In this document: one piece after another, positions 1 to 64,000 of the stretch
Layout of the letters: each line of letters opens with the position of its first letter
How positions within the stretch are numbered: the stretch's first letter is position 1
DNA from: Cafeteria roenbergensis
Lineage: Eukaryota; Sar; Bigyra; Bicosoecida; Cafeteriaceae
Length of the DNA: 64,000 bases
Reading direction: 5' to 3'
Assembly (NCBI GenBank): GCA_008330645.1
Contig: VLTN01000005.1
Coordinates: 310,001 to 374,000 of the forward strand
Program-made: the position numbers and the translations under genes
The notes under the pieces: generated by a model
Told to the model about the DNA's origin: nothing
Databases searched by the model: none
Seen by the model: the letters and a program-made list of their open reading frames with translations, nothing else

Positions 1-170
1 GGAACGGGCGGCTCTGCTTGGCTGCGTGTGGCTTGTCGATTCTCGAAGCTGAACCGCGTTCATGGATTCTCCCGCGACGCTCGACTTCACTCCATGGCGC
101 TTCGTTCGCCCACTCGTGCCTTTGCTCATAGACAGACCGGTGCCTGCGTCTCGGCGCGCGCGTTGAGATG

Positions 171-230
171 CGTTGCGTTGCGTTGCGTTGCGTTGCGTTG
201 CGTTGCGTTGCGTTGCGTTGCGTTGCGTTG
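171..230. repeat. (CGTTG)12 pentanucleotide tandem repeat
   Basis: Twelve perfect copies of CGTTG lie 18 bp beyond the stop codon of the WRAP73 gene, in its 3' flank. The array has no visible sequence variation, which suggests recent expansion. It creates repetitive open frames that are not genes. The rest of positions 1-248 shows nothing recognisable. Confidence 0.97.
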
Positions 231-248
231 CGAGCGGGATGCGGCCGC

Positions 249-2095
249 TCACTCGCCATCGCCCCCTTGCGCAGCGAGCAAACACCCCAGCTGCCACTCG
301 TGCCCGTTGTGAACGAGCAGCTTGGAGCCGTCGGGCGACCACGACGCCGCTCGCACGGCGAATCCCTCCCCAACGTCGAGAAGGAACGCTCTGCCTTCGC
401 CGGGCGTCAGCACCACAGTTTTGCCCTGCGACGTCACGACCGCCAAGGCGTCCGGCAGCCCGGCGCGGCGCGGCCTCCAGTGCATCGCCGCCACGGGCGC
501 CGCAGCGACCAAGGCCGCGATCAGCTGCCCGCCCCCCGCCCGCCCGATGAGCGCCACGCGCCGGCAGGCGTCGTCCCGCCACGCGACAAAGCGGCCACTC
601 GCGCTGAAGGACAGCCTGCTCACTCCGCCGGACAGGTGTGCCTGCGCTGGGGCAGCAGCGCCTGCGCCGCTGGGCCTGCGTCCCGCGCCGGCGTCGCGCC
701 CCCTGCAGCCCGGCCCCGCTGTGGCCCGTGGCGCCTCACCGGGAAGCTCCACTGCTCCCGACGGAACGACGACCAGGCTGCTGGGCGCGGCAGCCTCCAT
801 CGCGGTCATGGCTGTTCGCCGCTGGGTGGGGACCGCTGCCTTGCGGCCCAGCCTTGCCGCGGCGCGTTCGCCCGCAGAGCCATGCGCGCCTGCGCCAGCT
901 CCTGCGGCAAGCGACGCAGCTGGCGCGGGGGACGGCTTGTCCTTGCCCTCGCCCTGCTCCTCCACGAACACGGCGACGTCATCCGCGCTGACCCGATCTG
1001 GAGCGCGGTACGAACCGACGCGCGCCCCAGTGTCCTGCGACGCGAACACCACGCGGCCGTCGTGGCACCCGACAGCCACCAGCGCGCCGCTGCCGGCTTG
1101 GGCGACGGCGCAGCGGCCAAACAGCCCCGCCACGCGAGCGCCTGGGGCACCGCCCCGCTTCGACGCGCCCTTTCCCGCCGCGAATCCCGCCGCGGATCCC
1201 GCCGCCGAGCCCGCCCTCAGGTCCACCGCGAGCGGCGTCGCGCCCGACAGCAGCGGCATCACGAGGGCCTTGTCAGCCAGAGCGTCATCGAGCACCAGCG
1301 CCGCCGTGTCGCTCCGGCAGAGCCACACCTTGCAGGCGTCGCGCGTGGGCAGTGGCAGCGCGGCCAGCACCCGCCAGGTCGCCTCGGAGGTCCCCTCCGC
1401 ACCGCCCGCGCCCGCCTTGGGCTGCGCTAGCGCCACCACAACAAGCTCGTCCGCGGTGGCCGGCCTCGACGCGTACACGATCAAGGAGCCGTCCTCGGAG
1501 CAGGCCAGGCTCCCTGGCGCGTGCTTGCACGGCGGCAGAGCCGCGCTGGTGCCGCCATCAACGTCCCACATCACCGACTGGACGCGCAGCACGGACGTCG
1601 TGAGCACGAATCTTCCGTCAACGCCAACAAAGCGCGCGTCCTCGAACTCTGCCACTGTGGCGTGCAGCACGGCCAGCCTGCCGCCGGTGGCCTCCCACAC
1701 CTCGCAGCTGTCCGCGCCGCGCTGCAGCACCAGCAGCCGGCCGCCGTCCGGGCTCCACGACACGCAAAGCGCATTCCGGCCGGCCTTCTGCGGCAGCAAG
1801 GCTCGCAAAGCGGGGGGCGTGGGAACGCGTCGTCGGCCCAAGCACCGCGAACCCCAACCTTGCCTGCGTCCGCTCGCCTCGCGCTCTCGCCACGCACGCA
1901 GCAGGCGCCTGGCGCATTGCTCACTCGAACCGGCGGCGAGAGCGGAACCACAACCAGCAGCTCGAGGGTCGCCGAGTCGTAGGCACGAACGGCGTCATCC
2001 CCCGCCACGGCGAACTTGTCACCGGCGCAGGACCACTCCAGGGTCGTGTGTGCCGAGGGCGGCGCCCCGTCCACGCACAGAAACTCGAACTCCAT
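249..2095 (-). CDS. WRAP73: WRAP73/WDR8-like WD40 protein
   Basis: Two exons in transcript order, 2095-1925 and 1787-249, joined in phase 0 across a GTGAGC...CGCAG intron, give 569 residues (human WRAP73 is about 460). The N-terminus begins MEFEFLCVDG. WD-type strands are visible, for example CVSWSPDGGRLLVL and SVMWDVDGG near residues 63-120, and the C-terminal block RLSFSASGRFVAWRDD, MHWRP and ASWSPDGSKLLV follows the order of the last propeller blades of WRAP73. The family is a centrosome and spindle-pole protein that works with SSX2IP-type partners in microtubule anchoring and cilium formation; that role is inferred from family only. Extra length is alanine-rich linkers around residues 250-400. 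The start is the first ATG giving the conserved N-terminal blade. It is head-to-head with the gene at 2356. Confidence 0.8.
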
Positions 2096-2355
2096 GCCGC
2101 GCGCTGCGAGGGCCGCCTCCCAGGCTGGGCAGCCAAGCCTCCCTGCTTGAGGCTCGCGCGGGGATCTGGCTGGTTCGCACCCCTCTGCCTGCAAGGAGTC
2201 GCGGCGGGCGCTCGCGCCGTTGGTGCCGCCGATTGCCTCGGCGCAAAAACCGGGCGCCTGCTCTGCATGGTGTGCTCTGCTGCGCATGGCTTGGACATGT
2301 CGGCGCAAGGAATCACACTCTGCGCTCAATCCTGCGCCCCCCCCCCCGTCAACTC
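2096..2355. promoter_or_regulatory. Shared 5' region of a divergent gene pair
   Basis: These 260 bp separate the start codons of WRAP73 (-) and the FN3-like gene (+), so both promoters must lie here or overlap the genes. A C-run sits at about 2337-2347, just before the plus-strand ATG. I see no TATA box or other recognisable core element. Confidence 0.5.
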
Positions 2356-3453
2356 ATGGCCGCCGCTGCCCCATCCGTGCATGACGTGATCAAAGCCGAT
2401 ATGGTGAGGCCTTGCTTGCCGAGACTCGCACTGCCGCCCGCCTCGCTGCCGGCCCCGGGAATGGCGTGCCTTGTCAAGTGTCGAGCCATGGAACCCGAGC
2501 GCGCGTTTCCGGATTGGCGTCGCCCCTCGTGCGCCCTGCCCCAGCGAGCTTGGGCCACCTCGCTCGCCTGCCCTTCCTGGCTTGCTCTACGTACGGCCCC
2601 GCCTCTCTTGCAGGCCTCGCCGCCGGCTCTGAAGGTTGCAAGTGTCGCGGTGGACCCGATCTCCGTGACAGCTTCGGCAGCCACTGTCTCCATCTCAATC
2701 GCGCGCGCGGATGGCTCGCCGCTGCTGCCCGAGCTCCCCAAGGAGGATGCCGCGAGCGCGGTCCGTACTTCCAGCATGGTCCTTTCGTGGGCCCGGGCCC
2801 AGGGGCTCAAGTTCGTGATTGAAACAGCCCCAAACACCATCTCGGCCACGATGTATTCCTTTGTGGGGACCGTCTGGACCCCGGCCAAGGGTGCGTTCGA
2901 GGGCTCGCACGCCTCAGCGGTCGGTACCGACCCAATGGCCCCTGCGCATGGCAAGGTGGCTGGCGGCAAGTTCCGTTTCCGCCTCACTGGCCTCCCGGAA
3001 GAGTCGCCGCTGTGCGTCCGTGTGTCCCTGGAGTCCACGGGCGGCAAGAGCGGCACGGTTGAGACCACATTCGCAACCATCTCCAAGGCTGCTGAGCCCG
3101 AGGTGTTGAAGAAGGCGGCTCTGGAACGCGAGCGGCGCATCGCGGCGTCCAAGGCCGTCACGCACGTCCGTTCCACCGCGCTCAAGACCAAGAGTGCCGA
3201 CCTCGCGCGCCGCGAGGCGGAGGCAGCCGCCGCTCGCCGTGCCGCGGACGCCCAGCGCCGCCAGCCCGTTGCCACCACCGAGGCGGAGTCAGAGGAGGAC
3301 GAATTCTCTGCGCTCAAGGAGGCAAGAGCGCTGCGCGAGGCAATGGTGGAGGCGCTCAGCGCAGCCCAAGACGATGGCGCCAAGCCCGCAGATGCCGCGG
3401 CAGCCGCCGAGTCGGGGTCGGCCGAGGAGGCAGCCGCCCCGGCCGAGGAGTAG
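2356..3453 (+). CDS. Unknown protein with fibronectin-III-like domain and acidic tail
   Basis: Exons 2356-2403 and 2614-3453, phase 0, GTGAGG...TTGCAG intron, 295 residues. The first exon codes for only 16 residues. Residues about 20-160 look like a beta-sandwich of fibronectin type III character: alternating hydrophobic strands (ASAATVSISIARAD, KFRFRLTGLPEESPLCVRVS) and a final strand near GTVETTFATI. After it comes a charged alanine/arginine-rich helix (about 165-225) with coiled-coil character and an acidic, alanine-rich C-terminus. No catalytic motif, signal peptide or membrane segment is visible. I do not recognise the family; FN3 is a fold guess. Its 3' end faces that of TNPO3, 236 bp away. 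Confidence 0.65.
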   Translation: MAAAAPSVHDVIKADMVRPCLPRLALPPASLPAPGMACLVKCRAMEPERAFPDWRRPSCALPQRAWATSLACPSWLALRTAPPLLQASPPALKVASVAVDPISVTASAATVSISIARADGSPLLPELPKEDAASAVRTSSMVLSWARAQGLKFVIETAPNTISATMYSFVGTVWTPAKGAFEGSHASAVGTDPMAPAHGKVAGGKFRFRLTGLPEESPLCVRVSLESTGGKSGTVETTFATISKAAEPEVLKKAALERERRIAASKAVTHVRSTALKTKSADLARREAEAAAARRAADAQRRQPVATTEAESEEDEFSALKEARALREAMVEALSAAQDDGAKPADAAAAAESGSAEEAAAPAEE

Positions 3454-3689
3454 GCCCAGCCCCCACTCTGTGGGCGTGCCGGCGAGCCGAATGGCAAAGT
3501 CGTCCCATGGGTCTGCCGCGCGCGTGAGCGAGTGCTGGCACGACTGCGTCCCTGTGACTTGATTGCGTGGCGAATGCGTAGCGAATCGCGCCCGGTATTG
3601 CAGCACCTTCAACGCTCGCGACTGCACCGGGTCGCGCGAGGCATGAGGCTGTTGTTTTCGTACGGGATCGTGCTCGAACCGTGCCGCTG

Positions 3690-6600
3690 TCACTCCGGAA
3701 TGTCGAAGCGGCCCGCACGGAAGGCACTCATGCAGCGCTGGTGGATGTCGAGCAGCGCCCGGTCGACCTTGTCAAACTCGAACGACCGCGACGGACCAAC
3801 GCCACGGAAGCACACGTTCTCGAGCACCTTTGCCTTCTCCTCCGGGTGCATGACCGAGTCCGGGACGGCGGCGTCGAGCTGCTCCTTGAAGAAGGGGCGG
3901 AAGGCGCCCACCTTGAGGAGGTCGCGCATGGCCATGATGACGGAGGAGATGGAGCCGGCGCTGCTGGTGATGGAGTGCTTGTGCATGGATCCCGCAGCTC
4001 CCGCGATGAGGCGCTTCACAATGGCGGCGCCGTACCTTCCAATGCTGGCCTTGACGGCAGGCAGCCTGCGCGAAGCGTTGCGCATTCTCTCGGCCAGAGA
4101 CACGTCACGGACGGCGAGCAGCTCGGAGTCATCCAGGAAGGGAGCCCCGATGCGAATGACCGTCTGGATGAACAAGAGCACCGCGCTCTGCGCCACCTGG
4201 CGGGAGGAGAAGAGGCCGGCATAGGCGCAGCGCAGGGCGTCGTCCAGGAGCGACCAGCCGAGCAGCTCGTCCGGCAGGTGCTTGGCCATGCTGGTGATCT
4301 GCGAGATTCCGAGGGCGGGAGAGCGCAGCCGGGCGGGTGAGGCCGAGGCTGCAAGCGCTGGGCGGGCGACGCTCGGGCAACGGGCGCGAGGGGCCAGGCG
4401 CGGCGCAGCAGGGCGAGCGGCGAGCCAGGTCGAGCCGCGTGAGCTCACGAGACAGAAGAGCTCGTCGACGAGGATGGGGTTGCGGTTAAAGGGCTCAACG
4501 GTCCCCGACACGGCAAGGGCGGCAAAGGCCTCCGTCGCCATCCGCGTGACCATCTCAGCCAGGGCCGCCTTGACCGGCGCGGCGCTCGCGAGCCCGAACT
4601 CTGCAATCAGCCGGGAGCCTGAGTACATGAAGCAGCTGAACTTGGTCTCCTCGTGCTTCTGCGCCAGGTCGCGCGCGAGGCTGGCCACGCGGCCGCGGTA
4701 CAGCTCCGGGAACGCACCGAGGATGGCGTTGTGGCAGGCGCAAACGGCGACTGCGATGCTCTCCTCGGACTTTCCCATCTCCAGCAGAGAGCTCATGGCC
4801 GGCCACAGGGCGGCCACGGTGGGCCGGAGGTGCTCGGGGCCCAGCATGCTGCCCTTGGCCGAGGCCAGACCGGAGATGAGCGGTCCGATACAGCCGATCG
4901 CTGCCGCCACCCCGTCCACGCCGATGCGGCGCACTGCCTCGGCGTCCGACGGCGGGCGGCGACCGCGCAGCTGGATGCCTTCGCTTCGCCAGGAGAACGC
5001 AGCGCGAATCCCGCTCGTTGGATCGGCGGCAATGGTCTCCACGGCGGCCACGAGGGGGCGCAGCAAAGCAGCGATGCCGCCCGACAGCGCCGTCTCCGAG
5101 CGGCTGGTAGCCACAAGATGCCCGAGCTGGTAGAGTGCATCGGCGGCGGGGGAGTCGGGAAGCTTCATGACCTGCGCAGGACGACGGAGCCGGGCGGGGA
5201 AGTCTTGTTGGCCGACGGGCCAAGCGGAACGCAGCCCGGCAACGCAGCAACTCGAAACACAGCGGCCGGGGTGGCGGCAACGTCAGCCGGCGCGGCCGGG
5301 CGGACGTGATCTCACGGAATTGACGAGCGCTGTGGGGAGGCTGCTCGCGCGGCAGTGGTCCGGGCACGCGCGCGTCAGCCCGACCAAGGCGCGGCAAGCG
5401 CCGGTGGCGCACGGGCCCGGCAGCCTCAGGTGGGCTTCGACGAACCGGGATACCGGGGCGAAGAGCTGGTCCCGCGGAGCGATCCACGGGGCCGCCTTGC
5501 GCACGAGGGACAGGGCCGAGAGGTGGACATCGGCGTAGCTCGGGATGGTGTGCAGCGCGGACAAGAGCGCGTCCAGCATGGGCAGCTCGGTGTCGGCGAA
5601 AACGCCGCAAACGGCGAATCCAGTCACCGTGAGGGCGGCTTCGAGGCGGCGCACCTCCGCCGGGGCTCGACCGCCGGCAGCGGCGGGGGGCACGGCGCGG
5701 GCCGCGCTGAGGGCAGTGCCGGTCATCCCCACCAGCTCGCGAACCACGGCGCCGGAGCCCTGAAGGCGGCAGACCTCGTCCACGCACACGTTGACCCAAT
5801 CGCCCATAACCTTCGTGGTGCCCACCCGCGTCTCGATCTCGTTCGCCTCGGCCTGCGTGATCTCAGGGCGGGCAATGGCGTCCTGGTGCGCGGCGGCGGC
5901 GGCGGCGGCGGCGGCGGGCTCGGCTCCGAGGTCCACGGGGGTGCTGTCGAAGTCATCAGCGGGCAGCTCCGACGCCGCGACGAGGCAGGGCAGGAGGCCG
6001 CTTGCGGAGGCAAAGAGGTCTGAGGGCAGGGGCTCGGAGCGCGACCTGGCCGAGACCGCCGCCCTGAAGAGCGCGTGCCAGAAGCGGAGTGCTTCCATCT
6101 GCACGGGACGGCAGCCCGACGCCGCGGCCACCGCCATCATGCGCGCGAGCCCAGGCCGCAGGGGAGCGAGCGCGGACGTGCTTCCCACCAGCGAGTGCGC
6201 GGCAATGCAGCCAGCGCTCGCCGCGGCGGCAGCCAGCGTGATCGCGCGGTCGTCCGTCTCGTCGTCGATGCAGAGCGGGATGAGGGAGCGGAGGAGGGGC
6301 TCCGCGTCGATGATGCTGGGGAGGACAGTCCCTGCCACGCTGGTCTTGTCGTCTGCCGTGCCGTCCCTGTCGACGTGCTCAAGCAGGGCGACGAGGAGCT
6401 GGCTGCTGTGCGCGAACGTGGCCTCCACCTTGAGGCCCGAGAGCAGTGCGCTGGTGAGGCGCGAGCCGGGGAGCACGGCCACGGGCATAATGCGCTCCTC
6501 CACCCACGCGGAGAAGGCCTTGAGACAGAGAGAGCGGATCTCAACGTTGGCCGAGTGCGACGCCAGGATGGCGTCCAGTGTGGAGTGCACTGCCTCCGCG

Positions 6601-7229
6601 CCCCGGGTGATCTCCGTGCGCACGGCGGACCTGCGGGACTCGCTGATGCAGGTTTCCCTCCGCGTGACCTCGGTGGGAAGCTCGAGCAGGACTGTGAGGA
6701 GGGCGAGCGCCTCGCAGGTGCCCTCGGGCGAGCCCAGGCGGGCCGGGCCACCGCAAGCCGCCACCAGCGAGGGAACGACGCTCGTCCAGGACGGCATGGT
6801 CACGGCCGCGGCCGCCAGCGCCACGGCGAGGTGGCGAAAGGCGGGACGGGCGGCCGCCTGGCCGGACGTGCGAAGCAGGTGCTTCAGCAGCATCGCGCGC
6901 AGCGACGCGTGGGACGACTCCGCCAGGCCCAGCATGTCATGCCGAACCTTGCTCGCCAGAACGCGCGCGGCCTCGGCCAGGTAGAGGGACGCGTCCCCCT
7001 GCTCGGTGATGGCCGTGGCCTCGAGCACGTGGGTCATGACGGCCCATGCCTCTGACGAGCGCTGCAGCCGGTTGAGAAACGTCTCCGCGGCCTTGGCGGA
7101 CTCGGTGCTAGCGCGAATTCGCGCCTCGCCGAGGGCCACGGGCACAGCTTGCCCGAACAGGCTTGTGAGCTCGGAAACGGGCTTGCCCGCGATGGGGTCG
7201 GCCGCGCCTCCTGCGGCAGCCGCAGCCAT
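3690..7229 (-). CDS. TNPO3: Transportin-3 / MTR10 family nuclear import receptor
   Basis: Three exons in transcript order, 7229-5316, 5171-4449 and 4298-3690, all in phase 0, give 1081 residues (human TNPO3 923). The protein is an all-helical HEAT-repeat importin-beta relative. Diagnostic stretches match TNPO3 in order: FLNRLQRSSEAWAVM near residue 50, SSHASLRAMLLKHLL, TMPSWTSVVPSLV, FSCFMYSGSRLIAEFG, and NPILVDELFCL just before the last intron. The family carries SR-rich splicing factors (and in yeast Npl3) into the nucleus and releases them on Ran-GTP. An alanine run from a CGG repeat sits at 5891-5917. The last intron (4299-4448, 150 bp) has length divisible by three and no in-frame stop, so it can be mistaken for coding; the homology gap there argues it is spliced. 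The start is the first ATG after a low-complexity 5' stretch. Confidence 0.88.
5891..5917. repeat. (CGG)9 trinucleotide run coding for alanines in TNPO3
   Basis: Nine CGG units on the plus strand, read as alanine codons on the minus strand, form a poly-alanine linker between HEAT repeats of the TNPO3 protein. Confidence 0.9.
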
Positions 7230-7660
7230 GGCACCAGATCCGAGCCGCTCCTGCCGGAAGCTGCAGAGAAACGGGGGAGGGAGAAATCGCGCACGCGCTC
7301 GTTGCGGCGGCCGCCCGTCGCCGGCGGCGGGGGAAGGGGGGGGGGCAGCCGATGCGCTCCAGACGGCTGAGAACGGGCGCCAACTCTGGGCGTGCTGATC
7401 GCCCGCCCCGCTCCTCTCACACAAGACTGGGCACGAAACGGGGACCCAGGCAATCGCAGCAGCACCCAGACCAGCTGGACGCGCTCGCGGGGAAGCCCTC
7501 TCGCTCGGCAGGTGACCAGTGGAGAGCGCGCCGCACTACTCAGAGCGAATGTCTCTGCATTCGCAACGCGGCGGCGACGCCCGAAGTCATGCGCCACTTT
7601 TGGAGCGTCTTGCACGCCCCTCCCCAGGCTCCCCTCGGAAGGGTCCGGAGCTGAGCTGTC
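7230..7660. promoter_or_regulatory. Divergent intergenic region TNPO3 / bromodomain gene
   Basis: A 431-bp head-to-head spacer. It holds a G-tract near 7337-7346 on the plus strand and otherwise no recognisable element or small gene. Confidence 0.45.
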
Positions 7661-9159
7661 ATGGCCGCTGCTGGGAAGAGCGCCGGGATGGCGGAGGTGC
7701 GTCCTCGCGCCGCTTGTGGACCTCGAGCCCGAGACGGACCCGCGCTCAGCGACCTGCTCCCGCTTGCCTCTCGTTGCGCGGCCGCCCTCGCAGTGCGCCA
7801 AGCTTCTGGAGTTCTTCATGAAGCACAAGGACGCAGGTGCGATCATTCGGACCCTGCCGGGGCGGCGCGCCTCGGGGGCCGCCCGCGCAGCTCGCTTGGC
7901 TCACACCGTTTGCCAACGCGTGCCCGCGTACCCCTCCTGCCTTGCCTCCTCGCAGCCCCGTTCCTGGAGCCTGTGCGCTGGGAGGAGTGGGGACTCCACG
8001 ATTACCCCAAGGTGATCAAGCAGCCCATGGACCTGGGGCTGGTCATGGTGAGGCCGCCCTTTTGCTTTTGCGCCCCTGCAGTCCCGCAAGCCGAGCGCCT
8101 CTCGCTGGGCGACCGGGTGCTCCCGCCCCCCGCTCTGGCGGGCGCGCGGGCCTCGCGGCCGCGCCCCTGCCGCGCCAATGTGGTCAAGGCGGGCGTCTCC
8201 TGCCTGGTCGCTGCCAGCGACGGGCGCAAGCCGAGCCCTTGCACGAATGCGGCGAGCCCGCGCAGAAGAACTTGGAGGCCGGCAAGTACGACTCCCCCCT
8301 CGAGTTCGAAAAGGACGTGGCACTCATCTGGGACAACTGCATGACCTACAACGCAGTGAGCCAGCGGGCCTCGCTTCCCGGCGCGCGCGGCGCCGCCCAG
8401 GAGGCAACGAACCTGCAGCCCAGCAATTCGAACCCACGCGACGTCAATGGCTGCCCGACTTGCGCAGGACGGCTCTGAGTACTTTGAGATCGCCAAGCGG
8501 CTGAAGAAGCTGTTCCAGCAGAAGTTCTCGAAGATCGCGGCGTCGGCAGGTGAGCCACGACTCGCGGGCGTGAACGTGCGCTGTCTGGGGCGCGTTGGAC
8601 GCCCGCGTGCGTTTGCACTCCCGCCGACCGCCCCGGAATGCACGTGTGTACCGCTGCCGTGTCTCGCAGGGATTCGCACGGACGAGCACCGGTGAGCCTG
8701 GGTCGAGCGCGCATTATGGCCAGGTGCGCCGCTTGCGGGCGTGCGAGCACGAGACGCTTGGTGTGGCTGTTGCCTGAGTTTGTGCCCTCTCTCCGTCGCA
8801 GCGCCCCCACTCTGGCGGAGAAGAAGACGTTCAGCCACAACATCTACCACATCACTGCAGACGAGCTCGGCAAGGTCGTGCAGATCCTGGACCAGCGCTG
8901 TGACAGCTGCATCCGCAAGGTGAGAGCACGCCCTCCTCTGCTTTGCGCAACCCACCGCAGCAGAACGCGGGCCGCGGAGCAGCGCCCGGCCACTTCTGAC
9001 ACCACCATTGCCGATTCGCCCTTGCTCTCGCAGATCGACTCCGACGACATCGAGATTGACATCGACGCCATCAGCGCCGAGACGTTCTGGGAGGTCGACG
9101 CGTTTGTTTCCAACGTCATCGCGGCAAGCAAGTCCAAGGGCGCCAAGCGCAGCCGCTAG
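7661..9159 (+). CDS. Minimal BET-type protein: one bromodomain plus NET domain
   Basis: Eight exons: 7661-7696, 7794-7836, 7956-8047, 8266-8355, 8468-8549, 8670-8691, 8802-8919 and 9034-9159. All junctions keep frame and total 609 nt, 202 residues. Residues about 13-115 are a bromodomain with the PF...PV shelf (A27-V33), DYPKVIKQPMDL at 42-53 and the acetyl-lysine-binding asparagine N86 in MTYNA. Residues about 125-195 are an NET (extra-terminal) domain: HITADELGKVVQIL, then DSDDIEIDIDAI. A basic tail SKGAKRSR ends the protein. The combination is that of BET/GTE chromatin readers, which bind acetylated histones and recruit transcription machinery, but this one is far smaller than animal BRD or yeast Bdf proteins and lacks a second bromodomain. 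Exon 6 is only 22 nt. Confidence 0.88.
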
Positions 9160-10181
9160 GCGTGACGGACCCAGCCTTACCCCACCCCCAACCCCCTTTT
9201 TCGTGTGTGATTGACTCGCGTCGGCTTTCCCCCGGTGCCTTCGCGTCGTGAATGTTGCCTTGCCAGGGCCACGCTCTGCCGCATTGCAAGTCGACGCCTC
9301 GGCACACACGCTTGCACCAGCTCTCCCGCATCAGTGGGGAGTCGCACGCCTGGCGTCGGAGGAGGCCGGCGGGCATGTGCAGTGGGCGGCAACGCCAGCA
9401 CGGTGTGACAGTGCAGTCTGGCTCCAGGGCCAGCGCTGTCCGCGCAAGCCCGTCGATCGTTGCCACACGCAAGGCCAGATGCCGCGCCGAAAGCTGGAGG
9501 CATTGACACACTGCCCGCTAGGTTGGCAGCGTTCTGGCGATGCCGCTGGGCCAGTTGCAGACTGGCCTTGTCAGCCGGCCGCTGCGCCGGTTCGTGGCGG
9601 AGGCGAAGCCAGTGCTCATCAGTCGAAGCCATCAATGTCTGCATGGCTTGCCCAGGTGCGTGCTTGCAACCAAAGGGCGTGCACTGGGACAGTCGTCCGG
9701 CAGCCGACGCGCAGTGCAGCAAGCCAGGGCTCCCAGGAAAAAGTTGCGACGCAGCACCGGGCAACCCTGCCCTCGGCAGGCGGCGCAGCCTGCGCACGCG
9801 ATCGCACTGGAGCGTGTCCAGTGGACCGGCTGCAGCACAAGTGCGCCCTGCTACCCCCCCCACCACCGCCACCATGACAACCTCTAGGCGACGGAAAGAC
9901 CAATGAGAGGAATCGCAACAAGGCTCGTGCGTCCGCCGCACCTGCCCGATGTTGTCTCAAGGTCACGGGTGACGTCGATGGCGCCGAGCGCCTCCCTCCC
10001 CGGGCTGTCGGTCACTCTGGGTGAGCCATGAACTGCGCAGACGCCGCCTTGCGATTTCCTCGCCGCCCGTGTCTCCCCTCCGTTGCACACCATAGCCACA
10101 GGCCCATGGGGGCACTTCGGCGACCGGCACGCCGCCTGGCCACAGAGCTACAGCCGCGGCGAGTTCGCACAGGCTCCAGAA
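9160..10181. other. Gene-less convergent region
   Basis: About 1 kb between two 3' ends. Base composition is visibly less GC-rich than the flanking coding sequence. A pyrimidine stretch (9187-9204) follows the bromodomain gene stop and may be part of its 3' end. Open frames on both strands (for example 9177-9941 minus, 254 codons) begin with non-ATG codons and show no domain or repeat pattern, so I call no gene. A C-run precedes CCACCACCGCCACC at about 9855-9873. Confidence 0.5.
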
Positions 10182-11180
10182 TCAGCTGTCGGAGTCGCTT
10201 CCGTACGCAGCAAAGGCTAGCGCTCCAATAGCGGCGCCCGGTGCCGGGGCGCTACTTGAGGGAGGCGTTGTCGGCGAGGCCTGCCCGCCCGCCCGCGATC
10301 CTCCCGAGGCGCCCGAGGCCCTGCCCGATGCCGCCGGGGCACGCGCTCGCTTCCTGGGCCGGCCTCTCAAGAGCGCGTGCGCACTCGTCCCTGCGCGCGG
10401 CCGCAAGGCCGCCTCCTCCTCGTCGGCGCGGCTGAGCCTGAAGGCGCCGGCCTTCGGCCGGATCGCGCTGGGCCCGGCGGCGGCGGCCTCGCGGTCCCGC
10501 TTCGGGTTCCGGGTGGGCGGCTCGGGCGCAGCCATGGCGAGCCCGCTGGCCGCCTCCGGCCTTCGCCGGCGCACGGCGTCCCGGGCAGCGCGGTTCAGAG
10601 TGGCCGCCCGGCAGCGGTCGCGGCTGGAGCGCTCCATCAGGCTGGCAACGCGCGCGTTGGCCTCGTGCGCTGCGGCATCCGCGCGGCTGTCAGAGTCCAG
10701 CTGCTCAATCCCAGATGTGGCTGCTCCGCCGAGGCGCCTGCCGCTGCGGTCTCGCGCCGCCGCGGGCTCCACCGCAACTGTGTCGTCTTTGCCGCCCACG
10801 AGCGCCTGCTGCTTCTTCCGGATGCCCTCACAGTACGCGTAGCCGCGGTTCTCTGGGTCCGTCCGGATGGCAAAGGGGTGGCTGCACATCCGGCAGGTCA
10901 TGCGGAACTCGTGAATGGGGGAGGAAAGGTATTTTCCCACAGCTTTCTTCTCCGCGTTGAATCGCACCCCTCTCGCGATGTGCCCACCGCAGCCAAGGCA
11001 CCAGGCGTGCTCAGGGAGCTCGAACCGGACGACGAGGATCCCCAAGTGCAGCTTGCTCGCGCGGTGGCCAAGCGAGCCGTTCGAGCCCTGGAATTTGTCC
11101 AAGGAACCAAGCTCGGGTCTCCAGTTCGGGGGAAAGTAAAACCCGTCGGCCTGCGCGGCGGTCAGCGACAGCATCGCCAT
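10182..11180 (-). CDS. CWC16/YJU2-family splicing factor (CCDC130-like)
   Basis: Single exon, 332 residues. It opens MAMLSLTAAQ and then the family block FYFPPNWRPELGSLDKFQG, followed by GILVVRFELPEHAWCLGCGGHI, GVRFNAEKKAVGKY and FRMTCRMC. Two CxxC pairs, C61/C64 and C96/C99, form the zinc site typical of CCDC94/CCDC130 and yeast Yju2/Cwf16. The family joins the catalytic spliceosome and helps the first step of splicing. The second half is basic, proline- and alanine-rich, and ends in a YGSDSDS acidic-serine tail, similar in style to CCDC130. The divergent start lies 187 bp from the WDR4 start. Confidence 0.87.
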   Translation of the reverse strand: MAMLSLTAAQADGFYFPPNWRPELGSLDKFQGSNGSLGHRASKLHLGILVVRFELPEHAWCLGCGGHIARGVRFNAEKKAVGKYLSSPIHEFRMTCRMCSHPFAIRTDPENRGYAYCEGIRKKQQALVGGKDDTVAVEPAAARDRSGRRLGGAATSGIEQLDSDSRADAAAHEANARVASLMERSSRDRCRAATLNRAARDAVRRRRPEAASGLAMAAPEPPTRNPKRDREAAAAGPSAIRPKAGAFRLSRADEEEAALRPRAGTSAHALLRGRPRKRARAPAASGRASGASGGSRAGGQASPTTPPSSSAPAPGAAIGALAFAAYGSDSDS

Positions 11181-11367
11181 GGCCCCGGACCGAGCCTCGC
11201 GGGGCGCTCCTGCGGCGCGAGTGTGCCGCCCTGGCGCGCTGGTGGCGGCGGCGCCCCTCTGCAAGCGACAGGCAGCGGCTCTGCAAGGCGAGGAATCACA
11301 AGGGCAACCCAAGCCCCGGCGCGCCGCCGCCCTGCCGGGCACTGAACTCCGCTCAGGCGCCGACACC
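11181..11367. promoter_or_regulatory. Compact divergent promoter region, splicing factor / WDR4
   Basis: Only 187 bp separate the two start codons. The sequence is extremely GC-rich with no TATA-like motif that I can see. Confidence 0.5.
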
Positions 11368-13111
11368 ATGCGCCTGGTTGCGACCCCGGATGGGGCCACC
11401 GTCGTCGCGGCCTTCGGGAGCAACGTGGTCGTCGGAACCAGCGGGTGAGCCCGAGGCCTCGAAGCGCGCGGCCCGCCACCGTGCTTTGCAGGAGCAGGGG
11501 ACGCCACCGCGCCCCCGAGGCGATTGCTGCTGTGGGCCACGGGCCGCTGGTGCGGCCTGCTCGAGCGCGATGCGCGGTGCGATTCCAGAAGTCTTGCCAT
11601 TCCCCGCAAGCCGTACGGCCGTGCCGCTGCCCCGCGCCCGCAGTGCTGCCCCAGAGGCTCGCGTTTGCTCGGGCGATGGCCACACGCCCGGCACGGTCAT
11701 TTCAGAGCTGGCAGTGTCTCCCTGCGGCACCATGGCGGCTTCCGCCGGCGAGGACAAGCGCTTGTGCGTGTGGGACGTTCGCTCCGCGAAGCTGGTCGGC
11801 TTCCTGCCCGCGCGAGCCATTTCCGCTCTCGCCTTTGCCCTCACGGACGTGCCTGGGAGCGGAAAGACGCTGCTGGTGTTCTGGGGCGAGCGCACTGGCA
11901 ACGTGTGTTGCGCCCCTGCCTCTGACCCGGCCAGCGGAAGCCGCGTGATGCTCGCGCACACTGGCTCCGTCATCTCCGACATTGCCGTTGCGCCGGGAGT
12001 CATCCTCAGCGCGGACAACGACGAAACGGTCCGCCTCACAGCTCTGCCCTTCGGGCACCGCATCCTTGGCCACGTGCTTGGACACGCTGGGGCGGTCCAG
12101 CGGCTGTGCCTGCTTCCGGGAGGGCGCACTGTCGTCAGCGTGGGCGCCGACGCTTCGGTTCGGTTCTCTGCGCTCCAGCCGCCGTGCGTCGCCGTTGCGG
12201 ACCCGGTGGTCTTGCCCGGCGGTCCCCCGGCTGCCGTTGAGTTCGTGGGCGGCCCGCTGGCTGACATGGTGTCTGCCAACGGCGCGCGCCCCTCGCGAGC
12301 CGAAGCCTCGGCAGCAGCTGCAGCTGGCAAGACTGTGACAGTCGCGCCCCCCGACGTCAGCGCCGAGCACGAAGCGGAGGCGCTCGCTGCGGGCCTCGCC
12401 ACCATCCCTCGCGCGACCGGGCGGCCCTCCGCCGACGGCGCCTGGGTCTCCACCAGCCGCCCCGTCCCGGTCCACAGCGCCCACATCGGCCACTTTGACT
12501 CGGGATTCGTCTGTTCCGGAGCGGCGACCTCGCCTCGCCACCCTGGTCTCCTTGTTCTCGCCGTAAGCGCGCCCCCCGAGGCCGTGGCAGCGGCGGCCGA
12601 CGGCCAGGCTCACGAAGCGCTGTGCAAGGCAGCCAGCCTCAAGGCTCGTGGGAAGCGACCGAGGCCGGGCGCGGATGCTGTGACGGCGACCTCCAGACCA
12701 GCCACGGCAGCTGCAGCTGCTGCTGCGGAGTGGAGGTCGTCCCTGGTGGCAGTGGACGTGTCAAAGGTCGCTGAGCCGCCTCTGGCCACTGCGACGAGCG
12801 GGCCCGCCCCGCTCCCCGCCCCCCGCACCACCGACCTCGGCGACGCTCCTGCTCGGTGGTCGGAGCTTGCCTTTGCAGCGGACGGGACGCTCCTCGCAAC
12901 CGCTCGCACGGGAAGGGTTGCGGCTCACGCCGTGACGCAGGCCGAGCCCGGAGCCTGGACCCTGGGAGCCGCGAGCGCCGACTCGCCGGGCTTCCGCCTT
13001 GCGGCAGCCCTCAATGCGGTGCTCGAAGGCCTGACGGGGCCCAGCTGCGACGCAGAGCTCGAAGCCGTCGCTGCGGCGGAGTCGGGAGCGGCAATGTGGC
13101 GTTCGGCCTAG
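11368..13111 (+). CDS. WDR4: WDR4/TRM82-like tRNA m7G methyltransferase subunit
   Basis: Modelled as exons 11368-11444 and 11644-13111 (phase 2, GTGAGC...CGCAG), 514 residues. An alternative acceptor at 11492 would put the downstream WD region out of frame, so the later one is preferred. After an N-terminal strand MRLVATPDGATVVAAFGSNVVV come WD repeats with the WDR4 order: AVSPCGTMAASAGEDKRLCVWDV, then ARAISALAFA, then HTGSVISDIAVAPG followed by ILSADNDETVRLTALP and LGHAGAVQRLCLLPGG. WDR4/Trm82 is the non-catalytic partner of METTL1/Trm8 that makes 7-methylguanosine at position 46 of tRNA. The catalytic partner is not in this window. The C-terminal third has alanine-rich insertions. 255 bp separate its end from the pseudouridine synthase. 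Confidence 0.72.
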
Positions 13112-13366
13112 GCGCCCCGCTCGCTCCTGCGCGCGCGGCGCAGCCCGGTGCTTGCGAGAGAGCCCGAGCCGCTGTGCGGGTCCAAAATCTGGCGTGTTTT
13201 CATGGCTTGGTGCGTGGGTGCGAGAGGGCGACGGCCAGCGACCAGAAAGTGCAGCGCGCCGACGGGCTTGTGCCGCCTCGTGCGCGAACGATCTGGCAAG
13301 AGAAGTGCACCCACGCAATGCGAATCGAAGCGCTCGCGCTAGTGGCTGGCACGGTGGCCGGCAGTG

Positions 13367-15406
13367 CTAGCGCGCCGGGCTGTCGCCCTCCTGCTTGGCG
13401 GCGCGAGCAGCTCGCGCCGCCCTTCCCGCCTCGCGAACGCTCAGGGCCGGGCGCGACGGCTCCGCCGCCCGCGAGGGGCGGCGCCTGCGCTGGTCTCGCG
13501 CCTGGGCGGCTGGCTGGCCGGGCTGCTGGTCGAGTTCGTCGGCCGGGCTGCCGCTGCTTCCCGCTTGCGACGAGCGCCGAGCGGCCCGGTCGGACGCACC
13601 AGCCGCCGAACCCACTTCAATTGCTTGGCGAACCACGCTCTTGCGGCGGCCGCGGGACCGCTCCGAGGTTTCCTCTGCGCCGGGCGCGGCAGCGTCCTGC
13701 ACCGGCCGGCCTGCACCGAGGCTCGGGCGCATCCGCAGCAGCTCGGCCGCAGAGCGGCCCGCTTGCCGCCCAGCGGTGGCGGCCCTCTCAAGCTGCCGCA
13801 CCGCTCCACCGCGCCTGTCCGGAGCATCGCGCACCTCGGCAAGAGGATCGAGATCGCCGGCGTCGTCCCAGGCGTCGGACCCCCACCCGTCCGCGTCCGC
13901 ATCCGCGGCCGCGGCCGCTGTGAGGTCCTCCCACGCCTCGTCCTGCGTGCTGTGGCCGCTGCCTGCGTCGCTGCCCAACGGCTGGGCGCCTCCGGTGGGA
14001 GGCGAGTGCCCCGCCTTGGTCCAGCCCGACCGCGCCGCCACGGCCTTGCGCGCCTCCACAAAGGCGTCGACGGCCACGCCGTCCCTCGGGCCCGCCGTCA
14101 CCAGGGCCTCGTGGAACGTGGGCGACTGCTCCGCGATGCTCTGCAGCTCCGCGGCGGAGGAGCGCAGCCGCATGCGGGACCCCAGCTCGTCGAGGTCGAC
14201 CCAGTCGCTGTCGCTGCCCTCCGGGCCAGCGGCCTCGTCGTCGTGGCCCCGCCCGCCCCCGGCTGGCGAGGGACCGCCCCTGCCTGGCCGGGCTCGTCCC
14301 CGAGTGCGATGCTGGTCGCTGGGAGTCAGAGCAGCGGGGGCCGTCTCGCCATTGGCCGAGCCCGGTCCGACCAGCCCGGCGGCCCTGTCCACGGCCTCCA
14401 ACAGCGACGCAGGGACCTCGGGGACCGCGGCGATGCGGCTGGCCCTCAGGCGAGAGCGCTCGATCGCGCGCAAGTGTCGGCGGGTTGGACGGGCGGAGGC
14501 CTCTAGGAGGCCGTACAGCTCAGCGGCTGTGAGGCGCCTGCTCTCCCCCGGCGCCAGGCCCATCGCGGCCAAGTCCATCGGTCCAAAGTGCGAGCGGTGG
14601 AGAGCCAAAACGCGGTTTCCGAGCGCGGAGAAAGCGCGCCGCACGAGCCGGTGGTGGCCCTCGAACACGGTGATGCGTGCAGCCGTCGGGTCGGTAGGAT
14701 GCGGCTCAAGCACAGCAGGCTTGCACGTGTGCCCGTCTATGAGGCGCAAGGTCCCCATGGCCAGGAGGAGCGCCTCTCTACCGTCGCCCGCGAGCGGGTT
14801 TTGCAGCCTGACGATGTAGGTTCGCGGGACGTGAGACTCCGGGGAGGTGAGGCGGTGGATGAGGTCACCGCTCTGCGAAAAGAGCAGGAGGCCCGATGCG
14901 AGCCGGTCCAGGCGGCCGACGGACGCCAGGAGGGGGTAGCGCACCAAGGCATCCTCGGGCAGGGCGTCGTAGACGGTCTCGCCCTCGTCCTCGGCGTGGG
15001 TGCACACGGTGCCGGGCAGCTTGTGCATCACCATGTGCAGCGGGCCCGGGTTGTCGAGCGGAATGCCGTTGATGGTCACGCTCACGGGGTCGACCTTGCT
15101 GGCGGCGCTGTGCAATCGCACTGGCGCACCGACGGGCGAGGACTTGCTGTTTGCCATCACGACGCCGGCCACCTCGTTCACCCGAAGAAACGGACGAGCG
15201 TGGCGCCGCTCCTCCAGCAGGCCCATCCGCCAAAGCAACGAGTCAACGCGCTCAATTGGGCCTGGCTGCATGAGGTGGGCCATCATGGCGCCGAAGCTGG
15301 TCCCCATTTGTGCCAGGCTCTGCGACGAGCTCATCCTTCGGCCCGCAGCCCAGCCGGCGGCAACTCGCAGCGCCCTGTGCCCGTGCGTAGCGCGTACCGA
15401 CAACAT
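13367..15406 (-). CDS. RsuA/RluB-type pseudouridine synthase with long C-terminal tail
   Basis: Single exon, 679 residues. After an N-terminus rich in Arg and lacking acids (residues 1-35, possible mitochondrial presequence) there is a small RNA-binding S4-like segment, then the catalytic domain from about residue 125: MHKLPGTVCTHAED, SVGRLDRLASGLLLFSQSGD with predicted catalytic D167, the block KTY-like PRTYIVRL, CKPAVLEP and RRAFSALGNRVLALHR. These follow RsuA in order. Such enzymes convert a single uridine in rRNA to pseudouridine. The last about 340 residues are low-complexity, Ala/Arg/Ser-rich and have no counterpart in bacterial RsuA. Target RNA and compartment are inferred, probably organellar rRNA. 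Confidence 0.82.
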   Translation of the reverse strand: MLSVRATHGHRALRVAAGWAAGRRMSSSQSLAQMGTSFGAMMAHLMQPGPIERVDSLLWRMGLLEERRHARPFLRVNEVAGVVMANSKSSPVGAPVRLHSAASKVDPVSVTINGIPLDNPGPLHMVMHKLPGTVCTHAEDEGETVYDALPEDALVRYPLLASVGRLDRLASGLLLFSQSGDLIHRLTSPESHVPRTYIVRLQNPLAGDGREALLLAMGTLRLIDGHTCKPAVLEPHPTDPTAARITVFEGHHRLVRRAFSALGNRVLALHRSHFGPMDLAAMGLAPGESRRLTAAELYGLLEASARPTRRHLRAIERSRLRASRIAAVPEVPASLLEAVDRAAGLVGPGSANGETAPAALTPSDQHRTRGRARPGRGGPSPAGGGRGHDDEAAGPEGSDSDWVDLDELGSRMRLRSSAAELQSIAEQSPTFHEALVTAGPRDGVAVDAFVEARKAVAARSGWTKAGHSPPTGGAQPLGSDAGSGHSTQDEAWEDLTAAAAADADADGWGSDAWDDAGDLDPLAEVRDAPDRRGGAVRQLERAATAGRQAGRSAAELLRMRPSLGAGRPVQDAAAPGAEETSERSRGRRKSVVRQAIEVGSAAGASDRAARRSSQAGSSGSPADELDQQPGQPAAQARDQRRRRPSRAAEPSRPALSVREAGRAARAARAAKQEGDSPAR

Positions 15407-15856
15407 TATGGCCGCTTTCGTCGACGCCGTTTCGCTTCAGATGGGGGGGACGGGGACGGGGGGGGGGGCAGGGCAGGAGGTTCCAGTTCCGGCGCGTCAG
15501 CGAGACTGCGCGCGGCGGCAGCTCGCCGAGTGCGACAACGTGCAGGCCCGGATGCGCCACAGCCGATGCTTGGGGCTCGCGCAGCCGTCCCCGGTCGCTG
15601 CTGGTGGCCGCGGCCTTGCTCGGGCGCTGTGAGGCCGCCGCGAGCCCACTCGGCCCCGAGCAGAGCCGCAGAGCCATGCTAGGCAATTAAACCCGCTCCA
15701 CCGCCGCCGTCCGTGCCGGCGGCACAGCCTGCTGCGGGGCCATCCAACCCCCCTCCCCCCCCTCGCCCCCAGCTTGTCCTGCACTGCGCACGCAGGCTGC
15801 CGTGCTTCGGGGCCGGGCCAGCGGCGCTGTAAAGCGTCCCCAGCCGGCCTGCAAGG
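15407..15856. promoter_or_regulatory. Divergent intergenic region, pseudouridine synthase / giant USP
   Basis: A 450-bp head-to-head spacer. It contains a G-rich block at 15443-15480 (runs of 7, 4 and 12 G) and a C-rich block around 15750-15775, both able in principle to form quadruplex-type structures. No TATA-like element was seen. Confidence 0.5.
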
Positions 15857-17585
15857 ATGTCCAGCACATGGCTGCCACTGGCCGATGCTGAGGTCATGCA
15901 AATGATCGCCAGCGACAACTTTCAGGCCGCAGCCCGGTCGCTGGATTCGGTGCAGTGAGGAGCGCTCGTGCGCGCTGGGGTGGGGCCGTTATTTCCCTGA
16001 CCGGTCCGCGGCAATCGGGCCTGTGTTTGGCCCGCCGCACTCGACGCGTGACGCGGGCCCCGCCGAGTCCGGACCAGATTGGCGCGCGCGAGTGGCGTCC
16101 CCCAGTCGAGGCGTTGTGTGCACCGCCTGCTGGTCGCTGGTCCGCAGAAACTTGGGAGGGCCGCTGGTGGAAATGCTTGCGGATGGAGCGGCGGTATTTC
16201 TCGATGGCCTTTGGGCGCAGACCAGGGTGCAGCTTCAGCAGCAGATGAGAATTGATATCGCAATGGCGCCGACTTGGTCGTATGACCGCGTCACGGTGGC
16301 GAACGCCGCCGGGGCGGTGCGGCTTTTGCTGCGTAAAGCAGCCTTTGACGCCGCTCTCATGCCTTCGAACAAGGACTGCTCACAGCTCCTCCGCCTGCTT
16401 CGAAGCGCCTGCTTCGACATGCCCCAAGCAAAGGCGGGCCTTCTCATGGCGTCGGACAATGCCCTGATGGCTGGCGTCGCAGGACTCAGGTTCGTTGAGG
16501 ACGCTCGGCGCAACTTCCACGACTGGCTCTGCCTCAGGCCTCACACTGCCGCCGATGGCCGCTCGGGCAGCGCCGCTGCCTCTGCAACCGGCGCTGCTGC
16601 TGCAGCCGCCACTGGCGCTGCTGCTGCGGGCGCGGTCTCCGCCGTGCGCGGCGAGGCCGGCGAGCCCTCGGCTCCTGGCCCGCCCCTGCTAGAGAGCCTG
16701 GCTCGGCTCGTGCGCGAGGCACCAAGCGAGCACCTAGAGCGGAGGCTCACGCAGATGCTGCCCATAGCCTCGCGTCTTGCCATCCTTGCCTTCTTCTCAA
16801 ACTACACCGATTCCCAGCGAGATCTGCTCGCGACCGTGTCCGCCGAGGACGCCGTCGACAACGGCTCCGCCGCGATCCCCCCGGCCGCGCAGGCGCTGGG
16901 CGAGCCGCATGCCCAGCTGGTCAAGGCGGCTGACCAGGTGATCGAAGCCGGCTTCGCGCGCTCGCGGAGCGCGACGGACGCGGAGATCACGGCCATGCCC
17001 GAGGAGGCGCTGCGCGCGTGCTTCGCCCGCGTCGAGGCGATGAGCCGCATCACGCGTGGCGAGCCAGCGACGGCCGCGCGCATTTGGCGAATCCGCGCCG
17101 TCATGAGCGGGCGCACAATCGCCTGCCCTGCGATGCGCATGCGCTTCCACGCCGTGAGCCAGCTCGTCGACATGACCAACTCGGCCACTGCGGGGAACAA
17201 GGTTTGGCTCTCGAGCCGCCGGCTGGTGGCGATCCTTCGCGAGGAGGGCGTGCTGCGCTACATTCTGACCTCCGGCTCCCTCAACGAGGTCATCCTCGAG
17301 CGGCTCCGGCCTCTCTTTGCGTGGTGCGCGTCTCTTGGGGCGTTTTCTGGCGACGACGTCAGGCTGCTGTTCCGCCTGGGCTTGCGGTCAACGCACGAGC
17401 ACACTGCCCGGGAGGTGGGCCGCCTGCTGGACGCGCTGATTCGCGCCGAAGCTGCTCGCATGCGCACGCGCGCACCTGCGCCGCTCGCACGTTCCCTGCA
17501 TGCAAGGCTGCGAGAGCAAGCTTGCAGCGGCGTCCTTGACGCAGAGGTTCTTCTTCTAGCCGCTGGCGGCGGGCAGACCGGCGCA

Positions 17586-17617
<32 letters not shown>

Positions 17618-20600
17618 GGGGTCCGAGGCCGGGAGCAGCAGCAACAGCAGCAGCAGCAGCAGCAGCAGCGGCGGTGGCGGCGGCACAGGCCCCAGCGGCC
17701 ACTCGCGAGCGGTTGCAGCGCCAGCCGCGGCTGCGGCTGCTGGTGACACTGCGAGCGAGGGCCGGGCCGGGGAGGTGGTGGAGGCCGCCTTGTACTGCCT
17801 TCGGGACTATGTGAACCAGCGAGCGCTCGCAGGCGAGCTGGCAGCATCAAGCCGCTCGGCGAGCATTGCGGCGCGCCTGGCTGGCGCCAGAGCGGCCCTG
17901 GCCGCCGTGCAGCGGAGCGCCGAGCAGACGATGTCGGCCGCGGCCCAAGGGTCGCTGCTGGTTGGACCGAGTGCGCCCGGGGCAGCCGACCCTTCGGGCG
18001 TGCCCGCTGGCCTTCGCACCCGTGCGCTTCAGGCTCTCGCTGCTGACACGCCGGTTCCGCCCGCAGTCGTGGCCTTGAGCGCCAGCCACCTGGGCGGGAT
18101 GTGGAGCGCCGGACGAGTCGCAGCGGCCAACCTCTCGGTTGGCCGTCGCTGGAACTCGGCGCAAGGCCTGACTCGCCTTCTTCTGCGCGCGGAGGCGGAC
18201 TGGCTCATGATCGACAGCTCGGGGACTTCGCGAACCCCGGCCGGGGCCGAGGCGGTGTCCGAGTCGAGTCCGCCGCCACATGCGCCCAAGAGAGAGGACG
18301 GTGCGTCGTCGCCGCCGAGCGCCACCGCAGGCCTCGGGACCGCCCCGCCGGAGAGGGGTGCTCGCAAGCGGAGCAGGCCAGCGGATGCGGCCTCGTCGCC
18401 CTCCCCCGCTGGCGCGGCATCCGGCGCAGCAGCGCAAGGAAGCGGCCCGACTGCCAAGCGACCGAGGCCGCAGCCCTCCGCCGAGGAGAGCATTGCCAGT
18501 GGCGAGGCCGCCGGGTCGGCAGCCCCTCCGCAGGGCCTTGCGGCGCGCTGGACACGGGAGGCAGCGGTGCTGCCGCCCGTGTCGCTTGTCCACGACTCAA
18601 GGTGGCACGCCGTTGTCGAGGCGGCCCTCCTCGCCCTGGAGCGGGGGGTCGCCTCGCTCTTGGAGGCGGACGCCTTGCGGGAGCACGGGCTGGCCCTGAG
18701 GGCCTTCCTCGCCGACACCACGCACTCGCTGCTCCTGGCCGCGCACGACCTCGCGCCCGCCGGCGCGCTGACCCCGCTCGTGGGCCAGCCGTCCAAGGCT
18801 GCCCTGGAGAGTCGCCAGGCGCTGCTCGTCAGGTCGGCCCCGCTCTTCTCCACCGTTCCGTCCACTGGGCTCGACCCTGTGACCCTCGCTGTGCTTCGTC
18901 GTGGCGCGGGCCGCAGCTCGCGCCCGGTCGTCTTGGCGGGAGAGTGGGCCGCGTGGGCTCCCGCCAGCGCGGCGGGTGTCCAGCTCAAACGCTGGCTGAG
19001 CACTCGCACCAGCCCGAGCGGCCTCTTCTCCGCTCCCAAGCGTGCGCAGGACGAGATGTGCTGCCTGTCGGAGCCCAACGACGAGCTGGAACTGGCCTTG
19101 CGGGACCCAGCGTACCCCAGTCTTCCGTGCGCGGCTGACCTGTGCGCGTCGCAGGTGCACCGCCTCAGTCGCCCGGCTCGCACGACTCTTGTGAGCAGCA
19201 CCGCCTACAGGCCTGAAAGCGCCGGGGGCGACGAGTACCTCGCGGCCGTGAGCTGCCCCTTCGTGCACGCCGTCCTGTGCCTGCTCGTGGACGCCCACGG
19301 CGGGGACTGCAACGCCGACAAGGCGGGCCTGGGCGCCGCGATGTCATCGCTGCTTGCGCTTGTTGGAGTGACCATCAAGACGGACGGAGAGGACTCAACG
19401 GGCAAGCCGACGCGATCCGCTGCGGCGCTGTTGGAGCCGCTTGATGCAGACGCTTGGGTTGCGCAGAGCGAGGCGCTCCCAGATCCGGACCAGCTCTGGC
19501 TCGAGCTTCGATGCGCGGCCGCGTCTCTCTCGAACGGGGCGGCCCCGAGCTCTGAAGTCGCGAGGCTGCATGTCGCCTTTCCTGGCTGCGCCAGGCTTCC
19601 TGCAGACCCCACTGCAGGCTGTGTGGTGGTTTCGAGGCCAGGCGAGAGTGTAGCGAGTGTGGCTGGTTCCGGGGGGGCTGGCACCGACTTCCCGCGAGGT
19701 GTGTCCGAGCTGGTGCTGGAAGCGCTCACCCTGCCTGGAGCGTCGCGAAGGCCGCGAACCGAGCCGTCGTTGGCGCTGGCGAGCAAGCTTCAGCTGCTGC
19801 TCAACGTGTGCTGCCGTTTTGTTCAGCTCGGTGGTCCCGCTCGCCGGCACGAGCTGCACGTCGGAGGTGCTGGGACCGCCACCACATCCTCCCGATCAGA
19901 TGCTAGTGCGACGGCCAGGGCTGTTGGCGTGATGCTGTCCGCGGGCAAGGAGCTGGTGCTGCGCCGCGGTGCGACCGCTTCGAAGCGGGCCTCCAGCAGC
20001 GCTGGACAGGAGTCGCCGCCCCCGCAGTGGTTCGACGACGCCGTCTCCTCGCCTGTGGAGGCCGAGGCAGCCGTGTTCATCGCCTCTCGCCTGGCTCTGG
20101 AGGCGTGCCAGGAGCTCTTCGCGGACGCGCCAGTTCCCCACTTTCTGGCCATGCTGACGCTGCTCCGGGAATCGCAGCATCGCGCCCCGGCTCAGGCGGA
20201 CCTGTGCGAGCTCAAGGAAGGCTTGCGGGAGGAGCTTGCCTCTTTCATGGCCTGGTTCCGCGAGCACGGCGCAACGTGCTCGCTGTCGGCGTTCGCCGCC
20301 CTGGTAAGCGTTTGGCTGCTTCACGGAACCTTGACGGGCGAGCCCCCGGTCGCAGCAAGGCCGGGGCTCCAGTTCGAACCGCCAGGTCGCCAGTTGACAA
20401 TCCCGCTCGTCTCCGTTCCCCGGCCTGACGCGCTGGATCCTCTCCTTGGCGTCGTCCTTGGGGGCCTTCCCGACAGCTCAGCCTTGGCCCTGGAGACGAT
20501 TCTCGCGCTGGCGGCGCGCTCCCACCGAGGTTCGGAGCGTAGGCGCATCCGGGGCTTGCTCACCGCATCCGCCCTGTCGCTGCTCGCTGCTCCGCCGATT

Positions 20601-23600
20601 CACGGCACGCACAAGGACGGCGCAGCGGCTGAGGCACAGAGCCGCGCTGTCGTGATGCTGTCCCGACTGCTGGACATGGACCAGATGCTCTTGCTCGGGC
20701 CCGTCACGCGCAGGCAAGGCACGCAGCCGTTGCTCGTCTCGGCACGGTCGCAGCGGTGTGCTTGGGTAGAGCCGCGGCACTGGGCGGCAGCGAGCTCCAG
20801 GACCCGGGCGCTCACGGTCCAGGCCCACATGAGCCCGGCAAGCGATGGGAGCCAGCCGGACCCCCGCTTCCAGCTGCTCCACCCGCCCCAGGTGCACGGG
20901 GCAGCCGCCGTGGCAACAGGAAACCCGATTCGCGAGTGCATCTTCGACGCTGATCGCGTGTCGGCGCTCCCCTTTGTCATCGCTCGCGCCGCTGGCCTGC
21001 CGGTCAAGGTCGCAGCGCAGGCGCTGGTTGCGGCTTCCCGCTTCACGGCCTCGGTCAACAAGCCCGAGGCTCTCGTCCCGCTCCCCGCGGAGGCGCCGGT
21101 GTACGACACGACGGCGCGGAGCGTGTCGCAGCCCGTGAGCTCGGTTCACGTGATCTTCCCGGCGCCGTCTGACGTGCTCGCGCAAGAGGACCCCAGCGCG
21201 GACGGCCTCGCCCCGCAGCTTGAGCAGCTGGGCGTGGCGTCGCTCGTGTCCTCGGGCGACGCCAGCGTGGTTGCCAGGCAGCGCTGGCCCACCATGGAGG
21301 TGTTCGCAAAGTTCGTGGCGCCCTTCTCGGTCGTTGTCGGGGACGAGGTCGTCGTGCAGCCTCTCAGCGCACGCTGCCTGTCAGCGGCTGGTGCTGTGGA
21401 GATGTGGTCGGTCGGGAGCGAGTTGGCGCACTGCTCCCCGGCTGTGGAGCTGCTCCTCGCCGTTGCCGATGGGACACCCTCGACTGACTCTTTTGGCTTT
21501 CTTCAGCAGCACGCCTGGCACGTGGCCGCCAGGCGCCTGCCGACCTGCTGGGGAGCGCTCCAAGCGGCCGCAGCGATGGGGCCCGCCGACTGGGAGCGCC
21601 TGTTCCACGCCGGGCCGAGGCCCCGAATCGGCGCGTCATCGTCCGCCGCCGCCCCGGCCAGTCCTCCGTCCGCTGCCGCCGCTGCGGCCGCTGCCGGCGC
21701 GACCTCACCATCAGACGAGCCTGCGTCGGAGGACAACAGCCCCCCGCCCCACGCGCGAGCCAGCCCCAAGTGCTGGAGCGCGGGAGGCGCGTGGGGTCCG
21801 CTGCGGGTCGCGTATCTGCTCGGCGCGTGCGCGCAGCTGGCCCGCCCGTCCATGGTGTGGCCCAGCTGGCCTGCGGCTCAGACGCCGGAACAGTGGCGAC
21901 GGGCCTTCGTGGAGAATGGCGGCCTCAGCGCCTGCGTACGTTTCGTCGCCGCAGACGAGCAGCCTTCGTTGGAAACGGAAAGCGCCGCTGGCCTCCTGAC
22001 TGCGGGAGTCTGCGCGTGGCGAGCGGCTGAGCTCAGGGCCGCGGTGCTGAACTTGATCAACGCGGTGCTCGCTGTGCCCCGGAGCGTCGGAAGCGATGCT
22101 GCTACCTCCCTTTCAGGCGATCAAGAGGCCAGCCCCGCTTCTGCCGGGGCTCCGAGTGCTCGGGACGCCGGCCGGGCCTGGCTGGGCTCAAACCCGCGCC
22201 TCGCTCAGCAGCTGGCGGCGAAGCTCGTGGACGACTTCGGCAGCATTTCCAGCGCTCCCTCACTTCTCCGCGGGCTCGAGCTCGCTGAGGAGCGGCTGCA
22301 GGCGCCGTCGGGCACCGCGTCGGAGAGCCCCACCACAGCCGCCGCACCTCCGGGGGGGCACGTGCCCCGCCGTGCAAAGCGGCCGCGCTCTGGCGAGGGT
22401 GAAGACTCTCCCGTGGACAGCGCCGCTGCCGCTGGCGGGTGCAGCCTCAACCCGGCGGCAGCCAGACGGGCGTCGCTCGCCGTGGAGCTTGGCCGGGCGC
22501 ACCGGTCCGTGCTGGCAGCAAGCATGCCGCTCTTGGCCGAGTGCACGACTGCTCCGGGCAGCGGGGCCAGCTCGTCGCCGGGTGCCAGCTCCGCCGTTTC
22601 CCTGAGCCCGGCAACGGTCAGGCGCGTCGTTCGGTCCCTGGCGGTTCAGCTAGACGCTGATGCGCCCCCCAAGGATCGTGCACCTGTCATGGCCGGCCAA
22701 GACCTTGCCTTTGATCGGCAGTTCGCCCCTTGCGCCCTGGCTGACGACTCCGCCGCTGTGCATGCCCTCAGCCGCCTCGGCACAGACTTGCTGTCCTCGT
22801 GCAGCGCTGCCGGAGCGGACAGCCTCCTTCGCGCGGCCGTGTCAGGCGTGATGCTGTCAGCTGAGTCGACCATGCGGGGGCGATGCCCGGACTCGGCGGC
22901 CGTGGCGGAGCTGGCGTCCCAGGTGTCGCCCGCGACGGCTGCAAGCAAGCTGCAAGTCGCGCAGTGCGTCCAAGCGATCATGGCCCGGTCGCCAGAGCTC
23001 GCCGTGCTGGTCAGCCGGGAGTGCGGGGCTGCGCTGCTGGACTCGGCTGCCTCCCTCAAACGCGCTGGTGCCGAGCCGTGGCTCCCGTCCGCTGAGCTGC
23101 TGGCGCTCGCCAGCGCGGCGCTCAATGCGGCTGAAGCCACAAGCGGCGACGGCGCGGCCCTTCGCGACCTGCTCAACGGCGCCGGCAGCCTTGCTTTGGC
23201 CATCTGCGGGCCAGCCAGGCGCCTCTGGGTGGAGGGCGGCGAGCCTTGTGCCCACGGTACGGAAGCGCCAGGCGGCGAGGGTGGCGGCACAGCCTCCAGC
23301 AGCAGCGAGGACATGAGCGAGCTGGTCCTCCTTGGAAGCCGCAAGTCGGGCGCCCTGGCCGCTGTGGACGAGGGCACGCTGGCGCAGGTGCTCTCAGCGG
23401 CGCTCCAGCTGGCGTCGCATGCCGCGGCGCACCTGGAGGGAGCCATCGACGATTCCTTTGCCGCCGGCCTCGTTGGCAGCGTGATGACCCGGCTCGTGTG
23501 CCCAGCGGCGCACGATGCGGTGACCGAGGATGGGAGGCTCGTCTGGCCGACTACCGCCGCGGCGCAGCAGGCGGAGGACGTCGCTGTGACGCTCGTCGCG

Positions 23601-25430
23601 CACAGGCACCTCGGCGCGGCGGCCAGCGAGCTCGTGAGCGTCTTCACGTCCTCGACTGCCAGCTGCCACAAAGTGTGCCTCAAGGTCGTGGAAGCCACGC
23701 TGTCACAGCTGCTGGACGAGACGCCATGGGCGCCGCTACCCGCAAGGATGATGGCCGGCAGCCCCGTCGAAGCATTGTCGCCCGGCCCAAGCTCGGGAGA
23801 GCCCGGGCCGGCCCAGGCCGGCATCCACGCGGAGGCCCTGCGCGCAGCTGCGGTGGCGGCCGAAGCGCGCGACCCCCCCTATGGCTGCCCGCCGGCCGAC
23901 CCGTGCTTCCCTGCTGGCGGAGTGCTGCGGTCGGGGAGCAGCGCTCCTGCGGGCGGCGCGCAGCCATTTGTGGGGCTGGTGAACCAGGGCGGGACCTGCT
24001 ACATGAACAGCCTGCTGCAACAGCTGTTCATGATCCCCCGCCTGCGCCACGCCGTTCTGCGGTCGACCCCTCCACCGGATAGAGCTACCCCGGCAGAGCT
24101 CTACCCGACCAGCAAGTGGGCGGGCCAGCTCGACGCTCTCCGGAGGCAGTTCCAGAGAGTCATTGCGTCGCTGTGTGCGCTCAGCAGCCAGTCGCTCCAG
24201 ACCCTCCCGTTTGTCCGGGCGTGCGTGAACGACCCGCCGGGATTCATGCCTCTGGAGAGCAACATCTTGGACCAGAACGACGCCAACGAGTTCTTTTCCG
24301 TCCTCGTGGACCGCCTCGGTGAGGCTCTTCCTCGCCCGAGTCCGCACCTGGAAGACATGGTCGGCGACTCGCCAGAGCCGGTGCCCCTGCTGCTGAGCAG
24401 CGGGACGGGCGAGCGCGTCGGCGCAGCGCCCGACCTCGTTACGTCCATCGTGGGTGGGGCCTTCGTCCACCAAATCATCTCAACGGACCCTGCTGCGCCG
24501 TTTTACTCTGAGCGTCGTGAGCCCTTCGTGTGCCTGAGCGTGGACGTCAAGGACAGCACCGACCTTGCCTCCTGCCTGCGCTCCTTCGTGGCGGACGACC
24601 TGCTCACCGGGGACAACGCCTTTCGCGCGGATGACTACGACTCCAAGATCGACGTCCGCAAGCGCTGCGTGCTGTCGGAGCTGCCGGACGTTCTGGTCGT
24701 GCACCTGAAGCGCTTCGACTTGGACTTCACGACTTTCGAGCGGGTCAAGCTGAACAACACCGTCTCGTTCCCGGACGAGCTCGACCTTTGGCCCTTCACT
24801 TTGGCCGGCGCGCCGGGCAGCACCGACGTCGTCGACCAGATCCGCGGCCTTCGCGAGCACATTGCGTCCAGCCTGGCGACTCAGGAAGCGGCGCAGAGCG
24901 CCGCCGGTGCGGGCGCCGCCGCGTCGGCAGCAGCGGCTGCCCCGAGCACGGCGCGGCCCCACGACGTGGTGGCCCTCCGTGCGCGCCTGGCGGAAGTGGA
25001 CGAGCTTGCCCGGCGGCTGGCGACGAGCGCGTCGACCACCAGCCGGGAGCACTGCAAGTACCGCCTCAGCGGCGTGCTGATCCACATCGGCACAGCCACC
25101 GCGGGACACTACTTCAGCTTCGTGCGGGAGCGCCAGTGCGACGTGCTCGCAAGGCTGCGCGGCATGCCTCGGGGCAGCTCGGTGCTGCCCGCCCCTTCCT
25201 CTGACGACGGCGAAGGGTCGGACGTCGTCGAAGCTGGCGAGTGGCTCCTGTTCAACGATGAGTCTGTGGAGCGGGTGTCCATGGGCGACGCCCAGCGAGC
25301 CTCGCAGTGGTTCGGGAGCGCCCGGTCAACTCAGTCCGCGTTCATGCTGTTCTATGATCGCCAGGCCTCGGCCACCGCCCCGGCAGGGCCCTCCGCGAGC
25401 AAGCCAGATGTGGCTGGACAGCACGCGCAG

Positions 25431-25463
<33 letters not shown>

Positions 25464-28400
25464 GCAGCGTCGGCGGCGTCAGCGGCGGCTGCGCCCCGCT
25501 CTCCGCAGCGCGCTCGTCGCGCGTTGGCGGACGAGAGGCCTGCCCGGCGGCAGCCGCCCACGTCGCCTCCCGGCTCCGGGTGCCGTGCGGTGCCCGTTGC
25601 CGCGCCTGCGGGCATGACTTTGGATGCGGCCGAGCTCACTGGCTGCAGCCGGCGTGCCATGACTCTTGCCACAGGGACGGCCGCCGATGCGCTCGGCTGC
25701 TCCATCCTCGCCGTCCTCGCTGCAAACTTGCACGACACAGAGGCGGCGTTTGCTGCCGCCTGCGGGTCGGCTGCCGGCTCGGGGGCAGCGCCCCCTCCCG
25801 CCCCCAGCGTGCCGCTGCGCGAGGACATCGAGCCGCTGATGGACGCCGCCACTCGCATGCTCGTCGCGGGCGAACCTCACAGCATCGACGCCAATGCCCT
25901 CACGAGCGGAATCTTGGCCAACGCTCACGCCCTTGCCCTTGCCTGGCCCCTGCACGGAGCCGGCTGCCTCTGCGTCAGGGGGGTCAGAAGGGCCACGGCA
26001 TTGCTGAACGGACCGGCCGGCCGGTGGCTCCCAGCCGCCGACGCCGCTGCGATCCACAGGCTGCTGAGCCGCTCAATGGTGCGCGGGAGCTCCAAGCAGC
26101 TTGGGCTGCACACGCCTAGCAACGTCGCTCTCCGAAGGGCGGCCCGTGTTGCCGCCGCCGTAGCAACCTCCCTCCAGGGCGACCCGACAGCGCTGCGTCC
26201 CTCGGTGCGGCGGGAGCTCGAGCAGGCGCTGCTTGCTCGCGGAGGAACCCTTTCAGGCTCCGTCGGCCACTGCCAACTTGCTAGAGGCATCTTGAGCGTC
26301 GGCAGCATCCCGCGGCGCATCAGCGCCACTGCGAGGCTGGTGGTGTCCCGCCTGCAGGGCACGGCCATGTCCGGCGTGCAGCGCTTGCTGGACGGTGGGG
26401 CGCCCAGTCGGTGGCGCGCTGCGACAGGCATGCTTGCAAGAGTTGCGCGAGCGCTCAACGCCGTCGCGTGCGCGGCTGGAGTGACCCTGCGACCGCCAAC
26501 GGAGTGGTTTTTGCTGTCACCACAGCCGTCCGTGGAGACGGAGGCGCCTGCCACCCCAGCCTCGCCGGCGCTTGACTCGAGGGCAGCAGCCCCCCGCCTT
26601 GCTGGCGGCCTGCTCCCCAAGGCCTCGGCAGTGCGCGAGCGGCTTGGGCTCGGCGGCTCTTCTGGGGCTGCGGGCAGCAGCGGCTCTGGTGCGTGCGAAT
26701 CGTCGGCGGATTTGCTAGACGTGCCACTTGGCGGGAGTGCAAGCAGCTCCGCAAGCTCCGATCGCCTGCGCTCGGGATACAGCGCCACGGTGGCGCTCTC
26801 GGAGATCGCGGAACTGGCAGTCGCGGTGCTCGCCGACGCGATGGGAGGCAGGAACGACTCGATCTGCCTCGGCGCAGGGATCGCAACGGCTCTCTTCCAA
26901 GGCGGCCCGGTGGCTGCTGCAGCGGGGCTGCGGCACAGACTGCCAGAGCTTGTGGTGGCAATTCACTTCGCCAACGCCCCAAATGTGCCCACAGAGCTGG
27001 ACCGCTTCTGCCACGGCGGCCTCCTCTTCTTCAATGAGACGCAGAAGCCGCAAGTGGTGGATCCGATTTCGGGGGGCGACAGCGCAGCGGTGGGAGAGGG
27101 CGCCCTGGGCCTCTCTGACGTGCTGCCCAGCCTGCCCATTTCGGTGGCGGCGGAGTTTGGCGGGGTCGCCACCCGGACCCCAGCGTCCGCGCTGCGCTTC
27201 TTCAACCCGCTGCCCGTGCCCCTCGAACAGGCTGCCTTGCGGCCCGCCGACAGCCCAATCATGAGAGACGTTTTGCAGCGAACCGTGGCGCTCGCCATAC
27301 GGGCGGGGCGCGTCCATGACAGCGCTGTCTGCGTGGACGGCGACGGCGCGCTTCGCGACGAGGCTCAACGATCCTTCGATGGTTGGCAGTCGCCGCCGCG
27401 CTCGCCCCAGACCGCGCCGTCCTCCCTGCCTTGGCCAATCTCGGCGGCAGCTGGAGCGGGGGCAGCCGAGGCGGCTCCCGCTGGGCCAGCAAAGTGCGGA
27501 CTGTCCCCGGGACGACACCCCGCTGTTGCCAGCTCCGCGGCGGTGTCTGCCGGCGAGTGGCTGCGGGCCGCGTCGATGGCGGGTGCCACTCGCGCGGCCT
27601 TGCGCGTGCTCAGCCACTCGTGCGAGCGCTGGCGAGCGGGAGACGTGGCGGCGCTTCGAGCCAGGCTGCGGCAGCATGCAGCCAGCAGCTTCTCTCGGGC
27701 CGGAGGGCTAGTGGCCCGAGCCGGCTCGGATCGCTTCCGCGCTGACCGTCGCCGCGTTGGCGACGGCGTTCTCCGCGGCGTCGCTGTGGCCAGCACGCTG
27801 GCAGAGCTCGAGGCAATGGTCGGCGGCGACTGCTGGGACTTCAAGCCAGCCCCGCCTCACCGCCCCGCCTCGGTGCCGCCTGCGGCACGTGCCCGCTCCA
27901 AGCCAGGCCAGGGAACCAGCACCACCCCGCCATCTGCTGCCGCCCCTGCTGCCGAGGTGGAGGAGGAGGAGCAGGAGGATGCGGCCGTTGCTGGTGCAAC
28001 CGCTGGTCCGGCCGCAGAGAGCCCCGACGGCGGCGCCTGGCCGCGAGCGGACGCTGCCATTGCCGCTGCCGTGGCAGCGCTTGCTGACCGCGCCGAGGCC
28101 CTGATCGTGGCCCTCGGCGCAGAGCCAGGGGCAGCGGCCGCAGAAGTCGAGAGACGTCTGACGGCGGCGCTGCAACCGCCGCCTCCGTCAGCGGCTGCCG
28201 CCGGCGGAGCAGCCGCGGCCGCTGGCCCGCCGCCCCCTCTTGACGCGCGCTGCGGCGCAGAGCCGGAGCTGCCGCTGTCCGCTGGTGCCGCACTCGCTCT
28301 TGTTCGGCAGCACCGACGCGGCGCTGCGGCAGCGGCGGCTGTGCTCGGCCTGGACCCAGTCGACAGGCTCCGGCTCACTCCCGCCACCGCGATACGCCCG

Positions 28401-31091
28401 GCGGTCGCAGCGGCGATGCGCATGGACCCCCCCTTCCCTGCCTGGCGCCCCGCCGACTCGTGGGCAGGGATTGACATTGACGAGCTTCCCGTGCCCGCCG
28501 GCGTGGGCGCCGCGCTGGTGCCGTGCTACTGCCCTGTCGAGTCGGGTGCAGTGATGGGGCTCATTGGCCCGCCGCAGGCCGCTTGCCCTGCTGACCTTGC
28601 CGCCGACGCGCTGGGAGCCGGCCTGGGCCGGCTAGCGACTCCTGCGGGCGCGGGCTTCGGGTGGGGGGACGAGTGGCGGCAGTTCATCCCCGACGGCTCG
28701 TCTGCCCGTGGCGCCGCGTGTGGCCCCGCCCTGGCTCCCCACACTGGGGCGTTCAACGAGGTGGTGCTGCACTCGGGGCTGGTGGACCATCTGCTGTTCG
28801 AGTTCGCGAGCGAGTGCGAAGCCGTGGACCCTTCTGGCTTCTGCAACCCCCGCGTCACTGCGATGGCGCACGCGGCGTGGTCGAACCCGTGGATGTCGGC
28901 AGCCCTCGTGACCATGTGCGTGCGGGCGCACCAGGCGAAGCAGCCGCCCGAGTGGATTGAGCTGCTTGCGCAGCCCCTGCTCGGCGTGCTCATTGGCAAC
29001 GCTGACCTTGCGGCTGACGGCTTGCAGAGCTGGCGCCTGCACCACGCCTTCAGCTCGGGGGCGGCCCTGGAAGGCCTCGGGCATTCGAGCGCCGGCCGCG
29101 CACTTGCGGGCCTGGCACCACTGCTGGAGCACGAGCGGGGCGAGGCTCGCGGCGGGGCGGCGAGCCCTGCGATGGCTGCCGACAGCGACGGCGAGGGCAA
29201 AGCCGGGGGCAACGCGACGCAGGCCACGGCTGCTGCCATGGAGGCGCTCGTGGGCATCGCCTGCCTGAGCACCAGCGCGGCTCATGCGGCCACTGGGGAG
29301 CGGAGCCCGGAGTCCCTGCTGGCCCAGGCAGCCAGCGAGTGCGCAGGGGCGACGCTGGACCCCGCGGCGGACTCGGCCCGCGTCCAGTCGCTGCTGGCGC
29401 TGGCCGCGGCCGTGGACGTCGCCGACGCCACTCGCGAGGCCAGGTTCTTCCGCGTCGCGTCAGACAGGCCCCCGCTTGAGCCCCGCCCCGTTCGCGAGAT
29501 GGTTGGAAGCCAGGGGCCCGAACCGGTCATCGTCCTGGATGCCCGCGCTGTCAGCCGCGCCCACCAGCTGAGGCTGTCGGTGGCGGGCTGGCCGCTCCGG
29601 TCCCATCCGCTGGCCTCCACCCTCGCATCGCTGCGGGGCGCCATGGCCATCGCGCGCCTCCCCCACCTCGTCCCGGCCCTGGCCTTCACGTCCTGGGCGG
29701 TGCGCTCCGCCCTGCGCGCGGCCAAGCGGCACGACACCCAGCCGGACCCCGAGGCGGTCGCCCGGCTGGGGGCCGGATTCCCGAGCCCGCGCAGCCTGGG
29801 GCTGCCGTCCGGCCGCCGCTGCTGCGCGGGCGGAAGCGCAAGCGAAGGGGACTCGGGGCCGTCGCGCCACACGCTTCCGTTTGGATGCGGAGGGACCAGC
29901 TCCGTAGTTGGCCATGCGATCAACGCTGTGGCGGGCATGCCGGTGTCGGCAGAGTCGTCCGTGCCGCCGGGCGCGGGCAGCGTTGCGAGCGCCGTCATCA
30001 GGGCGATGGGGATCGACATCAGGACAGGCACCCGCCCCTCCGAGGCCGACCCGCCGGCGGTGCCTCGCCTGGGCCCGGGCGGCCCGTCCGGCTCGTTTGC
30101 CAGTCTGCGCGTGCTCCAGGCGATGGGCCTGGCGCTGTGTTCCGACGACGACGCCGTCGCACCCGCGGTGAGCCACGCGGTCATGGAGTTTGTTGCCGAT
30201 GCTGTCGGGGGAAGGAGGCTTCCCGCGGAGCAGCGCTCGCCAGAGGCGCGGCTGGGCGCCTGGACCGGCCCTGACGCCGTCCTGCGCGCCTTCTCCGAGG
30301 CACGCCTCCTCGCGGAGGCCCTCGCCGGTGCCGAGGCGGCCGGGGGCGAAGCCGCGGCTGCGAGCAACGACGTCCTCGCAGCGCTCGGGCAGGTCGCGGC
30401 GACCTCCGCCGGAGCTGCGCCCCTGCCGCTCAAGATGGCGCCGAGAGACGGCTACAAGGCCATTGGCCGGGCGAACGCGCCGAGGCAGCTTGGCCCCTTT
30501 GCAAAGAACCCCCCCACGGTCGAGAGCGCCAGGGCTAGGGTGGCTGCCCTCGGGGCTTGGCTTGTGGCCGGAACCGCTGCCGGGCCCGCACGGGCTGGGC
30601 ACGCCGCCCGCCCAGGTGCCTTGAGCGATGCGCCAGCTGACGGGTCCGCGAGGCCGGTCCCAACTCTGGCAAGCAAGCCGCTGCTTTTCGCGCCGTCGAC
30701 CCAAGCTGTCAAGGCGCTCCAGGCGCACGAGGCCTGCTCTGGGGGCGACAGTGGTGGTGGGGCGCCCTCCATTGACGCCGCAGTTTGGGAGCAGCTGCTC
30801 TCGCACCTGAAGCGCTCCCCCCCTGCCGCGGAGGGCCTGCCTTCAGCCAGGTACTGGGAGCTCCTGGCCGAGGCCGCGGGGTGGGGGAGCAGCAACGCGA
30901 GCTGTTCGAGGCCGGCTGCGGTCGCGGCCGAGGTGCTCACCGCCGGGCCCATCGACGCCCTGGCGGCCGCTATTGATGCCGAGTCCACAGTCGACCAGAT
31001 GCAGGGCCTGCCCCAAGACGCCTTCGAGGCGGAGAGCGAGTCCGACGCCCAGTCGGACGCCAGCGGGGAGTATGATGCGGCTCACAACTGA
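15857..31091 (+). CDS. Giant ubiquitin carboxyl-terminal hydrolase (USP9X/USP24/USP34 class)
   Basis: Modelled as exon 15857-15954 (MSSTWLPLADAEVMQ...) joined in phase 2 to a single 14.9-kb exon 16148-31091, 5013 residues. The C19 peptidase domain spans roughly residues 2640-3090: Cys box FVGLVNQGGTCYMNSLLQQL with C2650, His box GTATAGHYFSF with H3020, and FNDES with D3070. The text around the Cys box, QQLFMIPRLRHAV, resembles USP9X, USP24 and USP34, which also carry very long helical flanks. About 2600 residues precede and 1900 follow the protease, with alanine, serine and glutamate-rich linkers. A 60-residue low-complexity insertion lies in the protease between the zinc-ribbon-like part and the His box. 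The role is removal of ubiquitin from unknown substrates. In-frame introns without stops inside the long exon cannot be excluded. Confidence 0.83.
17587..17669. repeat. Back-to-back (CTG)n and (AGC)n runs inside USP exon
   Basis: A (CTG)10-like run at 17587-17617 is read as alanine codons (GCT) and, after a short spacer, an (AGC)n run at 17634-17669 with one interruption is read as serine. The same trinucleotide thus yields two different homopolymers in adjacent linker segments. Confidence 0.93.
25434..25463. repeat. (TCG)10 poly-serine run after the USP catalytic domain
   Basis: Ten uninterrupted TCG codons code for ten serines just C-terminal of the protease domain, leading into an alanine-rich linker. 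Confidence 0.95.
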
Positions 31092-31386
31092 CGTGTTCGT
31101 TTGCGTGCGTGGCTGGCGTGCGCTCGGGGTGCTCGCGATCACCGCGACGCGTCGCTTAGCGCGCACAGGCCATCCGTTGCTTCGTTGCTTGCGCCGCAGC
31201 AGCGTGCGAACTCAAGCAAACAGACGCTGCGACGCACACCCACATTCCCGTTCACGTGGTACCGCGCGCGCAGTCGCTCCGTTGAGACCAGGGAAGCCGC
31301 AGCCATCCGCTCAACCAGCCGCTGCCTCCGTCAGCAGCTGTGGCCCCTGCAACTCCACGAGGACGGCTTTGCATGCCCGTCTTCAC
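31092..31386. other. Convergent 3' spacer between USP and cytochrome c
   Basis: A 295-bp tail-to-tail spacer with somewhat lower GC than the genes. Nothing further is recognisable. Confidence 0.5.
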
Positions 31387-32336
31387 TCAGGCGGTGGAGT
31401 CCTTCAGGTACGCGATGAGGTCGTTGCGGTCGCCCTCCTTCTTGAGGCCGGCGAAGATCATCTTGGTGCCCTTGATGTACTTCTTGGGGTTCTTGAGGTA
31501 CTCGAAGAGGGTATCCTCGCCCCAGGTCACGCCTGCGGCAAAAGGGCGGGAGGGGGGGGCAATCAACCAGCAGCGAATGGCCGGCCGAGTGTTCGCGGCG
31601 GCAGAGCGGCGCGAAAAAGGGCAGGCTGCGAAAGGGGCGGACGCGCCCCAGCTTTGCCGAGCCGCGCGCTCCCGCGTCCCGGCCGGGGCGGCCGTGCAGC
31701 GGCTACCGGCCAGCGGTGGCCGTGCAGCCGCGCGCAATGCTGTCGCGGGGGGATGGTGGTCGGGGCCCAGCTGCCGAGCGCCGGACGCAATGGCAGCGGA
31801 GGTCTGTCGTCGTCAGTTGGGCGCAAGCAGCTGCGCTCACCGGAGGTCTTGTTGGCGGTGGAGTAGGCGTAGCCGGGGACGGTGCCAGCAACGCGGCCAA
31901 TGATGCCCCACAGGTTGGGGCCCTGCTTGGTGGCGCCGCCCTGCGAGGGGGGGTGGGGGGTCGCGATTCCGAGGAGCGAGCGGCAGCGTCACGCGAGAAC
32001 GGGTCCGCAGCCTCGCGCGCAGTTTTCGCCGCCGCGCGCCGCCGCCGCGACGCCTGGCCCCGGGGCTCGGCAAGCAGGCGGTTCAAGCGCGACTCACCTC
32101 CTCAACGGTGTGGCACTGAGCGCACTTGGTCTTGAAGATCTTGGCACCCTGCGCGAAGAGCGGACGGCGCACGTGGCTCGGATGGCTCGCGGGGCATTTC
32201 GCGGGGACAAAGAGCACCTTGCCGCGGGCACGCGCGCGCCCCGCCCCGGGTGGCCCCCGCCCCCTTCCTCCTGGTGGGTCCGGGAGCCTTGCCGCGACGC
32301 TGATGCGACGCCTTGGCTCACGTTGGCGACGGACAT
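31387..32336 (-). CDS. CYC1-like (CYCS): Cytochrome c
   Basis: Four exons in transcript order, 32336-32322, 32148-32098, 31940-31841 and 31532-31387, total 312 nt and 103 residues. The first exon codes only for MSVAN. The haem motif CAQCH falls exactly at C14, C17 and H18, and the axial methionine in GTKMIFAG at M80, the classical mitochondrial cytochrome c numbering. [18 protein letters not shown] and [15 protein letters not shown] are textbook positions; TTLAYLK-type ending is [10 protein letters not shown]. It carries electrons from complex III to complex IV in the intermembrane space. Three introns in a 312-nt gene make it the second most intron-dense gene here. The start codon is supported by phase and by the lack of another short exon giving GAKIF in frame. 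It is head-to-head with the helicase gene, 177 bp away. Confidence 0.95.
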
Positions 32337-32513
32337 GCTCGGCAGGAAATCGGATGGGAGTGTCCCGACGCTCGCCTGATGCGAGCGACTCCCGTGGCCA
32401 TATTTGCGCCAGCCCGATGATTGGGCCGTGCAGAGCTGCGCCGGAACTGCTTGCAGCCTTCCTGTGCGATGCGGCCGCCACGGAGAGACTCGCTCGGCAG
32501 CAGGCAGCGGGCA
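32337..32513. promoter_or_regulatory. Shared 5' region, cytochrome c / DEAD-box helicase
   Basis: The 177 bp between the two chosen start codons must hold both promoters. An alternative helicase ATG at 32469 would shorten it to 132 bp. No core promoter motif was recognised. Confidence 0.5.
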
Positions 32514-33853
32514 ATGCGTGCGGCGGCATACCCGTGCCGCGTGGCGGTGCGCAGTCGCAGGGCCCTGAGCCTGGCGCGGCCCATGAGCGCGGCTGCCGGG
32601 CAGGGCCAGGCTGCGCTCGCGCTCGAGAGCCTCAGCTGGAAGCAGGTGGGCGTGCCGGAGCACATGCTGGGCAAGCTGCCCAAGATTGGGGTGGAGAACC
32701 CGACCCCGGTGCAAGCGAGTGCGATTGTGAGCGAGGGTCCTTCCCGTCAAGAGTAGGAGCGGGAGGGCTCGAGGCGGCGCCGCTCCTCGGCTCCAGCGGC
32801 TGCGTCGCGCCAAGGAGGCGCGCAGTGCACCCGCGGCGGCGCTGGTATGTGCAAGCCTTGCACGTGCGGGGCGCGCGCGGCGCCAGCACGGGGGGTGGGC
32901 CTGGCGCGTTTGACCCTCGCAAACTCCCCCCGACCGCGGCTTGCCAATCCCTCCGCGCCGTCACCTGCAGCCTCTCCTGCGGCCTGGAGGCCGCGGGGCC
33001 GTCATCACGGCGCCCACCGGGACAGGAAAGACGCTGGCCTACGCCATCCCGCTCGCCGCGCGCGTGCTAGAGCTCCACGCGAGCGGCAAGACGCTCGGCT
33101 CCTCCCGGCAGTGTCGCGCAGTGGTCGTGGTTCCCACCCGCGAGCTCGCCAGGCAGGTGCAGAGCGTGCTCGACGCCCTCCTTGCACCCCCGCAGCGCAA
33201 GGCCAAGAAGGGGGCGGTGGGGCCCGTCCTCCGCAGGCTGGTGGGAGAGGTGACCCAGGCACGCCTCGCCTCGCTGGCCACGGACCCTCCCGCCGTGGTG
33301 GTGGGCACCCCCCGCACGCTGGCCGCCCTCATTCCGCAGCACCTCAGCCTGCAGGGCTGCGCTGCCGTTGTGCTCGACGAGGCCGACCACCTCCTCACGG
33401 GAGCCTCCCAGGGACCCACGACGGCCATTCTCAAGGCAGCCAGCAGGCTGAAGGAGCGCCCCTGGGTTGCGCTCGTCACGGCGACGGTCACCCCCGCCGT
33501 AGACGCGGCAGCCTCTCGGTACCTCCGGGCGCCCAAGGCCGGAGCTGGCCCCACCACGGGCCTGGCTGCTGCTGCAGCTGCTGCTGCTGCTGCAACGGCG
33601 TCGCCGCAGGCCGCCGCCTCGGCCGTCGCCTCCTCGGGGGCAGCCGCTGTCCCGTCCGTGGACCTCAGCCGCACGGACGGGAGGTGGTCGCTCGCCCCCG
33701 GCGTGGTCCACACCGGGGTGTTGCTCCCAACGGCTGCAGGGTCGGGGCCAGCCGGCGCACTGGTGGCGGATGATGATATGCAGCCGGGGTCGCAGCCGGC
33801 GCAGGCACCGGGCAGCCTCGGTGCTGATGAGGCAGGAAGCCCCGTCGCCGGCG

Positions 33854-33902
<49 letters not shown>

Positions 33903-35211
33903 TCCGCAGTGGCGGGAGCCTGCGGTGATCAGGCGCACGCGGGCGGCGGGACTGCTCCTGCGAGGCAAGGCCGCCATCCACGTGCCCGGCCGGGGCTGGA
34001 CCCGCATCCGCGGGCCGGCTCTCGCCTTCGCCTCCAGGGGCGCGGAGGCCCGCCAGATCCACGCTGCGCTTGCAGCGGGCGCGGACCGCCTGCCCTTCGC
34101 GCTCAGCGGGTCGGAGCTGCTGGCCGCCTCTGAGCCCGGCGCCGCCGAGTCCGGCGTGGACGCGCTCCTCTCCAGCGCGGGCCTCAGCTACCGCGCCGTG
34201 CTGGACGCCGCGGCCAGCTCCGAGGACGACGCCAAGGCCTGCATCGCCGCCTGGCGGATCGGGACCCGGGGCAGGGAGGCCATGGCCAAGCTAGCGACGG
34301 AGGGGGAAGAGGTGTTCGCGGGCAAGCCGCGCGCCCGGGTGGTCAACGCTCGGCGCGCCCTGGCCCTCGCGGAGCGCACGGGCCACGGGTCGCTGGTGGC
34401 CTCGGGGGGCGACCTGCGCTCAGCCGGGGCCACCACTCGCGGGAAGACGGGCGGCGATGGCTGGGAGCTGCTGCTGCAGGGAACCGTGAACCGAGACCGC
34501 GCGCGCGCCCTGCGGCGGCTCCTGGCTGGCCAGTCGTGGGCCGCCATGACCACGGACCACATGGGGCGGGGCGTGGACCTGCCTGGCCTGCGCACGGTCA
34601 TGTGCCTCGACGTGCCGGCCGAGGCGGTCGCCTACCTGCACCGCGCCGGACGCGTCGGCCGGGTCAGGAGCAAGCTTCAAGCAGCAACCCGCGCGTCGGG
34701 CGAGCGCGCCAGGCGAGCCTCCGACGGACGCGGGGGGCGCCCTGGCCACGACGAGGCGGTCATCGTGGACGCGGACGACGCGCAGCCGCTCTGGGCAGAG
34801 CGCGAGGGCGGCAGGTCGGGAAAGGCCGGGGCGGCCGCCTTCGCCTTTGGGCGGGTTCTCACGCTGCTGGAGAACCCCGAGGAGGCGGCAAGGTGGCGAC
34901 GCATGATGGAGGGATTCGCCTACCCGGTGCCCGTTGTGGGGCACGCGGGCGGCGTGTCCGCCCCCGCCCGCGCAGAGCTCGTGGCCCTCGTTCCCGGCGA
35001 CGGGCCCTCCAAGGGGTCGCGGTCGTTCTGGAAGCTGCAGCCAGTCGAGAAGCTGGAGCCGGGAGTGGGGTGGCGGCCTAGCGCCCCCGCCCCAGACGCC
35101 GCGCAGCACGCGGACCAGGAAGCGCGTTCGGACATGAGCGGGGCCCGCAGCGGGGGCAGAGCCATAGGCCGTGATCTCGACGGAAGCGATTGGGAGGAGG
35201 AGCGCGCTTGA
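32514..35211 (+). CDS. DEAD-box ATP-dependent RNA helicase, probably mitochondrial
   Basis: Exons 32514-32726 and 32971-35211, phase 0, GTGAGC...TGCAG, 817 residues. The N-terminus MRAAAYPCRVAVRSRRALSLARP is Arg-rich without acids, like a mitochondrial presequence. Motifs in order: Q motif LSWKQVGVP...NPTPVQ, Walker A APTGTGKT (85-92), VVVPTRELARQVQ, VGTPRTL, DEAD at 207-210, motif III-like TAT (normally SAT), then the second RecA domain with TTDHMGRGVDLPGLR and YLHRAGRVGR (H628). Between the domains sits an unusually long insertion of roughly 250-300 residues, partly AAAPQ repeats. The family unwinds or remodels RNA with ATP; substrate unknown. A more upstream ATG (32469) is possible. The 3' end faces bL17m. 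Confidence 0.85.
33851..33909. repeat. 15-bp tandem repeat coding for AAAPQ units
   Basis: Nearly four copies of a 15-bp GC-rich unit code for AAAPQ repeats in the inter-domain insertion of the DEAD-box helicase. Confidence 0.9.
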
Positions 35212-35521
35212 ACGGGAAAAGGCTCGGGCGGGGCCTGACCGCCGCCGCGGCGAGTGCTCGCAAGACGCGCAACCGGCGCGGCCCGGAGCCGGCGCCCAGC
35301 GCAGCCTTGCCCGGCAGCGGGCCGCGAGCCAGCGCCGCTCGCGCCTGTGGCACATGTTCGCAAGCGTGCGAGCGTGTGTGTGTGTGTGTGTGTGTGTGGA
35401 AGGTGCGGCAGTCGGAGAAGCTAGACATGGGTCTGGCGTTGGCAGCAGCCGGACCAATCGCCCTCCCTCGCAACAAGCACAAGGCAGCCCCCGTCAAGGG
35501 GGCGCGCACACACGGCAGCTC
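35212..35521. other. Convergent spacer with (GT)12 microsatellite
   Basis: A 310-bp tail-to-tail spacer between the helicase and bL17m. A dinucleotide (GT)12 run occupies 35374-35398; nothing else stands out. Confidence 0.8.
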
Positions 35522-36401
35522 TCAAGCGCGCTCATCGGCAGCATCCTCGCCGGAAGGGGCGGGCTTGGCGGTGGCGGCCTCGGAGGGCGACAGCGTGCTC
35601 GCCATGGCGGACGAGTGCGCGCGAGCGCCCATGGGCGCAGGCGGCCTTGCGGCGCGCGCCTCCCCGGCCCTGCCCACAAACTCGATCATGGCCATAGGCG
35701 CAGCGTCGCCCTTGCGCCAGCCGCAACGCAGCACGCGCGTGTAGCCGCCCTGGCGCTCGTCAAAGCGCGGCGCAAGGTCGCCGAAGAGCTTCTCCAGCTC
35801 CGTGGGCGTCCTCACAAACGCTGCCGCGGAGCGGCGCGAGGTCTCGTCCCCTGCGATGCGCAGCCAGTGCAGCGGGACGCAGGGCGCTGGCAAAGGGCGT
35901 CGCAGCATCCCGCGCGCAGGAGCGCGGCCTGCTGCAAATGCGACGGCCGCACGCGCTCTCACCGCGCTTGCCGAGGGTCACGAGCTTGTCCACCACGCGG
36001 CGCAGCTCCTTCGCCTTGGGGAGGGTGGTGCGGATGCGCTCGTGCTGGATGAGCTGGGTCGCCATGGTCCTGCGTTGGCGGGCGAGGCGAGCGCGTCGAG
36101 CCGCGGCCGTCGGAAGGCGCTGCAGAGCGTCGTCCGCCGGAGGCGGCAAAGCGCCCCAGCAGCCTGGGGGGCGGGCTCGCGCAAGCGGGCGACGCCGGAC
36201 CGCGGGGCGCCCGCGAGGAGACACCAACCGGAGGGGACAGCCCCGCGACGCGCGACGGGGGGCCTGACGGAGGGCGGCGCTCGCCTGGCGGCCGGCTGCG
36301 CCGCTGCGCCCGCAACAAAAAAGGTCCCGGGCAGGGCCTCACCTCAGCATGGCCTGGCGGTGCTGCCACTTGCGCCCCAGCTTGCGGAGGGTTGGTGCCA
36401 T
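35522..36401 (-). CDS. MRPL17: Mitochondrial ribosomal protein bL17m
   Basis: Three exons in transcript order, 36401-36343, 36069-35963 and 35850-35522, phases 2 and 1, 164 residues. Start [20 protein letters not shown] matches the bL17 N-terminus (RKLGR..SHRKALLR), then [36 protein letters not shown] and, near residues 78-108, [23 protein letters not shown] and [17 protein letters not shown]. This is the bacterial-type L17 of the large subunit near the exit tunnel, so an organellar ribosome is implied; mitochondrial is the likely one. A Ser/Ala-rich extension of about 45 residues ends the protein. No cleavable presequence is obvious. Head-to-head with the TMEM161-like gene (305 bp). Confidence 0.92.
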
Positions 36402-36706
36402 CTTGCCTGGACGCGCGGCAGGGGCCCCGGAGCCGCTCCTGCGCAGGTGGCGGCGGCCTGCTGGCCGGCCTCGCCCGGCTCTGTTTGGCGGCGGAAAGCA
36501 GTGTTGCTTGCGGCGGCTCGTTGGCGGCCTCCTGCGGCGCGCTTGAGGGTCACTCGGGCGATCGGACCGCCACGGCGCCGGCATCCTCCCCGCGCACCGC
36601 TTGCTCCGACGTCCGGCGGCCGCCCCCGGCGTCTCGCTGCCCGCCCCGCCCCGCAAGCGGCAGCTCGCGCACGTTCCGCTCCTCTTGAAGACCCCGGAGC
36701 AGAGCC
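36402..36706. promoter_or_regulatory. Divergent intergenic region, bL17m / TMEM161-like
   Basis: A 305-bp head-to-head spacer. I see no core promoter motif and no small gene in it. Confidence 0.45.
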
Positions 36707-38793
36707 ATGCCGGTCATTCACATGGAGCTCGTGGCCTTCCTGGCGTCGGCCAGCATCATCAACACGTGCAACAAGCGCTTCCCGGTGGGCGAATGGGTGA
36801 GTGGCGCGTGTGTGCAGGGGCGCGCGGCGCGAAGCCGCAACGGAGGGCGACGGGCCATCTGCTGCAACGTGCGCCACGTATCGCTGTTGCCCCTGCGGGT
36901 GCCCTGTGCCACCGCCACCGGCGCGCGTTTCCCCGGTGCTGCCTGGACGCCCTGGTGCTCGTCCGCAGCTGCTGCGCGGCCTGACGGTGTTTGGCAGCGC
37001 GGCGAAGAGCAATCCTGCGCAAGTCCGCGCGCTGGAGGCAAAGCGAGGCCTGGTGAGTCCCAGCGAGCGCCCCCCTTATGCCACCAGCAGCAACAGCTGC
37101 AGCTGCTGCTGCAGCGCTCGAGCCGTGACCCGGGCGAAAAGGCGGACGGTGCAAGAGGCAGGACGCTGCCGCGGCTCCTCGTGGCGCGCCGGCCTCGTGC
37201 CTCCCCGACGTTGGCAGCTGCCCGCCCGCGCCGGCGCCGCCTCGCTCGCGCCCGCAGATGGACGTTGAGACCGCCCAGGAGGAGGCCGAGACGCTGGTCG
37301 ACTACAGCAGCGCGCCCCTGTCGGAGGTGCTCCCCGCCTCGACGGCCCGCGGGTTCGACACCCTCACCACGCTCACCTTCTCTCTCATCACCACGGCGGC
37401 CGTGACCGGCCTGTCCGCGCTCTACTCGTGCGTTCGCGGCACGGAGCAGCACTCCATGTCCTTCATCGCGCTGTGCGTCTGCGCTGCCACGGCCATGTAC
37501 GTGCTCGTGGTCCGCGCCACCGCCTCCTCCGGCCAGTCCACCGCCGCCCAGCGCAGCCAGTCCACCCTCCGCCAGGTGGGCATCGCCGCCGGCGCGGTGG
37601 GCGTCGTGCTTGCCCTGCTGGCCATGATGGCGCCCGACCGCGTCTTCGACTTCTCGCTCCGCCGCGGCCTGAACGAGGCGGCGCGGCACGCCACAAGCTT
37701 CGTCGCCGTCGTGCTGGGCGACAGCGCCTCGGCCTCCGAGCAGCAGGAGCCGTGGCTGGCGTTCACCTTCTTCGCCATCGCCCTCGTCTGCGGCGCCGTC
37801 ACGTTCATCCAAGTGATGCCGGCAATCCTCTACGCCCGCTCCGTGGCCCTGCAGCTCAACGACGCCTCGGTGCCCCAGTGGCAGCGCATGCTCTCCCTGG
37901 GCGCGTTCGCGGCGCCCCTGCTCCTCGCCGCCCTCTGGGTCAGGCCCGTCCTCGGCGACAGCGTTCTCCCACCGGACCTCGTAAAGTGCAACGCGGCGGC
38001 GCTCGCCCGAGACTGCACCACGCTGCCCCACGCCGGCGAGTTCTTCCTGACCGAGACGCAGTGGTTCTCCCTCCGGGTGGCCGCCGTCCTCGCCCTCTGC
38101 GTGGCCCAGGTCCCCGTCATCCGCTGGCTCGTCGCCGCCCACCTCCGCCGCGCCCGCAACGACCAGGTCCGCACCCTCGTGGAGTTCGTGTCCGTGCCAA
38201 AGGAGAGCCTCCGCGCCGACCTCGACATCATGGCCGAGCTCACCAGCCTGGCGGCGGAGCCGTTCCAGAGCGTGAACGTGGTCACCTCCTCGCTGCTCGC
38301 CCCCTTCGTGCTCCTGGCCATGCTCGCGCTCGCCGCCGTGCGCAAGGGCGAGCTCTCCCCGCTCTACACGTGCCCCGCCGTGCACGCCAGCATGGCCGCC
38401 GTCGGCCTCCCCGCCGGCGCGCTTGCCGTCGCCGCCGAGGACCAGTCCCGCCTCTCCGACCTCGACGCCTTCCTCATGGACACGCTCTCCATCGCCTTCC
38501 CGGAGCTGCCCTCGACCAGGGAGATGCACCTCATCAGCCCGTCCCTGTGGCGCCCCCTGCTCTCCATCCTCATCTGGTACTTCCTCGCCTCCTGGTTCGT
38601 GCTCTCCGCCCTCGCCCTCGCCTACTGGCAGCTCGAGCAGAGCTCGGCCAAGCTCAAGCTCGACGAGCGCACCGCCCCGGCAGCGCGCGCAGCCGCGGCC
38701 AACGCAAAGGCCGCGGAGGCAAAGGCCGCCAAAAAGTCCCGCAAGGCCAAGAAGGCCCTCAAGAAGGCCGCCAAGGCCGACAAGGAGGAGTGA
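36707..38793 (+). CDS. TMEM161: TMEM161-like multi-pass membrane protein
   Basis: Exons 36707-36796, 36969-37052 and 37258-38793, all phase 0, GTGAGT donors, 569 residues. The first two short exons code for an N-terminal hydrophobic helix (MPVIHMELVAFLASASIINT) and the block LLRGLTVFGSAAKSNPAQVRALEAK, which lines up with the start of TMEM161 (WLLCNGSLFRYKHPSEEELRAL in animals). Around eight to ten further hydrophobic segments follow, for example near FDTLTTLTFSLITTAAVTGL, FTFFAIALVCGAVTFIQVMP and LLSILIWYFLASWFVLSAL. The tail is lysine/alanine-rich and cytosolic in character (KKSRKAKKALKKAAKADKEE). TMEM161 proteins are poorly understood membrane proteins linked to cation currents in animals. 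Assignment rests on order and N-terminal similarity. Confidence 0.62.
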
Positions 38794-39405
38794 CGGGCTG
38801 GGCGGGCCTCCACGGCGCCCGGGCGGCACTGCGCAGGGCAGCCGGCCTGGCGGCCAAGGCGCAACTCTGCGGCGCGTCCGTCCGGCGACCAGGCGCAATC
38901 GTGTCGCTCCTGGCGGCAGGGCCTGGGCAGCTGCGCACCGCGACAGCCAGCGCTCGACCTTGCTGACCTTGCTGCCACGCTGACTTGAAAGTGTGTGTTC
39001 AATGGCGCTCGCTCGCTCTCAAACTGTCCGAGTCCGTCGGTGGCGCGGGCTGGCCGCCACAGGGCTGGCCGGGACCCGAACGCCGAGCTGACACAAGGTC
39101 ACCGCCCGTTCGGCATTCGCTCTGCAGCCCGCGCAGTCGAGTCTGCACCCTTCTCTGCGCGCGTGCGTGCGCGTGTGTGCGCGTTCGTGGTCACCACCCG
39201 CCGCCTTCGCTGCGGGGCCAGGCCCCACCCGCGGCGGGCTGCCCGCGGTGACGAATTGGATCGAACGAACGCACGCAGACCCCTCCCCCGCTCTCCCAAC
39301 CCCATCCGCCCGACCAGCAGGTGGCGCCGCACAGCGCGGGAAGAGGGCACACAAGCATCGCAGCGGGGGCGCAGAGCCATAGGGCGCGACCGGCCGCAGC
39401 GCGCC
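38794..39405. other. Convergent intergenic region without genes
   Basis: A 612-bp tail-to-tail spacer between TMEM161-like and DHODH. It shows an alternating purine-pyrimidine stretch (GCGCGTGCGTGCGCGTGTG) near 39158-39180 and otherwise nothing recognisable. Confidence 0.5.
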
Positions 39406-40878
39406 TCAGAGACGGCCGCTGTCCGCCTCCGTTGGCGCGGCGTCCACCCCCACGGCCGCCTGCACAGACGCGAACCCGTCGCGCTTCAGCAGGGCGGCGA
39501 GCTCCTGCTTCACGTCCCGCACCAGCGCCGGGCCCTCGTATGCCAGCGCAGTGTAGAGCTGCACGAGCGAGGCGCCGGAGCGGATCTTGTCGTAGGCATG
39601 CTGTCCCGACGCCACACCGCCCACCCCCACAATCGGAACGCGGCCGCGGCAGAGCTGGAAGGCGCGGCGGAGCACCCTCGTGGACTTTTCCCGCACCGGC
39701 TCCCCGGACAGGCCCCCTGCCTCAGCCTTGTGCTCCGACTGGAGGGAGGCAGGCCGCTCCACGGTGGTGTTGGAGACGACGAGGCCGTCCACGCCGGCGC
39801 CGATGGCCGCCTCCACCATGTCCGTGAGCTGGGCGTCGTCCACGTCCGGGGCGATCTTCACCAGGAGCGGCGGGCCCTTCCAGCGTCCCGAGGGGTCGTG
39901 CGCAGCAGCAGCGCGGCCGCGCGCCGCAACGGCTGCCCCCAGAAGGGCGCGCAGCTGGCTGCTGTGCTGCAGGTCGCGGAGCCCGGGGGTGTTGGGGCTG
40001 CTGACGTTCACCACGATGTAGTCCGCGCTCGCTGTGAAGGCCTCAATGCCCGCCGTGTAGTCCGCGGCTGCGTCCTCGGTGGTCTTGTTCTTGCCGACGT
40101 TGATGCCGACGAGGCCCGACGCGGTCCGGTGCGCGATCGTCGCGCCGCCGCCAGTCTGCGCGGAGGGGCCCCCGTGACGCGGAGCCAGAGCGGACACGCC
40201 GCTGGCGGCCTCGGCATCGGCCTCGCCGCCCGCGCCCTCCCCCGAAGCCGCTGTCGACGCCGCTGCGGCCGCGCGGTCGCCGCGGAAGGCCTTGACGCGC
40301 TCCAGCACCGGGGCAATGCCGTCGCTGTTGAAGCCGTAGCGGTTGATCACCGCGCGGTCCTCCACCAGGCGGAACATGCGTGGCTTGGGGTTCCCCGGCT
40401 GGGGCTGCGGGGTCACCGTCCCAACCTCGACGAAGCCAAAGCCCGCCTTGAGCATTGCCTCCATGGCCTCGCCCTGCTTGTCGAACCCAGCAGCAAGGCC
40501 GATGGGGTTGGAAAACTGCGCGTGTCCCCACTGCGGGATTTCGACCCGCAGGACAGGGTCGTCAGCCTCGGCGTCGGTGGGGGACAGCGGTGAGCCGCGA
40601 ATTCCCACCCCGTGCGCAGTCTCGGGGTCCATGAGCCGAAGCGCCGGCATGAGCGCTCGGCGGAAAGCCGAGTGGTACAGCGAGCTGCTTCGCGCCTCGT
40701 CGCTCATGTACAAGTACGCCACCCCGGCAGCGCCAAGGGCGAACGACGCAAGCGCAAGTGGGTCGACGCCCCCGCCGGCCTTGGCCTTGGGAGCGGTGCC
40801 GCCGCTCGCGGACGAGAGTGCCGCTCGGCCGGCAGCAGCGACCTTTGACGCGCGCGCATGCAAGCGTCCGCCGAGCAT
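39406..40878 (-). CDS. DHODH: Dihydroorotate dehydrogenase, class 2 (mitochondrial)
   Basis: Single exon, 490 residues (family about 395-430). The N-terminus has an Arg/Ala-rich presequence, then one membrane helix (PLALASFALGAAGVAYLYM, about 39-58) and the class 2 helical cap. FMN-binding barrel motifs follow: NPIGLAAGFDKQGEA, FGFVEVGTVTPQPQPGNPKPRMFRL, INRYGFNSDG, INVGKNK, NVSSPNTPGLRDLQ with the class 2 serine base, LLVKIAPDVD, DGLVVSNTT, and VGVGGVASGQ. The enzyme oxidises dihydroorotate to orotate in pyrimidine synthesis and passes electrons to ubiquinone in the inner mitochondrial membrane. A roughly 60-residue Ala/Gly-rich insertion (about 208-250) interrupts the barrel between INRYGFNSDG and INVGKNK. 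It lies downstream of SLC12 on the same strand. Confidence 0.95.
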   Translation of the reverse strand: MLGGRLHARASKVAAAGRAALSSASGGTAPKAKAGGGVDPLALASFALGAAGVAYLYMSDEARSSSLYHSAFRRALMPALRLMDPETAHGVGIRGSPLSPTDAEADDPVLRVEIPQWGHAQFSNPIGLAAGFDKQGEAMEAMLKAGFGFVEVGTVTPQPQPGNPKPRMFRLVEDRAVINRYGFNSDGIAPVLERVKAFRGDRAAAAASTAASGEGAGGEADAEAASGVSALAPRHGGPSAQTGGGATIAHRTASGLVGINVGKNKTTEDAAADYTAGIEAFTASADYIVVNVSSPNTPGLRDLQHSSQLRALLGAAVAARGRAAAAHDPSGRWKGPPLLVKIAPDVDDAQLTDMVEAAIGAGVDGLVVSNTTVERPASLQSEHKAEAGGLSGEPVREKSTRVLRRAFQLCRGRVPIVGVGGVASGQHAYDKIRSGASLVQLYTALAYEGPALVRDVKQELAALLKRDGFASVQAAVGVDAAPTEADSGRL

Positions 40879-41256
40879 GCCGAAACGCGGTTGCCCCGGC
40901 TGCGTGTGCTGTGCACAAAGTGCGCCTCCCGTGAGCCGGGCGGCTGCCGCGCCGGCCGACCAGACGCGAGCGCGAGGGTGGTGCGACTCCCGCCGGCTCT
41001 GCGCGCGGCAATGTGGTCACTGGCCGCCACGGCCGTTCCTTTGCGCAGCAGCATGCATTGGGCGCCAACAAGGCACGCCAGCGTGCCAAGCAGGCACGCC
41101 CACGCGCGCGTCACGCGCGCACACGCACACACCACACACACAGAGAGTCACACAGAAGAAAGTCCTCGCCACCTGCAGAGCGAGCGAGTGGCTTGCGATG
41201 CCGGACCGCGCATCGCGGGCAACTCGGCGACGACTGGGGGCGACGCGAGCAAGGGA

Positions 41257-41351
<95 letters not shown>

Positions 41352-41399
41352 TCGGTGCCTGCCCTCTGGATGACCCTGCACGGCCGTGGCCCGCCGCAC
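40879..41399. other. Tandem spacer between SLC12 and DHODH
   Basis: A 521-bp region that is both 3' flank of SLC12 and 5' flank of DHODH on the minus strand. It includes a CA/GA-rich stretch (about 41110-41160) and the (GGC)31 array. No gene is apparent. Confidence 0.6.
41257..41349. repeat. (GGC)31 trinucleotide array
   Basis: Thirty-one uninterrupted GGC units. On the transcribed minus strand it reads GCC. It begins 51 bp after the SLC12 stop codon and ends 378 bp before the DHODH start, so it belongs either to the SLC12 3' UTR or the DHODH promoter/5' UTR. Confidence 0.98.
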
Positions 41400-44300
41400 T
41401 CAGGAGGAGTCCGTAACGACGGTGGCTCCCGTGCCGCGGATGAGCACGGTCGGAGGCAGCGAGTGGGAGAGCGTCTCCATCCAGGCCGACTGGATGCCGA
41501 GCGGGAACCAGCGGCGCGGTTTGGGGAAGACGACGAACACCGTGGCTGCCGAGGACGAGTTCTCGCGAATGAGCTCGCCGGCGCGGATGGTCCACAGCGT
41601 GATCTCGGCGAGGCGGCGCCTGTGGTCCGGGGACAGCTCGCTCAAGGCAGCGCGGACCGCCGCGTGGTGCACCAGCTTGGCGTGCGTGTCCTGCGCAGTC
41701 GCTGCAGCGGGGGCAGCCTCGTCGACCTGGCTGCGATCCTGGGCTTCTGCGGCCGGGCCAGCGGCGGAGGGAGCCGCGGCGGCCGAGGGAGGCGCGGCGG
41801 CGGCGGGAGCTGCGGCAGCATCCGCGGCCGTGGCCCCGTCGTGCGAGCTTGCGCCGGTGACATCTACGCGCACAGCTGCGTGGTCTGCGGCGGCGCCGGC
41901 AGCCCCGACAGCCTTGGCATCCGCCGCGATCTGGGCGGCAGCTCCAGCGGCCCCTTGGGCTGCAGCGGGCTCGGCCTCCTCCACGGCTTTGGTCACCGGC
42001 GCAGGGCTCGCGCGCTGAAAGCGGCGGAGCGCTCCCGTGAGCTCCTCCTTGGTCAGGAGGCCGGGAAAGTCTGCCGAGAAGCGGGTGACGCCCTCCGGGG
42101 AAGCGTCCATGGCGTTGAGCTTGACGGAGCGGGGAGTGGCGTCGAAGCGGAGCAGGGCAATGAGTCGGGCGAGTCCGAGGGTGCGCTCGTCTGCAGCGAT
42201 GGTGGCGTCGTTGTCCACGCCGTCGGGGCTTCCGGAGGTAAAGACTCGAAGCTTCTTGCCCTCGAAGGCGACCGACTGGCGAAGCAGCCACGGCACGAGG
42301 AGGGCAAGGCCGCCGTCCCAGTCGAGCCACCACAGGTCGATGGTGTCGCCCTCGGGCCAGACATCGCCCGCCGCGTTGCCGCTGTCGGGGGCGAACCGGC
42401 CCTCTGGGTCGCGGACGATCATGACGCCGTGCATTCCGGCGAGGGCGTCGCAGACCGTGCCCTCGAAGGCGTCGAGCTGCGGCACGCTGGCCTTGCCGAG
42501 AGCGCCGGGGCAGAGGTCGAGGACGGATTCGTGAACCTGCGCCACCCCCTTGTACGCGGCCGCAGTGGTTCCGTCGAACGGCCACTCAAGCACCAGGGTG
42601 TTGGAGCGCAGGGCGGACACGCCAGACGACTCCATGAGGCTGCGCACCCCCAGGCGGAACGTGGGCGCGTGGATGGCGGAGCCCACGAAAAAGGCCCTCC
42701 GGCCGCTCTGGGAGCAGACCGCGTCGAGCATGCGGCTGATGCGGCGGCGGCTGGCGCGGGCCAGGCTGACCTGCGAGCCGGCTTCTGCGGGAGGCCGAGG
42801 CGCTTGCATCGACGCAAGCGCCTTGATGGAGGCATCCTGGAGCACGGAATCGGCGCGGCGTCTCGCCGCATCGCGCCCCCCCTCCTCGAGGCAGGCGTCA
42901 TCGTCGTCCTCGTCGTCCTCGCTGTGGCCCCCGCCTGCGACGCCCGCGCGATGACCAGCTCCCATGATGCCGGCGGCATGCAGAGCAACCATGACCTCGT
43001 CGTCCTGCAGCACCTGCGCCACCACGCTCAGGCCGCGTCCTCGCCACAGCGTGCTGACCAGGCCGACGGCAGGCCCTGCTCGGGGCACAGGGTCCCCTCC
43101 CGGGATGCACGCCAGGTATGCGGGCCGGAACACCTTGGCGTGATGCACGTCGGTGATGAGGTCAGTCTTCACCCTAGACAGTGCGTGGAGGGCACGGACT
43201 GCGCGGAGATAGCGCAGCGCGTCGGACGCGGTGCCCCAGTTAACGTTGGGCTCGACGATGTCGAGGTAGCGGTGCGCCGCGAAGGCGATGAGGACGGCAA
43301 TGAGCGCGGTGAGCCAGTCGAAGGCGAACATGAGCACGACGCAGAGCAGGGCGCCCAGACCAGCCAGGATGGGGTGGTAGAAGCCGAACTTGGGGCGCCA
43401 CCCCGGTGCCTTGGACAGAGAAGCCGCCACGCACGCGTAGTTGACGAGCGCGTATGACAGCAGGAAGAACTGGGAGATGATGGGGGCGATGAAGTTGAGC
43501 TCGCCGATGAGGACGCAGGCGCAGGCGATGACGAAGGTGAGGAAGTAGCCTCGGACGGGCTCCGGAGACTCGGCGGGCGGCTCGCGCGGGGAGGTCGCCT
43601 CGGCGGCGGCAGCAGCGCGGGCCGCCGGCCCCACTTCGACAGGGCCGGCCTTGGTGCTCTGGAGCCTGCCCAGCTCGTCGGTGGCGCCAGTTGAGGACGT
43701 GTCGGCGGGGAAGGGCAGCTGGCTGAAGTAGAAGAACCAGCGGAAGTCGAACAGCCTGTCCTTGGAGAGCGCCTGAAGGATCCGCGGCGCCCCCACAAGC
43801 GAGGCGAGGGCGGAAGAGAGCGTTGCCGCAAAGATGCCGGCGTAGACGAGGGGGCCCCAGAGGCTGATGGAGGTCACGATGAGGTTGTCGAACAGGAGGC
43901 CGCCAAGGCTGGCCTCGGCATCCGGGTCGCTCGCGAGGCGCGCGGCCCACGCTTGGCTCCCAAAGTCGGGGGCGTCGCAAAACCCGGTATTCGCAGGGTC
44001 GGTGCAGCGGGCAACGGTCCCGCCGATGAACCAGAGCAGCGCAATGTAGCTTGAGAGCGAAATGCCGATCCCGAGCAGAGTGCCCTTGGGAATTGCGCGA
44101 GAAGGGTCCCGAAGGTCGCCCGACATGTTTGCGCCGGCCATGATGCCAGTGACAGCAGGGAAGAACACCGAGAAGACGGAGAAGAGGGACTGCTGGGTCA
44201 TGGTCTTGGGGTCCACGATGTAGGAGGACCCGACGTTGTCGGCAAAGGCGGGGCTGGCGAAGCCAAGGAATCCCGCCGACGCGTTCGTCGCCTCGGAGGG

Positions 44301-45573
44301 CACGGCGGGGAAGAAGGCCCCGATGAGCACCGCGAGGATGGTCGCCACAAGGATGATGAGCAGAAAGATCTGCGACTTTGCGACCCAGCCGACGCCGATG
44401 AGGGCCATGCCGAGCAGCACAGCGCACGTCGCGAGGCCGATCACGCGCTGGTCCCAGCCGTAGTCCCCGGTGAAGGCCCCGCCGCTGCCGGAGCGGTACA
44501 AGTCGACAACGCTCTCCGCGAACCCGACCACATACAGGGACGTCGCGATGGCTTGCGCCACGAAGAAGAGCAGGCCAATGGCGCCCCCGAATTGCGGGCC
44601 GAGGTTGCGCGAAATCACAAAGTAGGCGCCCCCGCCTTGCACCACGCCGTTGGTTGTGATGGCTGAGAGCGACAGCGTGGTGAGGAACGTCACCGAGTTG
44701 GCCATCAGCACGATTGCCATGGACTCGGCGATCCCCGCCTGACCCACGACCCACGAGAGCCGGAGAAACAGAATGACACCCCTGCGGGAGAAACCGATCA
44801 GCTTGGGATTGGACGGGCGACAATGGCCCGCGCCAGGTCGCGGGCGCCGCCGCGGCCCTGCTGCAAGGCCCTGAAACCGCCTCTCGTGGCGACGCCGCCC
44901 GCCGTCACGAGGCGGAGCTGCGGCCGGCTGTTCTCACCAGATGTTCAGCAGGACGGGCACCAGCACGCCCTCCGACCAGCCTAGCTTGTTCGATTGCGGG
45001 GTCGCATGCTGGGGGGCGCTTGCAGCCGAGCTGGGCTGAGGGCTTTGCGCCCCGCCGCCTGCGGCGGGACTCGAAGGCTGCTGCGAACGGCGGCCAACGG
45101 GTCAGGGCGCAGAAGCCCGGGCGGCGAGGGGCGAGGCTCTCGTGCAGAACGCGCGGCGCTGGCGTGTAGAAAACCGAGTCAGCGCCCCTCCCGCGCCTGC
45201 AGGCTCGGGACTCGCAGCAGTGCGCTGGCGCTGGGGGGCGTGCGACCAGCTCCAGACTGCCTCACGCCATCTCGGCCCGCGGACTGCGACGCCTGCGGCG
45301 CTGCGGTGCCTTCCTGCGCCAAGCGACGAGAGGACACACCCCGGGGCGCAGCGCGCAGCGTTTGGGCGAGGCTTGCAGCCCGCACCCCGAGCAGGGCGCG
45401 GTCACCTCATCGTCGCCTTCGTTGCCAGCAAACGCCTGTTGGGCGCCACCCCCGCGAGCCGGCCCCTCCCTCCCCGCCAGACTGCGAACCTTTTTGAAGG
45501 TGGCAAGGTCGAACGCCTCATGGGCCGGGCGGGACGCCCGGCGGAAAATCGCCGTCGCCGGCTGCTGCTCCAT
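41400..45573 (-). CDS. SLC12 cation-chloride cotransporter (K-Cl type)
   Basis: Modelled as four exons in transcript order, 45573-45406, 45313-45266, 45080-44938 and 44781-41400, 1246 residues. The last two exons are secure: KLGWSEGVLVPVLLNIW joins across an intron to GVILFLRLSWVVGQAGIAES, the classic SLC12 first helix. LSAITTNGVVQGGGAYFVISRNLGPQFGG (TM3 region) and WRPKFGFYHPILAGLGALLC follow, with about 12 membrane helices to residue 680. The cytosolic C-terminus has the SLC12 pattern and ends near VLIRGTGATVVTDSS, close to the KCC ending VMLVRGGGREVITIYS. K-Cl cotransporters move K+ and Cl- out of the cell for volume control. The two first exons are inferred from phase and splice signals only (first donor GTGACC is atypical). 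Ala-rich insertion at about residues 1080-1150. Confidence 0.82.
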
Positions 45574-45772
45574 GCCCGGACGCGACGAGCGACCAGTGCG
45601 TTGTTCGATTGCCGTGCAAGCGCAACTCAGGCGGGCACGACTGACCCTCTCGCTTGTTCGGCCCAACTCTGCCGCGAGTTGGATCGGAGGGTCGCTGGTT
45701 CCATGTGCAGAGCGCCCGGCTCGGCTGGCAGTCCTTCGCCGGCCCCGGCCCAGCCACTGCGCGCGAGGAGCC
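45574..45772. promoter_or_regulatory. Divergent promoter region, SLC12 / importin alpha
   Basis: 199 bp separate the modelled SLC12 start from the importin alpha ATG. No motif is recognisable. If the first SLC12 exon is wrong, the spacer is longer. Confidence 0.4.
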
Positions 45773-48255
45773 ATGGCAGACCTGTCGGGACGCCTCACCG
45801 GCTTCCACAAGGGAATCGACTCCTCCGTGGCCCGCCGCTCGCGCGAGGATGCGGCCGTGCAGCTCCGCAAGGCGCGGGTTGTGGAGCGCATGAACAAGCG
45901 CCGGGCGGCTGCTGTGAGATGGCTCGCTCGCCGCGTGTCCTTCGCAGCCGTCGCAGCCGCAGGCCAGGCGGTCCCGCGCGCCCGACATGCAGAATCCTGC
46001 TGCCGTGCCCTGCGCGCGACGAGATCCGCTGGGAGAGAGGGGGGGGAGGGGGGGACGGGAGGAAGGGGGAGGAACGCTGGCCGGCGCACATCTTGTCGTG
46101 GCGCAAGCGAAAGCTGTTCTAGGACTCGCCCGCCCGCCGCTTGCGTGGGCCGCGCCATGCTTGACGGCACGGCTGGTGCCTGGTGGCGCCGATTCTGTGC
46201 ATTCTGGTCGTCGCAAACTTCCCGGGGGCGGGCGCGTCCGCCTGCGGCAAAGCCTTGCCTCGAGTAGCCGTGGCGGCGCCGCAGCTACAGATACGAGCCA
46301 TTCGGCGAGATGGGTACGCCCCGCGTGTATTTGCGACGGTGGTGACTGTGCCCTCCGCCGCACTTTGGTACTCGCAGGTCGACCCTGCCGCGGCAGGCAC
46401 CGCGGAGGCTGCCGCCAGCGCCGCTGAGGACGCCACGTTCACCTCTGGCATGCTCACCCCCCGCGCAGGCATGTCCGCGACCGAGCAGGTAAGCTGCGCC
46501 GGCTTGCCACCTGGCGACACGGCTCGCCATCGCACCACTAGCGGAGTGGCGGGGAGCGCGCCCAGCCTGCCTGTTGTCATCGTGCCGTGCCGTGCCGTGC
46601 CGTGCCGTGCCGTGCGTTGCCCGACCCTCGTCCCTCCGCAGCACACGGTCGTGACCCAGTGCGTGGCAGGGCTCCGCAGCGGGGATGACCGCCATGCCTT
46701 GGCAGGTGTGGTGAACCTGCGCCGCCTCCTCTCCATCGGTGAGCAGCACCCCTCGCGCGTGCCCTGCGCTGGCTGCCTGCGACGCGAGCGGCGCACAACT
46801 TGCCCCCTCCCCCCCCCCCCCCAACCCCTGATGAAGCCCGCCCTTCTCCTCTACTTGCTGGTCTCGCAACCGCTGCCCGCAGAGGTCCACCCCCCCATCG
46901 ACATGGTGATCAGTGCCGGCGCGATGTCCTTCCTCATCGCCATGCTCAAGCGCGTGGACCACCCCAAGCTGCAGTTCGAGGCAACCTGGTGCCTCACCAA
47001 CATTGCTTCAGGCACCGCTGCGCACACTGAGCTCGTCATCACCTCTGGCGCTCCCGAGCTGCTCGTTCAAATGCTTGGAAGCCGCGAAGTCAACGTGCGC
47101 GAGCAGGCCGTGTGGGCCCTGGGCAACATCGCCGGTGACTCCCCCAAGACGCGCGACTTTGTCATGTCCATCGGCGGCATGCTCCCCATCCTCAACCTCC
47201 TCCGCCCCGAGCTTTCCCCTAGCCAGTCCATGCTTCGGAACGTCGCCTGGTGCATCTCCAACTTCTGCCGTGGCAAGCCGCGCCCCCACCTGGACACCCT
47301 CCAGCCCTGCCTCGCCAGCCTCACGTACATCATCGGGAGCATGAGCGACACCGAAGTGCTCACTGACGCTTGCTGGGCCCTCAGCTACCTCTCCGACGGC
47401 GGCAACGAGCGGGTCCAGGCAGTCCTCGAGCGCGGCCTCCTGCCCCGCATCATCGAGCTCCTCTCGCACCCCAAGACCAGCGTCCGCACCCCGGCCCTCC
47501 GCTGCATCGGCAACGTCATCACTGGGGACGACGACCAGACCGAGGCCGCCGTGGCCGCCGGCTGCCTTCCCAAGCTCCTCCACCTCGTCGAGGACATGAC
47601 CAGGCCCAGCATCTGCAAGGAGGCGATGTGGGCGATCTCCAACATTGCGGCCGGCACCCCTGAGCAGGTCGGTCAGCTCATCACCAAGGGCTTCTTCCCC
47701 GTCGTCATCGAGGCATGCGCAACTGCCCGCGCAGAGGTGCGCAAGGAGGCTGCTTGGACCATCAGCAACGCCGTCACCGGCGGGACCGCCGACCAGCTCC
47801 GTCAGCTCATCGCCCAGGGTATCGTGTCGGCCATCGGGAGCCTGTTGGCTTACGCTGACACTCGGGTGGCGAAGATCGCGCTCGAGACGCTGGAGAACCT
47901 GCTGCGTCGCGTGTCGGAGCTTGACACCACTGGGGAATCTGATGCGGCGCTCCGAGACGTCATTGATGAAGCAGGCATCGTCGAGATGCTCGCCGATCTG
48001 GGAAACTCCGGAGACGAGACCATTCACAACCGCTGCATGCGCATCCTCACAGACTTCTTCCCGGACGAGCTTGAGGACGAGGACGACGACGAATTCCCCG
48101 GCGCTGCCGGCATGCCGTACGGGGCACCAGGCGGCTACGGTGGACCTCACGGCCCCGGAGGCCCTGGCGCTGGGGGCAACCCCTTCGGCAGCGCTGGCGC
48201 CGGAGCAGCTAACCCGTTCGCATCGATGGGGCACAAGGGCTTTGGCTCGAGCTGA
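45773..48255 (+). CDS. Importin alpha (karyopherin alpha)
   Basis: Exons 45773-45913, 46378-46488, 46642-46738 and 46883-48255 (phases 0, 0, 1), 573 residues. Residues 1-47 form the importin-beta-binding domain, with basic RLTGFHKGIDSSVARRSRE and QLRKARVVERMNKRR. ARM repeats follow from about residue 90 with the NLS-groove signature W...N: CLTNIASG, AVWALGNIAGD, NVAWCISNFCRGK, CWALSYLSDGGNE, RCIGNVITGDD, EAMWAISNIAAGT and AAWTISNAVTGG. The acidic segment near 515-530 (ELEDEDDDEF) and a Gly/Pro-rich tail close the protein. It links NLS cargo to importin beta for nuclear import. Intron 1 (464 bp) is the longest here and holds a G-tract; intron 2 contains a (CGTGC)7 run. Confidence 0.96.
46038..46070. 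repeat. G-tract in importin alpha intron 1
   Basis: Runs of 8, 7, 3 and 5 G separated by short A/C interruptions, on the transcribed strand, within the first intron. The pattern could form an RNA quadruplex in the pre-mRNA. Confidence 0.85.
46581..46615. repeat. (CGTGC)7 pentanucleotide repeat in importin alpha intron 2
   Basis: Seven perfect CGTGC copies in the second intron, one base different in unit from the CGTTG array at the left end of the window. Confidence 0.95.
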
Positions 48256-48767
48256 GCTGCCGGCGTGGGAGCAGCGGCCGGCGTATTTCGTCTGTTCGAT
48301 GGCCGCTCCTCCCCTTTGGCTTGCGGGCGGGCGGCGAGTGACGCATGTGTGCCGCCGACCCCTTGCAGATTGTCGCATCCAAACCACGTGCTTTCGTCCC
48401 GCAGCCTAGCCCCGTGCAGATCGGCTGCGCGCACGCAAGACCATGCATGGCCCCAAGCCACAGACTGTTCCACGACCGCAACGGTACGCAAGCACTTACA
48501 GATTCCTCTTGTCGTGAGCGGGGAAGGGGGGGGGGGGGGTTGCGGAGGTGGGGATTGTTGGCTCTGCAAGGGCGAGAGCACGCCCCAGCGAGCGCTGCCT
48601 GAGCACGCCCCGCCGCCCCTCATCTATCGATCGAGGGAGGGAGGTGGCAAGGCTTCAGCTTGGGGCCGGGCTGCAGGCGGATCGCGCGTGCGTGGCAGGT
48701 GGGGGGGGCTCGTTCCCTAGCAGGCGGGCAAGCACGGCCAGCAACACTTGGGCAGTGGCGCCGCGCG
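48256..48767. other. Tandem spacer, importin alpha to GH47 gene
   Basis: A 512-bp same-strand spacer. It holds a long G-run (48520-48539) and a short ATCTATCGATCG segment near 48622. It must contain the importin alpha 3' end and the mannosidase promoter; no signal is recognisable. Confidence 0.5.
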
Positions 48768-51311
48768 ATGCATGGCACCGCGGCGGGGCGGGCGCGCTTG
48801 GGCAAGGGATCGAGCGGCCTTGCTGCTGCGGTCGTGCTGCTTGCGCTGTCTTGGACGGCATCCACTGGCCCGGCGCTGGCCAATGCGGGGGAGGCGAGCT
48901 GCGCAGTGTTTCGAGTGCATGCGCTTTGCGGCGAGGCCGCGGAGCCAGGGTCGCTCGGAAGCAGGTCTTGTGCTTGGCCGGTGCCTGCCTCGATCCGCGG
49001 CGAGTGTGTTTGCTCCCGTGACCCGCTGCAGCCGACGATCTGGCTCGAGTGCGGCCATTTCAACAACACGTGTGCGAGCCTGTGCCGGCATCGCGAGCAA
49101 GGCTGCCATGTGTCGCCGGACGCGACAGTGCACTGCACTGCCTACCTCCGCCCCGAGCACAGCCGGGGCAAGGAAGGGCTGGTCGCCCCGGAGCGGGCGC
49201 TGCGGGTCCCTTCGCGGGCGCGCGCGGCTCGGCGCCCTCGCCACCCAGGAGCGAAGCAGCGCTCGCGGGGCACACCTTCGCAGACAAGGGCAGCCGTGGC
49301 CCCGAAGCCCTCTGAGCGCCCCACGACATCGCGTCCGGCGCCGGCCAGACCGGCAGCCTCTCCCGTCGCGCTGGTGAGACCGCCGCAAGCGCACGGAAGG
49401 CAGCCCTGCGGCTCCGGCGCCGGAGCCGCGGGGACAGAGGGGGCCGGATGCGACTTTGCGCTGTGGGTGAACCGGCTGGTGGCTCCCGACGCGGCGAGGC
49501 TGGTTCGCCAGGAGCGCGCACTTGCTCGGGCGAGGCTTGCGAGGATGGGCGTGCCGCCTCTGCCTGCGCCCCCTGCTGACGACGCCACGCTCCTCCGCCA
49601 GGAGGCGGTGCGACGGGCGATCCGCCACGCGTGGGCGGGCTACTCTCGCTACGCGAGGGGAAGCGACGACTTGAAACCAGTCTCCCGTCAGGGCGCGGAG
49701 GGGCTCTGCAAGATGGGTGTCACCGCGGTGGACTCCATCGACACGCTGCTGCTGGCAGAGCTGCCTCGTGAAATGGCGGATGCTCGGGAATGGGTCCGCC
49801 GCTCGCTGGCCTTTGGGACGGAGGCCCAGGAGGACATTAACGTGTTCGAGACGATGATCAGGGTGGTCGGCGGCCTGCTGGGCGCGCACGAGCTCTCCCG
49901 GGACGGCGCGTATCTCGCGCAAGCGGCTGACCTGGCGAGGCGGCTTGTGTCGCTCGCCTTTCGGGAGCCGACGGGCATCCCGCTCGGAACGGTGGGGCTG
50001 CACTCGAGGAAGGCGTACAACCCAGCCTGGATCCACGGCGCGTCTGCGGTGTCCGAGGTCGCAACGCTGCAGCTCGAGCTCGCCTACATTGCGCGAAAAA
50101 CTGGGCAGCCTGACCTTGAGGCCAAGGGGCTGAAGGTGATCAAGCATTTGCAGCGCGCAAATATGACCGACGGCCTGTTCCCCATCTACCTCTCGCCCAA
50201 GACGGGCCGCTTCCTCGCCGCCCCGGTGACCCTCGGGGCGCGCGGCGACTCGACTTACGAGTACCTGCTGAAGCTGCCCCTCCTCTTCCACCCCGCGCGG
50301 AGCAGCGCGGAGCGAAAAGACATGGCCTGGGTGCAGGCCATGTACGACCGCTCCGTGCGCGGCATCCTCAGCCGGCTGCTCCAGTACTCGAGCGCGTCCG
50401 GCATGCCTTACATCGCCGAGCAGGCCAAGCCCGCAGACGCGCTGCCTAAGCACCAGTCGCCCCGCTTGGTTCACAAGATGGACCATCTTGTTTGCTTCCT
50501 TCCCGGCATGCTCGCCCTGGGCGCGTCGAACCGAATGGGATTCGACCCTGCCAAGAACCCGCCCCTCGCCGACGCGCAGGCCGACGAGGGTGCGGACTTT
50601 TTCCAGGGAGCCGCCTCCTGGCCCGGCCAAAACGGTGCCTTTGCCAAGCTCTTGAACATCTCGGAAGGCCTCGCTTCCACGTGCACCAGCATGTACGACA
50701 CCACAACGACTGGCCTGGCCCCAGAAATCGTCACCTTTTACCGCTCGGGCACGGAAATGAGGCCCAACCACGACGCGTCGCATGCGCTGCTGCGACCGGA
50801 GACGGTGGAGTCCCTGTTCGTGCTGTGGCGCGTCACCCACGACGAAAAGTACCGCGACGCGGCGTGGAAGATCTTCGGCGCCATCGAGCGCCACGCCAGG
50901 ATATGGAGTGGCGGCTACAGCAGCGTTAAGGACGTCAACTGGGGCGGAGTGCTGCCGACGCCCTCGCCCGACCCGCCCGCCCCTCCAGACCGCCCCTGGC
51001 CGTGGCACCGCGAGGAGGTGGCTGCCCAGAACAGGCGCTGGCGCGAGGAGTGCCCCCTGCGGGACGACTCGCGGTGCGCGTGGCAGGCCGAAGCAGGCTC
51101 CCCCGATCCGCCCATGGCCGATGCCGTGCCGCCAGTGTTTCCGCCGGACCAGTCTGGGCCGCGCGACACGCGAAACATGAGCGATCACATGGAGTCCTTC
51201 TTCCTCGCCGAGACGCTCAAGTACCTGTACCTCATCTTCAGTGACGACGCGCTGCTTCCGCTGGACGAGTATGTTTTCAACACGGAGGCGCACCCGTTCA
51301 GGATGCTGTAG
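48768..51311 (+). CDS. Class I alpha-1,2-mannosidase (GH47) with Cys-rich N-terminal domain
   Basis: Single exon, 847 residues from the first ATG. Residues about 20-40 are a signal anchor (GLAAAVVLLALSWTASTGPALA). Residues about 45-130 hold ten cysteines in a compact luminal segment, then a Pro/Arg-rich stalk. The (alpha/alpha)7 catalytic domain runs from about residue 280: AIRHAWAGYSRYARGSDDLKP, VTAVDSIDTLLLAELPREM, INVFETMIRVVGGLLGAHEL, GARGDSTYEYLLKLPLL, LVCFLPGMLALGA, LLRPETVESLFVLWRVTHDEKY and the end NTEAHPFR, whose threonine binds calcium in the family. It trims mannose from Man9GlcNAc2 N-glycans in the ER or Golgi. The Cys-rich domain is not usual for GH47. It is on the same strand as importin alpha, and 326 bp tail-to-tail from the WD40 gene. 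Confidence 0.92.
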   Translation: MHGTAAGRARLGKGSSGLAAAVVLLALSWTASTGPALANAGEASCAVFRVHALCGEAAEPGSLGSRSCAWPVPASIRGECVCSRDPLQPTIWLECGHFNNTCASLCRHREQGCHVSPDATVHCTAYLRPEHSRGKEGLVAPERALRVPSRARAARRPRHPGAKQRSRGTPSQTRAAVAPKPSERPTTSRPAPARPAASPVALVRPPQAHGRQPCGSGAGAAGTEGAGCDFALWVNRLVAPDAARLVRQERALARARLARMGVPPLPAPPADDATLLRQEAVRRAIRHAWAGYSRYARGSDDLKPVSRQGAEGLCKMGVTAVDSIDTLLLAELPREMADAREWVRRSLAFGTEAQEDINVFETMIRVVGGLLGAHELSRDGAYLAQAADLARRLVSLAFREPTGIPLGTVGLHSRKAYNPAWIHGASAVSEVATLQLELAYIARKTGQPDLEAKGLKVIKHLQRANMTDGLFPIYLSPKTGRFLAAPVTLGARGDSTYEYLLKLPLLFHPARSSAERKDMAWVQAMYDRSVRGILSRLLQYSSASGMPYIAEQAKPADALPKHQSPRLVHKMDHLVCFLPGMLALGASNRMGFDPAKNPPLADAQADEGADFFQGAASWPGQNGAFAKLLNISEGLASTCTSMYDTTTTGLAPEIVTFYRSGTEMRPNHDASHALLRPETVESLFVLWRVTHDEKYRDAAWKIFGAIERHARIWSGGYSSVKDVNWGGVLPTPSPDPPAPPDRPWPWHREEVAAQNRRWREECPLRDDSRCAWQAEAGSPDPPMADAVPPVFPPDQSGPRDTRNMSDHMESFFLAETLKYLYLIFSDDALLPLDEYVFNTEAHPFRML

Positions 51312-51637
51312 CACCCGCCTACGGCAGAAGCCCGCGCCGCCGCTCACCATGACCGTGCCTCATCGTTGTTTCAAAGCTCCTTCCCCCATATCCTCCGCTC
51401 CGCACGCGCGCTCCGCTCTGGTCCGCTGCGCTTGCGTGGCGTGGCATCGAACCTTGCTTGTCGCGCCTTCTTGTGCCTGGTGGTTGGCCCAGAAAATGCC
51501 CAACTTCGTTTTTGCTTCGTATTGCACGCACTCGCATCGTCGAACCACTATGCAGCCCGCCGTAAACCGAGAAGCCATCTCGCAGGCTCGCACTCGCCTG
51601 CCCAGCCTGCTTTGGCGCAGCTCGCTCGCGGCAAACG
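51312..51637. other. Convergent spacer, GH47 / WD40 protein
   Basis: A 326-bp tail-to-tail region of clearly lower GC than the genes. Nothing else is recognisable. Confidence 0.5.
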
Positions 51638-54600
51638 TCAGTGCCCGCCGGCCTGCTTCCAGAGTGGCCGCTTCACGAGCTCTTCGCCGGAGACTCGGGC
51701 CGCCGCTGCCACGCAGGCCTCCAACTCGCCGGCAGCGGGACCCTGGCGCATTTGTTCTGCCCGCGCCTCCAGGTGCAGCAGCGACCCCAGGCGAGGGGTG
51801 GCGAGAGAGTGTGGCGGGAGGTCGAGCCAAGAGCCTTCCCTTGACGTCCCCGACTGAAGCTGGCCCCTTGCCTGCCCTCGCAGCCGCGCTTGCTCGGCAG
51901 CGACGAAGAGCGCCTTGGCTCGCTCGGCACCCATGAAGCCGGCCGGAGGGGGCGGCGCGGGAGTCCGTGCAGGGGCGCAACTGGCGGAGCATTGCCCGCC
52001 CGGTCGCCCGGGCCCTGCCAACGCGCTGTGGACCTCGCGGCGTCGCTGGGCCCAGCGAGCCGCTTGGGAAGCGCGGGCCTTCTCCTCTCGCTCCCGCCTG
52101 CGCCTGGCAGAGAGCGCCTGCTCGCGGTGGTTCATCGCTCGATCGGGAACTGCGAGCAGGCGGGACCTGGCGCCCGAATCCGGCCTGACGCCCCAGGCGC
52201 CGCTGGCCGCTGAGTGGGGCGCCTGCACCCTCCGCTTCGCAGGCGGCGCGGCACGCGACGCCTCCCGGGCTGGGGCGTCGCTGGGGGCGCTTGCTGGTGG
52301 GGCCGCAGGCCGGGGCACTGCCACCGGAGAAGTCGCCCGCGGCGGGGCAGTCCTCGGAGCGGGGGCGTCTCCGGCAGCGCCCGAGCACGGCAGACAGCTC
52401 GCCGCCTGCGGCCGGGGAATCGATGGGGCGCGGGGCTCCGGCTCCAGCGCGGTCGCCTCGGGGTGGCTCCTTTCGGCAGCGGCCGGCCGCCGGGCATTCG
52501 CCGCGGCAGCCATCGCCTGCGGAGGACGCCCCGCCAAAGGCAAGGGCGGGCCACTCGGGAAGGGGAGCGCACCCTTCCCTGTGGGAGGGGCTGCGGCACG
52601 CCTCGCCGCCTCCTTGGCCACCGCGAGCAGCGACGACACGAATCCGTCCGGCCCCTGAGCCCCGGGCGCGGAACCGGCCCCCTCGGAATCGAGCTGGGCA
52701 GTGCTGGCGGCGCCCGCACGGGCCGAGTCCCGCCGACGACCGGCGTCGGCGTCTCCCGTGTGGCTTCCGCTCCCGGCCGGTCCCGCACTGGAGAGCGCGC
52801 CATGGGCGAAAGCGTCTTCCCTGCCGCCCCCTGCCGCATCGGCTTGCGCTGCGGATGCGTGCGCGGCAGAGGGCAGGTCCGGCCAGTCGCCCCACGCCCA
52901 CAGGCAGCTGTCTCCGGACTGAACGGCGGCCAGGAGGGCGCCTCGCACGGACGGGCCCTGGTCCTGGCCGGCCTCCGTCTGCGCGCCGCCGCCGCCGCCG
53001 CCGCCTTGACGCATTGCGGGCATGCGCCGCTTCGCTGTGCGGTGAAACCGCGCGCACGTGACGGCTCCAGACGGGGGCGCGCACACTGGCGCGGCGCCCG
53101 CCGCCACCAGGCTGAGCCCCATGCCCTCGCCCGCCGCAGCGACGAGCCTCGCGCTGGCAGCCGCCGCGGTAGGCACCATGCGGCCGCAAGGTCGCGCCTG
53201 GCGAGCGCCGGCATCCTCGTCCGCCGGGCCGCCGCCGCTGGCTGTCCCGCCGCTTGCCACTCGGGCCTCCGCTCCCCTTCGGTGGCCCGCCTCCACCAGC
53301 GAGAGGGTGCGCACCAGGCCGTCGCCGCATCCCAGAGCAACTACGGCCAAGGCCTCGGCAGCGCGCCCGCCAGCCCCGTCCGGCGCGCCCTCCCAGCTCC
53401 TCGGCACGGCATGTCCCGCCCTGCCGCTGGGAGAGCTTCCCCCGGCAGAGCCTTCGTGGCATGCGTGCGGGCGGAAGCAGACGTCAATGGAGCCGACTGC
53501 GACCGGCCTGCTTGCCGCGTCGCTCTGCAGGCAGAGGTGCTCCGCCAGCAAAGTCAGGCGGGGCGGCGCGGAGAGCGAGTCGGGCTGCTGCGCGAGCCAC
53601 ACGGTGACGTGTCCCCGCGCCGTGCCCGCAGCCACGAGGCAGCAAGCCTTGGCGGAGGCGCTCTCGCCGCGGGCCGGATGGCCGTCCGTCCTCGAGGAGG
53701 CGCTCTCGCCGCCGCCCGCGGGGGCTGTGGGCCACGGGCAGGGGCAGGACGCGAGGCAGGTCACTTGCGACGGGAGGACCATTGGCTCTGCCGCAGGCTG
53801 GACGGCGCCGCCGGACGGCAACGTCCCTTGGTCCAGAGACTCAACGAGTCGGAGGGACGCCGGGTCGCTCGGGCGCGCCACCCAGGACGCCACGGAGAAG
53901 GCAAGGCCGCTTCCCCCCTCCCTGGCAGCCACCACGAGACAGGCTGGCAGGTCGGGGCTCCCCGCGCCGTCTGCTGGCCCCACGCGGGCAGGGGGGGGCG
54001 ACGGCCACTCGCAGGCCGTGACTGCCGCGCACCTGCGCCGCTCTAGCTCGTCTGCTGGCGTGTCTACCCCAACAGGAAGGAGCCTGGGGAGCCGCCCTGC
54101 GTCCCTCGCTCGGCCAGCTGCTGCGTGCAGGGCTCCGCCGCCGTCGGCCGGCGCCGCAGCTGCCCAGAGGAGCACTGAGCCATTTTCGCAGCCCGCCGCG
54201 ATGAGATGGCCGCCCGGCGATACCGCCACAGCCGACACCGCTGATGGAAGCGGCGAACCCGGGAGGTCTTCCACCCTGGAGCCGTACATGGAGCGCGTGC
54301 GGGGCTCGAGAGGCACCGCCGTCGGCGGGCGCGGCACAGTCACGCAGCATAGCCGCCGCTGCGAGCGCACGCCCACGACGATTCGGGCCTCTGTGTGGGA
54401 GGGCAACGACGGGCCGGTCCGGTCGGATGCGCCGGTGGGCAGCACCGCTGCGGGGCGCAGCAGCATTGGCATGGCAACCGGCTCGCCGCCCGGCCCGGCG
54501 CCCGGGAGCACGCAGCGGTAGTCGGCAACAGCTCCTGAGTAGACGTCCCAGCTTCTGCGGGCGACTAGGCACAACCACAAGTCGGGCTGGGCGTAGGTGA

Positions 54601-55006
54601 CGGCGGGGCTGGCGCCAAAGGCTTGCCCTTTCCGCAACCAACGGCGGCAGTTTGCGACCACCGGCTGCCCACCCCGCCCGGTCCTGATCTGGCCCCACGC
54701 TTGCCCCCAAGCGCATACGCTGCAATGCCCTTCCCAAATGCCTCTCGCTTCGCACCGTAGGACGCCGCCTGCGAAGAGCATGAGCACGCAGGAGTCGTCA
54801 ACGCCGTCTGCGCCGGGGTGCGTCCTGCCCGCAAAGTCCACCAGAACCGCATTCCTGTGACAGCCCGAGACGGCTTCTGCCCCGCAGGGCTCCAGACGTA
54901 GCCCCAGGGGCTTCGGGGCAGCAGGCCGCATGCTGGCCGCTGCAAGTGAACGACCCGTGCCGCGGCGGGCAAGCCAGCGTTCAAATCCTTGGGCGCCGAC
55001 AAGCAT
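51638..55006 (-). CDS. Large WD40-repeat protein with basic coiled-coil C-terminus, unknown family
   Basis: Modelled as one exon from the ATG at 55006, 1122 residues; the frame stays open upstream to 55393 without an earlier convincing start, so a 5' exon is possible. WD-type strands are seen at AVSAVAVSPGGHLIAAGCENGSVLLW, CLVAAGTARGHVTVWLA, LAVVALGCGDGLVRTLSLVEA and ALLAAVQSGDSCLWAWGDW, with long Ala/Gly/Pro linkers between. After about residue 750 the protein is low-complexity, then a charged helix SARRRREREEKARASQAARW of coiled-coil character and an Ala/Arg-rich end. No enzyme motif or membrane segment. It resembles scaffold WD40 proteins of cilia in general style, but I cannot name a family. 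Confidence 0.6.
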   Translation of the reverse strand: MLVGAQGFERWLARRGTGRSLAAASMRPAAPKPLGLRLEPCGAEAVSGCHRNAVLVDFAGRTHPGADGVDDSCVLMLFAGGVLRCEARGIWEGHCSVCAWGQAWGQIRTGRGGQPVVANCRRWLRKGQAFGASPAVTYAQPDLWLCLVARRSWDVYSGAVADYRCVLPGAGPGGEPVAMPMLLRPAAVLPTGASDRTGPSLPSHTEARIVVGVRSQRRLCCVTVPRPPTAVPLEPRTRSMYGSRVEDLPGSPLPSAVSAVAVSPGGHLIAAGCENGSVLLWAAAAPADGGGALHAAAGRARDAGRLPRLLPVGVDTPADELERRRCAAVTACEWPSPPPARVGPADGAGSPDLPACLVVAAREGGSGLAFSVASWVARPSDPASLRLVESLDQGTLPSGGAVQPAAEPMVLPSQVTCLASCPCPWPTAPAGGGESASSRTDGHPARGESASAKACCLVAAGTARGHVTVWLAQQPDSLSAPPRLTLLAEHLCLQSDAASRPVAVGSIDVCFRPHACHEGSAGGSSPSGRAGHAVPRSWEGAPDGAGGRAAEALAVVALGCGDGLVRTLSLVEAGHRRGAEARVASGGTASGGGPADEDAGARQARPCGRMVPTAAAASARLVAAAGEGMGLSLVAAGAAPVCAPPSGAVTCARFHRTAKRRMPAMRQGGGGGGGAQTEAGQDQGPSVRGALLAAVQSGDSCLWAWGDWPDLPSAAHASAAQADAAGGGREDAFAHGALSSAGPAGSGSHTGDADAGRRRDSARAGAASTAQLDSEGAGSAPGAQGPDGFVSSLLAVAKEAARRAAAPPTGKGALPFPSGPPLPLAGRPPQAMAAAANARRPAAAERSHPEATALEPEPRAPSIPRPQAASCLPCSGAAGDAPAPRTAPPRATSPVAVPRPAAPPASAPSDAPAREASRAAPPAKRRVQAPHSAASGAWGVRPDSGARSRLLAVPDRAMNHREQALSARRRREREEKARASQAARWAQRRREVHSALAGPGRPGGQCSASCAPARTPAPPPPAGFMGAERAKALFVAAEQARLRGQARGQLQSGTSREGSWLDLPPHSLATPRLGSLLHLEARAEQMRQGPAAGELEACVAAAARVSGEELVKRPLWKQAGGH

Positions 55007-56313
55007 TTCGCTCCGTCCGGCCGGCCTCGAGTCGCCCGTCTCGGCCTCGGAGGCGCGCACCCCCCAGCCTGGATCAGGACAGCGCGCTGCGCTGCGAGCG
55101 TTCCCGCCTCGCGTGGCTAGGCCGATGTTCGCCGACTTGGTTCCGAGGGCGCTGCGACGGACTCCGATCCTCTCCGAGCTCCGCCCGCACACGACATCTT
55201 CATCCCAGCGGGGTGCCCAGTCCTCGCGCCGCTTCGCTGCAGCGAGAGTGAGTGTGGCGGCTGCGAGGCGCCTCAAGCTGGACCACGGACTGGCCTGAGT
55301 TGCGACGGCACCTCCAACGGTGCTCCGGATGCGGGGTGCGGAGCTTGCTGGTGTTGGCCTCCCAAGCGTCTCGCCGTGCCCCGCGGGGCCCAATGTTTCT
55401 CCGGACGAGCCGGCTCATGGAGGCCATTGCTTGCGCCCGCCACAAATTCGCTGCTTGCGTTCGTGCTGCCGACGAAGCTGTGGGTGGCCGAATCCGCCAT
55501 GCTTCATGGGCCTTGCGTGATCTGTCGAACTGGAACCTCTGCTCGTGGTAGCACTGGCGACTCCCACGAGCACCCTGTGGCAGGCGTCGAAGAGCGAAGG
55601 CGGTGTTTTGCTTGACCCTGTGACCTCGCTGCATTGCCGGCTGGAAACTGTGATCAACATATCCATTCACGATCGACCGCGGCGCAACCTTGAGGCACAT
55701 GCCTGCGGCAGTGGTCTTCCTTCTGACACACACAGACTGGTAAACAGACCCGTCCTCAAGCGAAAGTCAGTGTTCAAGCAAGCAGCGGGCAGCGAGTTCT
55801 TGTGCTTCTTGTTGCGGACACAAGCAGACGCATTGTTCCCCAATACGGAGCGAGCCTCCGTCAAGACGTTGTGCCGAGCCGACGTGCTTGGCGAGCGCTT
55901 GAGGGCATACGCGGCGAGTCGCGTCGCGCAGTGGACCTATTGTGCGTCCTTGAAAAGAGCATCGAGCCCATCAAAGAGTTCTGGTTGACCTGCGGCCGCC
56001 AAGACGCTGTGCTGAGAAGGCAAACGGCAGTGGAAGGCGAAGCTTGACGCCCAAAGCGCTACCGCGGCCGCCCTGCCGGCAAGCACAGCTTCGGCAGAGT
56101 GACGCAACGACGGGGGACGTGTCTAGCGGCAGTTGCGTCTCGAGTGGCAAAGTCTGGCACAGTCGGAGTGTGAGCGGTCGGGTGCGTTGCCATCTACCCG
56201 ATCATAGTGGACCGGCGGCGGCGCGGGGTCAGCTGCCGCATGCTTCGCCGGAAAACAAAAACAAACAACGATCCCTTTGGATCAAGTGCACACACAGTCG
56301 GAACAAACGCTGC
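55007..56313. other. Long tandem spacer, partly of low GC, no recognised gene
   Basis: About 1.3 kb between the WD40 start and the 3' end of the BSD gene, both on the minus strand. From about 55400 to 56280 the sequence is distinctly AT-richer than anything nearby, with A-runs such as AAAACAAAAACAAAC at about 56251-56268. Open frames (for example 55545-55988 plus, 147 codons, GTG start) lack domains and the strong G/C third-position bias of the real genes. It may hold the WD40 promoter or 5' exon, a non-coding RNA, or decayed sequence. Confidence 0.5.
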
Positions 56314-57890
56314 TCACAGCTCGTCGCTCTGCGCGAGTTCCGCAGCAATGGCCGCCTCCAGCTCGTCGTCGTCCACTTCATCGTCGCCGTCGGCTGGTGC
56401 GGACGGACTGTTGCCCCCCGCAGACAGCTGTTCGAGGTCGAAGAGGTCTTCGTCCGCAGCACCGGGACCACCGCTATCGTGCTCAGGGGCCGAGTCCGAA
56501 GCATCACGCAAAGACTCATCTGCACTCGCTCCCGCAGAAGCATGTGCATCCGTTGAGGGGACGGCTGCCGGCGACGCTGGGCGCTCCATGCGGGCTGCGC
56601 GCTCGAGCGCGTCGTCCAGCTCGCCGTCCAGCCCGCCGCCGCCCAGCGCACCCTCGTCTGCATCGTCTCCCAGCGCATCCAGCACAGACTGCTTTCGCGC
56701 TGCGGCGCTGCTGGTTTGCGCGTGGCCCTGCGAGCCATGCCTGGAAGTGTCGCCACCACGCGCGGAGCTGCCAAGCAAATGCCCCGTTGGAGAGGCCTTG
56801 TTGCGGCCCTTTTCATCCTCGGCTGACGAAATCGCACATCCCGAGGAGCCCAGGGAGCCTGCTGCCGCCGCCGGTTCTGCGGCGCGAGTTGGCCGCGAGT
56901 GCGTTTGCCCCGCCAAGCCAGCGCTTTGGGAGCTCCCAGCCGCGCCACGCCCACTTCCTTCGTGACCACGGCCGTCAGCATCAGGCACAGCGGCCGCCGC
57001 AGCCGCCGCAGCCGCAGCGACTGCCTCGCCCTCCTCGGCCTCGAGGCGAACCCTTGCGGAGTCCCTGACGAGCTCTGCCTTGTAAAAGAAGTTTGAGAAG
57101 AAGAGCTCTTCGCTCACCACCCTCGGAACAAGCTTGAATCGGTGCTTGTCCACGGCAGGCACCGCCTTGAGCAAGCGCTCCACCGCCTCGACACGGGTTC
57201 GCAAATCAAACGCCCACCCGGCGCCTGAGGGAGGAGCTGTGGTGTACCTGCGGCCGCGAAGAACACCCAGGCAAGCAAAGCACACGCTCGCGTCAATCGA
57301 GGGCGCCACGGCCCGAGTGGGGCGTCCAGTGGCGGGCATTGTTGACGCCGCTCTCACGTCGCGCGATCGTCCGCCAAGGCTATGACTGCGGCCTTGACTT
57401 CCCCAGCGGCTTCCCGCGCCCGGTCGGACGCCCCGAGGCCCTCCCACGGGAGCCTGCTCAGAACCGGAATCTTCTCCTCCTCGCCTGCGAGCCGGCGAGA
57501 GCAGCACGATGCACGTGCAGGATGAAAATCACTCCCCCCCTCCCCCCCCCCGCTACCCTTCATCCCCCCACGAGGACTACGCGTCGCAGTGGCACGCGGG
57601 CGCTTGCGCGCCGAGACTCACTGCGCACGTGCGCCTCGCGCTCCGCGAGAAACTTTTCGTGGTGCTCCTTGGCCTTCTGCTTGACCCGCTCAGTGGCCGA
57701 CTGAACGGTTTGCTGGGCCTGCAGCACGCGGCGGGCGATCAGGTTGGGCGGGGGAGCGGCGGGGGCAGCGGGGCTCGGCAGCCTGTGCACGTGGCGGAAC
57801 CTGCGCCGACGCGCGACCGACTCGGGCTCCGGCGGGCGCCCGCCTCACAGACTGCGCGACCGAAGAGAAAAACGTCGACCAGGATTCCAT
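56314..57890 (-). CDS. BSD-domain protein (SYAP1/BSDC1-like)
   Basis: Four exons in transcript order, 57890-57849, 57718-57622, 57484-57358 and 57247-56314, phases 0, 1 and 2, 399 residues. The N-terminus MESWSTFFSSVAQSAQQTV followed by a charged helix RVKQKAKEHHEKFLAE and EEEKIPVLSRLPWEGL is typical of SYAP1/BSDC1 proteins. The BSD domain lies near residues 88-160 and includes HRFKLVPRVVSEELFFSNFFYKAELV with the conserved paired aromatic FF/FY positions. The C-terminal half is disordered, Ala/Ser-rich and acidic, ending in DDDELEAAIAAELAQSDEL. SYAP1-type proteins act in membrane-linked growth signalling; BSD domains also occur in TFIIH p62, so function is open. A C-tract lies in intron 2. 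Head-to-head with the deacetylase (146 bp). Confidence 0.8.
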
Positions 57891-58036
57891 CACTGCAGTC
57901 GCGACCCCACAGCCTCGTTGGCGGTTCTGTCGCGCAGCGTGCGCCGGGAGTGCGATTTCGGCGACGGCAAAAGCAAGGCAGAGCGCGCCTGCCGCACAGC
58001 ACGGCCGCTGGCGCACGCGCACGCCGCGCGCGCTCA
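57891..58036. promoter_or_regulatory. Shortest divergent promoter region, BSD protein / NagA-type enzyme
   Basis: Only 146 bp separate the two start codons, the tightest head-to-head pair in the window. No motif is recognised. An upstream in-frame ATG for the plus-strand gene exists (57509) but would overlap the BSD gene extensively and codes for no domain. Confidence 0.5.
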
Positions 58037-59887
58037 ATGGCGAACGCCGCAGGGCGCCGCGCCGCGGCAGTTGAGGGCGAGCTTGCAGCGCCAGCCAGCC
58101 ACGCGCACGGTTCCGGAGTGGTGTTTGTCGCCCGCTGCGTGGTGGTTGACGCTGCCACGGTGCTGGCCCCCGGGTTGGTGGTCGCTTGCCCTCGCGGCCC
58201 TGGGCAGCCCATGGATGTCAAGGCGGTCGGCAGCCCGGGGGATGCGTCCGTTGAGGCGGCGGTTCGTGAGTGTGGGGCTGCGCCCTTGGTCGTCGAGTGC
58301 TCGCTCCTGATTCCGGGGCTGGTCGACATCCACACCCATGGCGTGGGCGGGCACGAGGACGTGACGCTGTTCTGGACGAATCCCTCGTACTCTCTGAGCG
58401 CGGCGGCGGCGAATGGGACCACGAGCCTGTTGGCCACGCTGACGCTTCCGTCCGCTGCCGGCCACTGCTGCGGGCCGCTCACGGCTGCAACTGCAGAGGC
58501 CGGCTCCGGCGGCGCTGCCCCAGTGGTCCAGCCCGATCTCGTAGCAGCGCTGTCCGGGGCAGTGGGGAGGCTGGAGCCCGGCTGCGCGGTGCTAGAGGGC
58601 GTTCATGCCGAAGGCCCGGTGGTGGCAGACTTGGGAGGGCTGCCGCCAGGAGAGCAATGCATGTCCCTCAAGCGCTTTGGCGAGCTGTGCAGGTGCCTGG
58701 GGCCGATGCTGCGAGCAATGACGATAAGCCCGAGCAAGGAGGCGCGGCCGTCCGCGGCAAGCGGTGCGGCACCATTCGCGCGGCTGTCGATGCTGCTTTC
58801 GAGCGGCGTCACGCCATGCCTCGGCCACGACAAGCAGTGCACTGACGAGGACATCGTCAAGACGTTGGCTCACTGTGCTGCTGCCGAGACTGGCTTGAAA
58901 CCGACGGAGGCGGCATTGGAAGGAGCTGCAGCCTGTGGCGCAGGCCAGTGCGAACCGACCGGATGGCCCGAGAAGGCAGCGAGCGCTGCATGCATGGCCG
59001 ATCCTCGCTCACGCAGCCTGACGGCCTTGCAGCGGTTTCCTGACTCGGGAGGCGTCCCTCGCCCTCACATCACGCACCTGTTCAACGTGTGCACGTTTCA
59101 CCACCGCGACGCCGGGCTGGCCAACGTGGGGCTGCTGGACCGCCTGCCCGGCGAGCCCGCTCTGGCTGGGCCGTCGGTCGAGCTCATCGGCGACCTTGTG
59201 CACGTGCACCCGTGGGCAATTGCCGCAACGCTCGCGGCGCGGGGGTCACGCGCGGTCTGCTTCGTGACAGACTCCATCGCCGAGCCGCGCCCCGGCCAAC
59301 GGCTGTCGTACGCCGGTCGGCACCTTGCGGTCCAAGCGGTAACAGAAGGCGCAAGCGCTCGGGTTGACGCCGAACACGCTCCGGGCTTGGCAGGAAGGGC
59401 AGGAGACCCGCCTCCTTGCCGAGTTGTGCTTGAGGGTACCGAGACGATTGCTGGGAGCTGCGACACGCTTTGGGCCTGCCTGAACAGGCTTGTGACGCGC
59501 TTTCGCTTGCCACTGCCAGCCGCGGTGGCATGTGTCTCCGAGAATCCGGCCCGGATCGCCGGACTTCCGCACGTTGGCACGCTGCAGCCTGGGTGTCGAG
59601 CCGACGCCATTGCGCTGGGCGTCGACGTAGCAGGCCCGAGCGGCGCCCCGGCCAGGAGCTTGGGCGACGCGCTGGCAGCCGTCAGCAAGCTCTTTAGCGC
59701 AGGGGCAGGGGAGGTCCGCCTCGAGGCGCGGCTTGCAAGCGGGGAGCTGGACGCGTTTGGCTGCGTTCGAATGGCAGCAGCGCGAGAGGCAGAAGAAGGC
59801 ACTGCCGAGCGGCTGCCTCGGCTCTCGAAGGGGCTGCCGGCTTTCGACAGGCTCGTGTTTGTAGGAGGCGTCCCCGTACCCCGCTGA
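58037..59887 (+). CDS. AMDHD2: N-acetylglucosamine-6-phosphate deacetylase (AMDHD2/NagA type)
   Basis: Single exon, 616 residues from MANAAGRRAAAVEG (animal AMDHD2 about 410). Amidohydrolase TIM-barrel signatures in order: LIPGLVDIHTHGVGGHEDV with H99 and H101, GVHAEGP with the metal-binding E192, THLFNVCTFHHRDAGLANVGLLDRLPGE with H347, VELIGDLVHVHP, CFVTDSIAEP with catalytic D412, GTETIAGSCDTLWACL, and SENPARIAGLPHVGTLQPGCRADAI. It removes acetate from GlcNAc-6-phosphate, giving glucosamine-6-phosphate for the hexosamine or glycolytic pathway in the cytosol. Extra length comes from several Ala/Gly/Cys-rich insertions, notably between E192 and H347 and near residues 435-460. Its end lies 132 bp from that of CDC5. 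Confidence 0.92.
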   Translation: MANAAGRRAAAVEGELAAPASHAHGSGVVFVARCVVVDAATVLAPGLVVACPRGPGQPMDVKAVGSPGDASVEAAVRECGAAPLVVECSLLIPGLVDIHTHGVGGHEDVTLFWTNPSYSLSAAAANGTTSLLATLTLPSAAGHCCGPLTAATAEAGSGGAAPVVQPDLVAALSGAVGRLEPGCAVLEGVHAEGPVVADLGGLPPGEQCMSLKRFGELCRCLGPMLRAMTISPSKEARPSAASGAAPFARLSMLLSSGVTPCLGHDKQCTDEDIVKTLAHCAAAETGLKPTEAALEGAAACGAGQCEPTGWPEKAASAACMADPRSRSLTALQRFPDSGGVPRPHITHLFNVCTFHHRDAGLANVGLLDRLPGEPALAGPSVELIGDLVHVHPWAIAATLAARGSRAVCFVTDSIAEPRPGQRLSYAGRHLAVQAVTEGASARVDAEHAPGLAGRAGDPPPCRVVLEGTETIAGSCDTLWACLNRLVTRFRLPLPAAVACVSENPARIAGLPHVGTLQPGCRADAIALGVDVAGPSGAPARSLGDALAAVSKLFSAGAGEVRLEARLASGELDAFGCVRMAAAREAEEGTAERLPRLSKGLPAFDRLVFVGGVPVPR

Positions 59888-60019
59888 CAGGGCCACCGCA
59901 TTTGAACTGTGAACGCTGGTGACGGGTGCCTCACGTTGGGATGCCACGCGCCCGCACACCAATCAATTGCAGCGTGAACAGCTGGGGGTATCGCGCCCGC
60001 AGCAGACATTCCGCACCGC

Positions 60020-63000
60020 TCACGCTTCTACGGGGACAGTGCCGCGGCTGAGCGCGTCGAAGCGCTGCTGCAACTGGCGCTCGCGGGCCACGGCGCTGTC
60101 GAGCGCCTCCTGCGCCTCCATGGCCCTGCGCTCGCCCGCAGCTTGCTCGGCCTTGTACAGCCGCGCAAACGCCGCGAGGCGCATTGTGGCGTCCGAGTAC
60201 TGAGCGTGCGCCTTTACCTGGCGCTCCCGCTCGGCGGCCGCGGCCTGCTCCAGCTCGGCCGTGAGCGCAGCTGCGGCTTCGGCCCGGCGAAGCACGCGGC
60301 GCTCCTCGGCCGCCACGGCGGCGGCGGCAGATGCGTGCTCCAGCTTGCGGGCCTCGGCAAGCTCTGCAGGGGAGACGCCGCTGAAGGTGAAGCGCCCATC
60401 GGAGGCGGCAATGGACACCCCCGCTGCCGCTGCCGACGCCGACGACGACGACGACGCCCCTCTCGTTGATGCGGCCGAAGCCGAAGTCGCTGCCAAGGAG
60501 GACGAGGACGATGACGAGGACGACGAGGAGGGGGACGAGGACGGCGGCGGCGCGGAGGAGGCGGCCAGGAGCTCAAGCTGGTCAGCCAGCACCCACTCTC
60601 CGCGGGACGGCAGCCACAGCGCCGCGGAGGCCGAGCCCAGCATCTCAAGCTCTGCTTGGACAGAGGAGGCGGCGCCCGCGGCGGGGCCCAGGCCCTCTCC
60701 CTCGGCGGCCTCCTCGATGAGAGCCCGGGCAGCAGCAAGCTCGCGGTCGTCGAACGTGTCCGTTGCGGGCGGCTGGCCCGCCGGCAGGGACAGCCGGCCC
60801 CGCTCCGACGTGACGGGGAAGCGGAAGGCGTCCGCGCGCACAAGCGCCAGGACCTCGGCGTCGATCGCCAACGCCGCGGCCCGCAGCTCTGCCGCAGAGC
60901 AGGCCTCCGACGCGCCGCCTGTGCCTCGTGCAGGCGCGACGGCCGCTGCCTCCGCCTCCGCGTGCGCCGCAGCCGCCACCGCCGAGAGCGCCTCTGCCGA
61001 CGGCGCGGGCGGCCGCGGTAGCCTCTCCTCGTGACGGAGCGCCGCCGAGCGGCGGCGGAACTCAGCCCTCGCCGCCGCCTCCCGTGCCGCCGCAGCTCGC
61101 TTCTCCGCCTCCTCGGCGTCCTCCTCAATCTCCTCCGCCTCGGCACCGCGCAGCCTAGCCGCCACCGCCTCGGCCTGGGCAGCCCACGCGCTCCCCGCAG
61201 CCGAGGAGGACGACGAGGACGACGCGGCCCCGGCCTGAACGTGCTCGACGCCGTCGGCATCGCCGTCGGCATCGTCATCGTCGCCAGCGTTGCCGCCGGC
61301 AGCTCCAGCTGCAGCGGCCGCCGCTTCCTCGTCCGAGTCCTCGCCGTCGTCCAGCCACTGGCTGGCGTCGTTCACCGGCGCCGGCAGCGTCGCAAGCTCC
61401 TGAGCGACCCGTGCCCGCGCCGCTCTGAGCCCCCTGCGCTCGTCCCTGGTCATCTTCGTCTCTGGAACGCCAGCCGCCAGCACGGACAAGGCCTCCACCT
61501 CTGCAGAGTCAGCGGCGTCCCACGCCGACGACGCCGTGGATCCGGCCACGGACGACGCGCCGTCCCCGCCAAGCGGGGCAGGCGTTCCGCCCCCTCCGCC
61601 GCCGCCCAAACCAAGCCCCAGCACGCTTCCCGGTCTGCCCGCCTGCCCGCTGGCCAGGGAGCGGTTCAGGCCCAGCTTGTCCCTGAGCAGGCGGCCCCCC
61701 CTGCTCACCATCGTCCACGAGGAGCGCGTGCTCTGCCCCGCCACCGACGCCGCTGCCCCGCCTGCGACCACAGACGCGGAGTCTCCGATGTCCGCGGCGT
61801 CGGCTGCGGCGTCGGCTGCGCCGTCGGTGAGCTGGCCAGTCATGACGCTGCCGCCCCCGACGACGGATCGCGCGCCCACGGCCCCAGGCGTGATTGCGCC
61901 AGCCGCGGCCAGCCTGGCGGCCAGCGGGTTCATGGTAGGGTTCCTAGGCTCCGCCGTGCCGCCCTTGGGGGTGAGCGACTGGATTCCCGCCTCCAGCTCG
62001 GGGTGGGCTCCCCCCTGGAGCGGGGTGGGGCGGTCTCGGCGCACGATCAGGTTGCGAGCCTCCTCCATGACGGCGTCGCGGGCCGTGCGGCTGCGATGAG
62101 GGCCCGTGGGGGGAGGCATGGCCACAGATCCCAGAACGGAGGCGCCGTCGAAGCCGTCGGCTCCCGCCGCGCCGCCAGCGCCCAGCGCCTCGGGGCCCAG
62201 GCGCGCGAGGGCCTCGATGTCCTCCGCGCCCATCTGGGGGCGGGGCAGGGACAGCTTTGTGCGCTTCGCCACGTGCGCGGGGTCCTGTCGCCGAGCCTCC
62301 TCGGCCAGCGCGTGAGGCAGGTCGGCAGCCGCCTCCTTCTGGGACTTGCGGACCGAATCCTTCCGGCGCCGAGCCTCCTCCTCCTCGCGGCGCTTGGCCA
62401 CTGTGGCCTGCAGCCGGTCGCCCTCGAAGTCGGTCGCGCCGGCCCTGAGAGACGCGGCGGCGGCGTCCTCGGCGCTGGTGTCGAAGAAGCCGATGGGCGC
62501 GTCGCGGCGGAACGGCACCTCGGTGGCGTAGTCCACGCCCTCGCGCTGGCGCTTCTGGCGCACCTCGAGCCCTGCGGCCTTAAGCTCCCGCATCTTCCTC
62601 AGCGACACGATGTGCTGCGCAGTCTTGAGCTGCTTGTCGCGCGCCTTGCGCTTGGCCTTCTTCCCGCGGGTGTTGGCGAGCCGCGCCCGGGCCTCTGCCA
62701 GCATCTCCATCTCCTCGTCTTCCATGTCCACCGGGTCGGGCCGCGCCGGGCGAGTCTCGGGCATCGGGTCCCGCTCGCCGGCCCGCAAGCGGCGCGGATC
62801 CTGCTTGGGGTCCAGCGTCACGCCGGACGCCTTGGCGGTCGCCTCGTCCAGCAGCCGCTCGTACCGCTCAAGGCACTGCGCGGGCGTGCGCCCCACCAGC
62901 GAGGCAATGGACTGCCACTCCGTGGACCTCGTCTTGGCGAGGTACAGCAGCCGCTCGTCCTCGTCCCGAGTCCACTCCGTCTTCTTGATCGACGGGTCCA

Positions 63001-63365
63001 GCCAGTTGTACCACCTGGCCTTGCACTGCGCCGCTGTCTTGCGCGGCAGCAGGGACGCAACGCGGGCCCAGTTTTGGGTGCCGTACTTCATGGCGCCGGC
63101 CTTGAGCAGCTCATCCTCCGAGTTCTTCCAGACGCCGCCGTGAAGCTGCGGCAGCGGGCGCAGCGGGGCGAACGTGGGGTGCGAGCGTTGACCTCGGCAA
63201 CTTGCGCGCGGCGCCTTGGCGCTGGGCGGGGCCGCGCGCTGCGGGCGAGGGGCGCGCGAGTCCAGATCGGCCGGAACGGCCGGCCAAGCGTTCCGCTGTG
63301 CGCTGCGGATGGGCGAGGGCCACGCGCCGCGGAAGCGCCGCAGCAGTACTCACATAGATGCGCAT
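60020..63365 (-). CDS. CDC5L: CDC5 / CDC5L pre-mRNA splicing factor (NTC complex)
   Basis: Exon 1 is 63365-63354 (only MRIY), exon 2 63145-60020, phase 0, GTGAGT...CGCAG, 1045 residues (human 802). Two Myb repeats follow: LHGGVWKNSEDELLKAGAMKYG and NWARVASLLPRKTAAQCKARWYNWLDPSIKKTEWTRDEDERLLYLAK, then EWQSIASLVGRTPAQCLERYE, very close to CDC5L. The next segment KKAKRKARDKQLKTAQHIVSLRKMRELKAAGL and VPFRRDAPIGFFDTS is also CDC5-specific. The middle contains glycine, serine and acidic insertions; the end is a coiled coil (VARERQLQQRFDALSRG). CDC5 is a core scaffold of the Prp19/NTC complex in the active spliceosome. Without the four-codon exon the protein would start at an internal Met, which the conserved GGVWK block rules out. 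Confidence 0.95.
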
Positions 63366-63789
63366 GGTGGACCCGGGCCAGAGCGCCCTGGCAGCCGCTT
63401 GGGCTGCTGCGGAGCGAGCTGTGCTGCATCGGGCCGCCTCGGCCCTGAGTTGCAACCCGGACTGGGCTCGTAGTCAGACGCGACTGAGCCCGCAAGAACG
63501 TCTGTGCGGCTCTGCTTGTGAAGCTTCGCGCCCGCGTCGACGCGGGCGGCACCGTGTGGGGCCTCGCGAGGGGCCCGAGCTCTCCACCGGCCGGCCCAGG
63601 TGAGCCAGCGCGCTGCATTGCGACCGCGCGGAGGTGTGCGTGCGGAGCTGCGGGTCGCCGTCGGCCAGTGGTCAGAGCGCCCCTCGAGTCGCCGCATTGG
63701 CGCTCGGCACGCGCGCTGCTTGCCGCCACCACACGGCCCGCCGGCCCCGCGCCCCGAGCCTGGACGCTCGCAGAAGGACAACCGAAGCA
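63366..63789. promoter_or_regulatory. Divergent intergenic region, CDC5 / right-edge gene
   Basis: A 424-bp head-to-head spacer with no recognised motif or small gene. Confidence 0.4.
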
Positions 63790-64000
63790 ATGAGCTCGGC
63801 AGGACTCGGTCCTGCTGCTGTGGCGGGGGCGTGCTGCGCAGCCGCTGCCGCCGGCGTCGCCGTGGGCGCCCTGGTCGCGATGCGCACCGGCCCTGACGGC
63901 GCTGATGGCGCCGACGTGCCAGCTGCGGCCGAGGCGAAGCTGACTCCGCAGCTGTCGTACCCCTATTCGGCTGTCGGCGACGCGACGCCGCTCGCGCCGC
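63790..64000 (+). CDS. Start of a membrane-anchored protein, cut by window edge
   Basis: An ATG at 63790 opens a frame that runs without stop to the window end (70 codons seen). It begins MSSAGLGPAAVAGACC and continues into an Ala/Val-rich hydrophobic stretch of about 20 residues (residues 9-31), probably a signal anchor or signal peptide, then an acidic/alanine linker and EAKLTPQLSYPYSAVGDATP. The high third-position GC fits the other genes. I cannot name it, and an intron may begin within the visible part. Confidence 0.5.
   Translation, partial: MSSAGLGPAAVAGACCAAAAAGVAVGALVAMRTGPDGADGADVPAAAEAKLTPQLSYPYSAVGDATPLAP

Follow-up and report, generated by a model that had tools for sequence, protein, structure and literature searches.

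Along a 64,000-nucleotide stretch of the Cafeteria roenbergensis genome (contig VLTN01000005.1, positions 310,001 to 374,000, here termed the window), most neighbouring genes lie on opposite strands, raising the question of whether the genome is organised in bidirectional promoter units or whether the alternation arose by chance. The answer that we consider probable combines a chance run of alternating genes with a candidate motif, CRRCTCTGCH, that would belong to promoters in general and be used jointly by the two genes of a compact divergent pair, in the manner of an ordinary bidirectional promoter.

Gene map of the window

Genes were called with an HMM gene finder trained on 364 kb, comprising 264 kb of the contig that carries the window (C5, window included) and 100 kb of a second contig (C1), and a second, retrained model was used alongside the first. 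GC content is 71.2% in the C5 sequence, 66.8% in the C1 sequence and about 71% in the window; the available portion of the genome paper gives 70.1% for the CrBVI assembly (PMC6972860). The genome is assigned to Cafeteria burkhardae, a bicosoecid stramenopile, and each of two primers taken from that paper has a single exact match in it. In the window, 21 genes were called in the strand order -+-+-+-+-+-+--++--+-+. Homology on the called strand was found for 19 of them (18 above the Pfam cut-off and cytochrome c by phmmer), while the Pfam search of these 21 genes gave no match for gene 2 and only a WD40 match below cut-off for gene 17. A photosynthetic alga was considered as the source and rejected, as searches of the assembly at E 0.001 matched neither a chlorophyll a-b binding protein nor the RuBisCO large chain. 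The genes and head-to-head spacers are as follows.

249..2095, minus: gene 1, WD40-repeat protein (HMM; Pfam ANAPC4_WD40 above cut-off)
2096..2355: head-to-head spacer 1, 260 bp; CTCTGC sites 2183, 2261, 2275, 2318
2356..3453, plus: gene 2, without Pfam match (HMM; first-model start 2461)
3690..7229, minus: gene 3, transportin-3/importin-13-like (Pfam Xpo1 and TPR_TNPO3_IPO13)
7230..7660: head-to-head spacer 2, 431 bp; CTCTGC sites 7263, 7553
7661..9159, plus: gene 4, BET-domain protein, 8 exons, the upstream ones bromodomain-like on our reading (Pfam BET; first-model start 8447)
10182..11180, minus: gene 5, Saf4/Yju2 splicing factor (Pfam)
11181..11367: head-to-head spacer 3, 187 bp; central CTCTGC sites 11257, 11279
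11368..13111, plus: gene 6, WD40 protein (Pfam)
13367..15307, minus: gene 7, RNA pseudouridine synthase (Pfam)
15308..16262: head-to-head spacer 4, 955 bp with an uncertain gene 8 start; CTCTGC sites 15318, 15660, 15668
16263..31091, plus: gene 8, very long (~4,900 aa), ubiquitin carboxyl-terminal hydrolase domain (Pfam UCH; HMM)
31387..32336, minus: gene 9, cytochrome c (phmmer with the first-model protein; Pfam below cut-off; exons refined later)
32337..32513: head-to-head spacer 5, 177 bp; lone central CTCTGC site 32430
32514..35211, plus: gene 10, DEAD-box helicase (Pfam)
35522..36401, minus: gene 11, ribosomal protein L17 family, presumably mitochondrial (Pfam; model starts 36065 or 36717; we read the start as ~36401 from a readable L17 N-terminal exon upstream)
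36402..36706: head-to-head spacer 6, ~305 bp if gene 11 starts at ~36401; CTCTGC only at the edge, 36699
36707..38793, plus: gene 12, TMEM161-like (Pfam; retrained-model start 36722)
39406..40878, minus: gene 13, dihydroorotate dehydrogenase (Pfam)
41400..45573, minus: gene 14, SLC12-family transporter (Pfam AA_permease and SLC12)
45574..45772: head-to-head spacer 7, 199 bp; central CTCTGC sites 45667, 45707
45773..48255, plus: gene 15, importin alpha (homology)
49545..51311, plus: gene 16, glycosyl hydrolase family 47 (Pfam)
51638..54931, minus: gene 17, WD40 match below cut-off (Pfam search)
56314..57890, minus: gene 18, BSD-domain protein (Pfam; first-model start 57339)
57891..58036: head-to-head spacer 8, 146 bp; lone central CTCTGC site 57978
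58037..59887, plus: gene 19, amidohydrolase, by name taken to be N-acetylglucosamine-6-phosphate deacetylase-like (Pfam)
60020..63365, minus: gene 20, CDC5-like Myb splicing factor (Pfam Myb and Myb_Cef)
63366..63789: head-to-head spacer 9, 424 bp; lone CTCTGC site 63510
63790..64000, plus: gene 21, phosphoribulokinase/uridine kinase family, running beyond the window to a would-be 65190 (Pfam PRK)

The strict alternation of the first 13 genes described in the initial annotation recurs in the HMM strand order, and the independent HMM returns the same 17 opposite-strand pairs among 20 (nine head-to-head, eight tail-to-tail and three tandem), with tail-to-tail gaps spanning an identical 132-1022 bp in the first model. 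The gene identities likewise agree with the remark that no common pathway is obvious for the partners. The claim that nine head-to-head pairs lie 146-450 bp apart stands for the number of pairs and for seven of the nine retrained-model gaps between start codons (4, 146, 177, 187, 199, 260, 424, 431 and 955 bp), but not for those of 4 and 955 bp. The first model gives 187-1217 bp, the range differing between models because the gap depends on the start codon chosen. The 4-bp gap looks like a start miscall, and becomes ~305 bp with the L17 start at ~36401. Measured between start codons rather than mapped start sites, the gap is below 1 kb in 9/9 window pairs and 24/29 pairs overall with the retrained model, and in 8/9 window pairs with the first.

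Across 20 parameter settings, 17 keep 17 opposite pairs (of 19-22) and the remaining three give 13/18, 15/19 and 11/17. Removal of all genes shorter than 150 aa leaves 11-13 opposite pairs of 17-19, and the genes lost in this way include BET, cytochrome c and L17, all supported by homology. Wrong gene calls, such as antisense shadow frames in GC-rich DNA, could in principle generate alternation, and long antisense frames are numerous at the GC content of the window. However, in addition to the homology of 19 of the 21 genes on their called strands, the called frame outscores the antisense frame in 71 of 72 C5 genes, and all 72 strands were recovered in each of 12 flip trials, albeit with a model whose training set included this DNA. 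We therefore reject such an artefact, which these three lines of evidence make scarcely credible.

Gene orientation beyond the window

At least 17 opposite pairs among 20 would arise under random orientation with P = 0.0013, before allowing for the choice of window. For a run of 12 opposite pairs among 92, P is 0.009, 0.031 or 0.095 at per-pair rates of 0.50, 0.556 or 0.62, in a window that was picked for its run. The sequence outside the window provides a sample of 300 kb, about 1% of the genome. There, the first model places 40/72 pairs on opposite strands (56%, 95% CI 43-67; P = 0.20) and the retrained model 40/65 (62%, 95% CI 49-73; P = 0.04), and the comparison of window with outside gives P = 0.06 in the retrained model. 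The corresponding same-strand counts, 32/72 or 25/65, are near the ~50% reported for the majority of 64 eukaryotes in the available text of a survey, where Monosiga, Cyanidioschyzon, Thalassiosira pseudonana and Cryptococcus are among the few genomes named as having less random orientation (PMC2871058).

The proposal that the whole genome is arranged in bidirectional promoter units, with opposite neighbours well above half everywhere and the window typical, draws support from the retrained model, in which 57/85 pairs are opposite when the window is included (P = 0.001 against one half), the outside excess reaches the P = 0.04 given above, and other settings give 38/63, 38/60 and 38/50 outside, the 38/50 coming from a setting that called just 71 genes. 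In the first model, C5 with the window also shows an excess (46/71, permutation P = 0.011). However, the first model finds no significant excess outside (P = 0.20) and 11/21 opposite pairs on C1, and its outside fraction varies from 40/82 to 34/48 across 20 settings. Moreover, the retrained model merged same-strand neighbours when subjected to 20 flip trials, and the opposite fraction rose from 0.516 to 0.552, an inflation of about 4 points, and same-strand pairs of ~50% are the usual condition in the 64-eukaryote survey, as far as its available text extends (PMC2871058). We consider such a genome-wide arrangement unlikely.

The genome paper gives 7,857-8,483 genes for each of four C. burkhardae strains (PMC6972860). 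When random genomes were simulated with 8,483 genes and each cut into 424 windows, the mean number of windows with at least 17/20 opposite pairs was 0.66, 2.4 and 6.5 at per-pair rates of 0.50, 0.556 and 0.60. Genome-wide alternation is not upheld by the sampled counts, and roughly one to six such windows are expected by chance at this gene number. The alternation looks mostly like a local chance run; gene orientation across the genome would then be nearly random, perhaps slightly enriched in opposite-strand pairs. Balancing of transcription-induced supercoiling and avoidance of transcription-replication conflict are familiar ideas for selection on alternating orientation. No result here points to either: a genome-wide excess is not established by the outside counts, and there is no consistent GC skew across the window, making selection of either kind very improbable here. 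The idea of bidirectional promoter units is not supported as a genome rule by the outside counts. It gains support at the level of individual pairs, whose compact spacers carry a central element as bidirectional promoters would, although this element also precedes tandem genes.

The CTCTGC element in intergenic spacers

Divergent opposite-strand pairs number nine in the window and 29 in the 364 kb. CTCTGC was the top enriched upstream 6-mer: of 94 upstream stretches 62 contain it, where shuffled sequence yields 25.6. It forms the core of the extended candidate motif CRRCTCTGCH. Among spacers of 120-450 bp it occurs in 20/20 head-to-head, 8/9 tandem and 6/21 tail-to-tail cases, and among tandem spacers of any length in 27/28. 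A site at 50-200 bp from the start is found for 40/58 divergent and 12/28 tandem genes, and in 332/1706 coding 150-mers.

The position of the element also separates the spacer classes. A site in the middle half is present in 12/12 head-to-head and 0/14 tail-to-tail spacers of 120-300 bp, in 18/20 and 3/21 respectively at 120-450 bp, and at 301-450 bp in 6/8 divergent (shuffles 2.2, maximum 6) and 3/7 convergent spacers. Spacer 6 of the window is an exception without a central site. A two-sided distance rule, which asks for one site at 50-175 bp from each of the two starts, is satisfied by 12/12 divergent and 0/14 convergent spacers of 120-300 bp, with both sets of limits chosen after the spacer list had been seen and gene models trained on the same DNA. 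Shuffled spacers gave a mean of 1.66 and a maximum of 6 under this rule (500 shuffles), and the best of any 6-mer reached at most 10 of 12 in 300 shuffled sets. In a split check, CTCTGC ranked first outside the window (7/7) and was then found in 5/5 cases inside it (0/2000 shuffles), and two alternative annotations placed it centrally in 11/11 and 9/9. With a leave-one-out weight matrix, only 12/29 divergent spacers reach an empirical P below 0.05, and central divergent hits (18/29) do not differ from tandem hits (14/34; P = 0.13).

Sites occur in either orientation, with 5 pointing toward and 8 away from tandem genes. Orientation neutrality argued from divergent starts (26:27) was withdrawn, because sites were counted from both ends, which largely forces such a balance and leaves the count without evidential value. 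Short tandem spacers score 0/3 by the two-sided rule, but all three hold a CTCTGC site and therefore do not serve as a negative control.

TATAAA and TATATA were each found in 0/94 stretches on the sense strand within the last 120 bp upstream, and TCTCGCGAGA in 0/94 upstream stretches. In animals, bidirectional promoters carry GABP, NRF1, NFY and TCTCGCGAGA elements, which do not resemble CRRCTCTGCH. An AT-rich open region in divergent spacers was rejected, with GC of 0.70-0.73 in all five fifths and no clear dip, as was a palindromic motif, since the CTCTGC flanks do not look palindromic by eye. Divergent spacers shorter than tandem ones were not retained as proof of a shared promoter: the test gave P = 0.16 in the first model and 0.002 in the retrained one, and is therefore dependent on start calls. 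Additivity of spacer lengths, with tandem as the mean of the other two classes, was uninformative (519 bp expected, 1055 bp observed; 629 bp observed when only tandem gaps below 2 kb, 30 of the 35, are taken).

Probable sharing of the element by divergent pairs

In the reading that we favour, the alternation would be a chance run in a compact, intron-poor genome of near-random gene orientation, and CRRCTCTGCH would be a general upstream promoter element, one whose sites occur in either orientation. In a compact head-to-head pair, a site between the start codons, ~55-165 bp from each, would serve both genes. A putative sequence-specific factor would bind this site and open the spacer, and RNA polymerase II would start outward on both sides, so that the partners might be co-expressed.

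Alternatively, CTCTGC may lie upstream of genes in general, every gene owning its element independently, so that short divergent spacers simply force the sites of two genes together without sharing. Tandem genes are as rich in the element, as the 8/9 and 27/28 counts above indicate, and weight-matrix hits upstream of tandem genes exceed those in controls (14/34 against 24/111, P = 0.028). However, a lone exact site is found in 9/20 divergent spacers of 120-450 bp and 11/29 of any length, in which case one gene of the pair has no site unless the single one works for the two, although weaker variants may be present; tandem spacers of 120-450 bp hold one lone site in 8/9 cases. We hold independent ownership to be possible rather than probable. 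A broader form of the sharing hypothesis, advanced only tentatively and by analogy with the general regulatory factors of yeast, is that most bicosoecid RNA polymerase II promoters are organised by a general regulatory factor, neutral as to direction, that recognises CRRCTCTGCH; such a factor would set the open region and fire both ways by default, making compact head-to-head pairs a natural genome unit.

Bidirectional promoters of head-to-head pairs are described in the available texts for divergent genes separated by under 1 kb, with elements in the common spacer (PMC2871058, PMC3303733, PMC2648788). The Cafeteria pairs resemble these in that most have start codons within 1 kb of each other and that their compact spacers contain a candidate element, but differ in the element itself, the GC-rich CRRCTCTGCH, and in belonging to a bicosoecid. 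Phytophthora infestans, also a stramenopile with compact promoters, has a median intergenic region of 430 nt, and most known factor sites lie within 75-150 nt of the start site; the available main text of this core-promoter paper contains no mention of CTCTGC, bidirectional or head-to-head (PMC3599244). Gene orientation and host promoters are not treated in the available portion of the Cafeteria roenbergensis/burkhardae genome paper (PMC6972860), and no host-promoter study for this stramenopile branch was among the papers listed by literature searches. Cafeteria is a model marine flagellate and the host of CroV and mavirus. The analysis separates the conspicuous alternation, which chance would be expected to produce, from a signal that experiments can address, and if the central CTCTGC drives both genes it would provide a defined host promoter element for this flagellate and could be used directly in the design of compact dual reporters.

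Patterns of the motif between start codons were also counted genome-wide, giving 660 for CAT-motif-ATG, 533 for the inverted arrangement, 574 for ATG on both sides and 664 for CAT on both sides. A reversed-pattern control (12,875 vs 1,626) was discarded as an unfair null with other dinucleotides. With CATG contexts allowed for, contigs C1-C6 contain 60 outward-only and 37 inward-only units (P = 0.025), which weakly supports a shared element.

Gene models and genome sample

The assembly containing the window comprises 167 contigs and 36,303,456 bases; the available text of PMC6972860 gives 36,327,047 bp in 170 contigs for the published CrBVI assembly of Cafeteria roenbergensis, a species that later papers, as far as their accessible text goes, call C. 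burkhardae. Two primers published for this species were tried, and each has a single exact match in the assembly, so that the species assignment is well supported, that of the strain being inferred. GC content is 71.2% in 264 kb of contig C5 (VLTN01000005.1, which carries the window) and 66.8% in 100 kb of contig C1, and a search of the assembly for chlorophyll a-b binding proteins and the RuBisCO large chain returned no match. The sole 1-kb blocks below 58% GC in the 364 kb sample lie in a gene-poor stretch at C1:488001-491000 (GC 0.52-0.57). A further 5.7 kb without genes called by our first model (C5:402674-408351) has a GC of 0.654, and a perfect repeat of 31 GGC units lies shortly past the stop of the SLC12 gene (window 41257-41350).

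Genes were called by a Viterbi gene finder that models coding, intergenic and intron sequence; its training set consisted of the window, 200 kb of flanking C5 sequence and 100 kb of C1. The called introns show a strong consensus, with GTGAG donors and CGCAG acceptors, although only GT and AG were imposed. In the window the first model called 21 genes, 19 of them on a strand supported by homology, with 17 of 20 neighbouring pairs on opposite strands, a number retained in 17 of 20 parameter settings. Removal of genes below 150 aa, which include the homology-backed BET, cytochrome c and L17 genes, lowers the opposite pairs to 11-13 of 17-19. Short upstream exons were overlooked by the first model, and control exons were recovered by four settings of a retrained version. 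The retrained setting used (87 genes, 1.6 introns per gene) was chosen because it lies close to the gene density (8,483 genes per 36.3 Mbp) and the 1.67-1.89 introns per gene given in the accessible part of PMC6972860; it again gave 17/20 opposite pairs in the window, while two of the four settings gave 17/19. The 17 of 20 opposite pairs of the initial annotation were thus obtained from an independent gene finder, which also reproduced its tail-to-tail distances of 132-1022 bp. One gene of the window (16263-31091) has hardly any introns and encodes about 4,900 aa, of which residues 2,570-3,030 or so form a ubiquitin hydrolase domain. Ten further genes in the whole first-model list exceed 2,500 aa.

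Strand alternation inside and outside the window

Under random orientation, 17 or more opposite pairs of 20 would have P = 0.0013. Counts that include genes truncated by the ends of a stretch gave, outside the window, 29/51 opposite pairs in the C5 flanks and 11/21 in C1 with the first model (40/72 combined; 40/82 to 34/48 over 20 settings) and 40/65 with the retrained model (P = 0.04; 38/63, 38/60 and 38/50 in the three other settings, the last calling 71 genes). The opposite fraction outside the window is estimated at 55-60%, with 95% intervals of both models that include 50%. Orientation is near random in the majority of eukaryotes surveyed, according to the accessible text of PMC2871058. 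In simulated random genomes of 8,483 genes, opposite rates of 0.50, 0.556 and 0.60 yielded a mean of 0.66, 2.4 and 6.5 twenty-pair windows as extreme as this one, and runs of 12 or more opposite pairs numbered 1.0, 3.1 and 7.1 on average, so the window is the kind of place that a scan would pick out.

Two further readings are possible, a mild excess of opposite pairs throughout the genome or a local one. They draw on the 46/71 opposite pairs of C5 including the window (permutation P = 0.011), on the retrained total of 57/85 (P = 0.001) and on the comparison of window and outside under the retrained model (P = 0.06). However, the retrained model itself raises the opposite fraction: in 20 flip-control trials it merged same-strand neighbours and moved the fraction from 0.516 to 0.552 (highest 0.712), whereas 12 such trials of the first model showed no bias. 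The suggestion of the initial annotation that the genome is organised in bidirectional promoter units is not supported as a genome-wide rule by the pairs outside the window; the retrained total that includes the window speaks in its favour.

A promoter-associated CTCTGC element central in compact divergent spacers

CTCTGC or its complement GCAGAG was found in 62/94 upstream stretches of first-model genes, where dinucleotide shuffles gave 25.6. In length-matched spacers of 120-450 bp taken from the retrained model, CTCTGC was present in 20/20 divergent, 8/9 tandem and 6/21 convergent spacers, which indicates that the element accompanies promoters generally, divergent ones being one class only. 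All eight tandem spacers with CTCTGC have a lone site, as do 9/20 divergent ones despite their two gene starts. The aligned sites of the 20 divergent spacers read C(G/A)(G/A)CTCTGC(A/C/T), with C at -3 in 15/20 and never G after the core (20/20).

In compact divergent spacers the site is central. By limits picked post hoc, once the list of spacers was known, 12/12 divergent spacers of 120-300 bp have a site whose distance to each of the two starts is 50-175 bp (500 shuffles: mean 1.66, maximum 6/12), compared with 0/14 convergent ones. Requiring a site in the middle half gave the same 12/12 and 0/14; at 120-450 bp it gave 18/20 divergent, 3/21 convergent and 4/9 tandem, and at 301-450 bp 6/8, 3/7 and 3/6. 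The best site was offset from the spacer centre by 0.079, against 0.198 by random placement (0/5000). When the best central 6-mer was picked outside the window and then scored inside, CTCTGC came top (7/7) and was found in 5/5 spacers of the window (0/2000 shuffles); two other annotations gave a central site in 11/11 and 9/9. The head-to-head spacer between an L17 family gene (-) and a TMEM161-like gene (+), about 36402..36706 in the window, would be an exception with 36401 as the true start on its left, and its 4-bp version under the retrained model was left out of the spacer counts.

Weight-matrix scoring weakens this picture. When the matrix was built from the divergent spacers of C5, held-out tandem promoters stood out from controls only modestly (14/34 against 24/111, P = 0.028). 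In leave-one-out scoring 25/29 divergent spacers reached at least 6, but 12/29 had an empirical P < 0.05; central divergent stretches (18/29) were separated from coding (12/57, P = 0.0003) and convergent ones (6/28, P = 0.003), with no clear difference from tandem stretches (14/34, P = 0.13). Start triplets around the motif genome-wide pointed outward on both sides in 660 cases and inward in 533, with ATG on both sides in 574 and CAT in 664, all four counts being confounded between strands by the palindrome CATG in which head-to-head start codons often lie. On contigs C1-C6, where the lists are complete, 60 units were solely outward and 37 solely inward (P = 0.025), a weak result in the predicted direction. 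CTCTGC occurs in either orientation, with 5 sites toward the gene and 8 away at tandem starts; this does not prove neutrality, and a near-equal count at divergent starts was rejected as an argument for it, being largely forced by the way of counting.

Proposed action and 3' flanks

The central position suggests that a factor may bind the site and, once bound, support initiation on both sides. Divergent spacers show no clear AT-rich dip, so their openness would arise from the bound factor and not from base composition. Partners such as Yju2 and a WD40 protein, or cytochrome c and a DEAD helicase, lack an obvious shared pathway, in line with the general remark of the initial annotation. Bidirectional promoters are already well known. 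Literature on promoters and gene orientation in Cafeteria, bicosoecids and stramenopiles, in a search with most subscription journals and bioRxiv outside its range, held no description of the CTCTGC element, and neither did the accessible text of PMC8547959, which is about promoter motifs in integrated virophages, or of PMC3599244.

The 3' flanks carry a different element, CACACGCA, found in 20/94 downstream stretches of first-model genes against 3.0 on dinucleotide shuffles, and in 10/28 convergent, 3/28 tandem and 0/29 divergent spacers. CACACGCA/TGCGTGTG is a candidate 3'-end signal. In the 364 kb sample the pair is enriched just past stop codons, for example in the tail-to-tail spacers of the window.
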